From positions 62,001-126,000 of the forward strand of contig NZ_JBAMDA010000003.1 in NCBI RefSeq assembly GCF_036964665.1: a stretch of 64,000 nt of DNA, in the 5' to 3' direction. How positions within the stretch are numbered: the first letter of the stretch is position 1; the number at the start of each line of letters is the position of its first letter. The notes beneath the pieces were generated by a model. That model saw nothing but the letters and a program-made list of their open reading frames with translations, did no database searches and was not told where the DNA came from. The position numbers were made by a program, and so were the translations under genes. This stretch comes from Nitrobacter sp. NHB1. Its GTDB lineage: Bacteria > Pseudomonadota > Alphaproteobacteria > Rhizobiales > Xanthobacteraceae. This document shows, piece after piece, positions 1-64,000 of this stretch.

Positions 1-1
1 T

Positions 2-301
2 GCCCCGGCCGGTGAATTGGTCCCGCTCGCCCTGCGCGCAGTTCGCAAGGGTGGCCGGGTTGTATGCGCTGGAATCCACATGAGCGATATTCCGTCATTT
101 CCATACAGTCTCCTTTGGGAGGAGCGGCAGCTGCTATCCGTTGCCAATCTGACGAGGCAGGACGGCATCGATTTCTTCAAGATCGTTCCTCAGGCCGGAA
201 TTCACATCCGCACGACGACCTTCCCCCTCGACAAGGCAAACGACGCCCTTGCCATGCTAAGGGCAGGACAACTGCTGGGGGCAGCCGTTCTTCAACTCTA
301 A
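2..301 (+). CDS. Zinc-type alcohol dehydrogenase, C-terminal part (runs off left edge)
   Basis: The reading frame is open from the first bases of the window, so this is the 3' end of a longer gene. The visible ~99 residues contain the end of a Rossmann fold (KGGRVVCAGIHMSDIP), a WEERQLLSVANLT segment and a C-terminal stretch with LDKANDALAMLRAGQ. This is the typical tail of medium-chain, zinc-dependent alcohol dehydrogenases, which oxidise alcohols with NAD(P). Catalytic zinc ligands would lie upstream and cannot be checked. The next gene starts 12 bases after the stop, so the two may be co-transcribed. The substrate is unknown. Confidence 0.8.
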   Translation, partial: APAGELVPLALRAVRKGGRVVCAGIHMSDIPSFPYSLLWEERQLLSVANLTRQDGIDFFKIVPQAGIHIRTTTFPLDKANDALAMLRAGQLLGAAVLQL

Positions 302-313
302 CCAAAGCCGGAC

Positions 314-1897
314 ATGACAAGCCCGACCACGCAGGAAACTGCCATTCAGCGGGAAGTCTTTGCCTTCCTGACCGACCCCGCGACACATGGCGATGCCGAC
401 GTTCGGCGCATCGACACCCATTCCGCCGTGGTTTTTCTTGCACGCGACAGAGCACTGAAGGTCAAGCGCGCAATCCGGTTTCCATTTCTCGATTATTCCA
501 CACTGGCGAAACGGAAGGCGTCCTGCGAAGAAGAGATCAAGATCAATCGTCCATCGGCGCCGCAAATCTACCGCCGCGTTGTCGCAATCACACAAGGCAA
601 TGACGGTTCGTTCAGCATCGACGGCGACGGGCTGCCGGTCGAATATGCCGTCGAGATGGAGCGCTTCGACGAGCGTCTGACGCTGGATCACCTCGCGCAA
701 GCCGGCGCATTGGATCCTGCTCTGGTCGTTGACCTTGCCGACGCCATCGCGGCATCGCATCGGACAGCATCCGCCGCCGCGGTCGACGGATGGATTTGTT
801 CCGTTCCCTCCATTATCACCGACAATACATCCGCGTTCCGGGCTTCAGGCTGCTTGCCTGCAGACGCCATCGATGAGCTTGATGCGGCAAGCCAGACTGA
901 GTTCTCGAGGATTCGAGCACGATTAAAGGAGCGCGGCCGCCTCGGGCTTGTTCGACGCTGCCACGGCGATCTACATCTCGCCAACATCGTGCTGATCGGG
1001 CACAAGCCAGTTCTGTTCGACGCGATCGAGTTCGATCCCGCGATCGCCTCAGTCGATATTCTTTACGATCTGTCGTTCACCTTGATGGATCTTCTGCACT
1101 ACGGACGTCGTATCGAAGCCAATATCCTTCTCAACAGATACCTGACCATACCATTTGAAGACAATCTCGACGGAATCGCGGCGCTCCCGCTGTTCATGTC
1201 GATGCGCGCCGCCATTCGTGCCAATGTCCTGCTGGCACGCCTCGGCGGTCACTATGCTGATGAAGCGCCCATACTGCTGGCGACCCGCTCCTATTTCGCT
1301 TTGGCACGCCAACTGATTTCTCCTTCCTCGCCAACGCTTGTCGCTATTGGCGGCCTGTCCGGAACCGGAAAAACCGTGCTGGCCCGCGCGCTCGCTGACG
1401 CCATTGAACCTCCGCCCGGAGCCTTGATTTTGCGTTCAGACGTCGTGCGCAAACAGTATTTCCAGGTCGATGAGACGCAACAGTTGCCTACAACTGCCTA
1501 CCAGCCGGAGGCTACCGCGATCATTTATCAAATCCAGACCGAACGCGCCGGACGAATTCTCTCGCAAGGGCACTCCGTCATTCTCGACGCCGTCTTTGCC
1601 AAGCCGGCCGAGCGGCATTCGGTTGCCGCTATCGCTCGCAAGCTCAACCTGCCATTTGTCGGTTTCTTTCTCGTGAGCGATCTAATAACCCGAATGAAAC
1701 GGGTCAGACATCGCGTAGACGATGCGTCCGATGCCACGCTCGATCTCGTCAGACACCAGGAGAACTATGATATCGGCCCGCTTGACTGGCACATCATCGA
1801 TGCCTCCGGAACACCTCAGCAAACTCTGCAACGCTGCAAGGAACGGTTTGGCATGGCTCAAACCGATCTCTCGCCAAAACCGCTGGACCCACCGTGA
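314..1897 (+). CDS. Phosphotransferase-like domain fused to P-loop kinase
   Basis: A 527-residue two-domain protein. The N-terminal ~330 residues look like an aminoglycoside phosphotransferase/choline kinase fold, with the Brenner-type motif HGDLHLAN at 217-224 and a metal-binding DAIEFD at 236-241. The C-terminal part is a P-loop kinase with Walker A GGLSGTGKT at 346-354. This matches the widespread bacterial family in which a COG2187-like domain is joined to a COG0645-like kinase. The substrate of the family is not known, and antibiotic resistance should not be assumed. The stop codon overlaps the GTG start of the CHAD gene, indicating translational coupling. Confidence 0.85.
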   Translation: MTSPTTQETAIQREVFAFLTDPATHGDADVRRIDTHSAVVFLARDRALKVKRAIRFPFLDYSTLAKRKASCEEEIKINRPSAPQIYRRVVAITQGNDGSFSIDGDGLPVEYAVEMERFDERLTLDHLAQAGALDPALVVDLADAIAASHRTASAAAVDGWICSVPSIITDNTSAFRASGCLPADAIDELDAASQTEFSRIRARLKERGRLGLVRRCHGDLHLANIVLIGHKPVLFDAIEFDPAIASVDILYDLSFTLMDLLHYGRRIEANILLNRYLTIPFEDNLDGIAALPLFMSMRAAIRANVLLARLGGHYADEAPILLATRSYFALARQLISPSSPTLVAIGGLSGTGKTVLARALADAIEPPPGALILRSDVVRKQYFQVDETQQLPTTAYQPEATAIIYQIQTERAGRILSQGHSVILDAVFAKPAERHSVAAIARKLNLPFVGFFLVSDLITRMKRVRHRVDDASDATLDLVRHQENYDIGPLDWHIIDASGTPQQTLQRCKERFGMAQTDLSPKPLDPP

Positions 1898-2826
1898 CTG
1901 GCCCCCGAAACTCTCGCTTGAACAGCTCACGCTCCCAACAGCGACGGGAACGGCATCGCCGCTACAAACTGCCGCGACTGACCGCAACGATGACATGCCA
2001 GGAAGCATTTCGCACGATTGCCCGCGGTTGTCTCGACGATCTGGTAGAAAATCAACAAGCAACGTGCGAGGGAAACCGTGAAGCGCTGCACCAGATGCGC
2101 ATTGCACTGACCCGTTTACGGGGTGCCCGATCTTTTTTTTCCTCTTCCATTCCATCTTCAGAATGGTCCCCCTTGAAGGGTGAATTGAAATGGTTGAACA
2201 AACATCTGAGCCAGGCGCGCGATCTGGACGTCGCGCTTAAACGACTCTCCTCAGTTGAGGACACGAGTCCGCAACAATCGCTCGATCGCGTTTGGCGGAA
2301 AACATGGAGCACTAGCCATCGAGAACTCAGCCGGGCGCTTCACTCAAGGCGATACCGGATACTGCTGCGCGACATGTTAATCTGGATGGAGAATGGAAAT
2401 AGGTCGCCGGACAGCCTGAAACCGTCAACCTCGCTCACGACGTATTCTGACCGCCAGCTTGACCGGTGGTACAAGAAACTGATCAAAAAAAGCCGCGCCT
2501 TTGACGATATGAATGCAGGTCAGCGCCATCGACTCAGGATACAAAGCAAACGACTCCGTTATGCGCTCGAAACCCTTGGACAGCTTCTCCCAAGTAAATC
2601 TCACGCAAAAGTGAGAGAGTTTCTGAAGTCTCTACGCAAGATTCAGAAATGCCTGGGGCAGTTAAACGACGCCGAGCAAGGCCGCGCTATCGCAACCACC
2701 TTGGCAACGCGGGATGACGGGGCGAGATCCCGCTCGCTGTTCCCGACGGGCCGAAAAGCCAGGAAACGGATGATCAAAGCCGCTGCACTCACTTTCCGAC
2801 AGATGGCGGAGCTGAAGCCATTTTAG
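1894..2826 (+). CDS. CHAD-domain protein
   Basis: A 310-residue basic, helical protein. CHAD signatures are visible: HQMRIALTRLRGARSFF near 65-80, a KWLNKHLSQARDLDVALKRL segment near 100-120 and HRLRIQSKRLRYALETL near 210-225. CHAD domains carry conserved histidines and basic residues and are known to bind inorganic polyphosphate in several bacteria. The GTG start at 1894 overlaps the preceding TGA, so the protein is coupled to the fused kinase. Only 1 base separates its stop from the IS701 remnant, so the gene just escaped disruption. The polyphosphate role is inferred from the family. Confidence 0.85.
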   Translation: MTGPRNSRLNSSRSQQRRERHRRYKLPRLTATMTCQEAFRTIARGCLDDLVENQQATCEGNREALHQMRIALTRLRGARSFFSSSIPSSEWSPLKGELKWLNKHLSQARDLDVALKRLSSVEDTSPQQSLDRVWRKTWSTSHRELSRALHSRRYRILLRDMLIWMENGNRSPDSLKPSTSLTTYSDRQLDRWYKKLIKKSRAFDDMNAGQRHRLRIQSKRLRYALETLGQLLPSKSHAKVREFLKSLRKIQKCLGQLNDAEQGRAIATTLATRDDGARSRSLFPTGRKARKRMIKAAALTFRQMAELKPF

Positions 2827-2827
2827 A

Positions 2828-3580
2828 TTATAGTCGTAGTTTTTGTTTGATGTGGGCATTTTGAGCGATGGCTTGGTGAGCGCGTCGCCACAGCGACCAT
2901 GCGATGACATAGCCAAGTCGAATTCGTTTTCGCGCGAGCCGCTGCGCTATTCTGCGGATTTTCTGGACCGACCAACGGATGAGGTCTTGCGCGTTCGGGT
3001 TGCGCGCGAAGTGTTTTTTTGGGGCGGCGCGTTAGCTTTTTGGCGAATGGCGGCCATCATGGCGAAGGTCACTATGACAAGCGACAGTGACGATGCCAGC
3101 CATGCCAGGATCGCGTTTCATTATGATCGAGGCCGAACTCGTTCTTGGCGGTCTCAAAGCTGTCCTCGATCGCCCAGCGATGGCCTTCAACGGCGACCAA
3201 CTGCCTGATGGAAGTTCCGGCGGAACACCAGGTGGTGAAGTAGGCAAGTTTGCCGTCGGCGATATGGCGTCGGATCAGCAGGCCGCGCGTCCACAGGCCG
3301 CTGCGCTCTTCATTGAACTCACCGGCGTCGAGATCGGCGAGTTCGAGGTACGCCCAGTCATGCAAGCGCGGCCCCTTGGTTCCGCTGCCCGCCGACAGGC
3401 GTCGCCAGTCGACTGGCTTTAGCGTTCTAGCGATTTCTTCCGCCGAGCCGCTGATCAACCGCTTCTGGCTCCAGGATCCGGACCAGTGATTGGCGGCGAC
3501 GCCGAGCACATAGCCTTTGCCAGCCCGGCGCAAATCCCGCTCGATGTCGCCGACGCCGTGGACGCTGTCACCCGATCGAG
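2828..3580 (-). pseudogene. IS701-family transposase remnant
   Basis: The minus strand encodes the C-terminal half of an IS701-type DDE transposase. SVHGVGDIERDLRRAGKGYVLG, HDWAYLELADLDAGEFNEE and the signature EGHRWAIEDSFETAKNEFGLDH are clear. The frame breaks near 3087 just after SWHGWHRH, continues in a second frame (FAMMAAIRQKANAPP), and shifts again to a third frame (LIRWSVQKIRRIAQRLARKRIRLGY), ending with a stop at 2828-2830. The N-terminal half is missing beyond about 3580, where IS256 sequence begins. The gene cannot make an active transposase. Confidence 0.85.
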
Positions 3581-3589
3581 AGCGTATTC

Positions 3590-3793
3590 GCGACAGTGCA
3601 TCATCGAACCGTGCGGACAAAGGGCGCGCTATCGGCAAAGACCGCCAAGCTCATGGTGTTCAAACTCGTCAATGCCGCCGCGAAAACATGGCGCCGATTG
3701 AACGGCGAGAACCAGTTGCCAAAGGTCGTTCAAGGCGTCAAATTCAAAAACGGAATCGAGGTCACTGAAATGCCGGCTCACCACGCCGCCTGA
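3590..3793 (+). pseudogene. IS256-family transposase C-terminal fragment (copy 1)
   Basis: A plus-strand frame ends with VFKLVNAAAKTWRRLNGENQ followed by LPKVVQGVKFKNGIEV, the usual C-terminus of one IS256 transposase subgroup. The upstream part is replaced by the IS701 remnant, so only about 60 residues survive. It is directly followed by a second, different IS256 tail, which shows nested insertions and deletions. Confidence 0.7.
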
Positions 3794-3824
3794 TCAACCT
3801 CGTCACCCAAAATCCCGCATAGCT

Positions 3825-3989
3825 CCCAGGGGCCACTTCCCAAGCGACGATGCGGCAACCAAGCTGCTCTATCTGATCTTGAACCGATCGGAAAAAGAGT
3901 GGAAAATGCCGCCACGTGAGTGGACCATGGCCAAGGCCCAGTTCGCCGTCATCTTCGGCGAGCGCTTCATCCGGGCAATGGCGACATAA
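3825..3989 (+). pseudogene. IS256-family transposase C-terminal fragment (copy 2)
   Basis: A short open frame reads GHFPSDDAATKLLYLILNR and then PPREWTMAKAQFAVIFGERF before TAA at 3987-3989. The FPSDEAATKL and REWxMAxxQFAxxFGxRF patterns are hallmarks of the C-terminus of IS256 transposases of the IS1249/ISRm type. No start codon or catalytic domain remains. Confidence 0.75.
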
Positions 3990-4553
3990 TGTTCAACCGC
4001 CCGCCCGCACACGGAATTCCTGACAGTCCCGGTCTCCAACCTCCTGGAGCCAGCCCGTATCATCCTTGGCGCTATCATCGCCGAACTCCGTGCGCTCAAT
4101 GATCGGGTGTCGGTGCTTGATGCCGAGATCGTGCGGCGCGCGAAGGAGGATCCGGTCGCGAGGCGGTTAATGACCATCCCTGGTATCGGGGCGATCACCG
4201 CAACAGCCCTGGTCGCGCTGGCACCATCGGCCGCGACCTTCCGACGAGGGCGCGACTTTGCCGCATGGCTGGGTCTTACGCCGGTGCAACACTCCAGCGG
4301 CGGCAAGGAACGGCTGGGTCGAACCTCTCGGATGGGAGAACGAACGCTGCGATGTCTGCTCATCATTGGGGCGAGCGCAGTTGCCAGTTGGGCATCCCGC
4401 AAAGGTCCCGTGCCGGGATCGTGGCTGGCCAGCATGATGGCGCGCAAGCCGCCGATGCTGGTGCGGGTCGCGCTGGCTAACAAGTTGGCCCGAACAGTCT
4501 GGGCGTTGCTCGCCCATGGCGGGGTCTACCGAGCTCCGGCGGTGGTGGCGTAA
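3990..4553 (+). pseudogene. IS110-family transposase, C-terminal fragment
   Basis: An open frame reaches back to about 4020 and contains the complete Transposase_20 (IS116/IS110/IS902) domain: ARRLMTIPGIGAITATALVA, FRRGRDFAAWLGLTPVQHSSGGK and a C-terminal VRVALANKLARTVWALLAHG. The N-terminal DEDD domain of IS110 enzymes is absent; the sequence before 4000 is IS256. The piece ends just before the intact IS110 gene and is clearly divergent from it, so it is an older element rather than a duplicate. Confidence 0.8.
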
Positions 4554-4855
4554 GCCGCTAACGTCGTGGGGTTGCCGTGGAGCAGGCTGAGGTTGAAGGA
4601 GAGTATGGCGCAACGGTCGTGAGACGGGATCGGGAAAACCAGTTCATGGACAAGCGTCTCGAGCGCGCCAGGTTGTTTTGGAACCGATCCGCGAACTCCT
4701 ATATGCCGCAGCAGAGGCCGGACACATGTCAGCACCCGATCCGCACGCCATTTACTTTCCAAAGATTCAGCTTGCTTCAACGGGGGCAATGGTATGGACC
4801 CCGCCCTCGCGGCGAGGTGGAATCTCGAGCGCCAACTGCGATGAAGGAGGATGTC

Positions 4856-5887
4856 ATGCAAGTCGTTCGGATAGGTCTGGATCTTGCGAAATATGTGTTT
4901 GAGGTTCATGGCGTCGACAGCCACGGGAAAGTCGTCGTGCGCAAGACGCTGCGTCGCAATGCGGTAGCCCACTTCTTTGCCAACTTGCCACCGTGCCTGG
5001 TCGGCATGGAAGCTTCGAACGGTGCGCATTACTGGACAAGAGTGCTCACTGAGTTCGGCCACCAAGTGCGGTTGATCAGTCCGCAGTTCGTGACACCGTA
5101 CGTAAAATCCAACAAGAACGACCGAAACGACGCGGAAGCCATATGTGAAGCCGTCGGCCGACCATCAATGCGCTTCGTGCCGCCGAAATCGGTGGATCAG
5201 TTGGCGGTGCAAGCCGTTCATCGCATTCGCCGGCGTCTAGTCGCGGACCGGGTCAGGCTCGTCAATCAGATTCGTGGTCTTCTTTCCGAGCATGGAATTG
5301 TCATCGCCCGTGACATTACGCAGTTACGACGCGGCCTCGCGAAGATTGTCGGGAGCAGCGATGACGGGCTCAGCGGCCTGGTTCGGTCGCTCATGCGGGA
5401 ATTGCAAGTCGAGATAGCTGAACTCGATCAGCGAATAACATCCTATGATCGACGGATACGGGAAATCTTCCGCAACAGCGAGCAATGCCAGCGCTTGGGC
5501 AAGATCGAAGGCATTGGCCCTGTGACAGCGACGGCATTGATTGCTGCCGTGGGGGACAGAACGTGCTTCAGGAATGGCCGCCAGTTTGCCGCATGGCTGG
5601 GCTTGGTGCCGAAGCAGCGATCGAGTGGAGGGCGAGCTCGTTTGTTCGGCATCAGCAAGCGCGGCGACCGTTATTTACGCACCCTGATGATCCATGGCGC
5701 TCGCGCCGCTTTGGGTCGAGCCGGCGGCAAACAGGATCCTCGAAGCCTCTGGCTCGGCAAATTGCGGCAGCGGCGACATCCCAATGTTGCGGCTGTCGCG
5801 CTCGCCAACAAGAATGCCCGCATCGTGTGGGCCATGCTTTCCGGCGATGCATCCTACGAACCGGCGATGTCAGTGACGGTAGCCTGA
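4856..5887 (+). CDS. IS110-family transposase, intact
   Basis: A 343-residue transposase. The ATG at 4856 is chosen because AAGGAGG sits at 4844-4850 and the protein then begins with the family-typical MQVVRIGLDLAKYVFEVHG. The N-terminal DEDD domain has D at GLDLAK and the NDRNDAEAICEA motif. The C-terminal Transposase_20 domain has GKIEGIGPVTATALIAAVG, GRQFAAWLGLVPKQRSSGG and VAVALANKNARIVWAML. The length equals that of full family members and no frame break is seen, so it may be active. IS110 elements lack clear inverted repeats, and I could not fix the element ends. Confidence 0.9.
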   Translation: MQVVRIGLDLAKYVFEVHGVDSHGKVVVRKTLRRNAVAHFFANLPPCLVGMEASNGAHYWTRVLTEFGHQVRLISPQFVTPYVKSNKNDRNDAEAICEAVGRPSMRFVPPKSVDQLAVQAVHRIRRRLVADRVRLVNQIRGLLSEHGIVIARDITQLRRGLAKIVGSSDDGLSGLVRSLMRELQVEIAELDQRITSYDRRIREIFRNSEQCQRLGKIEGIGPVTATALIAAVGDRTCFRNGRQFAAWLGLVPKQRSSGGRARLFGISKRGDRYLRTLMIHGARAALGRAGGKQDPRSLWLGKLRQRRHPNVAAVALANKNARIVWAMLSGDASYEPAMSVTVA

Positions 5888-6180
5888 GGCAAAGCCGCAA
5901 ACGGAAGAAAGAGAAGGAGGTCTCACCCCAGCAATTGCAGCAAATGGCAGGAGATGGCGAAACGGTCACCGCGTCGCTTCCCGAACCTGATGTGTGGACC
6001 GGCATGGCTTAGCCAATGTCTCCGGGGCATTGAGGTGGAAGCGGGCGAAAATCCATCGAGGCTCGCGGCGAAGATTGGTCAAGCCGCATCAGGAAGCCGG
6101 ATATACGTCAGCAGTTGTGACCTGTGATCCTGATCCGTCCAACCTGTTGCAATCGGGCGGGGTCCATATACGTCCACACA

Positions 6181-6380
6181 TGTCCATGACCTTGGCGTCA
6201 TGCACACTACCTGTGGTCACGCCCGCGGTGTGCACGAGCCCGCTTGTCGTGTCGATACCGATATGGGCCTTCATGTCAAAGTACCACTGGTTGCCCTTCT
6301 TCGATGAGCGCATCTCGGGCGCGCGCTTCTGTATTTTTTTCTTCGTCGATGGCGATTCGACGATGGGAGCCTCGCCCCTC
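6181..6380 (-). pseudogene. IS5-family transposase internal fragment
   Basis: About 60 codons on the minus strand (EMRSSKKGNQWYF, MKAHIGIDTTSGLVHTAG, GSVHDAKVMD) match nearly residue for residue the central part of the complete IS5 transposase at 9271-10227. Both ends are lost. The fragment abuts the truncated NRAMP gene, so an earlier IS5 copy probably caused that truncation. Confidence 0.85.
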
Positions 6381-6399
6381 GTCGACGACGCACCCGCTG

Positions 6400-6973
6400 C
6401 GAATGTTGAACTCAGCCGCATCCGTTGGGACACCTGGAGCGGCATGCTCTACTCTGACATCACGGCCTACTTCATCATCCTGGCGAACGCCGTCACGCTC
6501 AACGTCGCAGGCATTACCGATATCGAAACCGCGGCGCAAGCAGCAAGTGCGCTGCGGCCACTTGCCGGAGACTACGCATTCACTCTCTTCGCTCTCGGCA
6601 TTCTCGGGGTTGGCCTGATCGGAGTACCAGTTTTTGCCGACTCTGCTGCTTATGCTCTCTCCAAAGCAATGGGCTGGAAATGGGGCTGGAAAGAAAGGCC
6701 ACCGATGCTCGCAACTTCTACGGCGTCATAGTCGTCAGCGTGCTTGCCGGGCTGCTCATTCAGTATTCGCCGATCAGCCCCATGAAAGCACTGTTCTGGA
6801 GCGCGGTGATCAACGGGATTGTTGCGGTGCCGCTTATGATTATCATTATCCTACTCGTGTTCAAGAAATCCGTGATGGGCGCCTTTACTGCCGGACGCCC
6901 CGTCATCCTACTTGGCTGGATCACGACGGCGCTCATGGGCGCAGCGGCCGTGCGAATGTTTATTCCGGGTTAG
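6400..6973 (+). pseudogene. NRAMP-family divalent metal transporter, truncated and frameshifted
   Basis: The C-terminal part of an NRAMP (MntH-type) transporter survives in two frames. The first frame carries RIRWDTWSGMLYSDI, ANAVTLNVAGITDIETAAQA, ALRPLAGDYAF and the FADSAAYALSKAMGWK helix. It is broken near 6680 and continues in a second frame as MGLERKATDARNFYGVI, SPISPMKALFWSAVINGIVA and GWITTALMGAAAVRMF, ending at 6971-6973. The N-terminal half, with the metal-binding DPGN motif, is gone, replaced by an IS5 fragment. NRAMP proteins import Mn/Fe with protons; this copy cannot function. Confidence 0.85.
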
Positions 6974-7052
6974 CTTGCGTCTGATCGATCGGCCAGAACA
7001 GGGGTCGGTCGTCCTCCTCACGCTACCGAAACCGGCTGCGAGCCGGTACGGA

Positions 7053-7889
7053 TCAGCGCGATAGCAACGCGCAACGCGTCGATTCAGTCGCAAAATGCTG
7101 CGTTACGCCACCGAGTACCCACTCACGCAATCGCGAATGGCCGTAGGCTCCCGCAACGACCACGCCGGCTCCAACGCTGGACGCGATTCTATCCAGTGCA
7201 ACCGCAGCATCCCATGTCGAACTCTCTTCCGGAACAAGTGCGTTTGCTGCAATGTGATGATGCGAAAGCCACATAACCACATCACCAGTACGCTTCAATG
7301 CCGCCTCGCGGCTGCCGCCGTCCTCGACAATCTCGGCGATCGTGACGTCCTTGGCTTTACGAAGCAACGGAAGCGAATCGACGATTGCCCGTCGCGCCTC
7401 GGGGGTGTCTTTCCAGGCAACTAGCACACTTCGTAAATCGAGCCATCCAGCTGCTTCCGGAACAATGAGCAGTGGCCTGCCCGCCTGCATAATCAGATCG
7501 CTCGGATTGACCCTGGCAAAGGGGTCTGTAAATGCACTGTCTCGACTTTGCCCGATCACGATAATATCGGCAGTACGTGCTTCTCGTGCAACAAACCGAA
7601 TAGGCATCTCCATGTTGGAGCGCCATTCGACGTGTTTCGTGCCCCGATTCATGACATTTCGGAACTCGGACTCAAGCTCCGACAATCGCGTCTTGATGGC
7701 GTTCCGACCTTGTTCAATCATCTTATCGGCTTGCTCGCCCGAGGTAAAATAGAGCGGCGGACTGAACTCCGCAGCCGCGATTCCGACAACTCGCGCATCA
7801 AATCGTTCAACCATTTCGCTGGCAATGGCGAGACAGCGCTCGTTCGACTGATCGGACGCAAGGCTAACCATGATCGTCGCGTAGGTCAT
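7053..7889 (-). CDS. Universal stress protein, two tandem UspA domains
   Basis: A 278-residue cytoplasmic protein starting at the ATG at 7889-7887, preceded by GGGAG; an upstream in-frame start at 7925 lacks a comparable site. It contains two Usp folds, about 1-145 and 155-278. The second ends with VVVAGAYGHSRLREWVLGG, matching the ATP-binding G-2x-G-9x-G(S/T) loop of Usp proteins. Usp proteins with this layout are induced under oxygen limitation and growth arrest in many bacteria. It is divergent from the CBS-BON gene across a 270-base promoter region. A second tandem Usp lies at 51331-52170. Confidence 0.9.
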   Translation of the reverse strand: MTYATIMVSLASDQSNERCLAIASEMVERFDARVVGIAAAEFSPPLYFTSGEQADKMIEQGRNAIKTRLSELESEFRNVMNRGTKHVEWRSNMEMPIRFVAREARTADIIVIGQSRDSAFTDPFARVNPSDLIMQAGRPLLIVPEAAGWLDLRSVLVAWKDTPEARRAIVDSLPLLRKAKDVTIAEIVEDGGSREAALKRTGDVVMWLSHHHIAANALVPEESSTWDAAVALDRIASSVGAGVVVAGAYGHSRLREWVLGGVTQHFATESTRCALLSR

Positions 7890-8082
7890 TCTTTTCTCCC
7901 GATGCGGCTCAATTGACACTCTCAAATGGTGTCATCCACCAATATGCATGGGTCCGAGTTGATGAAGCGAGAATGATCCACGTCAAATAACTACAAATGA
8001 TGCGGTCGCTGCTGCAAACGATGAGAGACACTCGCCGCTAGGCAGGAATTGCCCGTATTGCGATTGCGGTCAGCCATCGCGA

Positions 8083-8096
8083 TTGACCTAGGTCAA
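8083..8096. promoter_or_regulatory. Candidate FixK/FNR box before CBS-BON gene
   Basis: TTGACCTAGGTCAA, a perfect 14-base palindrome fitting the FixK2 consensus TTG(A/C)-N6-(T/G)CAA. Its centre lies 70 bases upstream of the ATG at 8160, as expected for an activator site near -41 with a short leader. Confidence 0.7.
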
Positions 8097-8159
8097 GCCA
8101 CCTCGATGCGTTGGCGATAGCATTTTGAGACGCTTTATCCAAACTTTCGGAGCTTTGCC

Positions 8160-8888
8160 ATGCGCGCTCATCAGATCATGACCAGGCAGGTCATCACGGT
8201 CCATCCTGACACGACCATCGTCAATGCAGCAAACATTATGCTCGAACGACACATCAGTGGCCTTCCGGTTACCAACGCGGCAGGAAAGTTGATCGGTATC
8301 GTTTCGGAAGGAGATTTTATTCGCCGTGCCGAAATTGGAACACAGCGCAGGAGGGCTCGATGGCTGAAATTCCTGCTCGGTGCCGGCAGGGACGCGTCGG
8401 ACTTCGTTCACGAGCAAGGTCGCAAGGTCGGTGAAATCATGACACCACACCCTTGTACCGTGTCAGAAGATGCGCTGCTGGAAGACATTGTGACGACGAT
8501 GGAAAAGAACAGCATCAAGCGGTTGCCGGTCATGCGGGGCAACCAGATTGTCGGAATCGTCACACGCGCCAATCTACTGCAGGCCGTCGCAGGGCTTGCC
8601 CGCGAGATTCCAGATCCGACCGCGGATGACGACCATATTCGCGACCGCATCATTACATCCATCGAAAACAGCGACTGGTGTCCATACGGACTGGGCGTCA
8701 TTGTGCACGGCGGACTCGTCCATCTCAGCGGGGTCATTACCGACGAACGGGCCCGACAGGCTGCCGTGGTCGCGGCAGAAAATGTTGCCGGCGTGAAGGA
8801 AGTTCACGATCACCTTTGCTGGGTCGATACCATGTCTGGGCTCTACTTGATTTCTCCGGAAGATGACCAACTAGCAGCGGCGCGTTGA
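8160..8888 (+). CDS. CBS-pair plus BON domain protein
   Basis: A 242-residue soluble protein. Residues 1-60 and 90-150 form a CBS pair: MRAHQIMTRQVITVHPDTT, HISGLPVTNAAGKLIGIVSEGD, then VGEIMTPHPCTVSEDALLED and IKRLPVMRGNQIVGIVTRANLL. Residues 160-230 form a BON domain (VHGGLVHLSGVITDERARQAAVVAAENVAGV). CBS pairs bind adenine nucleotides, and BON domains bind membranes or lipids. This fused form is common in stress islands of Rhizobiales, but its exact role is unknown. It is preceded by a perfect FixK-type palindrome and is the first of several BON/CBS/DUF302 genes here. Confidence 0.88.
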   Translation: MRAHQIMTRQVITVHPDTTIVNAANIMLERHISGLPVTNAAGKLIGIVSEGDFIRRAEIGTQRRRARWLKFLLGAGRDASDFVHEQGRKVGEIMTPHPCTVSEDALLEDIVTTMEKNSIKRLPVMRGNQIVGIVTRANLLQAVAGLAREIPDPTADDDHIRDRIITSIENSDWCPYGLGVIVHGGLVHLSGVITDERARQAAVVAAENVAGVKEVHDHLCWVDTMSGLYLISPEDDQLAAAR

Positions 8889-9001
8889 TTACACCAGAAG
8901 AACACAACAGATGCAGGCACACTATCGCTGTCGGCCCTGAGACGGATTGAATATTAGCTCACGACCGCGTCCGGGCCAAGCTTCCACGCATTCAAGAGGA
9001 T
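8889..9001. other. Short non-coding stretch
   Basis: A spacer between the CBS-BON gene and the 3' end of the convergent interrupted membrane-protein gene. I see no gene or clear hairpin in it. Confidence 0.4.
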
Positions 9002-9207
9002 GAGCTGGATGGAATCGGCTCTTGCATCAATGTCAATGAATAGGGTCGCAACTCGACCGGTGCTGCCGCTAGGCGCTGATACAAAGCACGCCGCTGCGCA
9101 ATCGGCCACCAATCATAAAGAAAGATTTCCAATGGGCGCCAGTTTGCGACCCATCCCAGGATCAGGAAACTTTCTCTAGCTACATTTTTTAACTGTGCAC
9201 CAGTTAG

Positions 9208-10338
9208 GGAAGCTCTGAACAACTTGGCGACTATGGCACTCTTCGATCATTGATTCGGGGAGGCGCTCGGATGGCCCAGCTGAGTTTCGCGTCGCTCGAT
9301 TATGCGGCCAAGAAGAAGCGCACGAAGCGAGATGTGTTTTTGGCTGAGATGGCAGCCGTGGTGCCTTGGGTCGCGCTCGAAGCTTTGATCGAGCCGCATT
9401 ATCCCAAGGCGGGTCCGAGTGGCGGTCGGCGACCATTTCCACTGGCCGTGATGCTACGGATTTATTGCTTGCAGCAGTGGTACAACCTCTCTGACCCCGG
9501 CGCGGAAGAAGTCCTTTACGACATTTGCTCGATGCGCACGTTTGCGGGTCTGGAGCTCGGACGCGACACCATCCCCGATGAGACGACCATCTTGAACTTC
9601 CGGCATCTGCTGGAGCGTCACGAGTTGACGAAGGCGATATTCGTCGCGATTGCAGAGTTTCTGGAGACTCGCGGTGCTCTACTGCGTGGCGGCACCATCA
9701 TCGACGCGACGCTGATCGCGGCATCGCCATCGACGAAGAACAAGGCACAGAAGCGCGACCCCGAGATGCGCTCATCGAAGAAGGGCAACCAGTGGTACTT
9801 TGGCATGAAGGCCCACATCGGTGTCGATGCGACAAGCGGGCTCGTGCACACCGCGGGCGTGACCACAGGCAGTGTGCATGACGCCAAGGTCATGGACAAT
9901 CTGATCCGCGAGGATGACCGTGCGGTGTATGGCGACAAGGGATATGCCAACGACCGCAAACAACGACAGGCGGAAGCAGCGGGCGTTCTGTGGGCCGTGA
10001 AGGCGAAAGCGAAGCCCGGGCGCCCCCTGTCGATATCGCAACGCCGGCGCAATCGCCGCTTCGGAAAAATCCGCGCCAAGGTCGAGCACGTGTTCCGGGT
10101 GATGAAATGCCAGTTCGGCTTTCGCAAGGTTCGCTATCGCGGCATCGCCAAAAACGGCGCACAGGTCTTCGCGTTGCTCGCGCTCGCAAACCTATTCCTT
10201 GCCCGCAGAACCCTTGCGTCCGCTTGACAAAGTCGCCGGGCGAATGCCGCCCGCGGCAGGTGCAAACAAAGAACCCTTCACCGCCAACGCAAACCTGTTG
10301 CGACTGCTTCAGAAAACGTGACGTTGCTCAGAGGTTCC
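9208..10338. mobile_element. Complete IS5-family insertion sequence with 4-bp target duplication
   Basis: A 1131-bp element. The left end GGAAGCTCTGAACAACTT (9208-9225) pairs with the right end, whose reverse complement is GGAACCTCTGAGCAACGT (10321-10338), with 3 mismatches in 18. It is flanked by TTAG at 9204-9207 and 10339-10342. TTAG fits the YTAR target preference of the IS5 subgroup. It encodes one intact transposase and sits inside a conserved membrane-protein gene whose frame is restored on excision, so the insertion is recent. Confidence 0.92.
9271..10227 (+). CDS. IS5-family DDE transposase, intact
   Basis: A 318-residue transposase. The ATG at 9271 follows GGGGAGG and starts the usual MAQLSFASLDYAAKKKRTKR. 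The DDE residues are visible in GGTIIDATLIAA (first Asp), DRAVYGDKGYAN (second Asp) and KVEHVFRVMKCQFGFRKVRYRG (Glu with the Y-2-R-3-E type context). No frame break is present. A central fragment of a very similar gene lies at 6181-6380, showing repeated activity of this element in the region. Confidence 0.93.
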   Translation: MAQLSFASLDYAAKKKRTKRDVFLAEMAAVVPWVALEALIEPHYPKAGPSGGRRPFPLAVMLRIYCLQQWYNLSDPGAEEVLYDICSMRTFAGLELGRDTIPDETTILNFRHLLERHELTKAIFVAIAEFLETRGALLRGGTIIDATLIAASPSTKNKAQKRDPEMRSSKKGNQWYFGMKAHIGVDATSGLVHTAGVTTGSVHDAKVMDNLIREDDRAVYGDKGYANDRKQRQAEAAGVLWAVKAKAKPGRPLSISQRRRNRRFGKIRAKVEHVFRVMKCQFGFRKVRYRGIAKNGAQVFALLALANLFLARRTLASA

Positions 10339-10844
10339 TTAGGTATCCGTCGGCGAAATGCGCGGAAGCAAGGCATAATATAAGAATGGCGACTCCAATC
10401 CCAAGCGATCTGCGTCCAATGCGAAAGAATTCATTCAATTCATGCTGAATAACGACCGCACGGCTAGTGAAATAGCGGCTGAATGCCTCACCGATGTCTT
10501 GGAGTACGCTCGTTTTGAATTCGGTATCCGAGAGATAAATAATAATTCTGATCGGCTCGTTGCCGGGTAACTCCCGAGCCCAGCGCACGATATAATTTTC
10601 GACGTCCTGGTCGAGATCCTTTTCTCGAAATGGAAAGGGATCGAGTGTGTGAAAGAGCTGCGCAATCGCGCACCTCAATATAACTTTCCCGGATTTCTGA
10701 TGTCATGGCAACACCATATCGAACACTGTTGAAGTTCTTTCGTCCTCGTTCGAATCTGCTGAAATGCATTTGGCATGATGGCCACCGTCATGACTACGGT
10801 TGCCGCAGAAAATTTACTTTAAGCGTCCTCCGCTTGCCCTGCAC

Positions 10845-10858
10845 TTGATCTGCCGCAA
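10845..10858. promoter_or_regulatory. Candidate relaxed FixK box before DUF302 gene
   Basis: TTGATCTGCCGCAA fits TTG(A/C)-N6-(T/G)CAA but not the strict palindrome. Its centre is 62 bases before the ATG at 10914, the same spacing as the better sites. Confidence 0.5.
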
Positions 10859-10913
10859 GGAGCGCCAACGGAATGTCCTCATGCTGAGAGGCATCATTCC
10901 GAAGGAAACCACA

Positions 10914-11306
10914 ATGAAATACTACTTCAGTAAAACCTTGCCCGTCGGGTTTGACGAGGCCATACAGCAAACAACGGACGCCCTTAAGGACAACGGCTTC
11001 GGCATCATTACCGAGATCGATGTCAAAAAGACATTCAAGGAAAAACTCGGAGTCGAATTTCGCAACTACCGTATCCTTGGGGCGTGCAATCCCAAGCTGG
11101 CCTATGAGGCGCTTCAACTTGAGGACAAGGTCGGAACCATGTTGCCATGCAACGTCGTTGTTAACGAAATTGCTCAAGGTCGCACCGAAGTTGCGGCCAT
11201 CGATCCCGTCGCTTCCATGCAGGCAATCGATAATCCGCAACTTAGACAGTCGGCGGAACGTGTCCGGACTCTGCTGCAGAACGTGATCGAAAGCCTCAAA
11301 GGCTAG
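10914..11306 (+). CDS. DUF302 family protein (copy 1)
   Basis: A 130-residue soluble protein beginning MKYYFSKTLPVGFDEAIQQT, with the start set by AAGGAA at 10903. The DUF302 core is clear: GFGIITEIDVKKTFKEKLG, YRILGACNPKLAYEALQLE and the LPCNVVV strand followed by VAAIDPVASM. Structures of the family show a dimeric alpha/beta fold, and the function is unknown; the conserved Cys residues in GACNP and LPCN suggest metal or redox binding. A close paralogue is encoded at 45576-45962 behind an RND pump. The gene is preceded by a relaxed FixK-type site. Confidence 0.9.
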   Translation: MKYYFSKTLPVGFDEAIQQTTDALKDNGFGIITEIDVKKTFKEKLGVEFRNYRILGACNPKLAYEALQLEDKVGTMLPCNVVVNEIAQGRTEVAAIDPVASMQAIDNPQLRQSAERVRTLLQNVIESLKG

Positions 11307-11468
11307 TTTCTTCGATTAAGGTTTCTGTGAATGTTTGCGATGCGCCGACCATGACGAGCGGCGACACTGAGACGCCGCGAACGGCCCGGATCGATCCAAA
11401 CTGATCTGGCTGATTGTCGTCACGCCGCTGAGGCGATGTCCAATGACGGCGATTCATTGCGGCCGTTT

Positions 11469-11482
11469 TTGATTCTGATCAA
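11469..11482. promoter_or_regulatory. Candidate FixK/FNR box before BON gene
   Basis: TTGATTCTGATCAA matches the FNR/FixK consensus TTGAT-N4-ATCAA at every fixed position. Its centre is 68 bases upstream of the ATG at 11544. Confidence 0.75.
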
Positions 11483-11543
11483 TGTGCCGCACCGTGGACG
11501 AGCCAGGTTATTTGCCTTTGGACAAACCCCATGGAGAACGACC

Positions 11544-12191
11544 ATGATTGACTCTCAACTTCGTCAAGACATCATCGACGAATTCGAATTTGACCCAGCT
11601 TTCGATGGCGAGCATATTGGTGTCGCCGTCGATAAGAATGTCGTCAGCTTAACCGGCCACGTTACCAGCTATGCCCAGAAGGTCGCAGCCATCGCAGCTG
11701 CTCGGCGCGTCAAGGGTGTGCACGCGATCGCGGAGAACATCGAGGTCCGCTACCCGTTCCAGACCAAGACGGCGGATGACCAGATCGCCAAACGGGCGAT
11801 GGATATCCTGAAGTGGAATGTCACTGTTCCAGATACCGTCGACGTGCTCGTTCAAGACGGCTGGGTCACGCTAAGCGGCCACGTCAATTGGTACTATCAG
11901 AAAACAGCGGCGGAAGACGATGTTCGCAAACTTTCCGGCGTGCGCGGTGTAACGAACAGAATCACCATCAAGCCCCACGCTGAGGCATCGAACGTCAAAA
12001 CCAAGATCGAGTTGGCGCTCAAACGCCACGCGGAAATCGAAGCCAATGCTATTCGCGTTACGGTCGAGAATGGCAACAAGGTCATTCTAGACGGCAAGGT
12101 CGACAATTGGGATGAACGACGTGCCGCCGAAAACGCCGCTTGGTCAGCACCCGGTGTGGCCTTTGTCGAAGACCACCTAACGATCCGCTGA
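11544..12191 (+). CDS. Triple-BON domain protein
   Basis: A 215-residue protein with three BON repeats, at roughly 5-70, 80-145 and 150-215. Each has the pattern V-x-V-x-x-x-x-V-x-L-x-G-x-V: AVDKNVVSLTGHVTSYAQK, VLVQDGWVTLSGHVNWYYQK and VTVENGNKVILDGKVDNWDE. No signal peptide is seen, so it is probably cytoplasmic. The ATG at 11544 is preferred because GGAGAACG lies just before it and the family starts with MxDxxLRQDIIDE. Family members are osmotic- or stress-induced; the molecular role is not established. A perfect FixK/FNR palindrome and a downstream hairpin bracket it as a single transcription unit. Confidence 0.88.
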   Translation: MIDSQLRQDIIDEFEFDPAFDGEHIGVAVDKNVVSLTGHVTSYAQKVAAIAAARRVKGVHAIAENIEVRYPFQTKTADDQIAKRAMDILKWNVTVPDTVDVLVQDGWVTLSGHVNWYYQKTAAEDDVRKLSGVRGVTNRITIKPHAEASNVKTKIELALKRHAEIEANAIRVTVENGNKVILDGKVDNWDERRAAENAAWSAPGVAFVEDHLTIR

Positions 12192-12196
12192 TCGCC

Positions 12197-12231
12197 CAGC
12201 CTGCAGCATCTTTTGACGGTGCTGCAGGCTG
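12197..12231. terminator. Hairpin between convergent genes
   Basis: A 12-bp perfect stem, CAGCCTGCAGCA paired with TGCTGCAGGCTG, around an 11-base loop, 5 bases after the BON stop. No long T-run follows directly. The small minus-strand gene ends just beyond, so the hairpin may serve both directions. Confidence 0.6.
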
Positions 12232-12243
12232 ATCAAACACAAC

Positions 12244-12393
12244 TCATTTCTTTTTTAGAGAGGAGGGAGGCAGCTCTTTTGCCTCCTCCACCGCCAGCAA
12301 CCTTGAAATAATTTTACGCTTTTCTTCATCCGTCGTCTCCGCAAGCAGCTTGCGATAGAGAAGAATGTTTTCCTCGTGAACATAGCGTTGCAT
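12244..12393 (-). CDS. Small conserved-type hypothetical protein (49 aa)
   Basis: A 49-residue frame starting MQRYVHEENILLYRKLLAET and ending KELPPSSLKKK. AAGGGG lies 8 bases before the ATG, which supports translation. It is charged and predicted helical, with no membrane segment. I recall similar ~50-residue proteins in Bradyrhizobium genomes, but no function is known. It lies convergent to the BON gene and just upstream of the fixL region on the opposite strand. Confidence 0.6.
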   Translation of the reverse strand: MQRYVHEENILLYRKLLAETTDEEKRKIISRLLAVEEAKELPPSSLKKK

Positions 12394-12670
12394 CGAGAAT
12401 CCCCTTCACGCGGAAGTGGAAGCAATCCAGCGGCTTTGCCGGGAGACCGTCCCGGCCGGGACCAGTTACATGTGTGACATTTTATGGTGTTTTTTAGCCG
12501 GACAAAGCCCTATCCTTCGATTTCGGAGGTGGCCTGCTACCATAAGTAGCGTTCAAGACCTCCGATAGCCTCATTAGTGTACGAGGGGGCTCAATGCTTA
12601 TCGAGGTACAGTAGATTTATCACAGCAGATTTTTCAATGAAGTTTTCCTTGCCATGCCGGGAAGTGAACT
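12394..12670. other. Intergenic region upstream of fixL
   Basis: 277 bases without a gene. It holds an inverted repeat, GCCGGGA-5-TCCCGGC, at 12438-12456. No FixK-type palindrome is visible. It should contain the fixL promoter. Confidence 0.4.
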
Positions 12671-14206
12671 GTGACGAGTGACGATCCGCCATTCTTTGAA
12701 AGCCTATTCCGGGACGAGGATTTACAGCGCGGCCTCGACGAATCCGGAATTGGGGTATGGGATCTCGATCTGTCGACCCAGGAATTGATCTGGTCCAGCG
12801 CAACACGCAGGCTTTTTGGCGTCTCGCAGAATGACCCTGTCAACTATGATCTTTTCCTCTCCCTGCTCAAGCCGAAAGATCGTGAACGCACCGAATCGGC
12901 TATTCAGCGCTCCATCCAGACCGGGTGTAAGTTCGATATTCAGTTCCGGATCCGCGAGAGACCAGAAGGGAGTCACTGGGTTCGGGCACGAGGCGGCCTC
13001 GTCATCAACGAAGACGGAGTACCGCGCCGCCTGAGTGGCGTGATACTCGATATCGACGATCAGAAGTTGGTTGAGGAAGCGTTACTCGCGCGCGAAGATC
13101 ATCTGCGTTCGATTCTCCACACGATTCCCGATGCGATGATCGTTATTGACGGTCACGGCATTATGCAGCGCTTCAGCACGGCCGCCGAGCACTTGTTTGG
13201 CTACTCAGAACCCGAAGCCATTGGCCAAAACGTCAGTATTCTTATGCCTGAACCGGATAGCAGCCGCCACGACGGCTATTTGGCTCGCTATCAATCCACC
13301 GGCGAGCGGCACATCATCGGCATCGGACGGATTGTGACCGGAAAGCGTCGGGATGGGACCACCTTTCCAATGCACCTGTCCGTCGGTGAGATGCAGTCCG
13401 GTGGGAAACGGCATTTTACCGGGTTTGTTCGCGATCTCACGGAGCATCAGCAAACTCAGGCAAAACTTCAAGAGCTGCAATCCGAACTGGTTCACATGTC
13501 TCGCTTGAGTGCGATGGGCGAAATGGCATCGGCTCTCGCGCATGAATTGAACCAGCCCCTTGCCGCGATCAGCAACTACATGAAGGGATCGCGTCGTCTT
13601 CTGGCGGCCAGCGCCGCCCCCAACATCTCGAAGATCGAAACGGCGTTGGATCGCGCTGCGGACCAGGCCATCCGCGCCGGCCAGATCATTCGACGGTTGC
13701 GAGATTTCGTCTCCCGGCGGGAGTCCGAGAAGCGTGTCGAAAGCCTGGCGAAGCTGATGGAAGAAGCCGGGGCTCTCGGTCTCGCGGGCGCCCGCGAGCA
13801 AAACGTCATGCTGCGGCTTGAGCTAGATCCGGAATGCGACCGCATCCTGGTCGATCGCGTGCAGATTCAGCAGGTCCTGGTCAATCTCTTTCGAAATGCA
13901 TTGGAGGCAATGGCAGAATCGCCGAAACGGGAACTTGCCGTTTCCAGTGCGAAGGCTTCAGACGATATGATCGAATTGTCGATATCGGATACCGGCCATG
14001 GCTTCAGTGAGACCGCCGTTAAAAATCTGTTCGAGACTTTCTTCACCACGAAGGAAACCGGTATGGGCGTCGGGCTCTCGATCAGCCGGTCGATCGTGGA
14101 AGCCCACGGTGGCCGAATGTGGGCCGAAACGAACGATTTCGGCGGCGCCACCTTCCGACTGACCTTGCCAATTGCGCCGAATGAGGATTTGCCAGGTGCC
14201 GCATAG
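12671..14206 (+). CDS. fixL: FixL oxygen-sensing histidine kinase
   Basis: A 511-residue kinase with an N-terminal PAS domain (about 18-130), a heme PAS domain (about 140-255) and HisKA/HATPase domains. The heme PAS has [10 protein letters not shown], with the proximal ligand at H200, and [19 protein letters not shown], with H214 and R220. These are the Bradyrhizobium FixL positions. The phospho-acceptor is H291 in [18 protein letters not shown]1 and G2 boxes follow ([35 protein letters not shown]). FixL loses oxygen when it becomes scarce and then phosphorylates FixJ. No membrane segments are seen, again as in Bradyrhizobium. The GTG start at 12671 gives the family-typical length. fixJ overlaps its 3' end. 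Confidence 0.96.
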
Positions 14207-14810
14207 CGGAAATGTCTACGTTATCGACGACGATTCCGCGTTGCGGGACTCGCTCGATTTTCTCCTTGGCACGGTGGGCTTTGAAGTGACGGTGTTTGAA
14301 ACCGCCGCTGACTTCCTCGATGCCCATGCCGGTCTTGGTTTTGGCTGTGTCGTGTCGGACGTTCGCATGCCGGGTATCGATGGAATGGACCTGCTCCGTC
14401 GCCTTAAAGCCAGCACCTCGCCCCTGCCTGTCATCATCATGACCGGACACGGAGACATCGCCCTCGCGGTTGAAGCTATAAAGTTAGGGGCGCTCGATTT
14501 TGTCGAAAAGCCGTTTGAAGATGAACGGCTGATCGGAATGATCGAGGCCGCCCTCCAGAGCCATGATCATGTGAAAAGCGACGCCGTCTCGGCCGAGATC
14601 GCATCGAGGGTCGCGAGTCTCAGTCAACGCGAACGTCAGGTCATGGACGGCCTTGTTGCAGGATTATCCAACAAGCTGATCGCCCGCGAACACAATATCA
14701 GCCCCAGAACGATCGAGGTTTACCGGGCGAATGTCATGACCAAAATGCAGGCGCACAACCTGTCCGAATTGATCCGGCTCGCACTGCGCGCAGGCATTTT
14801 GAACGATTGA
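14196..14810 (+). CDS. fixJ: FixJ response regulator
   Basis: A 204-residue regulator with a receiver domain (phospho-acceptor D55 in [10 protein letters not shown], acidic DDD near the N-terminus, K in FVEKPFED) and a LuxR-type HTH domain ([36 protein letters not shown]). The GTG at 14196 is chosen because the protein then starts [12 protein letters not shown] like known FixJ; it overlaps the fixL stop by 11 bases. Phosphorylated FixJ activates fixK transcription under low oxygen. Confidence 0.95.
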
Positions 14811-14879
14811 GCCAAATCAAGCCGTCGCATTCCCATAATCGTATCGTCAGCGATTAACCTTTCGGATTCGCGGCATCAG

Positions 14880-15272
14880 ATGACAGACCGAACAACCACA
14901 AAGCACAAGATCTGCGTTCTCGATGACGATCCTGACGTGCTTCAGTCGCTGCGGTTTCTTCTCGAAACCCACGGTTTCGAGGTTCGCACGTTTAGCGCCG
15001 CCGCGCCGCTGTTGACGTCCATTGACCTGGACGGTGTCGATTGCCTGGTGATCGATTACAAACTGCCCTGTATGAATGGACTGGATGTGGCGGCTCGTCT
15101 CCGTCAACGCAATGTCGTGGCGCCGATCATTCTCATTACCGGCTATCCCGACCAGCATATCGCGGAGAAGGCCGCGGCCGCCGGCATAGATTATATTTTG
15201 TTTAAGCCTCATCTGGAGAGCCTCGTGACGCGCGTTCGGGAGGCCATCTCTCGCCAATACCTGAGCCATTAG
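14880..15272 (+). CDS. Single-domain response regulator (FixJ-locus receiver)
   Basis: A 130-residue receiver with no output domain: DDDPDVLQSL at the acidic pocket, phospho-acceptor D59 in CLVIDYKLPCMNG, T in IILITGYPD and K in YILFKPHLES. A stand-alone receiver occupies the same place between fixJ and fixK2 in Bradyrhizobium, and this is likely the same gene. Its role there is unclear; phosphate sink or FixL modulator are possibilities. It lies 69 bases after fixJ. Confidence 0.88.
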   Translation: MTDRTTTKHKICVLDDDPDVLQSLRFLLETHGFEVRTFSAAAPLLTSIDLDGVDCLVIDYKLPCMNGLDVAARLRQRNVVAPIILITGYPDQHIAEKAAAAGIDYILFKPHLESLVTRVREAISRQYLSH

Positions 15273-15341
15273 AAACCCTTCGCTGGAACCAAATGGCCGT
15301 TCCCGGAGATCCGCGCAGCCTGGCTCACCTCCGGTAACCTA

Positions 15342-15361
15342 CTTAGGGTGCGGCCCCTAAG
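15342..15361. promoter_or_regulatory. Inverted repeat upstream of fixK
   Basis: CTTAGGG-N6-CCCTAAG, perfect 7-base arms, 70-89 bases before the fixK ATG. Since FixJ is known to activate fixK genes, this is a candidate FixJ-dependent or autoregulatory site. The assignment is an inference from position. Confidence 0.4.
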
Positions 15362-15430
15362 ATATCGGACGCAATACCCCTCGATGGTGAAGCATCTTAC
15401 AAACCGTCATCCCAACCAAGGAGATGGCGC

Positions 15431-16117
15431 ATGCTTACGCAGTCAGTCAGCACCCACGAAATGCCCCGCAACAGCAAGCTGCCCGTTGAAGTCGGAGACA
15501 AGTTCGGGCTTATCGTGGGCCGTGCCTGCCTCGTGGCAACAGAATTCAAATACAGCAAGGAAGAAGAGATCTACGGCGAGAACGAACCTGCCGAGTTTGT
15601 CTACCAGGTCGTCCGCGGCGCCGTTCGTAGCCACAAGTTGCTTTCAGACGGGCGGCGCCAGATTGGCGCATTTTACTTGCCGGGGGACGTGTTTGGGCTG
15701 GAGGCCAGTTCGAACCACAGGTTGACGGCAGAGGCTATTATCAACACAACCGTTCGCCTCGTAAAGCATAGCAGCTTGGAGCACGCGGCAGCAATCGACG
15801 TAGAGGTTACCCGCAGGCTCTGGAACATGACGGCTGGCGATCTTCAGCACGCCGAAAACCATATGCTATTGCTCGGGCGCAAGACCGCCATGGAGCGAGT
15901 CGCTGCCTTTCTGCTGGAAATGGACCACCGCCTTTCGGCTGCGGCGATGATGGCTCTACCCATGTGTCGACGTGATATCGGGGACTACCTCGGCCTTACG
16001 TTGGAAACAGTTTCGCGGGCCCTCTCCGAGCTTCATGATCGAGGCATCCTCGATTTTTCAGGAGCCCGCCAGATCGTCCTTCGGAATCGCCAGCATCTCC
16101 GCACCATGAGCGCCTGA
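15431..16117 (+). CDS. fixK2: FixK2-type CRP/FNR regulator
   Basis: A 228-residue CRP/FNR protein: cyclic-nucleotide-binding-like domain at about 30-150 and HTH at about 170-215 (CRRDIGDYLGLTLETVSRAL). It lacks the N-terminal cysteine cluster of FNR, so it does not sense oxygen directly. Cys179, just before the recognition helix in ALPMCRRDIGDYLGL, corresponds to the redox-sensitive cysteine of Bradyrhizobium FixK2. AAGGAG precedes the ATG. The gene order fixL-fixJ-receiver-fixK2 matches Bradyrhizobium. The protein should recognise TTG(A/C)-N6-(T/G)CAA, and such sites occur before at least six genes in this window. Confidence 0.92.
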   Translation: MLTQSVSTHEMPRNSKLPVEVGDKFGLIVGRACLVATEFKYSKEEEIYGENEPAEFVYQVVRGAVRSHKLLSDGRRQIGAFYLPGDVFGLEASSNHRLTAEAIINTTVRLVKHSSLEHAAAIDVEVTRRLWNMTAGDLQHAENHMLLLGRKTAMERVAAFLLEMDHRLSAAAMMALPMCRRDIGDYLGLTLETVSRALSELHDRGILDFSGARQIVLRNRQHLRTMSA

Positions 16118-16426
16118 GGGTCATCGTTCTCGATCGAACCTCTGACCTCACTGGTCTGATGTCGATCAATATAGCTGACCATTGGCTACGGTACGTATCG
16201 TCTATGATCGCCCCGACTTCATACAGATGTTCTCGCACCGGTCAGGATGTACTGACAGTACTCGACCCACAAACCGCCGACACAGCCCGGGCGCATAAAA
16301 TTGTGACTTACCCAGTGTGCAGGCAAATTCACGTCATCAATCGAACCGCCGGCATTTGGTAGATGCAATGAACAGCACGCTGCAGCCTCTGGGCCATCTA
16401 GGCTTACCCTTTCTGAAACTGTCAGA
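16118..16426. other. Intergenic region between convergent fixK2 and DUF4010 gene
   Basis: 309 bases in which I see no credible gene, transposon end or FixK-type site. Confidence 0.4.
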
Positions 16427-17668
16427 CTAGGCAGCTACAACGAGACCTCCGGCAAGCGCAATGGCGCTAATACCCCCGACCAGGATCCCGACTTTCTTGT
16501 TTCCGACCCAACTGGCCATAATGGTCTTGGAGACAGTGTTGATTGCGATTGCTATCATGATGGCACGAGCCGCTGTATTCACATCCACATCGCCTCCACC
16601 CATGCGAGCGATCGAGATCGTCACGGCATCGACATCCGCGATTCCGGAAAGCGCGGCCACAACGAGGATGCCGACCCCGCCGAACATTCGACGCACTAGT
16701 TCTGCGACCAGCATCACGACCGCGAGCAACACCGCCAGCTTGATCGCAGTTCCGACCTCAAGAGGATTCCTGATTTGAAGTTCAGGCGTTTCCTGCTCGA
16801 TGTTTCTAAACCACAAGATGGCGGCTCCGATGCCGAGCACCGCTGCCGCGGTTGAAAGCGCGGGTATAAGCGGCACAAAGAGCGCACCATTGAGCGCTAC
16901 TACAATCGCTCCCGCACGCAGCATCATGACGACACCGGCCACCAAAATACCTGCACTCAACAATCCCGACGATGACGGATGCTCGCGGGCCAGCTTCGCC
17001 AAAGCGAGCGTGGTCGCAGTGGACGATGCCAGCCCTCCCGCGACGGCCGCCATGAAGACCCCAAGCCGATTTCCGAATGCCTTCACTGCCACGTAACCAG
17101 CGAATGAAATTGTCGCGATCATAATGGCGAGAAGCCATATCTGATAAGGATTGATGGTCCTCCACGGATCGACCGGTCGATTCGGCAGTAAAGGCAACAG
17201 CAGAAACGACATCGCGAGCAAACTCAGTACGGCGCGAATTTCCTGCCAACTCAACGAGTCGATCCATCGATGCAACGGCTCTCGCAACGCCAGAAGGACC
17301 GTCATGCCGACGGCGCAGGCAATGGCAAGTTGCAGATCTCCGACGACAGCCATAGTCCCGAGCAGAAATGTCAGCATTCCCGCGACAACTGACGTCACGC
17401 TGGCATGGCCTTCGTTTCTGGCTTCAAGCCAATGAAAGGCCGCAAACGCCGCTGTATACCCTAGAAAGACCCATCCAATGACCGAAGCACCCGTTTGAAG
17501 TGCGATGAGGCCGGTTATGCCGCCCAACAGTCCGGACAGCGCAAACGTGCGAAAGCCCGCGGCTCGCCGATTGTCTTCTGCATCCCGCGTTTGCCAGCCG
17601 CGCTCCAGACCGACAAGGAGCCCAATGGCCAGCGACACCATAACGCGGCTCAGAACTTCATAATCCAT
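16427..17668 (-). CDS. MgtC/DUF4010 family inner-membrane protein
   Basis: A 413-residue polytopic protein. The N-terminal ~140 residues are MgtC-like (LAIGLLVGLERGWQTRDAED, AGFRTFALSGLLGGITGL, GMLTFLLGTMAVVGDLQLA); the rest is DUF4010, with GLASSTATTLALAKLARE and a conserved C-terminal ADVDAVTISIARMGGGDV. At least 11 hydrophobic helices are visible. The function of DUF4010 proteins is unknown; MgtC relatives modulate ATP synthase or magnesium stress in pathogens, which should not be transferred here. Divergent from the phosphorylase operon across 140 bases. Confidence 0.88.
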   Translation of the reverse strand: MDYEVLSRVMVSLAIGLLVGLERGWQTRDAEDNRRAAGFRTFALSGLLGGITGLIALQTGASVIGWVFLGYTAAFAAFHWLEARNEGHASVTSVVAGMLTFLLGTMAVVGDLQLAIACAVGMTVLLALREPLHRWIDSLSWQEIRAVLSLLAMSFLLLPLLPNRPVDPWRTINPYQIWLLAIMIATISFAGYVAVKAFGNRLGVFMAAVAGGLASSTATTLALAKLAREHPSSSGLLSAGILVAGVVMMLRAGAIVVALNGALFVPLIPALSTAAAVLGIGAAILWFRNIEQETPELQIRNPLEVGTAIKLAVLLAVVMLVAELVRRMFGGVGILVVAALSGIADVDAVTISIARMGGGDVDVNTAARAIMIAIAINTVSKTIMASWVGNKKVGILVGGISAIALAGGLVVAA

Positions 17669-17808
17669 GCCGTTCCACTTTCGCCCGAGATCGATCGCTA
17701 CAAAACATCAATATATCGACACTGCAGGTGACGAGCATGATTTGAGTCAATGAGAGTTCCGATGGGTGCGCTAGACTAACTCATCATGTCATTCCACGGG
17801 CCTTACAC

Positions 17809-19353
17809 ATGAACGATATCGACCTCCCTCGGCCCCAGCCGAAGATCCGTCGTGTCAACCTCGATACCGGCCGCGAAAACGTCGTCGTTATATCGCGGCG
17901 CTCCAGAGCCCTCCGACCGGAGATCTTTCGGGGCTTCAGTCGCGTGGAGCTCCGTCGGAATGCCAAGATCATGCTGGCCACGCTCATCATTACCGACGAT
18001 GACTCGTTAGTGGGCCCCGACGACCTGGGGCTTTCTGAGCCGGCATTCAGGCGCTTCGCAGAGTCCGTGGGCAGCGCCGTAACCGTTGCACCGGCAACCT
18101 CTCCGTCCAGCCTCGATGCGGTGCGCGCCAAAATCATGGGGCAAACCTTCAGCGCTGTCGATATCAGCACGATTGTCGATGATCTCACCCATTATCGGTA
18201 CTCCGACATGGAGATAGCCGCATTCCTAATCAGTTCTGCCAGTTTTATGACAAATGGCGAACTCATCGCTTTGGTCGATTCGATGGCTCGGGCCGGGACG
18301 CAGCTCAAGTGGAGCAATCCGATTGTCGTCGACAAACATTGCATCGGCGGCATTCCCGGAAATCGCACATCCATGATTGTGGTGCCGATCGTGGCAGCCC
18401 ATGGGCTCACGATTCCAAAGACGTCATCCCGAGCGATTACCTCCCCCGCCGGCACGGCCGATACGATGGAAACGCTGGCGCGTGTCGATGTGGGCGTTGA
18501 AGAAATGAAAGACATCGTGGCTGCATGCCGCGGCTGTCTGGTGTGGGGTGGACATGTCAATCTGTCCCCGGCGGACGACATCCTGATTTCGGTTGAGCGG
18601 CCACTTGGTCTCGATACCCGCGAGCAAATGGTGGCGTCGATCATGTCAAAAAAGCTCGCCGCCGGCTCAACCCACCTCCTGATTGATCTGCCTGTCGGTC
18701 CGACGGCCAAGCTCGTCAACACGATGGATGCGATGAGGCTGCGCAAATTATTCGAGTTCGTCGGTGATCATTTTGGGATATGCGTTGAGGTTGTCGTTAC
18801 CGATGGTTGCCAACCGATCGGCAACGGCATCGGTCCAGCTCTTGAGGCTCAGGATGTTATGGCGGTTTTGGCTAATGATCCGGGAGCGCCAGCAGACCTG
18901 CGTGAGAAATCTCTGCAGCTTGCCGCGAGCCTGCTCGAATATGATCCGAAGCTGCGTGGTGGGAGCGGCTATGCCCGCGCACGCGAACTGCTCGATAGCG
19001 GCGCCGCGCTCAAACAAATGCAAGAGATCATCGACGCGCAAGGGCCTTCGACTTGTTGCACAGACTTGGGGAAATTGACGTTCGATGTCACAGCTTCACG
19101 CGATGGATTCGTCTCCAGCATCGATTGCTTGCAACTGAACCGGCTTGCGCGAACTGCGGGGGCGCCGATCGATAAAGGCGCCGGCATCAGGCTGTTCAAG
19201 AAACTTGGAGACCGCGTCCAGCAAGGGGAGCCGCTTTACCGTATCTATGCATTTGACCAGTCGGAGCATGATCTTGCCGCCGCCGGAACAAAGATCAATA
19301 CGGCCTACAAGATCGGAAGCGAGCAAGCCAGCAGCCTTGAGGCGCCATCGTGA
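17809..19353 (+). CDS. AMP phosphorylase / thymidine phosphorylase-like enzyme
   Basis: A 514-residue member of the nucleoside phosphorylase II family. Unlike classical DeoA (~440 aa) it has an extra N-terminal domain of about 90 residues. Its active-site segment reads [15 protein letters not shown] and [20 protein letters not shown], the form seen in archaeal AMP phosphorylases rather than the KHSTGG of thymidine phosphorylase. Archaeal homologues convert nucleoside 5'-monophosphate plus phosphate to base and ribose 1,5-bisphosphate. The substrate here is inferred. The GTG of the next gene overlaps the stop by 4 bases, starting a three-gene coupled operon. Confidence 0.85.
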
Positions 19354-20270
19354 GCAGTATTACCATCCAGTATCTGTCATCCTCGGCGGCTGATGCGAAG
19401 CGGCTTGCATCCCGGCTTGGGATTGCCGCTCATGAGATTGCCCTGCATTACTTTCCCGATGGCGAGATGCGTGTGACGGCTGGTCCCGCGACATCGACAA
19501 CAATCATCTACGCCTCGCTCGACCGGCCCAACGACAAATTGATCGCCATCTTGTTTGCCGCCGAGGCGCTCCGCCGCCAAGGCTCGAAACGCCTCGTGCT
19601 GCTAGCCCCATATCTTTGCTACATGCGTCAGGACACCGCTTTCCATGAAGGCGAGGCGATCAGCCAGAAAGCCGTCGGCCAAATGATTGTGAACACCGTC
19701 GATCGTGTCATCACAGTGGACGCTCATTTGCATCGGACCCCTGACATCAGAGTTGTCTTTCCAGGTATTGATGCCGATAATCTTTCCGCCATGCCGGCGA
19801 TCACTGGCGCGCTTCGTGCGGAAAATATCGACCCGGCGACGGTCGTGGTCGGCCCCGATGCGGAATCCCGGCAGTGGGCGAGTTATCTTGCAGAAAGTCT
19901 CGGCCTGACCTGCGCCGTTGCGCAAAAGGCTCGTCATGGCGACCAGTCTGTCGAACTCAGATTTGCCAACCCCTCTTTGTTTGCCGGCCGCCCTGCCCTG
20001 ATAACCGACGATATCGTATCATCAGGCGGCACCCTGATCGCCTGCGCGAAAGCTCTTTCGGCCGCCGGCGCCACGGTTGTTGATGCCGTCGTCACGCATG
20101 CGCTGTTCCCGCCGGAACTGATGGTTGCGCTCGCGAACGTCGGCATTCATTCGATCCGATCAACCCACAGCGTGCCGCACGCCACCAACACGTTTGTTCT
20201 CGATGATCTCTTCGCTTCGGCCCTCCACCGCGAGTTCGGCGATACCATCCTGTTCGAGGCTATTTCATGA
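19350..20270 (+). CDS. Ribose-phosphate diphosphokinase (PRPP synthase)-like protein
   Basis: A 306-residue protein with two phosphoribosyltransferase-like halves. Class features are present: FPDGEMRV near 35, [19 protein letters not shown] (the flexible-loop region, where classical PRPP synthases read PYxRQDR), the TVDAHLHR metal site and the PRPP loop [14 protein letters not shown]. The usual reaction is ribose 5-phosphate plus ATP to PRPP plus AMP. The altered loop and the operon partners suggest a specialised paralogue, not the housekeeping enzyme. It overlaps both neighbours by 4 bases, so all three proteins are probably made in equal amounts. Confidence 0.87.
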
Positions 20271-21865
20271 GCGTCACCATTCAATTCTGCGGTGCGGCAC
20301 GCACAGTTACGGGTTCTTGTTATCGCTTCAAGACTCCGGCAGGCAGCTTTCTGGTCGATTGCGGGCTTTTTCAGGGGCAGAAGACGCTCAAGGAGCTGAA
20401 CTACACTGCCTTCCCATTTCGCCCGGCCGATATCGATGTTGTCCTTCTGACTCATGCCCACATCGATCACAGCGGACTGCTGCCGAAATTGGTGCGCGAA
20501 GGTTTTCGCGGCCGGATACTGGCGACGCGCGGAACGATCGATCTGTGTTCGTATATGTTGCCGGATTCCGGGAGCATTCAGGAATCCGAGGTCATCGCTC
20601 TGAACCTGCGTAACGCAAAACGCGGGAGATCCGAGGTCAGCCCGATCTACACCCAGGCCGATGCCATTGCCTCACTGCAGGCGTTCCAGCCCGTTGAGTA
20701 CGAGGCGTGGACCGACGTCATACCGGCCGTACGCGCTCGCTATTGGAATGCCGGCCATCTTCTCGGGTCTGCCTCGATCGAACTGGAGTTTTCTGAAGAA
20801 AGCACATCTTCCCAACCTCTGCGACTGCTCGCTTCCGGCGATGTCGGCCCCGATACGAAGTTGCTGCAACCCAACCCTGTCGCCCCGGCAGGATTCGACT
20901 ACGTCATTTCGGAATCGACCTATGGCGATCGTATTCGCCCGGAAACGACACGACAAAGCCGCCAGCGACGCCTGACCGCCGAGGTTCGCGACGCCGCCGC
21001 AGCGAACGGCGCCTTGCTGATTCCCGCCTTCGCTGTCGAACGCACGCAGGAGCTGATCATCGACTTGGTTGATCTGATGGAACGCAGCGAAATACCTGCT
21101 GCACCGATCTTCCTCGATTCCCCTCTCGCGATTCGCGCAACAGAAGTTTTCCGAAAGCATGCTGCAAGCCTCGATCCGAGCATCGATGCGCTTCGCTTGC
21201 TCAATTCACCTCATCTCAGATTCACTGAGACGGTGGAAGAGAGCAAGTCGATCGCCAAGCTCTCCGGCTTTCACATCATTATTGCAGCGAGCGGCATGTG
21301 TGACGCTGGCCGTATCCGCCACCATCTTAAGCATTGGCTGTGGAATAGTCGGGCCACGGTGCTTCTGGTCGGCTTTCAGGCCCGCGGCACGCTGGGGCGG
21401 TTCCTCGAGGACGGAACCAAAGCCGTCCGCATCCAGGGCGAGGAGATCAAGGTGGCGGCGCGGATTCGTCGGATCGACGATTATTCAGGACATGCGGACG
21501 GCTCCGAACTGGCGCGATGGATCGCAGCTCGCCGTCCCATTCGGAGGGGCATATTCCTGGTTCATGGTGAAGAGTCGGCCATTGTGGGACTATCGGAGCG
21601 GATTGCAGATCGGCTTGTTCCATCCGCGAAAATTTTTCTTCCTCTTCTCGATGACATCTATGACTTGTCGACAAATGTGCCGACGAACCTCAATGCGGCG
21701 AACCGCCGTCGGCTAACACCCGAGGCCGTTGTCGCACTCGATTGGCACAACGATATGTCCAAACTTATACTCGACATCAACGAAAAGGTTGCAGCGGCCG
21801 CAGACGATCGTGCACGAAACGTCGTCATCAGAAGATTGAGACGAGCACTGGATCCGGAAAACTGA
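20267..21865 (+). CDS. MBL-fold beta-CASP (CPSF/RNase J-like) protein
   Basis: A 532-residue protein. The metallo-beta-lactamase core has HAHIDHSG (motif 2) near 65-72, YWNAGHLLGSASIEL (motif 3) and SGDVG (motif 4). A beta-CASP insert follows (ESTYGD, AFAVERTQELI), and the RNA-specificity C-terminal motif is IDDYSGHADGSELARW. This architecture is that of RNA-processing nucleases such as CPSF73-like enzymes. The ATGA overlap with the PRPP synthase-like gene ties it to nucleotide metabolism. A C-terminal extension after about 470 is unusual and of unknown role. Whether it cuts RNA has to be inferred. Confidence 0.87.
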   Translation: MSVTIQFCGAARTVTGSCYRFKTPAGSFLVDCGLFQGQKTLKELNYTAFPFRPADIDVVLLTHAHIDHSGLLPKLVREGFRGRILATRGTIDLCSYMLPDSGSIQESEVIALNLRNAKRGRSEVSPIYTQADAIASLQAFQPVEYEAWTDVIPAVRARYWNAGHLLGSASIELEFSEESTSSQPLRLLASGDVGPDTKLLQPNPVAPAGFDYVISESTYGDRIRPETTRQSRQRRLTAEVRDAAAANGALLIPAFAVERTQELIIDLVDLMERSEIPAAPIFLDSPLAIRATEVFRKHAASLDPSIDALRLLNSPHLRFTETVEESKSIAKLSGFHIIIAASGMCDAGRIRHHLKHWLWNSRATVLLVGFQARGTLGRFLEDGTKAVRIQGEEIKVAARIRRIDDYSGHADGSELARWIAARRPIRRGIFLVHGEESAIVGLSERIADRLVPSAKIFLPLLDDIYDLSTNVPTNLNAANRRRLTPEAVVALDWHNDMSKLILDINEKVAAAADDRARNVVIRRLRRALDPEN

Positions 21866-22037
21866 GTGATGATTCTCCAAAACTGATACCTGAGAAGTCA
21901 TCGCTCGAATTTCGGCCTGCGTCGCCATGATTGCGAGCTCGATATTCAGATGACGTCGGTGGTGAACCCATTATCGCCGCAGGCGCGACGGGAAGGGTTC
22001 GAGATCCCGACCAGTGCTGCGATCGAGGTCATTGACC

Positions 22038-23894
22038 ATGCTTTCTAATTCTATCGTTCGGTCAGTTCTTGTTGCATTACCGGCTTTCGGCCTCCTATTA
22101 GGTTTTGCTGTGCCTTTGTTTGGTTTGCCAGCATGGCAAGGAGGGCTATGGGCTGCCTTCACTGTGCCGGTTCTGGTGGCTCTGCTCTATGAGATTGGAG
22201 CAAGTCTGAGACGCGCGGAGGTCGGTCTCGATATCGTCGCAGCGCTGTCGATGACGGCAGCGCTGGCGGTTGGCGAGAACCTTGCAGCTGTCGTTGTCGC
22301 GTTGATGTATTCGGGAGGCCAGTATCTCGAAGCCTTCGCCGAGGGGCATGCGCGCCGCGAGATGACTGCAATCCTCGCGCGGGTACCTCGTACGGCTGTC
22401 AGGCATGGCAATAGCGTGCTTGAAGAAGTCGGTCTTGAGAAAATCGTGCCGGGTGATCGGCTACTCATTCGACAAGGAGATGTTGTCCCGGTCGATGGAA
22501 CAGTCGCCAGCGGCGTCGCAATTCTAGATCAATCGGCGCTGACAGGTGAACCGATCCCGGTTCAACAGCGGGCCGGCGATGAGGTGATGAGCGGATCGAC
22601 CAATGCCGGCGAAGCTTTCGACCTGGTGGCGTCACATTACGCCGCTGAAAGCACCTATGCCGGCATTGTCAGGTTGGTCGAGGAGGCGCAGCGCTCCAAG
22701 GCACCGATGTCACGGCTTGCCGACCGGTTTGCCATACTGTTTCTTGGCGTGACCGTGCTGATTGCAGGTTTAGCCTGGTACTTCACCGATGATCCCATTC
22801 GTGCCGTCGCCGTTCTAGTGGTTGCAACGCCGTGCCCGCTTATTCTGGCGGTGCCGATCGCCATCGTATCCGGCCTTTCACGCGCGGCGCGATTTGGTAT
22901 CCTGATCAAGGGCGGGAAGGCCATTGAGGCGCTGGCGCGCGTGTACTCGCTCGTCATTGACAAGACGGGAACGCTGACCGACGGCAGGGCCCAGGTCATA
23001 TCGGTCAACGTTCGCGATCATCTCGCTCCCGACGACATCTTGCGTATTGCAGCCTCGCTCGATCAGGCGTCGAAGCACATTATCGCCCAAACCCTTGTGA
23101 TCGAGGCGCGCGACCGCAAGCTGCACCTCTCGACCCCGTCCAATGTGATCGAGACGGCGGGCGAGGGCATCGAGGGCAGCATTGACGGGCTAAATGTGGT
23201 GGTCGGCGGCATCCGCTTCGTCCGATCTAAATTGACGAAGACGGCAACAAATTCGTTTGAGCCAACGCAAAAGGCCGGCGCCGTCATTGTCGCCGTTGCG
23301 ATTGGTGGCAAAATGGCCGGCGAGATCGTGCTCGCCGATGAATTACGCGTTGGCACGCAGGCCCTTCTGCAAGCGCTCAGAAAATTGGGAATACAGCGAA
23401 TCGTTCTCGCGACCGGAGATCGCCGCGAGGTCGCGGAAGCTGTAGCGGACGGACTCGGGATCGATGGCGTTAGGTCGGAGTTGACGCCGGATCAGAAAGT
23501 GTTGGTTGTCCTTACGGAGCGGAAGAACGGTCCGGTCATGATGGTCGGCGACGGTGTGAATGACGCCCCGGCGCTGGCCGCGGCTGATATTGGGGTAGCA
23601 ATGGGCGCACGGGGCACAGCGGCGTCGGCCGAGGCAGCAGATGTAGTCTTTCTGGTTGACCATCTTGATCGTATCGTACCTGCGATTCAGATCGCACGAC
23701 GCTCGCGCCTGATCGCGCTCGAAAGCGTCGCTGCGGGGATTGGACTATCGCTGCTCGGTATGATCGCCGCAGCGTTTGGTTATATCACGCCCGTTCAAGG
23801 TGCTTTGCTTCAGGAGGTGATCGACGTCGCGGTCATACTCAACGCGCTGCGGGCGCTCGGTGGAAATGAGATTCAATATACGCTTGCGAAGTAA
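22038..23894 (+). CDS. P1B-type heavy-metal translocating ATPase
   Basis: A 618-residue P-type ATPase. An actuator domain (LDQSALTGEPIPV), a phosphorylation site (DKTGTLTDG) and a hinge (VGDGVNDAPALAAADIGVAMG) are intact. The metal-site helix reads ATPCPLILAVPIAI, i.e. CPL rather than CPC or SPC, and the last helices carry LLQEVIDVAVILNALRA instead of the HEGGT form of zinc pumps. There is no N-terminal HMA domain. Metal specificity therefore cannot be assigned; Zn/Co/Fe classes are possible. It follows the nucleotide operon by 172 bases and belongs to a type often found in hypoxia/stress islands. Confidence 0.88.
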   Translation: MLSNSIVRSVLVALPAFGLLLGFAVPLFGLPAWQGGLWAAFTVPVLVALLYEIGASLRRAEVGLDIVAALSMTAALAVGENLAAVVVALMYSGGQYLEAFAEGHARREMTAILARVPRTAVRHGNSVLEEVGLEKIVPGDRLLIRQGDVVPVDGTVASGVAILDQSALTGEPIPVQQRAGDEVMSGSTNAGEAFDLVASHYAAESTYAGIVRLVEEAQRSKAPMSRLADRFAILFLGVTVLIAGLAWYFTDDPIRAVAVLVVATPCPLILAVPIAIVSGLSRAARFGILIKGGKAIEALARVYSLVIDKTGTLTDGRAQVISVNVRDHLAPDDILRIAASLDQASKHIIAQTLVIEARDRKLHLSTPSNVIETAGEGIEGSIDGLNVVVGGIRFVRSKLTKTATNSFEPTQKAGAVIVAVAIGGKMAGEIVLADELRVGTQALLQALRKLGIQRIVLATGDRREVAEAVADGLGIDGVRSELTPDQKVLVVLTERKNGPVMMVGDGVNDAPALAAADIGVAMGARGTAASAEAADVVFLVDHLDRIVPAIQIARRSRLIALESVAAGIGLSLLGMIAAAFGYITPVQGALLQEVIDVAVILNALRALGGNEIQYTLAK

Positions 23895-23979
23895 GGCGGC
23901 TCAGGACCGACCGTGAGCCCTCGGCCAACTACCGCTTCTGGGCGCGAACCGGTCCTTCGTCAGAGCGAAGCGAAGTACC

Positions 23980-24160
23980 CCTCCGCTGAGGATACGCTTC
24001 GCCGGTGATGGGATCGAAGATGTCGATGGCGTCGCCGGCGAAATCGACGAACACCTTCTCCCCACCTACGTGGGTCTGACGCATGCTAGGGCGCGCACGC
24101 TTCTTCCAGGCCTCGAACGTCGTGCAAAACCAAGTATAGCCAAAGCCGTCGGGATTGGCT
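23980..24160 (-). pseudogene. IS21 istA internal fragment
   Basis: About 60 codons (ANPDGFGYTWFCTTFEAWKK, GGEKVFVDFAGD, FDPITGEAY) match residues ~108-170 of the complete IstA at 35693-37231, including the first catalytic Asp. Both ends are lost. Confidence 0.85.
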
Positions 24161-24404
24161 TTTCCGCGATCTCTCGTCCGGTGAGGATGACTGCGTTCCA
24201 CCGAAATACCCGCCTCACGAGGAATTGTCAGCACCGTCGCCGGGTAGTCAGCGGTGAGCATGGCGACCGAGACTCCTGCCTGATCAGCAATCCTGATCGC
24301 CTCCGGAACGCCGCACCACCACTAAGCCCGTTGCAGACAGCCCGAGAACGATTCATTGTTCCACCCTGTCGATTTCCCAAATGGACCCTCATGGCTTCCT
24401 GTGT

Positions 24405-25547
24405 TCAGGTTGATGCAGAGCCGGCATGAGTCGGCTCCGGGGGCGGCGGTGCCTGCCGGCCCTGATTGGGCTGCCGGTCTCCTCTCAGCACGACATAAAT
24501 TGCGGGGATGACGAGCACGGTCAGCGCCGTTGATGATGCCAGACCGAACAGGAGCGAAATTGCGAGCCCCTGAAAGATCGGGTCCGTGAGGATGACGGCC
24601 GCGCCGATCATGGCGGCAATCGCGGTCAATATGATCGGCTTGAAGCGGATTGCGCCCGCCTCCAGCAGCACGTCGATCAGCGGTCGGTCGGGACGCTGCG
24701 CATGGCGGATGAAGTCCACCAGCAGGATCGAGTTGCGCACGATAATGCCGGCGAGCACGATGAAGCCGATCATGGAGGTCGCCGTGAAGGGCGCACTGAA
24801 CAGCCAATGGCCAAGCATGATACCAATGAAGGTGAGCGGGATCGGCGTGAGGATGACGAGCGGCAGCTTGAACGAGCCAAACTGCGCCACGACGAGGATA
24901 TAGATCCCCAAGATCGCCACCATGAAAGCCGCTCCCATGTCTCGGAAGGTCACCCAGGTCACCTCCCATTCGCCGTCCCAAAGCAAGGTCGGATGGGTTT
25001 CGTCGTCCGGTTGGCCGTGCAGCGCGATCGCGGGTTTCGGCAGGTTGCCCCAGTCGATCCGGTCGATCGCGTCGCGCACCGCGAGCATGCCGTAGATGGG
25101 TGCTTCATAGGTGCCGGCGAGTTCCGCCAGCACCATTTCGGCGGGGCGGCCATTGTGCCGGAAGATTGGATAGGACGCCGGCTCATGGGTGACACCAACA
25201 ACATCGCCGAGTTCGACCACCCCGCGGCCGCCGGGCAACGCGTTGGCGGGCACCGGCGTCGTCAGCGCGCGCGCGTCCATCACCGCGTTCGCCTTGGGCA
25301 GGGCGAGGCGGATGGCGATCGGGTAGCGTCCTCCGCCCCGCTGGGAGTAGCCCACCGTGGTGCTGCCATAGAGATAGTGCAAGGTGTTGTATACGTCAGC
25401 CTGCGCGACCTTGTAATATTCGAGATTGTCCTGATTGATCGCGACGCGAACGCGCTCAGCCTAGTTGTGGTAGCTGTCGTCGACATCGACAATGAAGGGG
25501 ACGCTCTTGAACGCCGCGCGAACCTTGTCGGCCACGGCGCGCCGGGT
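24405..25547 (-). pseudogene. Truncated RND efflux permease, inverted near-copy of the pump at 42-45 kb
   Basis: The minus strand encodes the last ~380 residues of an AcrB-type RND permease almost identical to residues ~705-1085 of the protein at 42309-45566 (STTVGYSQRGGGRYPIAIRL, GHWLFSAPFTATSMIGFIVL). It is open from 25382 to 24405. Further upstream, a CAG codon of the intact copy is TAG at 25461-25463, and homology stops abruptly near 25547 where MFS sequence begins. So it is 5'-truncated with a nonsense mutation. Its inverted orientation relative to the intact copy makes a ~1.1 kb inverted repeat 19 kb apart. Confidence 0.9.
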
Positions 25548-25549
25548 TT

Positions 25550-26175
25550 TCCGCTGATCGGCGCCGAGGTGTTCAAGATCGGCTCGACGACGCTCGTCGT
25601 CTCCTTCATCGTCAGCTTCGGCGTAGTCAAGGCGTGCGCCAACCTGATCTCCGGTCAGCTCGCCGACAAGTGGGGCGCAAGGGGGTTCTGATCCTCGGAT
25701 GGCTCGTCGGCCTTCCGGTGCCGTTTATGATCATCTGGGCGCCAAGCTGGGCATGGGTGACGCCGCCAATGCCCTTCTCGGCATCAATCAGGGCTTTGCC
25801 TGGTCGATGACGGTGATCATGAAGATTGATCTGGTCGGGCCGAAGTCGCGCGGCCTGGCCGTGGGTTTGAACGAGCTCGCCGGATATCTCGCGGTCGGCG
25901 TGACCGCTTACCTCACCGGATATCTTGCGTCGGAGTACGGGCTGCGGCCGGCGCCGATCTACCTCGGAGTGGCCTATGCCATCCTCGGCGCCGGGCTCTC
26001 GATCCTATTGGTACGCGATACGCGCGAGTACGTCCGGTTGGAGACTGCGGCGCATGCTCGTCAAGCGTCTCCAACAAGCTTCCGCGAGATCTTTGTCCTC
26101 ACGTCCTTCAGAGATCGGAACCTGTTCACCGCGTGTAGCGGTGTTCATGCGGGAACATGCGGCGGGTTCGGTTGA
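25550..26175 (+). pseudogene. MFS transporter remnant with frameshifts
   Basis: Pieces of one major facilitator are spread over frames: EVFKIGSTTLVVSFIVSFGV and ACANLISGQLADKWG, then GWLVGLPVPFMIIWAPSWAW in another frame, then ALLGINQGFAWSMTVIMKID and SRGLAVGLNELAGYLAVGV in a third. At least two frameshifts, near 25675 and 25750, and a missing N-terminus make it non-functional. The joining point with the RND remnant at about 25547 marks a rearrangement. Confidence 0.8.
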
Positions 26176-26239
26176 TCTCGCGCAAAAAGCGAGCCGACCG
26201 GCGAAGTAGAGTGGGTTTCTTCGATGATGGAGCAAGCCG

Positions 26240-26596
26240 ATGCAGAAAGTCTTGGTCCAAGCGGTCGCTGTGCTCTGTCTCCTACCCGGTTCAGTATGGG
26301 CGCAGGCGCCGTCAGATGCCGAACGCTACTACGGCTGGCATCAACATATGATGGGGTGGGGCGGAGGATGGTACGCCATGATCTTCGGTCCGTTGTTCAT
26401 GATCCTTTTTCTCGCAGTCCTGGTTGCCCTCGCGATTATCCTCGTTCGCTGGTTGCGCGCGCCATGGCCAGGGACATATCCGCCACACCAACTGCCGCCC
26501 GCACGCACGCCGCTTGATATCCTGATGGAGCGCTTTGCGCGCGGCGAGATCGACAAAGCGGAATTCGAGGACCGGCGGCGCGTTCTTGGCGAGTGA
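26240..26596 (+). CDS. SHOCT-domain membrane protein
   Basis: A 118-residue protein. It has an N-terminal signal peptide (QKVLVQAVAVLCLLPGSVWA), a His/Met/Trp/Gly-rich periplasmic segment (HQHMMGWGGGW), one membrane helix (MILFLAVLVALAIILVRWL) and a C-terminal SHOCT motif (TPLDILMERFARGEIDKAEF). SHOCT proteins of this type often stand next to metal-resistance genes, and the His/Met cluster could bind metal, which is an inference. It is intact amid broken neighbours. Confidence 0.85.
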   Translation: MQKVLVQAVAVLCLLPGSVWAQAPSDAERYYGWHQHMMGWGGGWYAMIFGPLFMILFLAVLVALAIILVRWLRAPWPGTYPPHQLPPARTPLDILMERFARGEIDKAEFEDRRRVLGE

Positions 26597-26644
26597 CTCG
26601 ACGCGCCCGCCTCCAAGCTCGCTTAGTTGGAAATGGGAACGCCC

Positions 26645-26997
26645 ATGCAGGTTCTGCTGATACTGAACGACCCATCCTACGGCACCGAGCGGACCTACAA
26701 TGGCTTGCGCCTCGCTCTCGCTCTCGCCAAGAACGATCCAGCGACCACCGTGACGGTATTCTTGATGGCTGACGCGGTCGTGGCCACAAAGTCGGACCAG
26801 AAAACGCCGGACGGCTACTACAATGTTGAACGCATGCTGAAGGGCGTTCTCGCGGCTAAAGGACAAGTCCTGCTTTGCGGCACCTGCATGGACGCCCGCG
26901 GGCTCACTGATGCCGAGATACTCAGTGGCCTGAGACGCGCACCATGGTCGAACTCGCGACCCTTACCGCGTCCGCTGAGAAGGTGTTGGTATTTTGA
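26645..26997 (+). pseudogene. DsrE-family sulfur-relay-like protein, frameshifted
   Basis: The start MQVLLILNDPSYGTERTYNG and the conserved LLCGTCMDARGLTDAEIL segment identify a DsrE/YchN-type protein, with the conserved Cys pair in CGTC. After AEIL the frame is lost near 26930. The expected C-terminus (TMVELATLTASAEKVLVF, stop at 26995-26997) is present in another frame. DsrE proteins transfer sulfur or bind small thiols. A single indel, or a sequencing error, would explain the break. Confidence 0.75.
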
Positions 26998-27015
26998 ACC
27001 ACCCGAGGAGCTAGT

Positions 27016-27075
27016 ATGCCGCCGATCTATCTCGACTACAACGCAAGCACGCCGGTGGATCCGGCAGATGTCAGG
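27016..27075 (+). pseudogene. 5' stub of a cysteine desulfurase (NifS/IscS-like)
   Basis: GAGGAG followed by ATG and the start MPPIYLDYNASTPVDP, the hallmark N-terminus of class V cysteine desulfurases (YLDxNAxTP). After about 20 residues the similarity ends and an unrelated frame runs to a stop. The rest of the gene has been deleted. Confidence 0.7.
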
Positions 27076-27181
27076 CAACAAGGCGCGCATTCGAAGCGGC
27101 ATGTGCACGTCTTTGTCATAGATGGTCATCACAGGCGCTGGCCGAATGACACGTGAAAAATTCTCTCGGTGGGAGGGTCGA

Positions 27182-27529
27182 ATGATCGTCCGCATCCTCT
27201 TATTGGCATGTTCTCTTCTACTTGCGAGCGAGCTGCCGGCGGCAAGCTTTCCATCTAAGGATGATCCCTGGAATCCCCACCACATAGATGCACTGCCCCC
27301 CGACATCCGCCACTATATAGCGATAATCTGCAAGGGACCGGCCAGGGCGCAGCATGATTTCGCAACCTATTCTCCAACTGAGAGGCGTTGGCGAATAAAC
27401 CTCGAATATCTTCGATGCGATGGCCTCCGCGATTTCCGACGAGGGCACCAATGCGTCGACGTAGACTTTATCCAGGTTGGTTCACGGTTCCGGCTTTCCA
27501 CAAAACAATACCGTGAATGCGGCTTCTGA
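27182..27529 (+). CDS. Secreted hypothetical protein
   Basis: A 115-residue protein. The ATG at 27182 is preceded by GGGAGGG and opens a signal peptide (MIVRILLLACSLLLASELPA-ASF). The mature part has RHYIAIICKGPARAQHDFAT, YLRCDGLRDFRRGHQCVDVD and a C-terminal YRECGF, giving four cysteines that could form two disulfides. It resembles small exported proteins of Rhizobiales, but I cannot name a family. No clear partner lies next to it. Confidence 0.6.
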   Translation: MIVRILLLACSLLLASELPAASFPSKDDPWNPHHIDALPPDIRHYIAIICKGPARAQHDFATYSPTERRWRINLEYLRCDGLRDFRRGHQCVDVDFIQVGSRFRLSTKQYRECGF

Positions 27530-27739
27530 AGCGGAGCCGCATCGCGTCGGCTACGAACCTTCGCAATCATTGCGCTCGCATCCCAATCCGTCCCGTTCTG
27601 ATTGGATTGCAGAGTTGATAGTCAGAGATGTAGCCCCGGGCAACGGTGCACCGTCCAGCGCATTTCGCAAAAGCGGGACAGGTGTTTCGCTAAATCGCGG
27701 ACAGCGTGGCTGGGGCTAACTTTTGGTTGCCTGATTGTC
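27530..27739. other. No recognisable gene
   Basis: A spacer between the exported protein and the ISL3 fragment. No conserved frame is seen; it is probably transposon debris. Confidence 0.35.
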
Positions 27740-28060
27740 AAATCGCATCCAAGTGCGACCCCTTTTCGCGCCCCGAAGGACCTGGCGGACACGATTGCGA
27801 CTGTGGCTTGTTTTGCGAACGATCTGCTTGATTGCCGCGCCATCCTTGGCGAGCGCCAAGATGATGGCAATGGTCTCCTCACGTCGCAAGTAACTCTCGT
27901 ATTGCAGTCGTTCCGCGCAGGTCAGTAGTTCTGGATTGATCGTCGTTGCGCCGATCGCTGCACGGATCGGACGCATCGATTTACGGACGGCGCTCAAGAA
28001 AGCCGCGCTCGCGTTTTCCATAAGATGCCAACGATCAAATGCCGACGAAGCGTTTGCGAT
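27740..28060 (-). pseudogene. ISL3-family transposase fragment
   Basis: Minus-strand frame with FDRWHLMENASAAFLSAVRK and a downstream HTH-like part (LRREETIAIILALAKDGAAI, SRNRVRQVLRGAKRGR). DRWHL followed by a helix-turn-helix is the pattern of the middle of ISL3 transposases. The remainder is absent. Confidence 0.65.
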
Positions 28061-28229
28061 ATTGGAAAACCGCTCGGACACTGCGCTGCTTTACCCGGAC
28101 ATCCAAATGGACGGCTTAGACCTTGCGCGAACCGTCCATGACCGATGGCCGGCCATCGAGATCATTTTGGTGTCCGGACAGGTGGAAATGTCTGAGCGCG
28201 AAAGACCCGCCAACAGTCGCTTCTATTAG
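28030..28229 (+). pseudogene. Response-regulator receiver fragment
   Basis: The frame ADEAFAILENRSDTALLYPD and IQMDGLDLARTVHDRWPAIE, IILVSG matches the middle of a stand-alone receiver (phospho-acceptor Asp in YPDIQMDG, Ser/Thr in LVSG). A TAG interrupts it just before KPF, the conserved lysine region. The N-terminus overlaps the ISL3 fragment. Confidence 0.65.
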
Positions 28230-28355
28230 AAGCCGTTTGCCATGAAGTAGATGCTGGAAGGATTGCAAGTGATCATTTCATCTCGATGAACGGCGCGCTT
28301 TAACTTCACAAATCGACCAAGGCCCGTCTCGAATAGATATCATGATGCAATTGCA

Positions 28356-28535
28356 ATGAGTGGCGATCGATCCAGACTCTTGAAGGTTGGAGAGTATGTC
28401 TATTGGGAAAGCCGCAAGACAGATCGGGGCAAGATCGACTTGAGCGCCGTCAAGATACGTTGGGACAATTGGCTCACGAATTCGATTTGCCAAAACGACA
28501 TGACCAACGTGGCATTGGCGCACGTAAAATCCTAA
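28356..28535 (+). CDS. Small hypothetical protein (59 aa)
   Basis: A 59-residue frame from ATG at 28356: LLKVGEYVYWESRKTDRGKI, then DLSAVKIRWDNWLTNSICQN, DMTNVAL. The spacing of VGxxVxW, DRG, V-I-WDN and HNDM-like elements suggests a small SH3-like beta barrel of a type I associate with Bradyrhizobium hypothetical proteins. No strong ribosome site is visible, so it could be a decaying gene. Confidence 0.45.
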   Translation: MSGDRSRLLKVGEYVYWESRKTDRGKIDLSAVKIRWDNWLTNSICQNDMTNVALAHVKS

Positions 28536-28594
28536 GCGTGGGTGTGAGCGGACTTACTTGGAGCTTATCACCGCGAAATCGAACGAGATCATTT

Positions 28595-28750
28595 ATGGCA
28601 ATTCCGACGATTGAAAAGCGAGAGGAATACGTCGGCTACGCCGAGCATTGCGTGAAGCTGGCAAGACAAACAAAAGATCCGGAATCCCGGCGCATTCTGC
28701 GAGAGATGGCCGCGGAATGGCTAAAACTGGTAGACAAGACCTACCACTAG
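28595..28750 (+). CDS. Small conserved-type hypothetical protein (51 aa)
   Basis: A 51-residue frame, MAIPTIEKREEYVGYAEHCV and LARQTKDPESRRILREMAAE WLKL. The YxxYAEHCxxLA...REMAAEWLKL pattern is common in small Rhizobiales proteins of unknown function, predicted as a two-helix hairpin. It stands alone before the region with a FixK-type site at 29035. Confidence 0.6.
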   Translation: MAIPTIEKREEYVGYAEHCVKLARQTKDPESRRILREMAAEWLKLVDKTYH

Positions 28751-29127
28751 CTGCGGCTTTGCTGATTGGCAGGGAGGCATTCGTGCAAGGCAGCCAACAG
28801 CGCGGCCGTAACGTGGTTTGGCGACGAGAAGCCCGGCAGCATTCGTCGTTTGCGAATCATTCGCGACAGGGACGCAAGCAGGAACGAACTGCAGAGGCGC
28901 AAAAACATGAATTCGATCGATCACGTGAGTATCCAACCTAACAGATCGTAGCTGACAATTCGCCGACATGGATCAGCGACCTGTCAGGCCCCTTGGAGCA
29001 GTGTCGCTCACGCCAGCCACAACTGCGGACTTGGTTGACACAAATCAACCGTCCGAGGGCTGAGCGAAATAACAATAACCGGAGAGAAACTAAGTCGGTG
29101 GTCGCCGGCACACATGGAACACTGACA
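28751..29127. other. Promoter region of the metal RND operon
   Basis: About 375 bases without a credible gene. The last part holds the FixK-type palindrome at 29035-29048; the first part shows nothing recognisable. Confidence 0.4.
29035..29048. promoter_or_regulatory. Candidate FixK/FNR box before metal RND operon
   Basis: TTGACACAAATCAA fits TTGA-N6-TCAA. Its centre is 86 bases upstream of the ATG at 29128. Confidence 0.65.
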
Positions 29128-30261
29128 ATGCACCACCGTCAGGCGAGCTCGTGTCTGCGCTCTTGGCACAGTTCGGCTCGAACCATTCTTGCATTGGCCT
29201 TTATCGGCCTGTCGTCGATATCCGTGGCCGAGGACGCGGTGAAACTCAGCCCGGAACAGGCAACGAGCCTCGGCGTTCGGGTCGTTCGTCCCGTTGCAAG
29301 CCCGACCGACAAGACCCTGCCCTATCCCGCCCAGATCGTGATCCCTACGCCGCAATTGTGGGTCGTGAGCAGCCCGGTAGCCGGCATGGTGACTAATCTT
29401 TCAGTGGCGCGGGGCGACCGCGTTATCGCTGGACAGCCGCTCGCCATTATGGAGAGCCCAAGCTTCGTCTCCCAGCAACGCGACTACCTGCAGGCTGTGG
29501 GGCAGGAAGTTCTGACCGCCCAACAGCTTACCCGCAATACCCAGCTGTTCAAGAGCAATGCGGTGCCGCAACGTGTTCTGGAGTCCAGCCAGACCGAAGG
29601 CCGGCTGGCCAGCATCGTGGTTGCGGAGCGGCGGCAGATGCTTCGGCTCAGCGGACTTTCCGACGACGCTATCTCAAAACTGACCAGCGAGGCTGCCATC
29701 AACGCGACCCTCACGGTTGCCGCCCCGCGGTCGGCGACCGTCGTGGACATCATGGTTTCTCCCGGTCAACGGGTGGAGCAAACGACTTCGCTGATCAAGC
29801 TCGCACAGCTATCTCCGCTATGGGTCGAGATCGCCGTACCTGCATCGAACATCCGCGCCATCCGTCCAGGCGCGAAGGTGGAAGTTGACGGCTATGCCAC
29901 GCCAGGCCAGGTCGTGCTGGTTTCCGAGACCGCCGATGCCGCTACCCAAACCGTGTTGGTCCGCGCAGAGGTGCCCAACACCGGCGAACTGCGGCCCGGG
30001 CAGACGGCCGAGGCGCGTATCGGCTTCGCGTCCTCGGCCGAAAGCGCCTGGGAGCTTCCCTACAGCGCACTGATCCGGCGCGGCGAGCAGGCGTCGGTGT
30101 TCGTGGCAACACCCGGCGGCTTCCGTCTCGTGCCGGTCACGCTGCTGGAGGAGGACCAGGACCATGTCGTGGTCTCCGGCGCGATCACAGACCAGGACGA
30201 AGTCGCCGTCGGCGGCATCTCCGCGTTGCGTGGAATCCTGCTCAAGCTTGGAGCCGGCTAG
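29128..30261 (+). CDS. RND efflux periplasmic adaptor (CusB/CzcB-like)
   Basis: A 377-residue membrane-fusion protein. The ATG at 29128 gives a signal peptide (RTILALAFIGLSSISVA). It has a lipoyl/hairpin/beta-barrel layout: VVSSPVAGMVTNLSVARGDR VIAGQ (first lipoyl half), a coiled-coil stretch around residues 110-170 (QQRDYLQAVGQEVLTAQQL), SATVVDIMVSPGQRV (second half) and SPLWVEIAVPASNIRAIRPG (barrel). It should link the RND pump to an outer-membrane channel, which is not encoded in the neighbourhood. It lies 2 bases before the pump gene and forms an operon with it and DUF3240, headed by a FixK-type box. Confidence 0.88.
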   Translation: MHHRQASSCLRSWHSSARTILALAFIGLSSISVAEDAVKLSPEQATSLGVRVVRPVASPTDKTLPYPAQIVIPTPQLWVVSSPVAGMVTNLSVARGDRVIAGQPLAIMESPSFVSQQRDYLQAVGQEVLTAQQLTRNTQLFKSNAVPQRVLESSQTEGRLASIVVAERRQMLRLSGLSDDAISKLTSEAAINATLTVAAPRSATVVDIMVSPGQRVEQTTSLIKLAQLSPLWVEIAVPASNIRAIRPGAKVEVDGYATPGQVVLVSETADAATQTVLVRAEVPNTGELRPGQTAEARIGFASSAESAWELPYSALIRRGEQASVFVATPGGFRLVPVTLLEEDQDHVVVSGAITDQDEVAVGGISALRGILLKLGAG

Positions 30262-30263
30262 TT

Positions 30264-33200
30264 ATGCTCGAGCGCCTTGTCGCATTTGCGCTTTCCCAGC
30301 GGCTGTTCGTCGCGCTTGGCGTTCTTCTTTTGATCGGCGCCGGAGTGGTGATGTTGCCGAGCCTGCCGATCGACGCGTTTCCGGATGTCTCGCCCGTCCA
30401 GGTCAAGGTCATCATGAAGGCGCCGGGCCTCACCCCGGAAGAGGTCGAACAGCGGATCACCGTGCCGATCGAACTTGAACTGCTCGGCTTGCCCAACAAG
30501 GAGATCCTTCGCTCCACCACAAAATACGCGCTCGCTGACATCACTGTCGATTTTGAGGACGGCACCGACATCTACTGGGCGCGCAACCAGGTCTCCGAAC
30601 GTCTATCCAACATCGCGCGCGACCTGCCGGAGGGCGTGAGCGGCGGGCTGGCTCCGATCACGAGCCCACTCGGTGAAATGTTCATGTTCACCATCGACAG
30701 TCCGGATCTGTCGCTTGCCGAGCGGCGCAGCCTACTTGATTGGGTAATTCGTCCCGCGCTGCGAACGGTGCCCGGCGTCGCCGACGTCAACTCGCTTGGC
30801 GGCTATGTCCGGGCTTTCGAGATCGTTCCGCTCAGCGATGCGCTTGCGGCCCACGGCATCTCCTATGACTTGTTTCGGCGTGCCATTGAGGCGAACAGCC
30901 GCAATGACGGCGCCGGACGTGTCAATCAGGGCGAAGACAGCGCTCTTGTGCTTATCGAGGGTAGCATTCGCACCATCAGCGACATCAGGCAAATCGTTGT
31001 CGACACCAAGGGTGGCGTTCCGATCCGGGTCAAGGACATTGCCCGCGTTCAGGTGGGCTCGCTGACCCGCTATGGTGCCGTCACCGCGGATGGTCACGGC
31101 GAAACGGTCGAAGGACTTGTCCTTGGGTTGCGGGGCGCCAATGCCCGCCAACTAATAAGCGACGTACGCGCACGCCTTGACGAGCTCAAGCCGTGGCTGC
31201 CCCAGGGCGTCACCATCACCGTGTTCTATGACCGCAGCCGGCTGGTCGATCGCGCCGTCGGAACCGTCATCCGAGCGCTTGGTGAGGCAACCCTCCTGGT
31301 CATTGTTTTGTTGCTCCTGTTTCTGGGCAATTGGCGAGCCTCGTTGGTGATCGCGCTGAGCCTGCCGCTCGCGATCGTCATCGCGCTGATCATCATGCGC
31401 ATGGTGGGCATGTCGGCCAACCTGATGAGTCTCGGCGGCCTTGCCATCGCAATCGGCATGCTGATCGACGCCATGGTGGTGGTCGTCGAGAACGTCGTTG
31501 GCAATCTCAGCAAGGAACCGCAGGGAAAGGCCGCGCCGCTCGTCCATATCATTTTCCGCTCGGTTTCTGAGGTGCTGCAGCCCGTCGCATCCGGGGTGCT
31601 CATCATCATGATCGTTTTCGTACCGCTGCTGACGCTACAGGGACTTGAGGGCAAGCTGTTTATCCCTGTCGCGCTCGCGATCATATTCGCGCTAGGCGCC
31701 TCGCTACTGTTGGCGCTCACGGTTATTCCCGTGGCGACCTCGTTTCTGCTCAAGAACGCTTCGCACCACGAGCCGTGGCTGATCCGCACCGCGTCGCGCC
31801 TGTATGCGCCTGCACTTAACTGGGCCCTGAACAATGAGCGTAAGGTGATTATCGCCGCGCTGGTTGCTCTGGCTGCTGCGGGCTACGCCTACACCCAGCT
31901 CGGCAAGACATTCATGCCGACCATGGATGAAGGCGATATTATCGTCAGCGTCGAGGCGCTGCCGTCCATCAATCTCGATGAGATGATTGCGATCAACACG
32001 AGGCTTCAGTCCGCGATCCTTGCGAAAGTGCCTGATGTGATAGGTATCGTGGCCCGGACCGGATCCGACGAACTCGGCCTGGACCCGATGGGACCCAACC
32101 AGACCGATACATTCCTAGTCCTGAAACCCGCGGGAGAGCGGAAGACGGCCGACAAACCAGCTCTGATTGAGGAGCTACGGCACGTGCTGGCCGATTTCCC
32201 GGGGCTGTCGCTCAGCTTTACGCAGCCGATCGACATGCGCGTGCAGGAGATGATCAGCGGCGTGCGCGGCGATGTCGCGGTGAAGATTTTCGGGTCTGAC
32301 ATCGCCAAGCTCAACGAGATTGCCAGCAGACTGTCAGCCATCCTGTCCAGCATCGACGGCGCCGAGGATGTCTACACCACGCTCAATGAGGGCGCGCAAT
32401 ATTACACGATTGTCGTGAACCGCATGGAGGCAGGACGTCTCGGCCTGACGGTGGACGCGATCTCCAACTCGCTGCGCACCCAAATCGAAGGCCGCACGAT
32501 CGGCACGGTGCTGGAAGAAGGACGCCGCACTCCGATCCTGGTCCGCGGCAGCAAGACCACGCGGGAGGCGCCCACCCTGCTGGCTAGCCTGCCATTGACG
32601 CTGCCCACCGGTCAGCACGTCGCGCTATCGCAGGTCGCCCGCATTCATCGCGTCGACGGTCCCGTCGTGGTCAACCGCGAGAACGGATACCGAATGAGCG
32701 TCGTACGCGCCAATGTGCGCGGCCGCGATATGGTCGGCTTCGTCGAGACCGCCCGCCAAAAGGTTGCGGCGGAGTTGCCATTGCCCCAAGGCTACCGGCT
32801 CACCTGGGGCGGCCAATTCGAAAATCAGCAACGCGCCGCCGCACGGCTCTCGATCGTGGTGCCGGTTGCAATCGGCCTCATCTTCGTGCTGCTGTTCACA
32901 ACGTTCGGCTCGATCCGCCAGGCGCTGTTGGTGCTGGCCAACATCCCGTTCGCGGTCATTGGCGGTGTCTTTGCGCTGGTCCTGACGGGCGAGTATCTCT
33001 CGGTTCCAGCCTCCGTCGGGTTCATCGCGCTGCTCGGCATTGCAGTCCTCAACGGCGTCGTGCTGGTGTCCTATTTCAACCAGCTCCGCGCCCATGGCAT
33101 GCCCGAGGGACGGATTGTCGTTGACGGCGCCAAGCGGAGGCTTCGACCCGTCTTGATGACGGCAAGCATTACCGCCCTGGGCCTCATCCCGCTGCTATTT

Positions 33201-33341
33201 GCCACCGGGCCGGGATCGGAAATTCAGCGCCCGTTGGCCATCGTGGTGATTGGTGGTCTTGTCTCGTCGACGGCTTTGACGCTGATCCTGCTGCCTATCC
33301 TCTATCGCCGGTTTGGCGGCGTCGCCAAGGAGCTCAAATGA
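30264..33341 (+). CDS. Heavy-metal efflux RND permease (CusA/CzcA family)
   Basis: A 1025-residue pump with 12 expected membrane helices and two large periplasmic loops. It starts MLERLVAFALSQRLFVALG and has the HME-type PIDAFPDVSPVQVKV entry. The proton-relay helix 4 reads AIGMLIDAMVVVVENVVGNL, which is neither the DFG-DGA-VEN of CzcA nor exactly the CusA pattern, so the exported metal is not assigned. The C-terminal half has GVRGDVAVKIFGSD and GLIPLLFATGPGSEIQRPLA. Proton-driven export of metal cations across the envelope is inferred from the family. The stop overlaps the next gene by 4 bases. Confidence 0.92.
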   Translation: MLERLVAFALSQRLFVALGVLLLIGAGVVMLPSLPIDAFPDVSPVQVKVIMKAPGLTPEEVEQRITVPIELELLGLPNKEILRSTTKYALADITVDFEDGTDIYWARNQVSERLSNIARDLPEGVSGGLAPITSPLGEMFMFTIDSPDLSLAERRSLLDWVIRPALRTVPGVADVNSLGGYVRAFEIVPLSDALAAHGISYDLFRRAIEANSRNDGAGRVNQGEDSALVLIEGSIRTISDIRQIVVDTKGGVPIRVKDIARVQVGSLTRYGAVTADGHGETVEGLVLGLRGANARQLISDVRARLDELKPWLPQGVTITVFYDRSRLVDRAVGTVIRALGEATLLVIVLLLLFLGNWRASLVIALSLPLAIVIALIIMRMVGMSANLMSLGGLAIAIGMLIDAMVVVVENVVGNLSKEPQGKAAPLVHIIFRSVSEVLQPVASGVLIIMIVFVPLLTLQGLEGKLFIPVALAIIFALGASLLLALTVIPVATSFLLKNASHHEPWLIRTASRLYAPALNWALNNERKVIIAALVALAAAGYAYTQLGKTFMPTMDEGDIIVSVEALPSINLDEMIAINTRLQSAILAKVPDVIGIVARTGSDELGLDPMGPNQTDTFLVLKPAGERKTADKPALIEELRHVLADFPGLSLSFTQPIDMRVQEMISGVRGDVAVKIFGSDIAKLNEIASRLSAILSSIDGAEDVYTTLNEGAQYYTIVVNRMEAGRLGLTVDAISNSLRTQIEGRTIGTVLEEGRRTPILVRGSKTTREAPTLLASLPLTLPTGQHVALSQVARIHRVDGPVVVNRENGYRMSVVRANVRGRDMVGFVETARQKVAAELPLPQGYRLTWGGQFENQQRAAARLSIVVPVAIGLIFVLLFTTFGSIRQALLVLANIPFAVIGGVFALVLTGEYLSVPASVGFIALLGIAVLNGVVLVSYFNQLRAHGMPEGRIVVDGAKRRLRPVLMTASITALGLIPLLFATGPGSEIQRPLAIVVIGGLVSSTALTLILLPILYRRFGGVAKELK

Positions 33342-33661
33342 GTGCCGAACTGGTCTGCCTCACGTTGATTGCCGCGCGATCGCTTCGCGATGAGTTGTTC
33401 GACTATCTCAATGAACAGCGCGATCTCGTTTCTGGCTTCACGGCCTCCGATGTCGCGGGACATGGCCCCGACGTTCGATTGCAGACATCGGCTGAACGGG
33501 TTAAGGGCCATGACGACGAGCTTATGGTGCGGACAATTCTTCGGGTTCAAGACGCGGCACAGTTGCTCGATCGTCTGAAAATGGACCTCGCTGGATCGAG
33601 GATAGTCTATTGGACCATGCCGGTTTCAAAATTTGGCGTGATCGGCATCCCGACGCGATAA
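33338..33661 (+). CDS. DUF3240 family protein
   Basis: A 107-residue soluble protein, MSAELVCLTLIAARSLRDEL FDYL at the start and SRIVYWTMPVSKFGVIGI at the end. DUF3240 proteins are small ferredoxin-like/PII-like proteins typically encoded right behind CzcA/CusA pumps. The ATGA overlap with the pump gene is strong evidence of a functional link, perhaps as a metal-sensing modulator (inference). Confidence 0.85.
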   Translation: MSAELVCLTLIAARSLRDELFDYLNEQRDLVSGFTASDVAGHGPDVRLQTSAERVKGHDDELMVRTILRVQDAAQLLDRLKMDLAGSRIVYWTMPVSKFGVIGIPTR

Positions 33662-33696
33662 ATCCGCGCCGATATCGAACTTCGCGCTCCTACGCC

Positions 33697-33924
33697 CTAT
33701 CTCAGGCGACGAGCGAGGTACCACCAGAGGCAAAGCGCTTCAGCACGGCGAAAATCCGTGTCGGCACCGACTTGGTCTCCGATTCTCATTATTCCGCGCT
33801 TACGGATCGCATCCGCATACTTCGGGTCAGCGTTAATGACTAAATCGAGGTCCGCGATCGCACGATCCAGCAGTCCCTCGTGACCAAAGGCTGCTGCGGC
33901 CCGAGCCAAATGCCGCAAGATCAT
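33697..33924 (-). pseudogene. Possible TPR-protein fragment
   Basis: A 75-codon frame with LLDRAIADLDLVINADPKYA DAIRKRG resembles one and a half tetratricopeptide repeats (D-x-A-I-x-D-x-x-x-x-I-x-x-x-P-x-Y-x-x-A). No start signal or complete domain is visible. The rest of the region to 34045 shows nothing recognisable. Confidence 0.4.
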
Positions 33925-34045
33925 CTTGCCCCTGTCGTAAATCTCAGCACGAACACTTCATGTGCTCGACCTGCTTGATTGTATTAACGACCTGCCGATC
34001 GTCTATACGGCTGCCCCTGCATGTTAGGCATGCCAGGTCGCTTCG

Positions 34046-34059
34046 TTGATGGAAATCAA
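34046..34059. promoter_or_regulatory. Candidate FixK/FNR box before cytochrome b gene
   Basis: TTGATGGAAATCAA, all fixed positions of TTGAT-N4-ATCAA are met. Its centre is 87 bases upstream of the ATG at 34140, and AAGGAG precedes that start. Confidence 0.75.
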
Positions 34060-34915
34060 CCTTTGGAAGACATTCTTGTGTAATTCTTGTGTGAGAGCCT
34101 ACTCGAACGCGACAAGCCGCAATAGTAAGGAGTGCCTCAATGTCCCGGACGCCCTCTGAGGAATATCGTGCCTACAATGTATGGGACGCCCCGACGCGGT
34201 GGTTCCACTGGATTAACGCACTCGCCGTGCTCGGCTTGATAAGCGTCGGAGTTATGCTGCTGAACGATGATGCGCTTGGACTTTCGGTCGGCGGCAAAGT
34301 CCAGCTCAAGCAGATCCACGTGGCGCTGGGTTACGTCATGGCATTGAATTTAATTTGGCGCTTTGTTTGGGCCTTTCTCGGCAACCGCTATGCGCGATGG
34401 CGTGCGATGTTGCCCTACGGGCCTGGCTACTGGGGCGCATTGCGCAGCTATGCCACTGCTTTCCTTTCCGGCGAGCCGCAACAATATGTTGGGCACAATC
34501 CGGCGGCGCGCATCGCAATCGTACTCATACTGTTTCTGCTCCTCCTTCAGATCGCTACCGGACTAATCCTGGCTGGAACTGACTTGTTCTGGCCGCCGTT
34601 CGGCAAATGGTTCGCGGGCTGGGTTGCTGCGCCCGGTTTGGATTCGGCGTTGGTTTCGCCACTGGCTTCGAATACGATGGACCAAGCTGCATATAAGGCA
34701 ATGCGCGCCTTCCGGTCCCCCATTGTGACGGTCCACTTATATGCGTTCTATGCGCTTGCGGCCGTCATCTTGACTCATCTCGTTGCGGTGATCGTTGCGC
34801 ATTTCGGTGATCGTGAGCGGCGATTTCACTCGATGGTGAGCGCTCGTTTCATTTGATCGTGAGCAGACATTTCAGGCGATCATGAGCAGCCGCTTTGGCC
34901 GACTTGGTGATTGGT

Positions 34916-35677
34916 TCAGGGGTTCGCGGCTTCGTCAAGCGTTCTGTTTCGCGCGTTCTGTTTTCGCATGCTTTCTCCGCTGAGTTGGAGGCGGTGGGCG
35001 TTGTGAACGAGGCGGTCCAGGATGGCGTCGCCCAATGTTGGGTCGCCGATGACGGCGTGCCATTGATCGACCGGGACCTGGCTGGTGACGACGGTGGAGG
35101 CGCGACCGTGGCGATCATCGAGGATCTCGAGAAGGTCGCGTCGCTCTGACGGGTTGAGCACCGACAGGCCCCAATCGTCGAGTACCAGCAGCTGCACGCG
35201 GCTGATGGTTTTGAGCAGGCGGCCATAGCGGCCGTCGCCGCGGGCCAGCGCGAGCGCCTCGAACAGGCGGGGCACGCGATGGTATTGGACCGATCGATTG
35301 TCGCGACAGGCCTTGTGGCCAAGTGCACAGGCAATCCAACTTTTGCCGAGCCCGGTTGCCCCGGTGATCAGCAGGTTCTGATGACGGGCGATCCAATCGC
35401 CGGCGATCAATTTGGCGAACACAGCGCGATCGATGCCGCGCGGCGTGCGCAGGTCGATATCTTCCACGCATGCGTTTTGCCGAAGGGCTGCGAATTTGAG
35501 GCGGGTGGTGAGACGTTTGGTGTCGCGCTCTGCGGCCTCGCGATCAACCAGCAAGCCGACGCGCTCCTCGAACGACAGCGCGTTGAGATCGGGTGATCGT
35601 CGTTGTTCCTCCATGGCCTTGGCCATGCCGGTCAAGCCGAGCGTGATCAGCCGTTCGTGGGTAGGATGTGTCAGCAT
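34916..35677 (-). CDS. istB: IS21 helper ATPase IstB
   Basis: A 253-residue AAA+ ATPase. Walker A is LLITGATGLGKSWIACALG near residues 103-121, Walker B is LLVLDDWGL and the sensor region is TSQVPVDQWH. It begins MLTHPTHERLITLGLTGMAK as in other IstB proteins. It assists target selection by IstA. Its start lies 15 bases after the istA stop. Confidence 0.94.
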   Translation of the reverse strand: MLTHPTHERLITLGLTGMAKAMEEQRRSPDLNALSFEERVGLLVDREAAERDTKRLTTRLKFAALRQNACVEDIDLRTPRGIDRAVFAKLIAGDWIARHQNLLITGATGLGKSWIACALGHKACRDNRSVQYHRVPRLFEALALARGDGRYGRLLKTISRVQLLVLDDWGLSVLNPSERRDLLEILDDRHGRASTVVTSQVPVDQWHAVIGDPTLGDAILDRLVHNAHRLQLSGESMRKQNARNRTLDEAANP

Positions 35678-35692
35678 AGGGATCTCCAGGGT

Positions 35693-37231
35693 TCAGTGGA
35701 AATAGTCCTGACCGCGGATGTTGCCGTGGCGCAGGGGGTGGTCGTCGGTTGCCTCGTCGAGGAATGCGCGATCCAGTCCGTTCTTGAGGATCGAACGGAT
35801 CGAGGCGACGGAATGCGCCTTGATCAGGATGCCGCGCCGGCAGGCGGCGTCGATGCGGGCATCGTCGTAGCTCCTGGTCAGCGCCAGGATGCCGAGGCAG
35901 GTGCGAAAGCCTTGTTCTGGATGCGGCCGGGCCGCGATGACGGCCTGGAAAAACGCCGCGGTCGATGGGCCGATCTTCTCGCCGGCGGCGATCAGCCCTC
36001 CCGGCGTCCACTTGCCGTAGCGGCGATGCGCGCTCGGCATGTGGTCGGCAATTGTGGTGTGGCCGCGCCGGTTCGGCGCACGCGGGTGGCTGGCAATCCT
36101 CTGGCCCTTGTGGAAGATCTCGACCGTCTTGTCGGTGATGCGAACATCGACGAGTTCACGGATCAGGCGATACGGCGTGGAATACCAATGGCCATCGACC
36201 TCGACGTGATAATCGGGGGCGACGCGGCAACGCTTCCAGCGCGCAAAGACATAGGGCTGCTCCGGCAACTCCCCCAGCTTGGGACGGTCGACCTCGGCAA
36301 ACAGTTCGGCACGGCTGGTGCCGAATCCGCGCATCTGCCGGGCGTTGAGCTCGACAACCAGGGTACGAATCGCAGCATTCAGCTCTGCCAGGGAAAAGAA
36401 CCGTTGATTGCGCAGGCGCGCCAAAATCCAGCGCTGTGCGATCTGGACGGCGACCTCGACCTTGGCCTTGTCCTTCGGTCGTCTCGGCCTCGCCGCAAGG
36501 ATCGCGGTGCCGTAATGACCGGCCATCTCGGCATAGGTTCGGTTGATCCCGGGATCGTAGCGATCGGGGTTGGTCACGGCGGCCTTGAGATTATCGCAGA
36601 CCACGAACTTCGGCACGCCGCCGAGATACCTGAACAGGTTGGTATGCACGCCGATCCAGTCGGACAGGCTCTCGCTTGGGCAAGCCTCGGCGTAGGTGTA
36701 GTTCGAGGCTCCCATCGCCGCGACGAACAGCTTCATGGCGTGCGCTTCGCCGGTGATCGGATCGACGACGTCGATGGTGTCGCCGGCAAAATCAACGAAC
36801 ACCTTCTCCCCGCCGATGTGGGTCTGGCGCATCGACGGGCGCACGCGGTTCTTCCAGGCCTCGAAGGTCGTGCAAAACCAGGTGTAGCCAAAGCCGTCCG
36901 GATTGGCGGCGCGATACTCTTCCCAGAGCAGCAGGCGCGTCACGCTGCGGCGGCGAAGCTCCTTCTCGACAAAAGCCCAGTCCGGTATCGGGCGCCGGTC
37001 GCTTTGCGACGCTGACGCCGGTGCCGGGAATAGCAACAGTTCCAAGCCATCGTCGTCCATTCCTTCCGGAAGTGGCCAGGCGAGCCCCGCCAGGCGCGCT
37101 CGCCGCACGTAGCCATGGACCACGCCATTACTCACCCCCAAGGTCCGCGCGATGACCCGCTCGGTCAACCCTTGGTGCCTCAAACGTAAAACTTCTCTGA
37201 TCCGGCGCATCGACAATCTCTCGGTAGGCAT
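35693..37231 (-). CDS. istA: IS21 transposase IstA
   Basis: A 512-residue transposase with an N-terminal helix-turn-helix (HQGLTERVIARTLGVSNGVV) and an rve/DDE core: D in EKVFVDFAGDTIDV, D in KFVVCDNLKAAV and E in RPKDKAKVEVAVQ. A C-terminal beta-barrel segment (VEVDGHWYSTPYRLI) is present. A short fragment of a related istA lies at 23980-24160. Confidence 0.94.
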   Translation of the reverse strand: MPTERLSMRRIREVLRLRHQGLTERVIARTLGVSNGVVHGYVRRARLAGLAWPLPEGMDDDGLELLLFPAPASASQSDRRPIPDWAFVEKELRRRSVTRLLLWEEYRAANPDGFGYTWFCTTFEAWKNRVRPSMRQTHIGGEKVFVDFAGDTIDVVDPITGEAHAMKLFVAAMGASNYTYAEACPSESLSDWIGVHTNLFRYLGGVPKFVVCDNLKAAVTNPDRYDPGINRTYAEMAGHYGTAILAARPRRPKDKAKVEVAVQIAQRWILARLRNQRFFSLAELNAAIRTLVVELNARQMRGFGTSRAELFAEVDRPKLGELPEQPYVFARWKRCRVAPDYHVEVDGHWYSTPYRLIRELVDVRITDKTVEIFHKGQRIASHPRAPNRRGHTTIADHMPSAHRRYGKWTPGGLIAAGEKIGPSTAAFFQAVIAARPHPEQGFRTCLGILALTRSYDDARIDAACRRGILIKAHSVASIRSILKNGLDRAFLDEATDDHPLRHGNIRGQDYFH

Positions 37232-37510
37232 CGGGCTTCCTCATCGGTTGAATGAGGAACCCGTAACCCGGTTGAGTTTGTCGGCCGAAGCGTCAGGCAC
37301 CCGCGAAAGGGGTGCTCACGATCGCCTGAAATCGCTGCTCACGATCCCGCGAAATCCCTGCTCACGATCATCTGAAATCGGTGCTCACGATCCCGCGAAA
37401 CACGCAGTGATCGTGACCGAGATACATGAGGGCGGAGGTATTACGTCGGCGATGTTTACTGGCCGCAAGATTCTCAACCGCCCGCCGCAAGACTTCGGAA
37501 AATAAGAAGA

Positions 37511-38206
37511 ATGCATCCCCTTCACCGTGAGGCGCACCTCATTGAGCGTATCGGCTGGCTGCGCGCCGCGGTTCTGGGCGCGAATGATGGAATTATCTCT
37601 ACGGCGAGCCTTGTTGTCGGCGTTGCCGCAGCGGCAAGTTCGCATAGTGAGGTGCTAGTTGCCGGCGCTGCCGGCCTCGTCGCCGGCGCTGCTTCGATGG
37701 CCGCTGGAGAGTATGTCTCCGTGAGCTCGCAGGCCGATACAGAGGCCGCCGATCTAGCGCGAGAACGACGCGAGCTTGCGGAGCAGCCGGCAGCAGAACT
37801 CGATGAGCTAACGCACATTTATATCGAGCGCGGGGTCGAACCCTCGCTGGCCTGCCAAGTCGCAGAGCAGCTGATGGCAAGGGATGCATTTGCGGCGCAC
37901 GCTCGGGATGAATTGGGTCTGTCGGCACACATCGTCGCTCGTCCGGTTCAAGCTGCTTTGACCTCGGCGGCGACTTTTTCAATGGGTGCTGCATTGCCGC
38001 TGTTGATCGCAGTGTTTTCGTCGTTGGTGCAAATCCCGTGGGTGGTGTCGGGAGGTTCACTCGTTACGCTCGCGATTTTAGGGGCTATTGGAGCTCAGAC
38101 GGGTGGAGCTGGCATCTTCAAGCCGACGCTGCGAGTCACCTTTTGGGGCGCCGTCGCCATGAGCACGACCGCTGCTATCGGTCGCCTTGTAGGTCATGCT
38201 GTTTAG
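37511..38206 (+). CDS. VIT1/CCC1-type Fe(II)/Mn(II) transporter
   Basis: A 231-residue membrane protein with about five helices. The family marker regions are clear: IERIGWLRAAVLGANDGIIS TASLVVGVA and AGLVAGAASMAAGEYVSVSS QAD in the first pair, a charged cytoplasmic metal-binding domain (LARERRELAEQPAAELDELT) and a C-terminal pair with SFSxGA-type FSMGAALPLL. VIT proteins remove cytosolic Fe/Mn by proton antiport. The gene starts 5 bases after the native stop of the cytochrome b gene, so the FixK box at 34046 likely drove both; the IS21 insertion now separates it from that promoter. Confidence 0.9.
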   Translation: MHPLHREAHLIERIGWLRAAVLGANDGIISTASLVVGVAAAASSHSEVLVAGAAGLVAGAASMAAGEYVSVSSQADTEAADLARERRELAEQPAAELDELTHIYIERGVEPSLACQVAEQLMARDAFAAHARDELGLSAHIVARPVQAALTSAATFSMGAALPLLIAVFSSLVQIPWVVSGGSLVTLAILGAIGAQTGGAGIFKPTLRVTFWGAVAMSTTAAIGRLVGHAV

Positions 38207-38457
38207 GCGCTGTAATGACGGCGCGCTTATGAAACAGTAGACGGTTCGGCTAAGCGCACTTTCCATCCGGCGCAATTCTGGGCCTTTTGACCGGTCAGCC
38301 ATTCGAACACGAAGCGCAGGATGTTCAGCCTGCCTGGCCACATCCTGCAACTTGGAGCCAGAGCCGTTCCTACCTTTCGACCTTACTTGTTGCCCTCGGC
38401 CTTGCCCGACTACTCTCCTGGCTGGTTTCGTGCGAATTCGCATGGCATGCCCCTTCG
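38207..38457. other. No recognisable gene
   Basis: Sequence between the VIT gene and the IS3 remnant; no conserved frame seen. Confidence 0.35.
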
Positions 38458-39095
38458 GGTGGTCGATGTTGAATGCACGGACATGGCGCGGCCTTGTCTT
38501 GCACCGTGGTTCGGACCGGCTTGCCACGGATGACGCCCTGGAGACCGAGGTTGGCCATCAGCCGCTCGACCGTGCAGCGGGCCACGGCAAAGCCTTCGCG
38601 CAGCATCTGCCTCCAGACCTTGCGCGCGCCATAAACCTCGAAGTTCCCGGCGAAGACGCGCTCGATCTCGGGCTTCAGTTCCAGGTCCCGCTTCGCCCGT
38701 GCCGACAGCTTCTCGGGATCGGCGCGTTTGGCGACATGGTCGTGGTAGGTCGACGGGGCGATCGGCAGCACCTTGCAGATCGGCTCGACCCCATGCGCCT
38801 CGCGGTGATCGTCGATGAACGCGATCATAGCTTGAACCGGCGGTCGAGCTCCGCCTGGGCAAAATACGCAGATGCCTTGCGCAGGATCTCGTTGGCCTGC
38901 CGAAGCTTACGGTTCTCCCGTTCAAGGGCCTTCAGCTTCGCGGCCATGTCCGTCGGTACGCCGGCTCGCTTGCCGGCGTCGACCTCGGCCTTCTTCACCC
39001 ACTCGTTCAGCGTCTGGCCCGTGCAGCCTATCTTGGCCGCAATCGAACTGATCGCATCCCACCGCGAGGGATGTTCATGCTCGTGATCCAGCACT
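38458..39095 (-). pseudogene. IS3-family remnant (orfA and start of orfB)
   Basis: The minus strand carries most of orfA ([54 protein letters not shown]) and, overlapping it, the start of orfB ([40 protein letters not shown]). orfA lacks its first ~17 residues, and orfB stops matching after [15 protein letters not shown], before the DDE core. Both element ends are gone. A C-terminal orfB piece is found at 62277-62425. Confidence 0.85.
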
Positions 39096-39216
39096 AACGG
39101 CGGCGACGCCGATGAGCAGCGTCCGGACAGACGAGGTCAGCGAAAGCGCGTTTGCCCTATCTTCGATCCTCGCCTTATCTAGGGGAAGGTTCTCGTGCTA
39201 GGGAACGGTTGCGCGA

Positions 39217-39546
39217 TCATCTCTTCGATTGGCCGCCGCGCGAGCCCCCGGCTGGTGCGCAGAAGGCTGAATGCAACGCATCCACAACGGTCAAAACCTC
39301 CGGCCGTGTGATGGAATAGTAGACCGTCGTCCCCTCGCGGCGGGCTTCGACGAGTCCGTCCGATCTAAGCCGCATGAGTTGCTGCGACATTGGCACCTGC
39401 TCGATCCCGAGCTCCTGACGCAGTTCGGCCACTGACCTCTCACCATCCACCAGGGCGCAGAGCACCAGCAGGCGCTGTGGATGGGACAGGCTTCGCATCA
39501 GCACCGCTGCCGATTCCGCCGCCGGCATCATGTCCGCTACATTCAT
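39217..39546 (-). CDS. ArsR/SmtB-family repressor, SqrR/BigR-like
   Basis: A 109-residue winged-helix regulator starting MNVADMMPAAESAAVLMRSL (ATG at 39546). HTH: SVAELRQELGIEQVPMSQQL MRLRSDG. Two cysteines stand at the places used by persulfide sensors of the SqrR/BigR type: LVLCALVDGERSV near the N-terminus and HSAFCAP near the C-terminus. The metal-binding ELCVCDL of ArsR is absent. It is divergent from an SQR-like flavoprotein gene, which fits a sulfide-responsive repressor; the cysteine chemistry is inferred. Confidence 0.82.
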   Translation of the reverse strand: MNVADMMPAAESAAVLMRSLSHPQRLLVLCALVDGERSVAELRQELGIEQVPMSQQLMRLRSDGLVEARREGTTVYYSITRPEVLTVVDALHSAFCAPAGGSRGGQSKR

Positions 39547-39573
39547 GTTATTGAATTTATGTTCCTTGAATGT
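39539..39573. promoter_or_regulatory. AT-rich inverted repeat over the repressor start
   Basis: ACATTCA at 39539-39545 and TGAATGT at 39567-39573 surround an AT-rich core. The position overlaps the repressor start codon and its promoter, as expected for an autoregulatory operator. Confidence 0.45.
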
Positions 39574-39639
39574 TAGATGCAAGCTGCCCGGCCTTCCGAG
39601 AGACGGGCGCAAGGTTCAAAGGGATAATTTGCTCCTGCC

Positions 39640-39653
39640 TTGAACCAGATCAA
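39640..39653. promoter_or_regulatory. Candidate FixK/FNR box before SQR-like gene
   Basis: TTGAACCAGATCAA fits TTGA-N6-TCAA. Its centre is 61 bases before the ATG at 39708, which has GGAGGA as ribosome site. Control of this gene may thus combine sulfide repression and low-oxygen activation. Confidence 0.65.
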
Positions 39654-39707
39654 GACGGAATGCGCGATGTCAGGGGAAACTCAACGAATAAATCGGAGGA
39701 ATAGTCC

Positions 39708-41000
39708 ATGTCTCACGTTGTCGTTCTCGGTGCGGGCCTCGGTGGAACTATCATGGCCTATGAGATGAAGACCAAGCTGCGGCGCGATGATCGTCTCACC
39801 GTCGTCAATCTCGGGTCGACTTATTCGTTTGTGCCTTCGAATCCTTGGGTTGCAGTCGGCTGGAGACAGCCGGCAGATATTGAAGTCGACCTTGCCCCGG
39901 TGCTGAAACAGAGAGGCATCGAATTGCGGCCGGAGGGAGCCAAACGCGTCGAGCCGAGCGAAAATCAGATTCAACTCAACGACGGCACATCTATCCATTA
40001 CGACTACTTGATCATTGCCACCGGGCCGGACCTTGCCTTCGATGAGGTGCCGGGACTCGGCCCGAAAGCCCATACCCAGTCCGTCTGTCAGACTGACCAT
40101 GCTCTCCAGGCCAAAACCGCGTTCGACAAACTCGTCAAGACGCCGGGACCGGTGGTGATCGGCGCCGTGCAAGGCGCATCTTGCTACGGCCCGGCCTACG
40201 AATTCGCCTTCATCCTTGACACTGCCTTGCGCAAAGCGCGCGTCCGCGATCGCGTACCGATGACCTTCGTGACGCCGGAACCCTATATCGGTCATCTTGG
40301 GCTCGACGGTGTCGGCGATACCAAGGGGCTGATCGAAAGCGCGATGCGCGACCGCCACATCAAGTGGATCACCAATGCGCGCACGAAAAAAGCCGAGGCC
40401 GACAAACTCATCGTCGAGGAAGTCAACGACGACGGCTCGGTCAAGGCGACGCACGAACTGCCGTTCGTCTTCTCCATGCTGCTGCCGGCTTTCCGAGGCG
40501 TTTCGGCCGTTCATGGCATCGAGGGTCTGACCAACCCGCGCGGCTTTATCGTGATCGATAAGCACCAGCGCAACCCGGCCTTCCCGAATATTTTCGGGGT
40601 CGGCGTTTGTGTCGCCATTCCGCCGGTCGGCAAGACGCCGCTTGCGGTGGGCGTGCCGAAGACCGGTTTCATGATCGAATCCATGGTCACCGCCACGGCG
40701 GAGAACATTGCTTCGCTCCTCAAAGGCGAGCAGCCGAAGGCGATCGCAACCTGGAACGCGGTCTGCCTCGCCGACTTCGGCGATGATGGCATCGCTTTCG
40801 TTGCACAGCCACAAATCCCACCGCGCAACGTCAACTGGTCGTCGCAGGGCAAATGGGTCCACGCAGCCAAGATCGGCTTTGAGAAGTACTTCCTGCGCAA
40901 GATCCGGCAGGGCAAGGCCGAGACCTTCTACGAAAACCTCGTCCTCGACATTCTTGGGATTAAGAAACTGAAGGAAATTCACGTGGAAACGGCCGAATAG
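39708..41000 (+). CDS. Sulfide:quinone oxidoreductase-like FAD protein
   Basis: A 430-residue flavoprotein. The FAD-binding Rossmann motif is VVVLGAGLGGTIMAYEM at 4-20; YDYLIIATGPDLAFDEVPG is at 98-116. Cysteines at 127 (SVCQTD), 159 (GASCYGPAYEF) and 301 (GVGVCVAIPP) match the three redox cysteines of sulfide:quinone oxidoreductases in spacing. The C-terminal amphipathic region (AAKIGFEKYFLRKIRQG) can anchor it to the membrane. It would oxidise sulfide to polysulfide with electrons to quinone. Substrate is inferred from the family and from the SqrR-like repressor next door. Confidence 0.85.
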   Translation: MSHVVVLGAGLGGTIMAYEMKTKLRRDDRLTVVNLGSTYSFVPSNPWVAVGWRQPADIEVDLAPVLKQRGIELRPEGAKRVEPSENQIQLNDGTSIHYDYLIIATGPDLAFDEVPGLGPKAHTQSVCQTDHALQAKTAFDKLVKTPGPVVIGAVQGASCYGPAYEFAFILDTALRKARVRDRVPMTFVTPEPYIGHLGLDGVGDTKGLIESAMRDRHIKWITNARTKKAEADKLIVEEVNDDGSVKATHELPFVFSMLLPAFRGVSAVHGIEGLTNPRGFIVIDKHQRNPAFPNIFGVGVCVAIPPVGKTPLAVGVPKTGFMIESMVTATAENIASLLKGEQPKAIATWNAVCLADFGDDGIAFVAQPQIPPRNVNWSSQGKWVHAAKIGFEKYFLRKIRQGKAETFYENLVLDILGIKKLKEIHVETAE

Positions 41001-41029
41001 GCGCAGTCTTCAAACAAAAGGAAACGACA

Positions 41030-41233
41030 ATGACAATCGATCGCGCCGTGATGATGTTTGCCGGCTTCATGGTTCTCGTGTCGCTAGGGCTCGGCCTCTA
41101 CGTGTCGCCCTGGTGGTACCTGCTCACGGCCTTCGTCGGGCTGAATCTGATCCAGGCGTCGATGACAGGATTCTGCCCGGCGGCCATGGTCTTCAGGAGG
41201 CTCGGCTGTCCCGCAGGCGTCGCGTTCAAATAA
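41030..41233 (+). CDS. DUF2892 (YgaP-type) membrane protein
   Basis: A 67-residue protein with two membrane helices: MTIDRAVMMFAGFMVLVSLG and WWYLLTAFVGLNLIQASMTG FCP. This is the DUF2892 domain found fused to rhodanese in YgaP and as stand-alone genes in sulfur clusters. The FCPAA motif with Cys and a second Cys (RRLGCPAG) are conserved. It follows the SQR-like gene by 29 bases and probably belongs to the same operon. Confidence 0.88.
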   Translation: MTIDRAVMMFAGFMVLVSLGLGLYVSPWWYLLTAFVGLNLIQASMTGFCPAAMVFRRLGCPAGVAFK

Positions 41234-41253
41234 AGGCAAGCCTTCTTCATCCG

Positions 41254-42312
41254 ATGGTCGGGCAAAACCTGAGATCGCCCGTGAAAGTTGCACGCTCCAT
41301 GTATCGACCGATCTTGTGCTTCCTGACAGCCATTCTCGCCGGTGGCGCAATCATCGGCGCGACGGCGACTGAGGCCGGCGAATTCGTCGTCAAGGCCACG
41401 ACGATTCCCGAGATGAAGGCCGTGTTCGGCCAGGTCGAAAGTCGTATCGTGGTGCCGGCGCGCGCGCGCATCGGCGGCTCGGTTCGGGAGCTCCGCATCA
41501 GCCAGGGCGACGAGGTCAAAGAAGGGCAGGCAATCGCCGTCATTGTCGACGACAAGCTCGCGCTCCAGCTCAACGCTGCCGATGCCAAGGTCGAGGCGCT
41601 CAACTCGCAGCTCGCCAATACACGCGTCCAGCTTGAAAGGGCGCAGCAGCTCCGGGCGAGCGGAGCAGGCACGCAGGTCAACCTTGATCAGGCCAAGATG
41701 CAGTTCGAGGTCGCAACCAACCAGGTCGCGGCGGCCAAGGCGGAGAAGACCGTCATCGAGCAGAGCGCGCGCGAGGGCACCGTCTTCGCGCCGGCAACGG
41801 GCCGGGTGCTCACCGTCCCCGTCACGCTCGGTTCGGTTATCCTGCCCGGCGAGGACATCGCCCGCATCGCGCCGGGGCCGTATTATCTGCGGCTATCGTT
41901 GCCGGAACGCCACGCCGGAGAAATCGTTCAGGGCTCTGACGTGCTGGTCGGCGCTCGTGGACTCTCGACTGCGCCAGACGGGCTTCCCGCCGCGCACCGC
42001 GGCCGCATCGTCAAGGTCTATCCGGAGATCGTCAATGGGCGCGTGATCGCGGATGTCGAGGTCGAAGGGATCGGCGATTACTTCGTCAACGAGCGCACGC
42101 TGGTGTCGATCCCGGTCGGCAAGCGCAGGGTGGTCGCCGTCCCGCCTCAGGCGATCCGGACGATGCATGGCATCGACTACGTGCGCCTTGTCACGCCCAC
42201 CGGAGGAATGGACGTCGCCGTCATTCTCGGCGAGGCCGTCGAAGAGGACGGCCAAAGGCGCACAGAGATTCTCACGGGCCTGCACGACGGCGACCGGATC
42301 GTGCTGCCATGA
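41254..42312 (+). CDS. RND efflux periplasmic adaptor
   Basis: About 350 residues with a signal peptide (YRPILCFLTAILAGGAIIGA), lipoyl halves (RIGGSVRELRISQGDEVKEG and GTVFAPATGRVLTVPVTLGS), a short coiled coil (DAKVEALNSQLANTRVQLER) and a beta barrel. The start is uncertain: ATG 41254, GTG 41281 and ATG 41299 are all possible, and the last gives the most compact signal peptide. It lies 20 bases after DUF2892 and overlaps the pump by 4 bases. Confidence 0.85.
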   Translation: MVGQNLRSPVKVARSMYRPILCFLTAILAGGAIIGATATEAGEFVVKATTIPEMKAVFGQVESRIVVPARARIGGSVRELRISQGDEVKEGQAIAVIVDDKLALQLNAADAKVEALNSQLANTRVQLERAQQLRASGAGTQVNLDQAKMQFEVATNQVAAAKAEKTVIEQSAREGTVFAPATGRVLTVPVTLGSVILPGEDIARIAPGPYYLRLSLPERHAGEIVQGSDVLVGARGLSTAPDGLPAAHRGRIVKVYPEIVNGRVIADVEVEGIGDYFVNERTLVSIPVGKRRVVAVPPQAIRTMHGIDYVRLVTPTGGMDVAVILGEAVEEDGQRRTEILTGLHDGDRIVLP

Positions 42313-45300
42313 AGCTTGGACTCGCCGGCAATCTCACCCGCGCCTTCATCGCTTCTCCGTTGACGCCGCTGTTCCTGCTCGCATCCCTTGCGCTCGGGCT
42401 TGTGGCGCTGATCTCGCTGCCGCGCGAGGAAGAGCCGCAGATATCCGTACCTATGGTCGATATCCATGTCGCCGCCAACGGGCTGAAGGCCGAGGACGCC
42501 GTGAAGCTCGTCACCGAGCCGCTGGAAACGATCGTCAAGAGCATTGATGGGGTGGAGCACCTCTACTCGCAGACCCAAGACGACGGCACCGTGGTGACGG
42601 CGCGGTTCAAGGTCGGCACCAATTCGGACGCCGCCATTCTTCGCGTGCACGAGAAGGTCCGGGCCAACATGAACCGGATCCCGGTCGGGATTCCGGAGCC
42701 GCTCATCGTCGGCCGCGGCATCGACGACGTGGCGATCGTGGTCGTCACGCTGCGTCCGACGACGGCGGCAGCGTCCCGATGGACTGCGAACGGGCTGACG
42801 CGGCTCGCCCGCGAGCTGCAGGTCGAGGTGTCCAAGCTGCCCGACGTCGGCCTCACCTACATCGTCGGCGAGCAGCCGGAGCAGTTTCGCGTCGAACCCG
42901 ATCCGGAAAAGCTCTCGCTCTACGGCATCACCCTTCAGCAGCTTGCCGCCAAGATCGAAGGCGCCAACCGTTCGTTCCGCATCGGCACGGTGAGGGAGGA
43001 CACGCAGCAGCGCGCGATCGTCGCCGGGCAAACCCTGCAGGCGTTGCCCGAGATCGGCAACATCCTGCTCACCGCGCGCGACGGCCGTCCGGTCTATGTC
43101 CGCGACGTCGCCAATGTCGTGCTTGCGACCTCGCCGGCCGAAAACCGCGTCACTGACATCCGCAAAACGACGGATGCCGGCCTTGAAGGCGCGCCCGCCG
43201 TTTCGCTCGCCATCGCCAAGCGTCCCGGCACCAATGCGGTGGTGATTGCCGACGAGATCGTGCGGCAGCTGGAGCAGGCGCGCGGCCAGATCTTTCCGGC
43301 GGATGTCGAGATGACGGTCACGCGCAACTACGGCGAAACGGCGAACGAGAAGGCTAACGAACTTCTGTTCCATCTCGGCCTCGCCACTGTATCGATCGTT
43401 GTGCTGGTCGCCGTCGCCATCGGCTGGCGGGAAGCGCTCGTGGTCGCGGTGGTGATCCCGACCACGATCCTGCTCACGCTGTTCGCCTCCTGGATCATGG
43501 GCTACACGCTCAACCGCGTCAGCCTGTTCGCTCTGATCTTCTCCATCGGCATTCTGGTGGACGACGCCATCGTGGTGATCGAGAACATCGCCCGCCACTG
43601 GGCGATGCGCGACGGCCGCTCGCGCGCGCAGGCCGCGATCGACGCGGTCGCCGAGGTCGGCAATCCGACCGTCGTCGCGACGCTGACGGTGGTGGCGGCG
43701 CTGCTGCCGATGCTGTTCGTGTCCGGCATGATGGGGCCCTATATGAGCCCGATTCCGGCCAATGCCTCGGCGGCGATGCTGTTCTCCTTCTTCGTCGCCG
43801 TTATCCTGACGCCATGGCTGATGATGAAGTTCGGCGGTGGCCATGCGGGCGGCGGTCACGAGGATGCGGGCGGCGGCCGTCTCGGCCGGATTTACGTTGC
43901 GGTCGCAAGGCCCATCCTTGCTGCCCGCTGGCGGTCCTGGACTTTTCTTCTGGTCGTCGGCTTTGCCACGCTGGCCTCGCTCGGACTGATCTACACCAGG
44001 CATGTCACGGTGAAACTCCTGCCCTTCGACAACAAAGCCAATCTCCAGGTCGTGCTCGACCTGCCGAAGGGCTCGTCTATCGAGGACACCGACCGGACGC
44101 TGCAGGCGATGGTCGATCGCCTGGCATCCGTGCCAGAAATCGTGTCGTTCCAGACCTACGCCGGCACGGCTGCGCCGTTCGATTTCAACGGGCTGGTGCG
44201 GCACTATTATCTCCGCTCCGGTCCCGAGCAAGGCGATATCGCCGTGAACCTGCTCGCGAAAGGCGACCGCGCGCGCGCCAGCCACGCCATCGCGCTTGAA
44301 CTCAGGCAGCGCCTGAGCGGTCTCGACCTGCCGAAGAACACCGTCGTGAAGGTGGTCGAGCCGCCTCCGGGGCCGCCGGTGCTCGGCACGCTGCTCGCGG
44401 AGATCTACGGTCCCGATCCGGACACCCGGCGCGCGGTGGCCGCCAAAGTGCGCGCGGCGTTCAAGAGCGTGCCGTTCATCGTCGATGTCGACGACAGCTA
44501 TCACAACCAGGCTGAGCGCGTGCGCGTCGCGATCAATCAGGACAATCTCGAATATTACAAGGTCGAGCAATCGGACGTTTACGACACCCTGCGCGATCTC
44601 TATGGCGGCACCACGGTGGGCTATTCCCAGCGCGGCGGAGGGCGCTATCCGATCGCCATCCGCCTCGCGCTGCCCAAGGCGAACGCGGTGATGGATGCGC
44701 GCGCGCTGACGACGCCGGTGCCCGCCAACGCGCTACCCGGCGGCCGCGGGGTGGTCGAACTCGGCGATGTTGTTAGTGTCTCCCATGAGCCGGCGTCCTA
44801 TCCAATCTTCCGGCACAATGGCCGCCCCGCCGAAATGGTGCTGGCGGAACTCGCCGGCGCCTACGAAGCACCGATCTACGGCATGCTCGCGGTGCGCGAC
44901 GCGATCGATCGGATCGACTGGGGCAGCCTGCCAAAGCCCGTGATCGCACTGCACGGTCAACCGGACAACGAAACGTACCCGACCCTGCTTTGGGACGGCG
45001 AATGGGAGGTGACCTGGGTGACCTTCCGCGATATGGGCGCAGCTTTCATGGTGGCGATCCTCGGCATCTACATTCTGGTGGTTGCGCAGTTTGGCTCGTT
45101 CAAGCTGCCGCTCGTCATCCTGACGCCGATCCCGCTCACCTTCATTGGTATCATGCTTGGCCACTGGCTGTTCAATGCGCCCTTCACGGCGACCTCCATG
45201 ATCGGCTTCATCGCGCTCGCCGGCATTATCGTGCGCAACTCGATCCTGCTGGTGGATTTCATCCGCCATGCGCGCCGGCCCGACCGGCCGTTGACCGACG

Positions 45301-45566
45301 TGCTGCTGGAAGCGGGCGCAATCCGCTTCAAGCCGATCCTCTTGACCGCGATCGCCGCCATGATCGGCGCAGCCGTCATCCTCGCCGACCCGATCTTCCA
45401 GGGGCTCGCGATTTCGCTCCTGTTCGGTCTGGCATCATCGACGGCGCTGACCGTGCTCGTCATCCCCGCAATTTATGTCGTGCTGAGAGGAGACCGGCAG
45501 CCGGGTCAGGGCCGGCAAACACCAACGCCTGCTGAGTTGCCGGCTCAGCATCAACCTGAAACATAG
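42309..45566 (+). CDS. RND efflux permease (AcrB-like, HAE type)
   Basis: A 1085-residue pump with 12 membrane helices and two periplasmic loops. Features: LARGE first loop after LISLPREEEPQISVPMVDIH, proton-relay helix with FSIGILVDDAIVVIENIARH (the DD pair of HAE pumps) and a C-terminal GIIVRNSILLVDFIRHARRP helix. It groups with export systems of the AcrB/MexF side rather than metal pumps. Substrate is unknown; the operon with SQR and DUF2892 suggests export of a sulfur-related or toxic compound. A truncated inverted copy lies at 24405-25547. Confidence 0.9.
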   Translation: MKLGLAGNLTRAFIASPLTPLFLLASLALGLVALISLPREEEPQISVPMVDIHVAANGLKAEDAVKLVTEPLETIVKSIDGVEHLYSQTQDDGTVVTARFKVGTNSDAAILRVHEKVRANMNRIPVGIPEPLIVGRGIDDVAIVVVTLRPTTAAASRWTANGLTRLARELQVEVSKLPDVGLTYIVGEQPEQFRVEPDPEKLSLYGITLQQLAAKIEGANRSFRIGTVREDTQQRAIVAGQTLQALPEIGNILLTARDGRPVYVRDVANVVLATSPAENRVTDIRKTTDAGLEGAPAVSLAIAKRPGTNAVVIADEIVRQLEQARGQIFPADVEMTVTRNYGETANEKANELLFHLGLATVSIVVLVAVAIGWREALVVAVVIPTTILLTLFASWIMGYTLNRVSLFALIFSIGILVDDAIVVIENIARHWAMRDGRSRAQAAIDAVAEVGNPTVVATLTVVAALLPMLFVSGMMGPYMSPIPANASAAMLFSFFVAVILTPWLMMKFGGGHAGGGHEDAGGGRLGRIYVAVARPILAARWRSWTFLLVVGFATLASLGLIYTRHVTVKLLPFDNKANLQVVLDLPKGSSIEDTDRTLQAMVDRLASVPEIVSFQTYAGTAAPFDFNGLVRHYYLRSGPEQGDIAVNLLAKGDRARASHAIALELRQRLSGLDLPKNTVVKVVEPPPGPPVLGTLLAEIYGPDPDTRRAVAAKVRAAFKSVPFIVDVDDSYHNQAERVRVAINQDNLEYYKVEQSDVYDTLRDLYGGTTVGYSQRGGGRYPIAIRLALPKANAVMDARALTTPVPANALPGGRGVVELGDVVSVSHEPASYPIFRHNGRPAEMVLAELAGAYEAPIYGMLAVRDAIDRIDWGSLPKPVIALHGQPDNETYPTLLWDGEWEVTWVTFRDMGAAFMVAILGIYILVVAQFGSFKLPLVILTPIPLTFIGIMLGHWLFNAPFTATSMIGFIALAGIIVRNSILLVDFIRHARRPDRPLTDVLLEAGAIRFKPILLTAIAAMIGAAVILADPIFQGLAISLLFGLASSTALTVLVIPAIYVVLRGDRQPGQGRQTPTPAELPAQHQPET

Positions 45567-45575
45567 GAGACCACC

Positions 45576-45962
45576 ATGAGTTACTATTTTGCGAAAACAC
45601 TTCATTGTTCTTTCGACGAGGCCATGCAACGGGCGACGGACGCGCTCAAGCAAGCTGGCTTCGGTATCATCACCGAAATCGACGTGAAGGAGACGCTAAA
45701 GAAGAAGCTCGACGTGAATTTCCGCAACTATCATATCCTCGGTGCTTGCAATCCAGCTATGGCGCGCGAGGCTTTGGAGATTGAGGATAAGATTGGCACG
45801 ATGCTGCCTTGTAACGTCATCGTTCAGGATATCGGCCGCGGTGATATTGAAGTCGCCGCCATCGATCCTGTCGCATCAATGGTTGCGGTCGACAATCCCA
45901 CGCTGAAGGTACCAGCCGGAAAGGTGCGCGATATGCTGAAAGCGGTCGTCGATATTCTGTAG
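45576..45962 (+). CDS. DUF302 family protein (copy 2)
   Basis: A 128-residue paralogue of the protein at 10914-11306, with MSYYFAKTLHCSFDEAMQRA, GFGIITEIDVKETLKKKLDV, YHILGACNPAMAREALEIED and LPCNVIVQD. The GACNP and LPCN cysteines are shared. It follows the RND pump by 9 bases with GGAGACC as ribosome site, so it ends the sulfide-type operon, while the first copy is a single gene behind a FixK-type site. Confidence 0.9.
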   Translation: MSYYFAKTLHCSFDEAMQRATDALKQAGFGIITEIDVKETLKKKLDVNFRNYHILGACNPAMAREALEIEDKIGTMLPCNVIVQDIGRGDIEVAAIDPVASMVAVDNPTLKVPAGKVRDMLKAVVDIL

Positions 45963-46321
45963 GAAGCCTTTTGGTTGCGCGCTCATCCAGCCCATGTCCT
46001 GGCGCTTTTAGCTGACGCTCCGGCGCAATCTGAAAGTCAAGTTTCTCGATCTGGTAAACGTTATCCGGCGATCGCTAAAGTCGTTCGGCAGGTCGAACGT
46101 ATGACTTTCGAGCAGCGCGCAGCGATAGCAGGCGGCGCTTCGGTGACCCGGTTGATGGGCGCGATGATGACGGTGCGTCGGCGCCGTAGAAGGAATGTTT
46201 TTGACTGCGCGACCTGGTCGTGAAGTTTGTCGCCTTTAGCGAATTGGCTCGGGCGCTTCATGGCGATCCCAGCGTCGGCTTGGGTGACGACGCTGAGATT
46301 CGGAATACACAGTGTACGATT
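45963..46321. other. Degenerate region
   Basis: About 360 bases with short frames on both strands (e.g. RYPAIAKVVRQVERMTFEQR on the plus strand) and no recognised domain. It may be the eroded 3' part of the ArsR-like pseudogene and neighbours. Confidence 0.35.
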
Positions 46322-46549
46322 TCATATTTGCGGCTGTCCATCAGTTTTGATCCAGCGCAATACGCCCTGTAAAAAACCTGCATAATACGCAAGATGCTGG
46401 GACGCCGTCGAATCGCGAATACCAAAGAAGTCGGCGAACTGACCAACCGATTTCTCTCCGTTGACAAGTTGGAAGAGGATCAGGCGGGTTGATAGCACCT
46501 TTAGCAATTCTCTGGCGCCGCTCGCGGCGCTGCGCAGAGTCAAGCGCAA
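46322..46549 (-). pseudogene. ArsR-family repressor remnant
   Basis: A minus-strand frame, ASGARELLKVLSTRLILFQL, VNGEKSVGQFADFFGIRDST ASQHLA, clearly follows the first helices and the recognition helix of an ArsR/SmtB repressor. A small deletion after KVLS removed the NExR motif, and the frame is lost after QHLAYY, where DGLVxxRRxGxxIYY should follow. It is divergent from the efflux genes at 46699 and was probably their regulator. Confidence 0.65.
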
Positions 46550-46669
46550 ACGATTATCCGCCCATCGTGAAGAGAGCTTCGAAGATGCTTAGCAGCGATC
46601 ACACATCGTTTGTCCCGCTGTAGATCGCGCACCGCGGAGCACGCCGCCGCGCCAGCTGAAATGCGGGAG

Positions 46670-46683
46670 TGATTTCTAAATCA
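46670..46683. promoter_or_regulatory. Short inverted repeat before efflux operon
   Basis: TGATTT-CT-AAATCA, ending 15 bases before the GTG at 46699. A possible operator for the decayed ArsR-type regulator beside it. Confidence 0.35.
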
Positions 46684-46698
46684 GTGATAAACTAGAGT

Positions 46699-47943
46699 GT
46701 GATCATGAACGACCCTGCACACGCCACTGCTAGGCCACTATCCGAGCAGAAACGAAAAAACGCGGATTTTCTCACCATCTTTCGCAAGCCGGTAACGAAA
46801 TATGCGCTGACAGTGATTGGCATCCTTGCCGTCATCACAGCGGCTGTCTTTATCTATTCCAACCACCCGATCAATGTTCAGGTGGCGACAATCGAGCGGA
46901 ACGTTCCGATCCGGGTGTTCGGCCTGGGTACGACCGAGGCTCGCATTCTCTCGAACATCGGGTTTGAGGTCGGCGCCACGCTCACCGAACTGCGCGCCGA
47001 CCATGGCGACCGTGTCAGCGAGGGGCAGGTACTTGCCCGACTTAGCACCGGCGAGCAGGATGCCAAGGTTGGCAAGGCACGTGCCGCACTGCTGGTCGCC
47101 GAGGTCAATATTGCCAAGAGCGCCGCCAATGTGGAGAAAGCGCGCGCGGTGTTCACCCAGAAGCAGGAGACAAATCGGCGCAAGCAGACCCTGGCCGGCC
47201 GTGACGTCGTGTCACAGCAAGCGGCGGAGGAAGCGATCCGCGACGAGGCCGTGGCCAAGGCGGACGTCACGGTAGCGGAGAGTGAGGTGGAGAGCGCCAA
47301 GGCGCAGCTGACTGATGCCCGCGCCCAGCTTCAGTACGAAGAGACCATGCTGCGGCACCGGACGCTGGTTGCGCCGTTCGATGCGGTCGTCATCGAGCGT
47401 CACAAGGAATTAGGTTCAGTGATCAAGGCTGGCGATCCGATCTTCACTCTCATTGCGGTCGGCAGCTATTGGGGCCTCGCCTATGTCGATGAGGCGCGCG
47501 CCGGTTTCATTGAGGAAGGGCAACCTGTCGAGGCGCGCCTGCGCTCCCGGCCGCTCGAATCCTTCACCGGCCGCGTGGTTCGTATCGGGCTCGAAAGCGA
47601 TCGCCTCACCGAGGAGCGGCGCGTCTATCTCAGAGGCGAGAATCCACCGGCCCGTGTCTATCTCGGCGAACAGGTGGAGTTCTTAATCACGGTGGCCAAG
47701 CTCGACAAGGCACTGCTCGTGCCTTCGGCCGCGGTGCATGGCTACGACGGCCGGCAAGGCACGGTATGGACAGTGGAACACGGACGTTTGGAGCGCCGCC
47801 TGGTTCAATTCCGTCATCGCACTGAAGATTCCCGCCTTGAGATCGTCGATGGATTGCCCGCAAACGCCCGCGTCGTGACCCGGTTAGAGAACGGGCTGCG
47901 TGAAGGTCGCGCGGCGCGCGCGACCGAGGCGATACCCAAATGA
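46699..47943 (+). CDS. HlyD/MacA-like periplasmic adaptor
   Basis: A 414-residue adaptor. The N-terminal membrane anchor is YALTVIGILAVITAAVFIYS near 35-55. The lipoyl half GATLTELRADHGDRVSEGQV is followed by a long coiled coil (about 115-215, rich in AKA/EAV heptads) and LRHRTLVAPFDAVVIERHKE LGS. The start is GTG 46699 or ATG 46705. Its stop overlaps the ABC permease gene by 4 bases, so it is the adaptor of an ABC-type exporter rather than of an RND pump. Confidence 0.88.
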   Translation: MIMNDPAHATARPLSEQKRKNADFLTIFRKPVTKYALTVIGILAVITAAVFIYSNHPINVQVATIERNVPIRVFGLGTTEARILSNIGFEVGATLTELRADHGDRVSEGQVLARLSTGEQDAKVGKARAALLVAEVNIAKSAANVEKARAVFTQKQETNRRKQTLAGRDVVSQQAAEEAIRDEAVAKADVTVAESEVESAKAQLTDARAQLQYEETMLRHRTLVAPFDAVVIERHKELGSVIKAGDPIFTLIAVGSYWGLAYVDEARAGFIEEGQPVEARLRSRPLESFTGRVVRIGLESDRLTEERRVYLRGENPPARVYLGEQVEFLITVAKLDKALLVPSAAVHGYDGRQGTVWTVEHGRLERRLVQFRHRTEDSRLEIVDGLPANARVVTRLENGLREGRAARATEAIPK

Positions 47944-49073
47944 ACCTCGCCTATCGTGACATCCGGCACAAGCTCGGCCGCTTTCTACTGACGTGCTTAG
48001 GGCTTGGTCTTTTGCTCGGCGTCGTGCTGGCCATGATCGGCATTTACCGTGGCCTCGTCGTCGATGCCCTGACGATCGCCCGGGCGCCGGCCATCGATCT
48101 GTGGGTCGTGCAAGCTAATACACGCGGTCCTTTCGCCGAAGCCTCACGGATTCCCGGTGACCTCCGCGAGGCAGTGGCGCGTATCGCGGGGGTGACCGCC
48201 GCTGGGAGCATCACCTATCAGACTGTCGAAGCTGAGCATCAGGGCGGCAAACTGAGGCTTTATGTCATAGGTTACGAACTGACGCGTCCGGGCGGGCCGC
48301 CGGAGATCGCCGAAGGCCGCGATATCGCGCGCAGCCATTACGAGATGGTCGCCGACCATTCATCGGGGCTCACCTTGGGCGAACGAATTCGGCTCGGCCG
48401 CAGAACGTTCACCGTCGTGGGGCTAACCCGGAACCAGGTCAATTCCGGCGGCGACCCTGCTGTCTACATTCCCCTGGCCGACGCACAAAAGCTGCAATTC
48501 GAACTCGCTCCGCCGGCGGCGCGGGTGCAGCTTGCCCGCGGCACAGGCAGCGCCAGCCTGAACACCGTCAATGCTGTGGTCGCTCGTCTACACCCGAATG
48601 CCTCCTCCGATGCTACCGCGGCAACGATACGACGCTGGAAGCATCTGGCGGCAATCACGCAGGATAATCAGGAGCTCATTCTGTCGCGCTCGCTGGTCGA
48701 CCGCGCGCGGCGGCAGATCGGGCTGTTTACCTCGCTGCTGCTGGTTGTCTCGGCCGTCATCATCGCGATCATCATCTACACCATGACCATGGAGAAATTA
48801 AAGCAGATCGCCACGCTGAAGCTGATCGGGGCGCCCGACCGGACCATCATCGGCATGATCGTGCAGCAGGCGATGGCTCTCGGGCTGATCGGTTTCGCCA
48901 TTGCCGCCACGCTTATCATCGGCATCAAAGATTACTTCCCCCGGCGCGTGGTGCTGGAGCCGGACAACGTGGCCGTGCTTGGCGTGATCGTATTCGTGGT
49001 GTGCCTGCTGTCCAGCGGCCTCGGCGTCCGTGCGGCGCTGCGGGTCGATCCGGCGACAGCGCTCGGAGGCTGA
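47940..49073 (+). CDS. ABC transporter permease, FtsX/MacB type
   Basis: A 377-residue protein with one N-terminal helix (GRFLLTCLGLGLLLGVVLAM), a periplasmic MacB-like domain (about 50-250) and three C-terminal helices (TSLLLVVSAVIIAIIIYTMT, ALGLIGFAIAATLIIGIKDY, VAVLGVIVFVVCLLSSGLG) ending GVRAALRVDPATALGG, the FtsX signature. It forms a MacAB-like export machine with the neighbours, transmitting ATP-driven motion to the periplasm. Substrate unknown. Confidence 0.88.
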   Translation: MNLAYRDIRHKLGRFLLTCLGLGLLLGVVLAMIGIYRGLVVDALTIARAPAIDLWVVQANTRGPFAEASRIPGDLREAVARIAGVTAAGSITYQTVEAEHQGGKLRLYVIGYELTRPGGPPEIAEGRDIARSHYEMVADHSSGLTLGERIRLGRRTFTVVGLTRNQVNSGGDPAVYIPLADAQKLQFELAPPAARVQLARGTGSASLNTVNAVVARLHPNASSDATAATIRRWKHLAAITQDNQELILSRSLVDRARRQIGLFTSLLLVVSAVIIAIIIYTMTMEKLKQIATLKLIGAPDRTIIGMIVQQAMALGLIGFAIAATLIIGIKDYFPRRVVLEPDNVAVLGVIVFVVCLLSSGLGVRAALRVDPATALGG

Positions 49074-49074
49074 C

Positions 49075-49779
49075 ATGGCGGAACAAGGATCAGACACGCC
49101 GCTGGTGCGGCTTGAGAGCATCTCCAAGCATTTTGGCGAAGGCGAGACGCGCGTGGACGCATTGCGTGACGTCTCGCTCGAAGTATTTCCCCGCCAGGTG
49201 GTAGCGCTGCTTGGACCTTCTGGCTCCGGCAAAACCACGCTCCTCAATGTCATTGGCTGCATTCTCGATCCGTCGGCGGGCGCGATGGAGCTCGACGGCG
49301 AGCTGGTTCTGTATGACGGGCAGTGGCAGCGCAGCGACCTGCGGCGTCTGAGGCTCGACAAGATCGGATTTATCTTCCAGTTCCACAATCTACTGCCGTT
49401 CCTTGATGCCACCGACAACGTCGCTGTTGTCCTGCAACTCGCAGGCGCCGACAGTGCGACGGCACGCAGGCGGGCCGGCGACCTGCTCGACGACCTGGAG
49501 ATCAGCCACCGCAAACACGCCATGCCGGCCAAGCTCTCGGGCGGAGAGGCGCAGCGCGTGGCCATCGCTCGCGCGCTGGCCAACAGCCCGCGCATCATCC
49601 TCGCCGATGAACCGACCGCCGCGCTCGATTCCAAGCGTGCCGGTATCGTCATGGACCTGTTGCGCAAGCTCGCTGTTGAGCACGATGCTGCTATCATCGC
49701 CGTCACACATGATGAGAAGATTTTCAACCGTTTCGATCGCATCTTCCATCTCCGCGACGGCCACCTGGCCGATGCGTGA
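49075..49779 (+). CDS. ABC transporter ATPase, LolD/MacB type
   Basis: A 234-residue ATPase. Walker A is LLGPSGSGKTTLLNVIGC near 46-63, Q-loop IGFIFQFHNLLPF, signature LSGGEAQRVAIARAL, Walker B IILADEPTAALDSK and switch AVTHDEK. The ATG at 49075 lies 1 base after the permease stop. The unusual extra residues between Walker A and the Q-loop (MELDGELVLYDGQWQRSDLR) vary in the family. Confidence 0.92.
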   Translation: MAEQGSDTPLVRLESISKHFGEGETRVDALRDVSLEVFPRQVVALLGPSGSGKTTLLNVIGCILDPSAGAMELDGELVLYDGQWQRSDLRRLRLDKIGFIFQFHNLLPFLDATDNVAVVLQLAGADSATARRRAGDLLDDLEISHRKHAMPAKLSGGEAQRVAIARALANSPRIILADEPTAALDSKRAGIVMDLLRKLAVEHDAAIIAVTHDEKIFNRFDRIFHLRDGHLADA

Positions 49780-49910
49780 TTCTGAATCGGCACAGGGCTC
49801 AGATCGCTGCAGGTGCCGGCAGTAACGCCGGAAAAAGCCGGTCGGAGTGGACCACTGGCGCGCTGCATTCAGTGCAGCAATCAACCCTCAGGCTTGTCAC
49901 TTTGTCTCAC

Positions 49911-50387
49911 TCACTTCGCCGCCGGCGTCACCGCGTCGAAGCGATAGCTCGCATGGCAGGCAACGCAGGCCGACAGCTGCGTGCTGAGTCTCGCGAGCAA
50001 CTGCTCGCGGCTCGCCCCCGAATCGGCGGCGGTAGCAATCTCATCGAAGCGCTTATGGACGCTGAGCCCAAGCTGCTTGAACTCGAGCGGCAACTTGGCC
50101 ATCAGTGCCGGATTGACGTCGGCGGCCGCTGCCATACCGCTCGCGCGCGCCGCCTGCGCAACCTGCTTCATGTCGCCTTCCTTCACCCCGTCGACGACAA
50201 TCTGCACGGTCTCAAGCATGCCGCGCATTTCGGTGAGCACGAGATTGCGCTCATTCGATCCCAGCAGAACAGTCGTGCGCCCGTCGGGCGCCACTTGCGT
50301 CTGACCGCGAACGAAGAAGAATGCAGCGACGGCAATGGTAACAAGCCAAAGGGCAATGGCAGTGATGGACAGCACACGTGCAGTCAT
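49911..50387 (-). CDS. Cytochrome c' family protein
   Basis: A 158-residue protein with an N-terminal signal/anchor helix (RVLSITAIALWLVTIAVAAF FF), a four-helix domain and a C-terminal single heme site CVACHASYRF (CxxCH). The C-terminal position of the heme is typical of cytochrome c'/c556. AGGAGG stands at the right distance before the ATG at 50387. These proteins transfer electrons or bind NO in the periplasm. A broken paralogue lies at 54420-54648 near aioBA, so this intact copy may be the electron acceptor partner of arsenite oxidase (inference). Confidence 0.88.
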   Translation of the reverse strand: MTARVLSITAIALWLVTIAVAAFFFVRGQTQVAPDGRTTVLLGSNERNLVLTEMRGMLETVQIVVDGVKEGDMKQVAQAARASGMAAAADVNPALMAKLPLEFKQLGLSVHKRFDEIATAADSGASREQLLARLSTQLSACVACHASYRFDAVTPAAK

Positions 50388-50786
50388 AGATGATCCTCCT
50401 GTTGCACATGAATAGCAGTTGTTGCCGGTGAGTGACAGCCATCCTTGCATCGCTGATGCTCGGCGATGCCCTCAACGCTGCAATACACACCAGACAAGAC
50501 ACCGCGCCGGACATGCGGCGGCCAGAATCGACTCCGATCGTTGAACTGAATCGCTAAGATGGGGTGCAAAACTGCTCAAAGTGCGTGGCTACCGCTCCAG
50601 TAGCCACACCGTCGGCGACAAACCGGCGATACGTGGCGATCACCTGGAAGAAGCGGTGTGAGATCAGTAGGCCACCTGGAGAACCCGCGTCGCGTGGCCG
50701 AGGCATACTCCGCCGCCTTCTTCAGGCTCGCGACGAAACTCGCGAGCCGGATGAGATCGTCCGCCTGGAACGGCAGATAACGGCAG
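50388..50786. other. No recognisable gene
   Basis: 400 bases upstream of the cytochrome and before the recombinase fragment. No conserved frame seen; likely eroded recombinase sequence in its second half. Confidence 0.35.
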
Positions 50787-51097
50787 ATGGCCACCTTGCG
50801 TCGCGGCATCGGTCGGCTGATAGACCGCTATGCCGAGGATGTCATCGACAAGGTGGAATTCGACGCGGTCGATGTGGCCGAGAATGAACGCGAGCTGTCA
50901 CTCTTGATCTTGATCAACCGCTTGGAGGAGTTCTTCGCCAAAGTGAAGGTAGGACTCGCTGCCTTGACAGGACCGGCATGCGACAGATCGTCCGTGCCGT
51001 AATTCGCGGGGTCGAGATCGATGACACGCAGGTCGAGATCATCTTTAGGGTTCCGCCACTCGACGGCCCGGCCAGGCCAAAATCGCCAAGCAAAATG
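50787..51097 (+). pseudogene. Serine recombinase C-terminal fragment
   Basis: LRRGIGRLIDRYAEDVIDKV EFD, then ELSLLILINRLEEFFAKVKV GLA, and in a shifted frame QIVRAVIRGVEIDDTQVEII FRVPP. This is the coiled-coil end and C-terminus of large serine recombinases like the one at 62968. At least one frameshift occurs near 50980. Confidence 0.75.
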
Positions 51098-51104
51098 ACC
51101 GGGC

Positions 51105-51275
51105 TCAGGCAATATTGTACAGCGGATCGTCGAACGGACGTTCGCCCGGATCAGCCGCAATCGTCGCCTGATGCGCGATCTCGAGCGCTATACCAGGATC
51201 GTCGCAGCCTTCGTCCGCCTCGCCATGATGCGCACCGTGCTCAGGCACCTCATACGCTCAACCCAATGCTCCTGA
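51105..51275 (+). pseudogene. IS5-family (IS427-type) transposase C-terminal fragment
   Basis: One frame reads RIVERTFARISRNRRLMRDL ERYTRIVAAFVRLAMMRTVL RHL and ends in CS*, the standard C-terminus of IS427-group transposases (with the DDE Glu in VERTFA). The upstream part is missing. Confidence 0.8.
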
Positions 51276-51330
51276 ATCTAATCTTCTCGGGATCGGCTCT
51301 TTAGGTTCAAACCTCCCAAAGGAGAAGTGA

Positions 51331-52170
51331 ATGGCCTTCAAGGATATTCTTTTGACGCTGACGAGCTATCCGGAACCGACGCCTGTCTCGGTGGTGGATG
51401 ATGCGGTTTCGATAGCCGCCGCCCTGGGCGCTCACCTCGCGGCTATTTCCTGCGAAGTACATGTGGAAGTGCCCGGAAGCTTCCTTGCGGATAGCATCGT
51501 CGACATACCCGGAATCGTTGCGGGTGAGACCGCGAAGAGCCGCAAGAATGCGAAAGCTCTTCTCGCAGCGTTCGAAGCAGCGGCCGATAAGTCCGGCGTT
51601 CAGCATGAGATTATTTTGGAGAAATGCGCAACCCATAGGACGCCGTCGCTGCTAGTCGACTATGCACGGCTTCGCGATCTCACGATTATGTCGGTGCCCG
51701 AATCGTATGATCAGTGGTACGCGGAGGCTCTGATCTTCGAAACGGGTAGGCCGACGCTGATTCTGCCGGCTGCCCCGCGATCACACCCATTCCAGCTCGA
51801 TACCGCCGGCGTGGCGTGGGATTTCAGTCGCACCGCTGCGCGAGCGGTTTCGGACGCGCTTCCGCTGCTTGAAACGGCAAAACGGGTTCGCGTCGTTACC
51901 GTCACGAACGAAAAGACTTTGGATTCCAAACATTCCGCCGAAGAACTGGCGAAGAACCTTGCTCGTCACGGCATCGACGTCGTGCTGGACAAGGTCGACG
52001 CCGATGGCAAGCCGATTGGCGAGGTCCTTGAAACGTACGTGCTTTCACACAAAATCGATGTGCTTGTAATGGGAGCCTATGGACACTCGAGATGGCGTGA
52101 ATTCGTGCTTGGAGGCGCAACCAAGAGTCTGCTGTCGAGGCCCCCGGTCCCTATTTTGTTCTCGCATTGA
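51331..52170 (+). CDS. Universal stress protein, tandem UspA type (copy 2)
   Basis: A 279-residue protein with AAGGAG before the ATG. The C-terminal domain has VLVMGAYGHSRWREFVLGGA TKSLL, the ATP-binding loop of Usp proteins; the N-terminal domain is more divergent. It differs clearly from the Usp at 7053-7889. It lies 9 bases before an APC permease gene and forms an operon with it. No FixK-type site is visible directly upstream, where IS debris ends. Confidence 0.9.
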   Translation: MAFKDILLTLTSYPEPTPVSVVDDAVSIAAALGAHLAAISCEVHVEVPGSFLADSIVDIPGIVAGETAKSRKNAKALLAAFEAAADKSGVQHEIILEKCATHRTPSLLVDYARLRDLTIMSVPESYDQWYAEALIFETGRPTLILPAAPRSHPFQLDTAGVAWDFSRTAARAVSDALPLLETAKRVRVVTVTNEKTLDSKHSAEELAKNLARHGIDVVLDKVDADGKPIGEVLETYVLSHKIDVLVMGAYGHSRWREFVLGGATKSLLSRPPVPILFSH

Positions 52171-52179
52171 CGCTCGGCC

Positions 52180-53460
52180 ATGCAAGACGCGAGAACAGAT
52201 GCAGACAGTCCGCAACTAGAAACAAAGAAGGCGCATCCGAACCCTCCAAAGCTGATCAGATCGCTCACCCTCACCCATGCGGTGCTCTATGGGCTTGGCG
52301 TGACGATCGGCGCAGGCATTTACGTACTGGTGGGGGCGGCCGCCGGCCGGAGCGGCATGCACGCGCCTGTGGCGTTTCTTGCGGCCGCGATCGTCATGGG
52401 AATAACGGCGGCGTCCTTTGCCGAGTTGGGCACCAGAATGCCGGTCGCAGCGAGCGAAGCAGCTTACGTCCAGGCGGCGTTTCAGCGGAAATGGCTGAGC
52501 GGTGCCGCAGGATTACTCGTCGTTGCCGCCGCAACCATTTCCGGGGCCACCATCAGCGTAGGAAGCGCCGGATACTTAGGCGTATTCATTCCGCTTCCGG
52601 AATCCTGGATCATAGCCGCCGTCGTGCTCGCGATGGGCGCCATCGCCTGCCTCTCGGCGGCGCAATCCATCAGTTTTGCGGGACTGATGACGGTGGTCGA
52701 AATTGGCGGGCTACTGCTTATCGTCGCGGCTGGCCTCTTGGGGGACGGTCCTCTAATCTCCCGGCTTCCGGAATTATGGCCCGCCATCGGCGACCTGTCT
52801 GCCTGGGGCGGCATCGCGCGAACCACCCTGCTTGCCGTATTTGCGTTTATCGGCTTCGAGCATTTGGTGAACATTTCCGAAGAAATGAAGAACCCGCGAC
52901 ACACCTTGCCCCGGGCCCTATTCATAACGCTCGGGGTGACTGCTCTGCTCTATGCCTTGGTGGTCTGGATCGCAGTCATCGCGGTGCCGCCGGTGGAACT
53001 CGCGAGATCGTCGGCCCCCCTGGCGCTGGTCTTTCAGCGCTTGACAGGACTTCCTCTGCATGTGTTGAGCGCCATCGCGATCGTCGCGACAGTCAATGGA
53101 ATCATTGTCCATATGATCATGATCGGGCGCGTGCTCTATGGCCTCGCTAATCAGGATAACCTTCCCACCTTCCTTGCGAAGGTGGATTCGAAGAGCGGCA
53201 CACCGGTTATTGCGACTCTCTTTGGCGTTGCGGCCATCCTGATCCTGGCGCTTGGCGTTCCTCTGACTGGATTGGCCGAGTGGACGTCACGCTTTACGCT
53301 CGGAATCTTTGCGTTCGTGAATCTGGCCCTCATAAGGATCAAAGTTGCGGAATCAATGCCCCCTTCGGATGTGTTTCTAGTGCCGATATGGGTTCCAGTC
53401 GTAGGATTGGTGACCAGCACCTCGTTCGTCCTTATTGATTTTACATATACCGCTTCATGA
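52180..53460 (+). CDS. APC-superfamily amino acid/cation permease
   Basis: A 426-residue membrane protein with 11-12 helices. The family start is SLTLTHAVLYGLGVTIGAGI YVLVG (helix 1 GxGIGAGI motif), with FAELGTRMPVAASEAAYVQA AF in helix 2 and GFEHLVNISEEMKNPRHTLP RA in the middle loop. Amino acid:proton or cation symport is inferred. The protein is somewhat short at the C-terminus compared with ~450-500 residues usual for the family. Confidence 0.87.
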   Translation: MQDARTDADSPQLETKKAHPNPPKLIRSLTLTHAVLYGLGVTIGAGIYVLVGAAAGRSGMHAPVAFLAAAIVMGITAASFAELGTRMPVAASEAAYVQAAFQRKWLSGAAGLLVVAAATISGATISVGSAGYLGVFIPLPESWIIAAVVLAMGAIACLSAAQSISFAGLMTVVEIGGLLLIVAAGLLGDGPLISRLPELWPAIGDLSAWGGIARTTLLAVFAFIGFEHLVNISEEMKNPRHTLPRALFITLGVTALLYALVVWIAVIAVPPVELARSSAPLALVFQRLTGLPLHVLSAIAIVATVNGIIVHMIMIGRVLYGLANQDNLPTFLAKVDSKSGTPVIATLFGVAAILILALGVPLTGLAEWTSRFTLGIFAFVNLALIRIKVAESMPPSDVFLVPIWVPVVGLVTSTSFVLIDFTYTAS

Positions 53461-53939
53461 CGTAATAGCATCAAAGAAGCCAGGCGCCAGCTCAGGCTGA
53501 CACCGTGACTGCTTCAAACAATAATTGTCGTGGAAACCGTCGGTGTTGTGGTTCCCATCCTGCGTCGACGGGGCGCGCGTCCAATTATAGACTATCCTCA
53601 TCGCATGTTGAAAAGCTCAGAGCGCGGATCGAAGACCCAAGCTCCGGCCATCCCCGAAGCGGCGCGCAAATGCCTTGCTCTTCTCGTTGAGACACTCTCC
53701 AAACATTGAAGGGCGACTGCGGCCATTAACGTCGTGGAGCGACCACGTCGCGAGACGGCTGATGAGCATTCCCGGCGTCGTGCGCAGTCATCTCGGCGCA
53801 ATACGGACCTTCTCATGCCGGCGTGTCTGGCGTCGATCCTTCAGTACTCGTTCTGCCGGTTTGTCCGACCCGGATTTCTGTTTCATCTTTACTCCTTAAA
53901 GCTACGATGAATCAGAACACTTCCGTTTGAAAAGTCCTT
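53461..53939. other. IS debris, no intact gene
   Basis: Short stretches such as ARRLMSIPGV near 53750 recall IS110 C-termini, but nothing longer can be followed. Confidence 0.35.
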
Positions 53940-54276
53940 CAATCGATCCCAGACGTGCTGACGGAGAACAATCCTGGTGCCGTCCGGAATGTGATTCAAT
54001 TGGGTAGCGCGATCTCCGACAACATGAGTGCGCATGCCGGGCGTCGATGCATACCACTGAAAGATCGACCCTACGAAGTTCATGCCATAGCCAGCTTGCC
54101 ATCGCCCCCGTCTCAAAACCGATGCGCTCCGCATGCGGCGCCCGCTCGCGAAGCAGCGCGGTGAGCGCCCCCGGATCGGACTTGGCTTTTCCCTCGAACA
54201 AAATATGCCCTGTCTCGTTGAGCACGCACACCGAGGTTTCCCTTTGCGAGACGTCTAATCCGACATATTGCTTCAT
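53940..54276 (-). pseudogene. IS110-family transposase N-terminal fragment
   Basis: The frame starts [20 protein letters not shown] (first Asp of the DEDD site) and continues [20 protein letters not shown], then [10 protein letters not shown], where the frame is lost near 54030. The rest of the transposase is absent. It is not the same element as that at 4856-5887. Confidence 0.8.
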
Positions 54277-54419
54277 AGCCCCTCCGATTCGTGTGATTGC
54301 GTGAGGGCTTGAAGATAGCGGACCTTTCGTCTCGCACGCCGCCCGCAATTACGTCATCGTACAGGGGTCAGATCGCTGCAGGTGATAAAGACAACAGGAA
54401 AAAAGCCGGAGTGGAGTCA

Positions 54420-54648
54420 CGATGCGCTGCGAACCGTCTGAGCAGCAAGATTCCTCGGAAAGGTTTGGCTTTGCTGCGGCAACGGAGCGTGTGCGCACTT
54501 ACGCGAACACGAGATAGCGCTCATCTGATGCCAGCAGAACAGCCGTATGCTCGGCACCACCTGCGCCGAACCGCGAACGAGAATACGACCCCGACAATGA
54601 TAACAAGTCAAGGGCGATGGCCGCGACGGACAGCACGCGTGCAGTCAT
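54420..54648 (-). pseudogene. Cytochrome c' N-terminal remnant
   Basis: MTARVLSVAAIAL at 54648 is nearly identical to the start of the cytochrome at 49911-50387 (MTARVLSITAIAL). After it the frame shifts more than once; HTAVLLASDERYLVFA matches TTVLLGSNERNLVLT of the intact copy. The heme-binding part is gone. It lies between IS debris and aioB, divergent from aioB. Confidence 0.75.
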
Positions 54649-54787
54649 GGGATCAATCTCCTTGTTGCCCATGATAGGAGTCATCACCGGGAAATACAGC
54701 ACGACCACAAATGCGATCGGTGCGACATTTCGGGCTTGGAAACTATGGCGCGGTTGGCGGGCATGCTTCGCTGAGCCCCTGTTAGGC

Positions 54788-54801
54788 TTGATCTGAATCA
54801 A
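54788..54801. promoter_or_regulatory. Candidate FixK/FNR box upstream of aioBA
   Basis: TTGATCTGAATCAA meets all fixed positions of TTGAT-N4-ATCAA. Its centre is 198 bases before the chosen GTG start of aioB, leaving a leader of about 150 bases if it activates from -41. Confidence 0.65.
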
Positions 54802-54992
54802 TGAAGGTGGGTCCGAAGTTATGGATAAAGGAGGGAGAACGATTACGATTGAAGGCTTCTCCTAGTAACTGCGATCCTGACAGCGACTGGCGGAGCGCAC
54901 TACGGGACCGGGCTCGACGCGATGGATTTACGGTGGCGCTAGCGCAAGTGGCCCGGCGGGTGCTCGCCATTGACATCGAGGAGGACTCACAG

Positions 54993-55514
54993 GTGAACAG
55001 ATGTAGGAAGATCGCGGACATTGGACGGCGCAGATTTCTGACCGGCGCGGGTCTCATGACGGCTGGCGTGGCGGCGGCGAGAGTGCTGCCAGCCGAGGCA
55101 AAAGCGGCACCGAACGCTGCGTTGGTCGACTATCCCGCCAAACGCCTCGGCAACATCAAGGAACTCAAGATCAATGAGCCGTTCGAAGTGGCTTATCCAG
55201 ACGACGACGCGCCAGGCGTTCTGATCAAATTGGGGACCCGCGTGCCGACAGGGGTGGGACCTGACGGAGATGTCGTCGGGTTCACCACGCTGTGTCCGCA
55301 TAAGGGATTTCCTCTTTCCTACACAGCTGACGACAAGACGCTGAATTGCTCGGGGCACTACTCGCGTTTCGACTGCGAAAAGGGCGGCTTGCAGATTTGG
55401 GGGCACGCTACGCAGAACCTCCCGCAATATGTGCTTACGGTCGATGAGAAGGGCAACATCTATGCCGACGGCATTGACGAGCTCCTCTATGGCCGTCTGT
55501 CGAATGTGCTCTGA
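54993..55514 (+). CDS. aioB: Arsenite oxidase small (Rieske) subunit AioB
   Basis: A 173-residue protein from GTG at 54993, with GAGGAG before it. This start gives the usual AioB N-terminus with a Tat signal (DIGRRRFLTGAGLMTAGVAA); an in-frame open stretch upstream to 54801 would bury the signal and is rejected. The Rieske [2Fe-2S] ligands are in CPHKGF and CSGHYSRFD (C-x-H and C-x2-H). Phe and Gly stand where bc1-type Rieske proteins have the disulfide cysteines. AioB passes electrons from AioA to a periplasmic cytochrome and carries the complex through the Tat system. It lies 11 bases before aioA. Confidence 0.93.
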   Translation: MNRCRKIADIGRRRFLTGAGLMTAGVAAARVLPAEAKAAPNAALVDYPAKRLGNIKELKINEPFEVAYPDDDAPGVLIKLGTRVPTGVGPDGDVVGFTTLCPHKGFPLSYTADDKTLNCSGHYSRFDCEKGGLQIWGHATQNLPQYVLTVDEKGNIYADGIDELLYGRLSNVL

Positions 55515-55525
55515 AGGAGGTTAAC

Positions 55526-58126
55526 ATGGCATACAAGCGTCAGATCAGTCAGCTTCCGATCGTTCCGGTCAACGCAAAGGAACATAACGTCGTCTGCCAT
55601 TACTGTATCGTCGGCTGCGGCTATAAAGCCTACACTTGGGATGCCCGCTACGAGGGCGGCCGGGCGCCATCGGAGAATCGGTTCGGGGTTGATCTCAATA
55701 CCCAGCAGGAGGCGGAGACGCCAGCCTGGTATGCGCCGTCGATGTACAACATCGTGAAGCAGAATGGGCGCGACGTTCATCTCGTAATCAAGCCCGACAA
55801 GGATTGCGTGGTTAATTCCGGACTGGACTCGATCCGCGGCGCCCGCATTGCCGAAATGAGCTATTCACAGCAGCGCAACACGCAACTGCAGCGGCTGACC
55901 GATCCTCTCGTTTGGCGTTATGGCCAGCTTCAGCCGACAAGCTGGGACGATGCGCTCGACCTCGTCGCCCGCGTCACTGCTGCGATCATCAATGAACAGG
56001 GCGAGGACGGAGTCTTTGTTTCTGCCTATGATCATGGAGGCGCCGGGGGCGGTTACGAGAACACGTGGGGCACCGGAAAGCTCTATTTCGGCGCAATGAA
56101 GATCAAGAATATCCGCATTCACAACCGGCCGGCCTATAATTCCGAAGTTCACGCTACGCGCGACATGGGAATCGGCGAACTCAACAACTGCTATGAGGAC
56201 GTCGAACTGGCTGACACGATCCTGGCGGTTGGCACCAACGCCTTGGAAACCCAGACCAACTATTTCCTCAACCACTGGATTCCGAACCTCCGCGGGACCT
56301 CTGTGGACAAGAAGAAGGCCGAGTTCGGGGGCGAGCCAGTCGGCCAAGGTCGGGTTATATTCGTTGATCCGCGCAGAACAGTAACGATCAACGCCTGCGA
56401 AGTTGAGGCTGGCAAGGAAAACGTGCTCCACCTCGCGATCAATTCCGGGACCGACCTCATCCTGTTCAATGCTTTGCTGACCTACATTGCCAATAAAGGG
56501 TGGACCGACAAAGACTTCATCAACGCCTCTACGATCAACTTCGACAAGGCACGAGCAGCCAACAAGGTCAGCATCGAGGAGGCTGCGCGCATCACCGGGT
56601 TGAAGCCACAGGACATCATCAAGGCGGCGTCATGGATTGCCGAGCCCAAGGCCGGCGGTGCGCGTCGCCGCACCATGTTTGCCTACGAGAAGGGGCTGAT
56701 CTGGGGCAACGACAATTATCGAACGAACGCGTCGCTTGTTAATCTTGCGCTCGCCACAGGCAACATTGGGCGTCCGGGCGGCGGTTGTGTCCGGATGGGC
56801 GGTCACCAGGAGGGTTATTCGCGACCGTCGGACGCCCATGTCGGACGGCCCGCCGCCTATGTCGACAAGTTGCTGATCGACGGCAAAGGCGGGGTCCACC
56901 ACATTTGGGGGTGCGACCACTATAAGACCACGCTGAACGCGATGGAGTTTAAGCGCGTCTACAAGAAACGGACGGACCTCGTGAAGGACGCCATGAATAC
57001 CGTCCCCTATGGTGATCGGGCCGCGATGGTAGCCGCCATAATGGGCGCCATTCGCAAGGGTGGCCTCTTCTCCGTCGACGTCGATATCGTCCCGACAAAG
57101 ATCAGCGAGGCAGCTCATGTCATCCTGCCAGCGGCGACGTCAGGCGAAATGAACCTGACCTCGATGAATGGCGAACGTCGCATGCGCTTGACGGAGCGCT
57201 ATATGGATCCTCCGGGACAAGCCGTACCCGATTGTCTGATTGCGGCGCGTATTGCCAATCACCTTGAGCGAGTCTTCCGCGAGGTGGGCAAGAAAGATGT
57301 GGCTGATAAGTTCAAGGGCTTCGACTGGAAAACCGAAGAAGACGCCTTCATGGACGGCTATCACCAGCACGCGAAAGGCGGAGAATTCGTGACCTATGCG
57401 CGCCTACGCGCCATGGGTACGAACGGCTTTCAGGAGCCGGCCATTGGTCTCGAGCCAGCCGGTGCTGTCGCCGCCGGCACGTTAGCCGGCGGAAAGGGAC
57501 AGCTGCAAGGACCTGCAACGCGGGGCAAGGAGCCGGTTCAGAAGCCTGTCCCGACCGCAGCCGGCGCTCTGCCGACTTCCGCGGGAACAGAACGGATCAT
57601 CGGCACCAAGCGATTGTATGCCGATGGAAAGTTCAATCGGCCGGACGGCAAGGCGCAATTCATGAAAGCGCAATGGCGCGGCCTGCGGGCTCCGGGAAAG
57701 CAGGCTGAGAAGGATAAGTTCGCCTTTCTGATCAACAGCGGACGCACCAATCAAGTCTGGCAGAGCGCTTATCTTGATGTAGATAACGAACTTGTCATCG
57801 ACCGATGGCCCTATCCTTTCATCGAAATGAATCCGCAGGACATGGCGGACCTCAGGCTTGTCGAAGGCGATCTGGTAGAGGTGTTCAACGACAATGGATC
57901 GACTCAGGCGATGGTCTATCCGACGCCGTCGGCAAAACGGAAACAAGCCTTCATGCTTTTTGGTTACCCGATGGGAGTGCAGGGGAACGTCGTGTCAGCT
58001 GGCGTGAACGAGTTCATCATTCCAAATTACAAGCAGACTTGGGGTAATATCCGAAAGATCTCTGGCGCGCCGGAAGGCACCCGTCATCTTTCTTTCAAAT
58101 CCCAAGAATATCCCCAACCAACGTAG
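55526..58126 (+). CDS. aioA: Arsenite oxidase large (molybdopterin) subunit AioA
   Basis: An 866-residue DMSO-reductase-family protein. The [3Fe-4S] ligands are C24, C27 and C31 (VVCHYCIVGCGY), with Ser102 (LDSIRG) where nitrate reductases have a fourth Cys. Substrate-pocket motifs of arsenite oxidases are present: NRPAYNSEVHATRDMGIGEL NN (199-221) and CVRMGGHQEGY (421-431). No Cys/Ser/SeCys ligand for Mo is seen, as in AioA. There is no own signal peptide; export depends on AioB. A stretch rich in Ala, Gly and Pro at about 643-690 is absent from the classical Alcaligenes protein. It oxidises arsenite to arsenate. No aioX, aioS, aioR or cytochrome c gene is adjacent. Confidence 0.95.
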   Translation: MAYKRQISQLPIVPVNAKEHNVVCHYCIVGCGYKAYTWDARYEGGRAPSENRFGVDLNTQQEAETPAWYAPSMYNIVKQNGRDVHLVIKPDKDCVVNSGLDSIRGARIAEMSYSQQRNTQLQRLTDPLVWRYGQLQPTSWDDALDLVARVTAAIINEQGEDGVFVSAYDHGGAGGGYENTWGTGKLYFGAMKIKNIRIHNRPAYNSEVHATRDMGIGELNNCYEDVELADTILAVGTNALETQTNYFLNHWIPNLRGTSVDKKKAEFGGEPVGQGRVIFVDPRRTVTINACEVEAGKENVLHLAINSGTDLILFNALLTYIANKGWTDKDFINASTINFDKARAANKVSIEEAARITGLKPQDIIKAASWIAEPKAGGARRRTMFAYEKGLIWGNDNYRTNASLVNLALATGNIGRPGGGCVRMGGHQEGYSRPSDAHVGRPAAYVDKLLIDGKGGVHHIWGCDHYKTTLNAMEFKRVYKKRTDLVKDAMNTVPYGDRAAMVAAIMGAIRKGGLFSVDVDIVPTKISEAAHVILPAATSGEMNLTSMNGERRMRLTERYMDPPGQAVPDCLIAARIANHLERVFREVGKKDVADKFKGFDWKTEEDAFMDGYHQHAKGGEFVTYARLRAMGTNGFQEPAIGLEPAGAVAAGTLAGGKGQLQGPATRGKEPVQKPVPTAAGALPTSAGTERIIGTKRLYADGKFNRPDGKAQFMKAQWRGLRAPGKQAEKDKFAFLINSGRTNQVWQSAYLDVDNELVIDRWPYPFIEMNPQDMADLRLVEGDLVEVFNDNGSTQAMVYPTPSAKRKQAFMLFGYPMGVQGNVVSAGVNEFIIPNYKQTWGNIRKISGAPEGTRHLSFKSQEYPQPT

Positions 58127-58589
58127 CAGCCATCGCAACTATTCCGGCGAGCGCAATTGCGCTTGCCGGCGCTTGACTGAGGAATCCTCTCGGATGCAAA
58201 CAGAACCGCTCAGCGGGGGCGGCTTCCGCCTGGGATTCGTGAGCTGCGCGCAAGCTCCGAAGTTAGTGTTTGTCAGCGGATAGAAGACGTTCCGGCAAAG
58301 CACTTGGACGCGCACGCCGCGATGCAAAAACACTTGTCGCCGCCGACCGGCGCCGGGGCCTTCGGCGGACAACACGATATGTCTTCCGCAATTTGTCCGT
58401 CATGGATAATGATACTCGCTGCAAACGACATGTCATCCGCCATAGCCCTGCATCGAGGCATCTGAGTGTGAATGCTGATCGAAAAATGACCCCCATCGGC
58501 ATCATGGGGACCCCTTCAGCCCATTGATTTCATTGAGTTGGAATGATGGGACCCCCTTGCCGATCATGGTCGAGACCCCACGCCGAAAC
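58127..58589. other. Region between aioA and IS66
   Basis: 463 bases with no convincing gene. At about 58480-58580, repeated GACCCC and GATCATGG/GCATCATGG units look like the multiple end repeats of an IS21-type element, without its genes. The place where cytC or moeA often follow aioA is empty. Confidence 0.4.
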
Positions 58590-58602
58590 GTAAGCGCTGT
58601 TC

Positions 58603-60126
58603 CTATGCCACAGCTTTGAGTTCTTGCTTTCTGTAGGCCCACGGCAGCAACTGATCGATATCGCGGTTGGGGTGACCATTGACGATGCGCGTGAGGACGT
58701 CGGTCAGATACGCGAGCGGGTCGATGTCGTTCAATTTGCAGGTCTCGATCAGGGACGCGACGGTGGCCCAATGCTCGGCGCCTCCGTCAGAACCCGCGAA
58801 CAATGCGTTCTTCCGGCTAAGCGCGATCGGGCGGATGGAGCGCTCGACGGTGTTGTTGTCGAGTTCGATGCGGCCGTCATCGATGAAGCGCGTCAGGCCC
58901 TCCCAGCGCGACAGGGCGTAACGGATGGCCGTGGCAAGCTTACTTTTCTGGCTGATCAGTCCGAGCTTTGCGCGCAACCACGGCTCGAGCGCAGCGATCA
59001 GGGGACGGCTTTTTAGCGAGCGAACTGCTCGGCGTTCCTCGGGACTTCGACCGCGGATGTATTTCTCGACGGCGTAGAGCCCGGCAATACGTTCGAGCGC
59101 TTCGCTGGCGATCGGTGCCGGACCAGATACGGCGAGCTCATAGAAGCCACGCCGAACGTGAGACCAGCAGAATGCCAGGCGGACATCGCCTCGGTCGGCG
59201 AGCTTGCGATAGCCGGCATAACCATCGACCTGCAGAATGCCCTTGAAGCCCTCCAGATGGGCAATTGGCCGTTCAGATTTGCGATCGGGTGCGTAGACGT
59301 AAACGGCGCCCGGTGGATCACAGCCGCCCCAAGGCCGGTCGTCAGCGGCATAGGCTCAAAGCTGGCCGGTCTTGGTGCATCCCCGTCCGGGATCGAGCAC
59401 CGGCGCCGTCGTCTCGTCCGCAAACAACCGGGGTCGCTCCTTCAGTCTTAGCAACAGCCGCTCCTGCAGCGGACGCAGATGCCAGGCAGCGTGACCGACC
59501 CAGTCGGCCAGCGTCGATCGATCCAGCTCCATGGCTTGCCGGGCGTAGATCTGAGCCTGGCGATACAGCGGCAGGTGGTCGGCATATTTCGACACCAGGA
59601 CCTGGGCGATGGTGGCTTCCGTCGGCATGCCGCCTTCGATCAGTCGCGCGGGCGCCAGGGCCTGCACGACACCATCTTGGCAACGCCGGCAGGCGTATTT
59701 CGGACGGCGGGTGATGAGCACCCGGAACTGCGCCGGCACGATGTCCAGTCGCTCGCTCTTGTCCTCCCCGATCCGGTGCAGCTCGCCCTGGCAGCTGGGA
59801 CAGGTCCTGCTGTCGATATCGACGACGATCTCGACCCGTGGCAAATGCGCCGGCAACGAGCCGCGGTTGGTGCGTCGCTTCTCGGCCCGCGCGGCTCGCT
59901 CAGCCGGAGCCGACGGATCTGCTATCGCCGCATCGCTCGCCGCCATTTGCTCGACGTCTTCGAGACCGAGCAGCATTTGATCTTCGGGCAGCGTCTCGGC
60001 CCTGCGGCCAAAACGGTGCCGCTGCATTTCCTTGATGATCTGGCGCAGCCGCTCACTCTCGCACTGCTCGGCGAGCAGCATCGCTTTCAGCGTCTCAAGA
60101 TCGTCGGGCAATGCATCGCTTGGCAT
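58603..60126 (-). pseudogene. tnpC: IS66 transposase TnpC with one nonsense codon
   Basis: The frame from 60126 to 58603 is continuous except for TGA at about 59354-59356. It reads GRGCTKTGQL-stop-AYAADDRPWGG, where related TnpC proteins have Trp (LWAYA), so a TGG to TGA change is likely. The zinc-finger/HTH region (CPSCQGELHRIGEDKSERLD), DDE core (RLFADETTAPVLDPG, LQVDGYAGY, IELDNNTVERSIRPIALSRK) and C-terminus (NRDIDQLLPWAYRKQEL) are all present. Full length would be 507 residues. Confidence 0.9.
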
Positions 60127-60202
60127 GATCGAATCAGACCATATTCGCGGGCAATTTGCGACGGCTTCGATGCGACTAACTCACTTAGCTCAGAGATAAA
60201 GA

Positions 60203-60559
60203 TCAACTCGGCTGTGTCGGCGTCACTATTTCCCGCGCCTCATGGACGCGACGCCAGTCCAGCCCTTCCAGCAGCGCCGACAATTGCGCAGCCGATAACT
60301 TCATCACGCCGTTCTCAATCTTCGGCCACCGGAAGACGCCATCCTCCAGCCGCTTGGCGAACAGACAAAGACCAGTGCCATCCCAGAACACCAGCTTGAT
60401 CCGGTCGGCGCGTTTAGCCCTGAACACGTAGACCGCTCCGGAGAAGGGATCCGCCGCCATTGTCTCGCGCACCAGTGCCGCCAATCCCTCGGCACCCTTG
60501 CGGAAGTCGACAGGTTTGGTCGCCACCATCACGCGGACCGCGCCGGTCGGGCCGATCAC
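60203..60559 (-). CDS. tnpB: IS66 accessory protein TnpB
   Basis: A 118-residue protein with MVATKPVDFRKGAEGLAALV, DPFSGAVYVFRAKRADRIKL VFWDGTGLCLFAKRLE, the IS66 Orf2 family signature. It overlaps tnpA by 4 bases. It is needed for IS66 transposition by an unknown mechanism. Confidence 0.93.
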   Translation of the reverse strand: MIGPTGAVRVMVATKPVDFRKGAEGLAALVRETMAADPFSGAVYVFRAKRADRIKLVFWDGTGLCLFAKRLEDGVFRWPKIENGVMKLSAAQLSALLEGLDWRRVHEAREIVTPTQPS

Positions 60560-60990
60560 GTGCCATCTTTCAATGCTCGCAGCACCGCTGTCACGGTCTT
60601 TGCGTCCGCACCGCGGCCAACCCGAACCGTCATGCCGTCGATCGCGACCTCGATCATTCCCTCACCGGGTTCAACCTGGCGCCGTGACATTTTGCGTCGA
60701 TGGCGGACGGACGAAGACGGTGCCACGTCCAGGACTGCCGGAACGAACTGCAACTCTTCAGCATGCGAATGCGCCGTCTGGGATCCTTGCAATTCCCGCC
60801 GCCAGCCAAATAATTGCTGCGGCGAAAGCCCGTGCCGTCGAGCTACGGCAGAAACAGACTCGCCGCTCCCTACGATCTCAGCGACGATCCGTGCCTTGTC
60901 CTCGTCGCTCCACGTTCGCCGGCGGCCTGCCCCGGTGAACACCTCAAGCCGATGAACCGGCTTAGTGATAGCATCATCCACTGTGTCCAT
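60556..60990 (-). CDS. tnpA: IS66 accessory protein TnpA
   Basis: A 144-residue protein from ATG at 60990, with an N-terminal HTH: RRRTWSDEDKARIVAEIVGS and AVARRHGLSPQQLFGWRREL. The C-terminal part has IEVAIDGMTVRVGRGADA. This is the IS66 Orf1/TnpA type, a DNA-binding helper. Confidence 0.9.
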   Translation of the reverse strand: MDTVDDAITKPVHRLEVFTGAGRRRTWSDEDKARIVAEIVGSGESVSAVARRHGLSPQQLFGWRRELQGSQTAHSHAEELQFVPAVLDVAPSSSVRHRRKMSRRQVEPGEGMIEVAIDGMTVRVGRGADAKTVTAVLRALKDGT

Positions 60991-61219
60991 TCTAAGCCTA
61001 ACGGTTATCTGAACCATCAGACTCGCAGATCAGGACATCACCAGGAAGGTGACCTCAGAACACCGCTTACGCCGAAACACAGACTGCTTCCGTCCGCGTC
61101 GCACCGTCGTAGATCGCGGCCAGAGCCAGAAGTCGCCGCGCCTGCGGCCCGTCTTTCGACCCGTCTGGCAGCGGACCGTGTCGTCTGTGCGTTGAAATCA
61201 GCTCGGAGCGGCAGGGGCG

Positions 61220-61248
61220 ACATGGCGAACCTCCCTCGTTCGCCATGT
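61220..61248. terminator. Strong hairpin downstream of XRE gene
   Basis: A perfect 11-bp stem, ACATGGCGAAC with GTTCGCCATGT, around a 7-base loop, 38 bases past the XRE stop. There is no T-run, so a palindromic protein-binding site is also possible. Confidence 0.45.
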
Positions 61249-61286
61249 TGAATCAGCCCGCCGCTGATTTGAAAAGCCCCACAGAG

Positions 61287-61583
61287 TCACGCTCTCCGAG
61301 ATTTGGTATTAGGTCGTTTTATCTTTGGCTGCGTGACTTGTTCCTTGAGCCGGACGCCCCGACCGCCAGCCAGGCTTTGACCATCCGGACTGATCAACTC
61401 GATGCCCGCGTTGTCCAGAGCTGAAACCAGCTTCATCAGGGAATCGACATTGCCACGAATGACGCCGTCACTTGCTTCCATGCGTTGAATGGTTGGAACT
61501 GAAAGGTCCGCTAGTTCAGCCATGTGCCGTTGATCTATATTCAGCAGCGCACGGGCGGCCCTGAGTTGATTAGCGGAAATCAT
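61287..61583 (-). CDS. XRE-family helix-turn-helix protein
   Basis: A 98-residue regulator. The ATG at 61583 gives MISANQLRAARALLNIDQRH, the common start of small Rhizobiales XRE proteins. The HTH is MAELADLSVPTIQRMEASDG; a charged tail follows (LKEQVTQPKIKRPNTKSRRA). An upstream in-frame start at 61613 is less likely. No partner toxin is seen beside it. Its target is unknown. Confidence 0.85.
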   Translation of the reverse strand: MISANQLRAARALLNIDQRHMAELADLSVPTIQRMEASDGVIRGNVDSLMKLVSALDNAGIELISPDGQSLAGGRGVRLKEQVTQPKIKRPNTKSRRA

Positions 61584-61613
61584 GAATTGGCCAGCTCCAA
61601 TGCGATTCACCAC

Positions 61614-61977
61614 ACATACATTTAAACCATGTGAAATGCAGTATCAAGCATCCATTTAAATATATATGACATCATCAACGGTATGCCTGCAATAACTTTG
61701 CCCACGAGGCCAATGATAGAATTAACGGCAGTCCTGATGGGGTTGTCTAATCGCTGCTGGGGCGTCAAGCATATAATTTCGCCGAGGAGACGCTGCCGGG
61801 TGCATGGTTGTCTTCGCGGTCGACATTAGCCGCCGCATGATGGAGCTTCGCGGAACGAGCCTTCAATGTGGACGACGCACTTTGCTGAGTCAGCAGTGCA
61901 ACCCCATCAGCGGAATGGCTCGGCTCACGTCCCGGCAGGGACACCTTAGGCGTTCGGGTTCTGAACGCTATCCGGAC
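61614..61977. other. AT-richer spacer
   Basis: 364 bases upstream of the XRE gene, with an AT-rich part at 61620-61680 that may hold its promoter. No gene or repeat recognised. Confidence 0.4.
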
Positions 61978-62265
61978 TTATGCGGCGGCTCCGGCATTCG
62001 GATTAAACAACTCGCCGGTCTTAAGCATCGTATGCATTATCACCGCCAGTTTGCGCGCCACAGCCACGGCAGCTCTTTTGAAGCCGATCCTCTGCCGGAG
62101 CTGCAGACCCCACGTGCGCAGAGTGCTGTCGGTTGAGCTGCGCGTCAGAATGACCGCCGCCGCTTCGTAGAGAAGCCCGCGCAAATGGCGGTCGCCACGT
62201 CGGGATATATGGCCGTCATAATCGACTTCTCCGGATTGGTAGTGGCCTGCCCCCATCGGGTGGTC
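61978..62265 (-). pseudogene. IS110-family transposase C-terminal fragment (2)
   Basis: YQSGEVDYDGHISRRGDRHL RGLLYEAAAVIL and KRAAVAVARKLAVIMHTMLK TGELF, the end of an IS110/IS1111-type transposase, stop at 61978. The N-terminal domain is missing; IS3 sequence adjoins at 62277. Confidence 0.85.
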
Positions 62266-62276
62266 CGGGTTGAATA

Positions 62277-62425
62277 TTAGTGCATGATTGGTTTTGGCGC
62301 CATGGCTGGTGCGGCCGGCGAAGCTGGTCCGCGTAGCGGAGCCGGCCATTGCACGACCTCTGGCGCCGGTGGTTTGTAGCCCAACGATGAGTGCGGGCGC
62401 TCGGTATTGTACAACACGACGACAG
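62277..62425 (-). pseudogene. IS3-family orfB C-terminal fragment
   Basis: VVLYNTERPHSSLGYKPPAP EVVQWPAP: the YNxxRPHSxLGYxPPAP motif is the standard IS3 orfB C-terminus. The rest of the gene is absent; a matching N-terminal fragment type is at 38458-39095. Confidence 0.85.
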
Positions 62426-62426
62426 A

Positions 62427-62971
62427 ACGCCCACGGGACCGAGGAGCGCGAGCTTCTTTATCCGTGGCATCCATGGGCCGGATGCCTGGTCCATATTCAT
62501 GAGGTCATCGAGAAGGCTGGCGGAGAAGTTTTCCGGTGCAGCCTCATTGGTCGGGCATCCGCGCGATGGCTGGAGATTCCGGCGTGGATGTTCGATCGGG
62601 CGGCCTGGTGTGTCGGCGCCGCACCCTATGTTGACATTGCGGTGCTGACCGCCTTGGCAACGCTGCTGCAGGATGTGACGTCCGTTTCGGGCGCACCATC
62701 GCAATTGCGGGATTCAAGCGCAGCATTGGGCTCTCACGACACGAATCGGGGAGATGTCCATGCCACGCCCGCCTACCGCTCATCGCCATCCTCACAGCAA
62801 TGCACGTCAGTTCGATCTGTTCTGCGACCCGCCCTACGCCGCGGCGCAGACGCCGCAATGGCAGGCGTTGCCCGCCGAGACGCGCCATACGCTGACGAAG
62901 CTGCTGGTCCGCCTGATCTTCGGCCACGCCGACGGCGACCTCGTTCGGGAACGGGAGGAGATGCGTCATGA
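62427..62971 (+). CDS. Recombinase-cassette hypothetical protein, probably 5'-truncated
   Basis: The frame has [20 protein letters not shown], then [20 protein letters not shown] and [17 protein letters not shown] recognise the YPWHPWAG...WLEIPxWMFDR pattern as a hypothetical protein repeatedly found before large serine recombinases in Rhizobiales. No start codon precedes the conserved part because an IS3 fragment abuts it, so the N-terminus is likely lost. The frame runs on to 62971 but the real end may be near 62760, where the next gene starts. Confidence 0.5.
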
Positions 62972-62978
62972 TGTCTGA
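62754..62978 (+). CDS. Small protein preceding serine recombinase
   Basis: A 72-74-residue protein; GGGGAG supports the ATG at 62760, with 62754 also possible. It contains [28 protein letters not shown] and is predicted helical. It overlaps the recombinase start by 11 bases, as in a conserved two- or three-gene recombinase cassette. Function unknown; perhaps a recombination directionality or DNA-binding helper (inference). Confidence 0.7.
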
Positions 62979-64000
62979 GAAGATCAGGCCGCACCATCTG
63001 GAGCGCAAGGCGATCCTGTATGTCCGGCAGTCCTCCGCCCATCAGGTTCTCCACAATCGCGAGAGCAGCGCCTTGCAATATGCGATGCGCGATCGTCTGA
63101 CGGCGCTGGGCTGGTCTCGCATCGAAACGGTCGATGACGATCTCGGGCGCTCGGCGGCGGGCGGCGTCGCGCGCGCCGGCTTTGATCGAATGGTGGCCGA
63201 GGTCTGCCTGGGCAAGGTCGGTGCGGTCGCGGCGCGGGAAGTCTCGCGTTTCGCCCGCAACAGCCGCGACTGGCAGCAGCTGATCGAGATGTGCCGCGTC
63301 GTCGATACCGTGCTGATCGATCAGGAGATGGTCTATGCGCCGCGTCAGGGCAACGACCGGCTGTTGCTGGGATTGAAGGGCAGCCTCAACGAGTATGAGC
63401 TCGATCTTCTGCGCCAGCGTTCCCTGTCGGCCCGCTATGAGAAGGCCCGGCGCGGCGAACTCATCGTCGCGGCCCCGGTCGGCTTTGTGAAGGTCGGCGA
63501 CAGGCTCGAGAAGGATCCCGATCGCCGTGTCCAGGAAGCCGTCATTCTGGTCTTCGACAAGGTCGCCGAGCTCGGCAGTGTCCGGCAAGCCCTGCTCTGG
63601 TTCATCGAGCATGGGCTGGACTTGCCCGCCAAGCGCAACAACGGTGACGTGGTCTGGCGCAGGCCCAATTATGCGACCATCCACCGGATGATCGAGAACC
63701 CGATCTACGGCGGCGCCTACGCCTATGGTAAGAGTCGTGTCGCGACAGGATATGACGCAGCAGGCGTGATCCGACCCAGCCGCCGTCGTAAGGCGCGAGC
63801 CGAATGGCTGGCGCTGATCCCAGGCGTCCATGTGGGTTACGTCAGCTGGGAGCGGTCGGAGGCGATCCGCAAGATGGTGCGCGACAACATGCCCACAGGC
63901 CGACATCACGGAGCGCCGAAGCACGGCGACGCTTTGCTCGCCGGCCTTGTCCGCTGCCGGCGTTGTGGACGCAAGCTGACGATTCGCTACACCGGCGCCA
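62968..64000 (+). CDS. Large serine recombinase (runs off right edge)
   Basis: At least 344 residues, open to the window end. The resolvase/invertase catalytic domain has the Ser nucleophile in [13 protein letters not shown], ARxxVSR-type [15 protein letters not shown] and [18 protein letters not shown] recombinase domain follows ([40 protein letters not shown]), and a zinc ribbon begins at [17 protein letters not shown]. It catalyses site-specific strand exchange for integration or excision of a mobile cassette. A C-terminal fragment of a similar protein lies at 50787-51097. Confidence 0.9.

Follow-up and report, generated by a model that had tools for sequence, protein, structure and literature searches.

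An oxygen-response cascade beside putative targets

The window analyzed here, a stretch of 64,000 nucleotides from Nitrobacter sp. NHB1, lies on a 276 kb contig (C3) that carries a RepC gene and is probably a repABC plasmid; the 3.3-Mb chromosome is C1. IS identity to N. hamburgensis is 98%. Genes for FixL, FixJ and FixK2 are found together with palindromic boxes upstream of genes for stress proteins, metal export, sulfide oxidation and arsenite oxidation (Table 1).

The first-pass annotation had placed the FixLJ-FixK2 genes within the window and they are indeed present, with FixL and FixJ above curated cut-offs and FixK2 matching PDB 4i2o. FixL has heme-PAS and kinase domains and the conserved heme His and Arg, which we take to be residues of heme and O2 binding, while FixJ has a LuxR-type HTH (GerE domain). 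We take the receiver-only regulator that follows to be FrrA. Upstream of fixK lies CTACTTAG, presumably FixJ-box-like given the FixJ consensus; either this element or CTACGTAG occurs at -78 to -98 of fixK in six of nine loci including our own, the start in one (L094) being approximate. FixK2 is the sole close FixK in the genome; it scores 221 against the NCBIfam FixK model named for Caulobacter (cut-off 300), shares LTLETVSR with the 4i2o chain, and has a Cys at the chain's Ser. That chain is a C183S variant, as follows from the FixK2 account in the available portion of PMC9104804. Judging by homology, FixL, FixJ and FixK2 are genuine, and the last is a FixK2-type Crp/FNR protein with a predicted oxidation-sensitive Cys and the same predicted recognition helix. 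Among the target genes, SQR matches PDB 3kpk (sulfide-quinone reductase) at E 6e-139 and falls under every NCBIfam cut-off encountered, and the 108-aa ORF after the 50904 box belongs to no known family.

Table 1 Features of the window (positions count from its first nucleotide; distances run from box center to start)
Feature	Position	Strand	Evidence or distance
Strict FixK box TTGACCTAGGTCAA before CBS-BON gene	8083..8096	+	70.5 bp to ATG 8160
CBS-CBS-BON protein	8160..8888	+	Pfam
Relaxed FixK2 box TTGATCTGCCGCAA before DUF302	10845..10858	+	62.5 bp to ATG 10914
DUF302 protein	10914..11306	+	Pfam, run on longer ORF 10800-11306
Strict FixK box TTGATTCTGATCAA before BON gene	11469..11482	+	68.5 bp to ATG 11544
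Three-BON-domain protein	11544..12191	+	Pfam, three stretches, run on longer ORF 11436-12191
FixL, PAS-heme sensor kinase	12671..14206	+	NCBIfam NF041777 948.8 bits (cut-off 850); PDB 1dp6 E 3.2e-69
FixJ response regulator	14196..14810	+	NCBIfam NF006900 327 bits (cut-off 255)
Strict FixK box TTGAGCCAAATCAA before frrA-like gene	14807..14820	+	
Receiver-only response regulator, position of bll2758	14880..15272	+	Pfam
FixJ-box-like CTACTTAG, ~90 bp before fixK	15339..15346	-	
FixK2	15431..16117	+	PDB 4i2o (FixK2) E 5e-103
Degenerate box ATGATTTGAGTCAA, absent from first-pass list	17737..17750	+	65.5 bp to 17809
Thymidine/AMP phosphorylase, PRPP synthetase and MBL genes	17809..21865	+	
Strict FixK box TTGACACAAATCAA before metal RND operon	29035..29048	+	86.5 bp to ATG 29128
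HlyD-type adaptor, CusA/CzcA-family RND pump, DUF3240	29128..33661	+	TIGR00914 1018 bits (cut-off 701)
Strict FixK box TTGATGGAAATCAA before cytochrome b561	34046..34059	+	87.5 bp
Cytochrome b561	34140..34856	+	Pfam
Strict FixK box TTGAACCAGATCAA before SQR operon	39640..39653	+	61.5 bp; poor -10
SQR, small ORF, adaptor, second RND pump, DUF302	39708..45962	+	
Strict box TTGATCTTGATCAA before 108-aa ORF, then Usp gene	50904..50917	+	67.5 bp to 108-aa ORF
Strict box TTGATCTGAATCAA upstream of aioBA, uncertain member	54788..54801	+	Matrix score 20.4
Degenerate sigma-54-like TGGCCCGGCGGGTGCT before aioB	54949..54964	+	
aioB (GTG 54993) and aioA, arsenite oxidase	54993..58126	+	TIGR02694, TIGR02693 above cut-off

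Number, spacing and conservation of the boxes

The six strict TTGA-N6-TCAA sites listed by the first-pass annotation (before the CBS-BON, BON, metal RND, cytochrome b, SQR and aioBA genes) are all present, as is its relaxed site before DUF302, which matches the B. diazoefficiens FixK2 box TTGA/C-N6-T/GCAA given in the portion of PMC9104804 available. Three strict sites absent from that list lie at 14807, 50904 and 28440; the last was rejected as a promoter box and is probably due to chance, since no called gene lies downstream and its stretch has a copy at C3:153961. Nine strict sites thus stand against 0.85 expected, in line with the earlier estimate of fewer than one per 64 kb by chance, and nine were reached in 0 of 100 shuffles. 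The genome holds 72 strict sites in total. The comparison of local with genomic density that had been proposed gives 19 sites in an 89 kb island (C3:28,000-117,000, starting ~34 kb left of the window) against 43 in the 3,307 kb of C1, with six more in the remaining 187 kb of C3 and four in the 209-kb C4. According to gene calls from a crude caller made for the analysis, 23 of 25 sites on C3, 19 of 43 on C1 and three of four on C4 fall outside called genes. Only a gap of six is enriched in the island, with 19 sites versus 0-2 at each of 15 other gaps; when all 256 half-sites are ranked by bare count, TTGA comes only third for the island and fifth for the window, surrounded by half-sites rich in G+C. 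The site count relative to expectation, the shuffles and the gap-6 enrichment rule out chance palindromes as the explanation of the island boxes as a whole, the majority of which precede stress, metal-export and sulfide-oxidation genes. A large second regulon built on the 43 C1 sites was also rejected: the 10 ORFs scanned downstream at nine loci (integrase, transposase, GGDEF/EAL, PAS, COX1, methyltransferase and four without family) include no typical FixK target.

Genes, boxes, spacing and conservation are direct observations. Box centers had been described as lying 61-87 bases before start codons, aioBA apart, and the distances in Table 1 agree with this; the response regulator box at 14807 lies at 66.5 bp. 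Across 19 promoters a -10-like hexamer peaks 28.5 bp from the box centers, matched in 0 of 2000 shuffles, in a test for which promoters and orientation were chosen from gene positions, site 61221 was used both ways, and C3:258515, which duplicates the cytochrome b promoter, was left out together with seven C3 positions that have no clear gene (4101, 28400, 90440, 135940, 153961, 157460 and 188084). Because the peak falls at one fixed distance, the placement fits class II activation. The hexamers at this offset are TAGCAT for the CBS-BON box and TATCGT for the 14807 box; the -10 score is 4 or less at the common spacing for the SQR, PCMT, P-type ATPase, 327-aa and aioB promoters.

All 12 other fixLJ-frrA loci compared have a strict frrA box in the same position. 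Of 30 CBS-BON ortholog loci, 21 have a strict box no more than 450 bp away (nine are without), and of eight loci of the metal RND operon six have one in that range, our own included in both; for cytochrome b561 the count is four of six loci, two being own copies, and for SQR, within 350 bp, seven of 30 including our own (23 without), with one locus of these last two scans (L135) ending at a contig end. An identical box lies ahead of the sole BON ortholog seen (L294), no box lies ahead of the sole DUF302 ortholog seen (L299), and Usp orthologs in three loci (L094, L101, L296) have a relaxed box ~60 bp upstream. The box of B. diazoefficiens bll3117, a FixK2-dependent gene in the available portion of PMC9104804, is ATGATCTGGGTCAA, versus ATGATTTGAGTCAA here. 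A contig from another genus (G102 C57) carries much of the island; of its 85.8 kb, 45.8 kb were read and contain no aioBA. The boxes of frrA, CBS-BON, metal RND, cytochrome b and SQR lie at a putative class II distance and are conserved before orthologs in other genera; as conserved members, the predicted regulon includes the stress proteins, the metal RND pump, cytochrome b561 and the SQR-RND operon.

The arsenite oxidase operon

An AioB start at 54801 was displaced by GTG 54993 on the basis of alignment to the solved AioB 4aay and a Shine-Dalgarno sequence; as the latter is probably the true start, the aioBA box lies 198.5 bp upstream, not 6.5. This box is a lineage-specific site of uncertain role, its effect on expression predicted at most. 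A conserved FixK target can be ruled out: across fixed upstream stretches, 0 of 29 family relatives (29 loci with 23 distinct upstreams, from 34 matches listed, the other five being without locus) have a strict or a relaxed box, only one of 80 GTDB loci (L241) has a strict one, and the N. hamburgensis plasmid aioBA has none within the stretch read. A blastn search of window positions 53401-55000 against aio loci gave no match.

The odds are about even that the box is a chance palindrome and that aioBA is otherwise controlled or constitutive. Chance would supply roughly one strict site in every 64 kb; in the available parts of the respective sources, the aio genes of Polaromonas GM1 are reported as constitutive, lacking aioXSR and directly preceded by an integrase (PMC5908839), and N. 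hamburgensis is listed with aioBA but without aioXSR (PMC3834237). The very high matrix score of the box argues against chance, even though the aioB site was left out of matrix training.

Capture of aioBA by FixK2 is possible, if somewhat less probable; the operon would then be outside AioXSR/sigma-54 control and driven by low oxygen from a class II promoter with a ~157 nt leader. The box is perfect, and no score of at least 20 occurs in the 396 kb of the rest of C3 and C4. A sigma-54-like element (TGG...TGCA) lies upstream of aio in 25 of 29 family relatives and 33 of 80 GTDB loci. Here the -24/-12 element is degenerate and all eight sigma-54-activator matches are on C1, none on C3. Pieces of IS110 and IS66 transposases flank aioBA. 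A similar geometry is found at pioABC of R. palustris TIE-1, an inorganic electron-donor oxidation operon under FixK with a class II box at -44.5 and a long leader (transcription start 177 bp before the ATG), although that case concerns iron and was shown by experiment, whereas arsenite here is a prediction; pioABC moreover went up in delta-fixK under other phototrophic conditions (all from the available portion of PMC3050613). Capture is also disfavored by the box scans above and by the poor -10 at the common spacing (GGATAA, score 1), and of the strong C1 sigma-54 regulators the two examined are FlbD and an NtrC-like protein (below cut-off).

A probable local FixK2 regulon

The core of the proposed local FixK2 regulon is already in print. 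A FixK core regulon predicted for Bradyrhizobium, Nitrobacter and Rhodopseudomonas comprises FixL, FixJ, Hsp20, HlyD, phosphoketolase, CBS, cytochrome c, ABC permease, kinase and Zn-ADH, which match, by name only, genes in C3:36-64 kb and in the fixLJ block; a difference is that Table 1 of that source, in the portion available, names neither SQR nor arsenite oxidase nor an RND permease under FixK (PMC2908626). In B. diazoefficiens, as far as the accessible accounts go, FixK2-dependent genes likewise include Hsp20, Usp, phosphoketolase, thymidine phosphorylase-MBL and RND adaptor, with a bll3117-bll3115 gene order equal to that of 17809..21865 here, compared by order (PMC9104804), and bll2758, CBS, CusA/CzcA RND and DUF302 proteins are induced by microoxia (PMC6515984). 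The arrangement here differs in having the cascade and its likely targets side by side on what is probably a plasmid, SQR and cytochrome b561 included, and arsenite oxidase nearby. Bradyrhizobium septentrionale plasmid pBs162S2a (L288) has a comparable cluster with seven strict boxes in 40.7 kb, containing fixK2 (70%), a response regulator with a box, phosphoketolase, cytochrome c and Usp, but its sensor is annotated CHASE3 (54% to FixL over 365 aa) and RND and SQR were not found within the stretch read. Our literature search did not find FixK together with "sulfide quinone", and found FixK with "arsenite oxidase" only through FixK in a reference title.

One may postulate that an FNR-type regulator (C3:274573-275298), sensing oxygen directly through Fe-S, is the main or a joint reader of the boxes, rather than FixK2. 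The best NCBIfam match of this protein is FnrL (201 bits, under the 300 cut-off), it has a CxxCx7C cluster near its N-terminus that we take to be Fe-S binding, and its gene lies only ~29 kb from the left edge of the island if C3 is circular. We consider this alternative unlikely: FNR, FixK and DNR recognize very similar sites, but the genes found in the island are akin to the FixK core regulon in print and not to the FNR one (both in the available portion of PMC2908626), and fixK2 is inside the island while the FNR-type gene is outside.

Our preferred explanation, to which we assign a probability of roughly 85%, is a local FixK2 regulon in which the complete FixL-FixJ-FrrA-FixK2 cascade and most of its likely targets lie within ~89 kb on a probable repABC plasmid. 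Oxygen sensing, binding and activation we infer from homology: low oxygen would activate FixL, FixJ would switch on fixK2, and FixK2 would bind TTGA-N6-TCAA boxes centered ~41 bp before transcription starts and recruit RNA polymerase. The first-pass annotation had proposed a self-contained low-oxygen module joining metal export, sulfide oxidation and arsenite oxidation; what holds up is a local FixLJ-FixK2 regulon, self-contained for the most part, whose predicted members serve stress response, metal export and sulfide oxidation. Arsenite oxidation is so far unsupported as a member, the aioBA box being unconserved and without a -10 at the common spacing, and the aioB start having been misplaced. 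More tentatively, and with odds of perhaps one in three, the plasmid may represent a portable low-oxygen regulon that draws in arriving genes for detoxification and lithotrophy, having taken up metal export and sulfide oxidation at an early stage and, in this lineage, newly brought the IS-flanked aioBA, devoid of AioXSR/sigma-54 control, under FixK2.

These results place a cascade responding to oxygen and much of its predicted regulon on one probable plasmid. Sulfide oxidation and metal export of the CzcA type are predicted regulon members that other genera share. If aioBA is indeed under FixK2, arsenite oxidase would have moved from arsenite-sensing sigma-54 control to control by oxygen.

Box clustering on a probable plasmid

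All six strict sites (TTGA-N6-TCAA) named by the first-pass annotation are present, among nine in the window; its estimate of fewer than one by chance agrees with a computed expectation of 0.85, and 0 of 100 shuffles reached nine. The 3.79-Mb genome, in four contigs, holds 72 strict sites, with 43 on C1 (3.3 Mb), 25 on C3 (276 kb, the contig containing the window) and 4 on C4, against 13 matches for a reversed-pattern control. Site density bears out a local regulon: 19 of the 25 sites on C3 fall within 89 kb (C3:28,000-117,000), compared with 43 across all of C1. The left edge of the cluster consequently falls some 34 kb before the window starts. Judged simply by number of occurrences, TTGA is third among 256 half-sites in the 89 kb and fifth in the window, in the company of G+C-rich ones. 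When gaps from 0 to 15 are compared in the 89 kb, TTGA/TCAA pairs number 19 at gap 6, with 0-2 for every one of the 15 other gaps. On C3, 23/25 sites lie outside called genes, though about 76% of the contig is called coding, versus 19/43 on C1; these calls come from a crude in-house gene caller, and several of the 19 on C1 sit inside long ORFs.

As C3 carries a RepC gene, it is most likely a repABC plasmid; C4 also carries one. The sequence TTGAGCGCCGTCAA occurs twice on C3, neither copy with a called gene downstream, and is probably a piece of a duplicated or mobile segment. The cytochrome b561 gene is likewise present twice on C3 (proteins 95% identical over 222 residues), each copy preceded by TTGATGGAAATCAA.

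Coordinates (window numbering unless prefixed) and strict-box conservation; searches covered 198 family genomes each, with at most 30 loci read per search
Feature	Position	Loci with strict box
CBS-BON	8160	21/30 including own (part of matches); 20 at -60 to -72
DUF302	10914	
BON	11544	
FixL	12671	
FixJ	14196	
frrA (receiver-only regulator, bll2758 position)	14880	12/12 other fixLJ-frrA loci examined, one a B. septentrionale plasmid
FixK2	15431	
RND permease C-terminal fragment	24405-25355 (-)	
RND	29128	6/8 including own
Cytochrome b561	34140 (C3:96140); C3:257778-258443	4/6, two being own copies
ALIL pseudoknot (RF01497, 119.6 bits)	38754-38870 (-)	
SQR	39708	7/30 including own (part of matches); -59 to -61 within genus, -96 to -134 elsewhere
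AioB (GTG start)	54993	
Strict sites overlooked at first	14807; 50904; 28440	
TTGAGCGCCGTCAA copies	28440 (C3:90440); C3:153961	
PCMT/erythromycin-esterase-like protein	C3:36620-38776	
N. hamburgensis fixK relative	NC_007960 25981-26634	

Regulators and promoter geometry

The FixLJ-FixK2 genes do lie inside the window: FixL and FixJ score above NCBIfam cut-offs, and FixK aligns to the solved FixK2 structure (4i2o; E 5e-103), sharing its recognition helix and having a Cys where the 4i2o chain has Ser. Among seven Crp-type HTH places in the genome it is the only close FixK, the next two matches being 31% and 26% identical. The former, an FNR-like protein on C3 with a Cys cluster, is a rival that could read the boxes instead of, or together with, FixK2.

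We scored TATAAT-type hexamers at 19 C3 promoters of assigned orientation: those of 17 strict sites, with one site read both ways, and that of the relaxed box before DUF302. Another eight strict sites were omitted. The maximum, mean 5.9, lies 28.5 bp from the box centre, and was matched by 0 of 2000 shuffles at any of 60 offsets; a 20-promoter version peaked at the same place. This spacing predicts, from sequence rather than mapped starts, boxes at about -41, the class II activator position. Scores at this spacing are low for SQR (2), PCMT (1), P-type ATPase (3), a 327-aa gene (4) and aioB (1). A 718-aa protein fuses a PCMT methyltransferase domain to an erythromycin-esterase-like domain; a 92% ortholog adjoins fixK in another locus (L101).

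Arsenite oxidase genes

The proposed low-oxygen module joining metal, sulfide and arsenite genes finds support for RND and SQR, whose boxes are conserved, and so far none for aioBA as a conserved member: neither a strict nor a relaxed box occurs in the 500 bp upstream of aioB at any of 29 relatives' loci, 25 of which have a sigma-54-like element. Across 80 GTDB aio loci, a strict box was seen once, in a distant MAG, and the sigma-54-like element at 33 loci. AioB, whose start here follows from alignment to solved AioB (4aay) and a Shine-Dalgarno sequence, was found at E 1e-30 in 33/296 family genomes, own included, and in 0/8 others of the genus. On N. hamburgensis plasmid 2, aioBA adjoins an ArsR-type gene, with no box found in the stretch read. 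That plasmid also carries an unannotated fixK relative (65%), with two strict boxes in the surrounding 40.7 kb, which may be a relic.

The element before the NHB1 aioB is degenerate (TGGCCCGGCGGGTGCT), and no sigma-54 activator was found on C3. Because the accessible portion of PMC3834237 reports the -24/-12 element solely alongside aioXSR, it may never have been present in this lineage; its loss through IS elements, pieces of IS110 and IS66 flanking aioBA, is a guess. The aioBA box scores 20.4 on a matrix trained partly on the island, and no score of at least 20 occurs in 396 kb of background. FixK acts on another donor-oxidation operon with a long leader, pioABC (PMC3050613, in part), and we give capture of aioBA by FixK about one chance in three.

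Conserved members and published FixK systems

One 86-kb contig from another genus (G102) carries RND, the SQR operon, ADH, Usp/cytochrome c, MlaE, Hsp20, CBS-BON, BON and fixLJ-frrA-fixK with boxes; aioBA had no match in the 45.8 of 85.8 kb read. The RND fragment in the window is 93% identical to the pump end in SQR operons of two relatives (G003, G006).

As far as the accessible portions of these sources go, the predicted FixK core regulon of the Bradyrhizobium, Nitrobacter and Rhodopseudomonas group (PMC2908626) agrees, by gene names, with the left part of the island; CusA/CzcA RND, DUF302, CBS and bll2758 are microoxia-induced in B. diazoefficiens (PMC6515984); and PMC9104804 defines the FixK2 box (TTGA/C-N6-T/GCAA) and gives bll3117-3115 as FixK2-dependent, their degenerate box resembling that at 17737. 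With these already in print, this is a known kind of module; what is added here is its setting on a probable plasmid, for which there is one precedent, and the membership of SQR. We therefore regard this as a real FixK2 regulon, unusual in being gathered on a probable plasmid with conserved sulfide and metal members, and its arsenite link as a testable lead.
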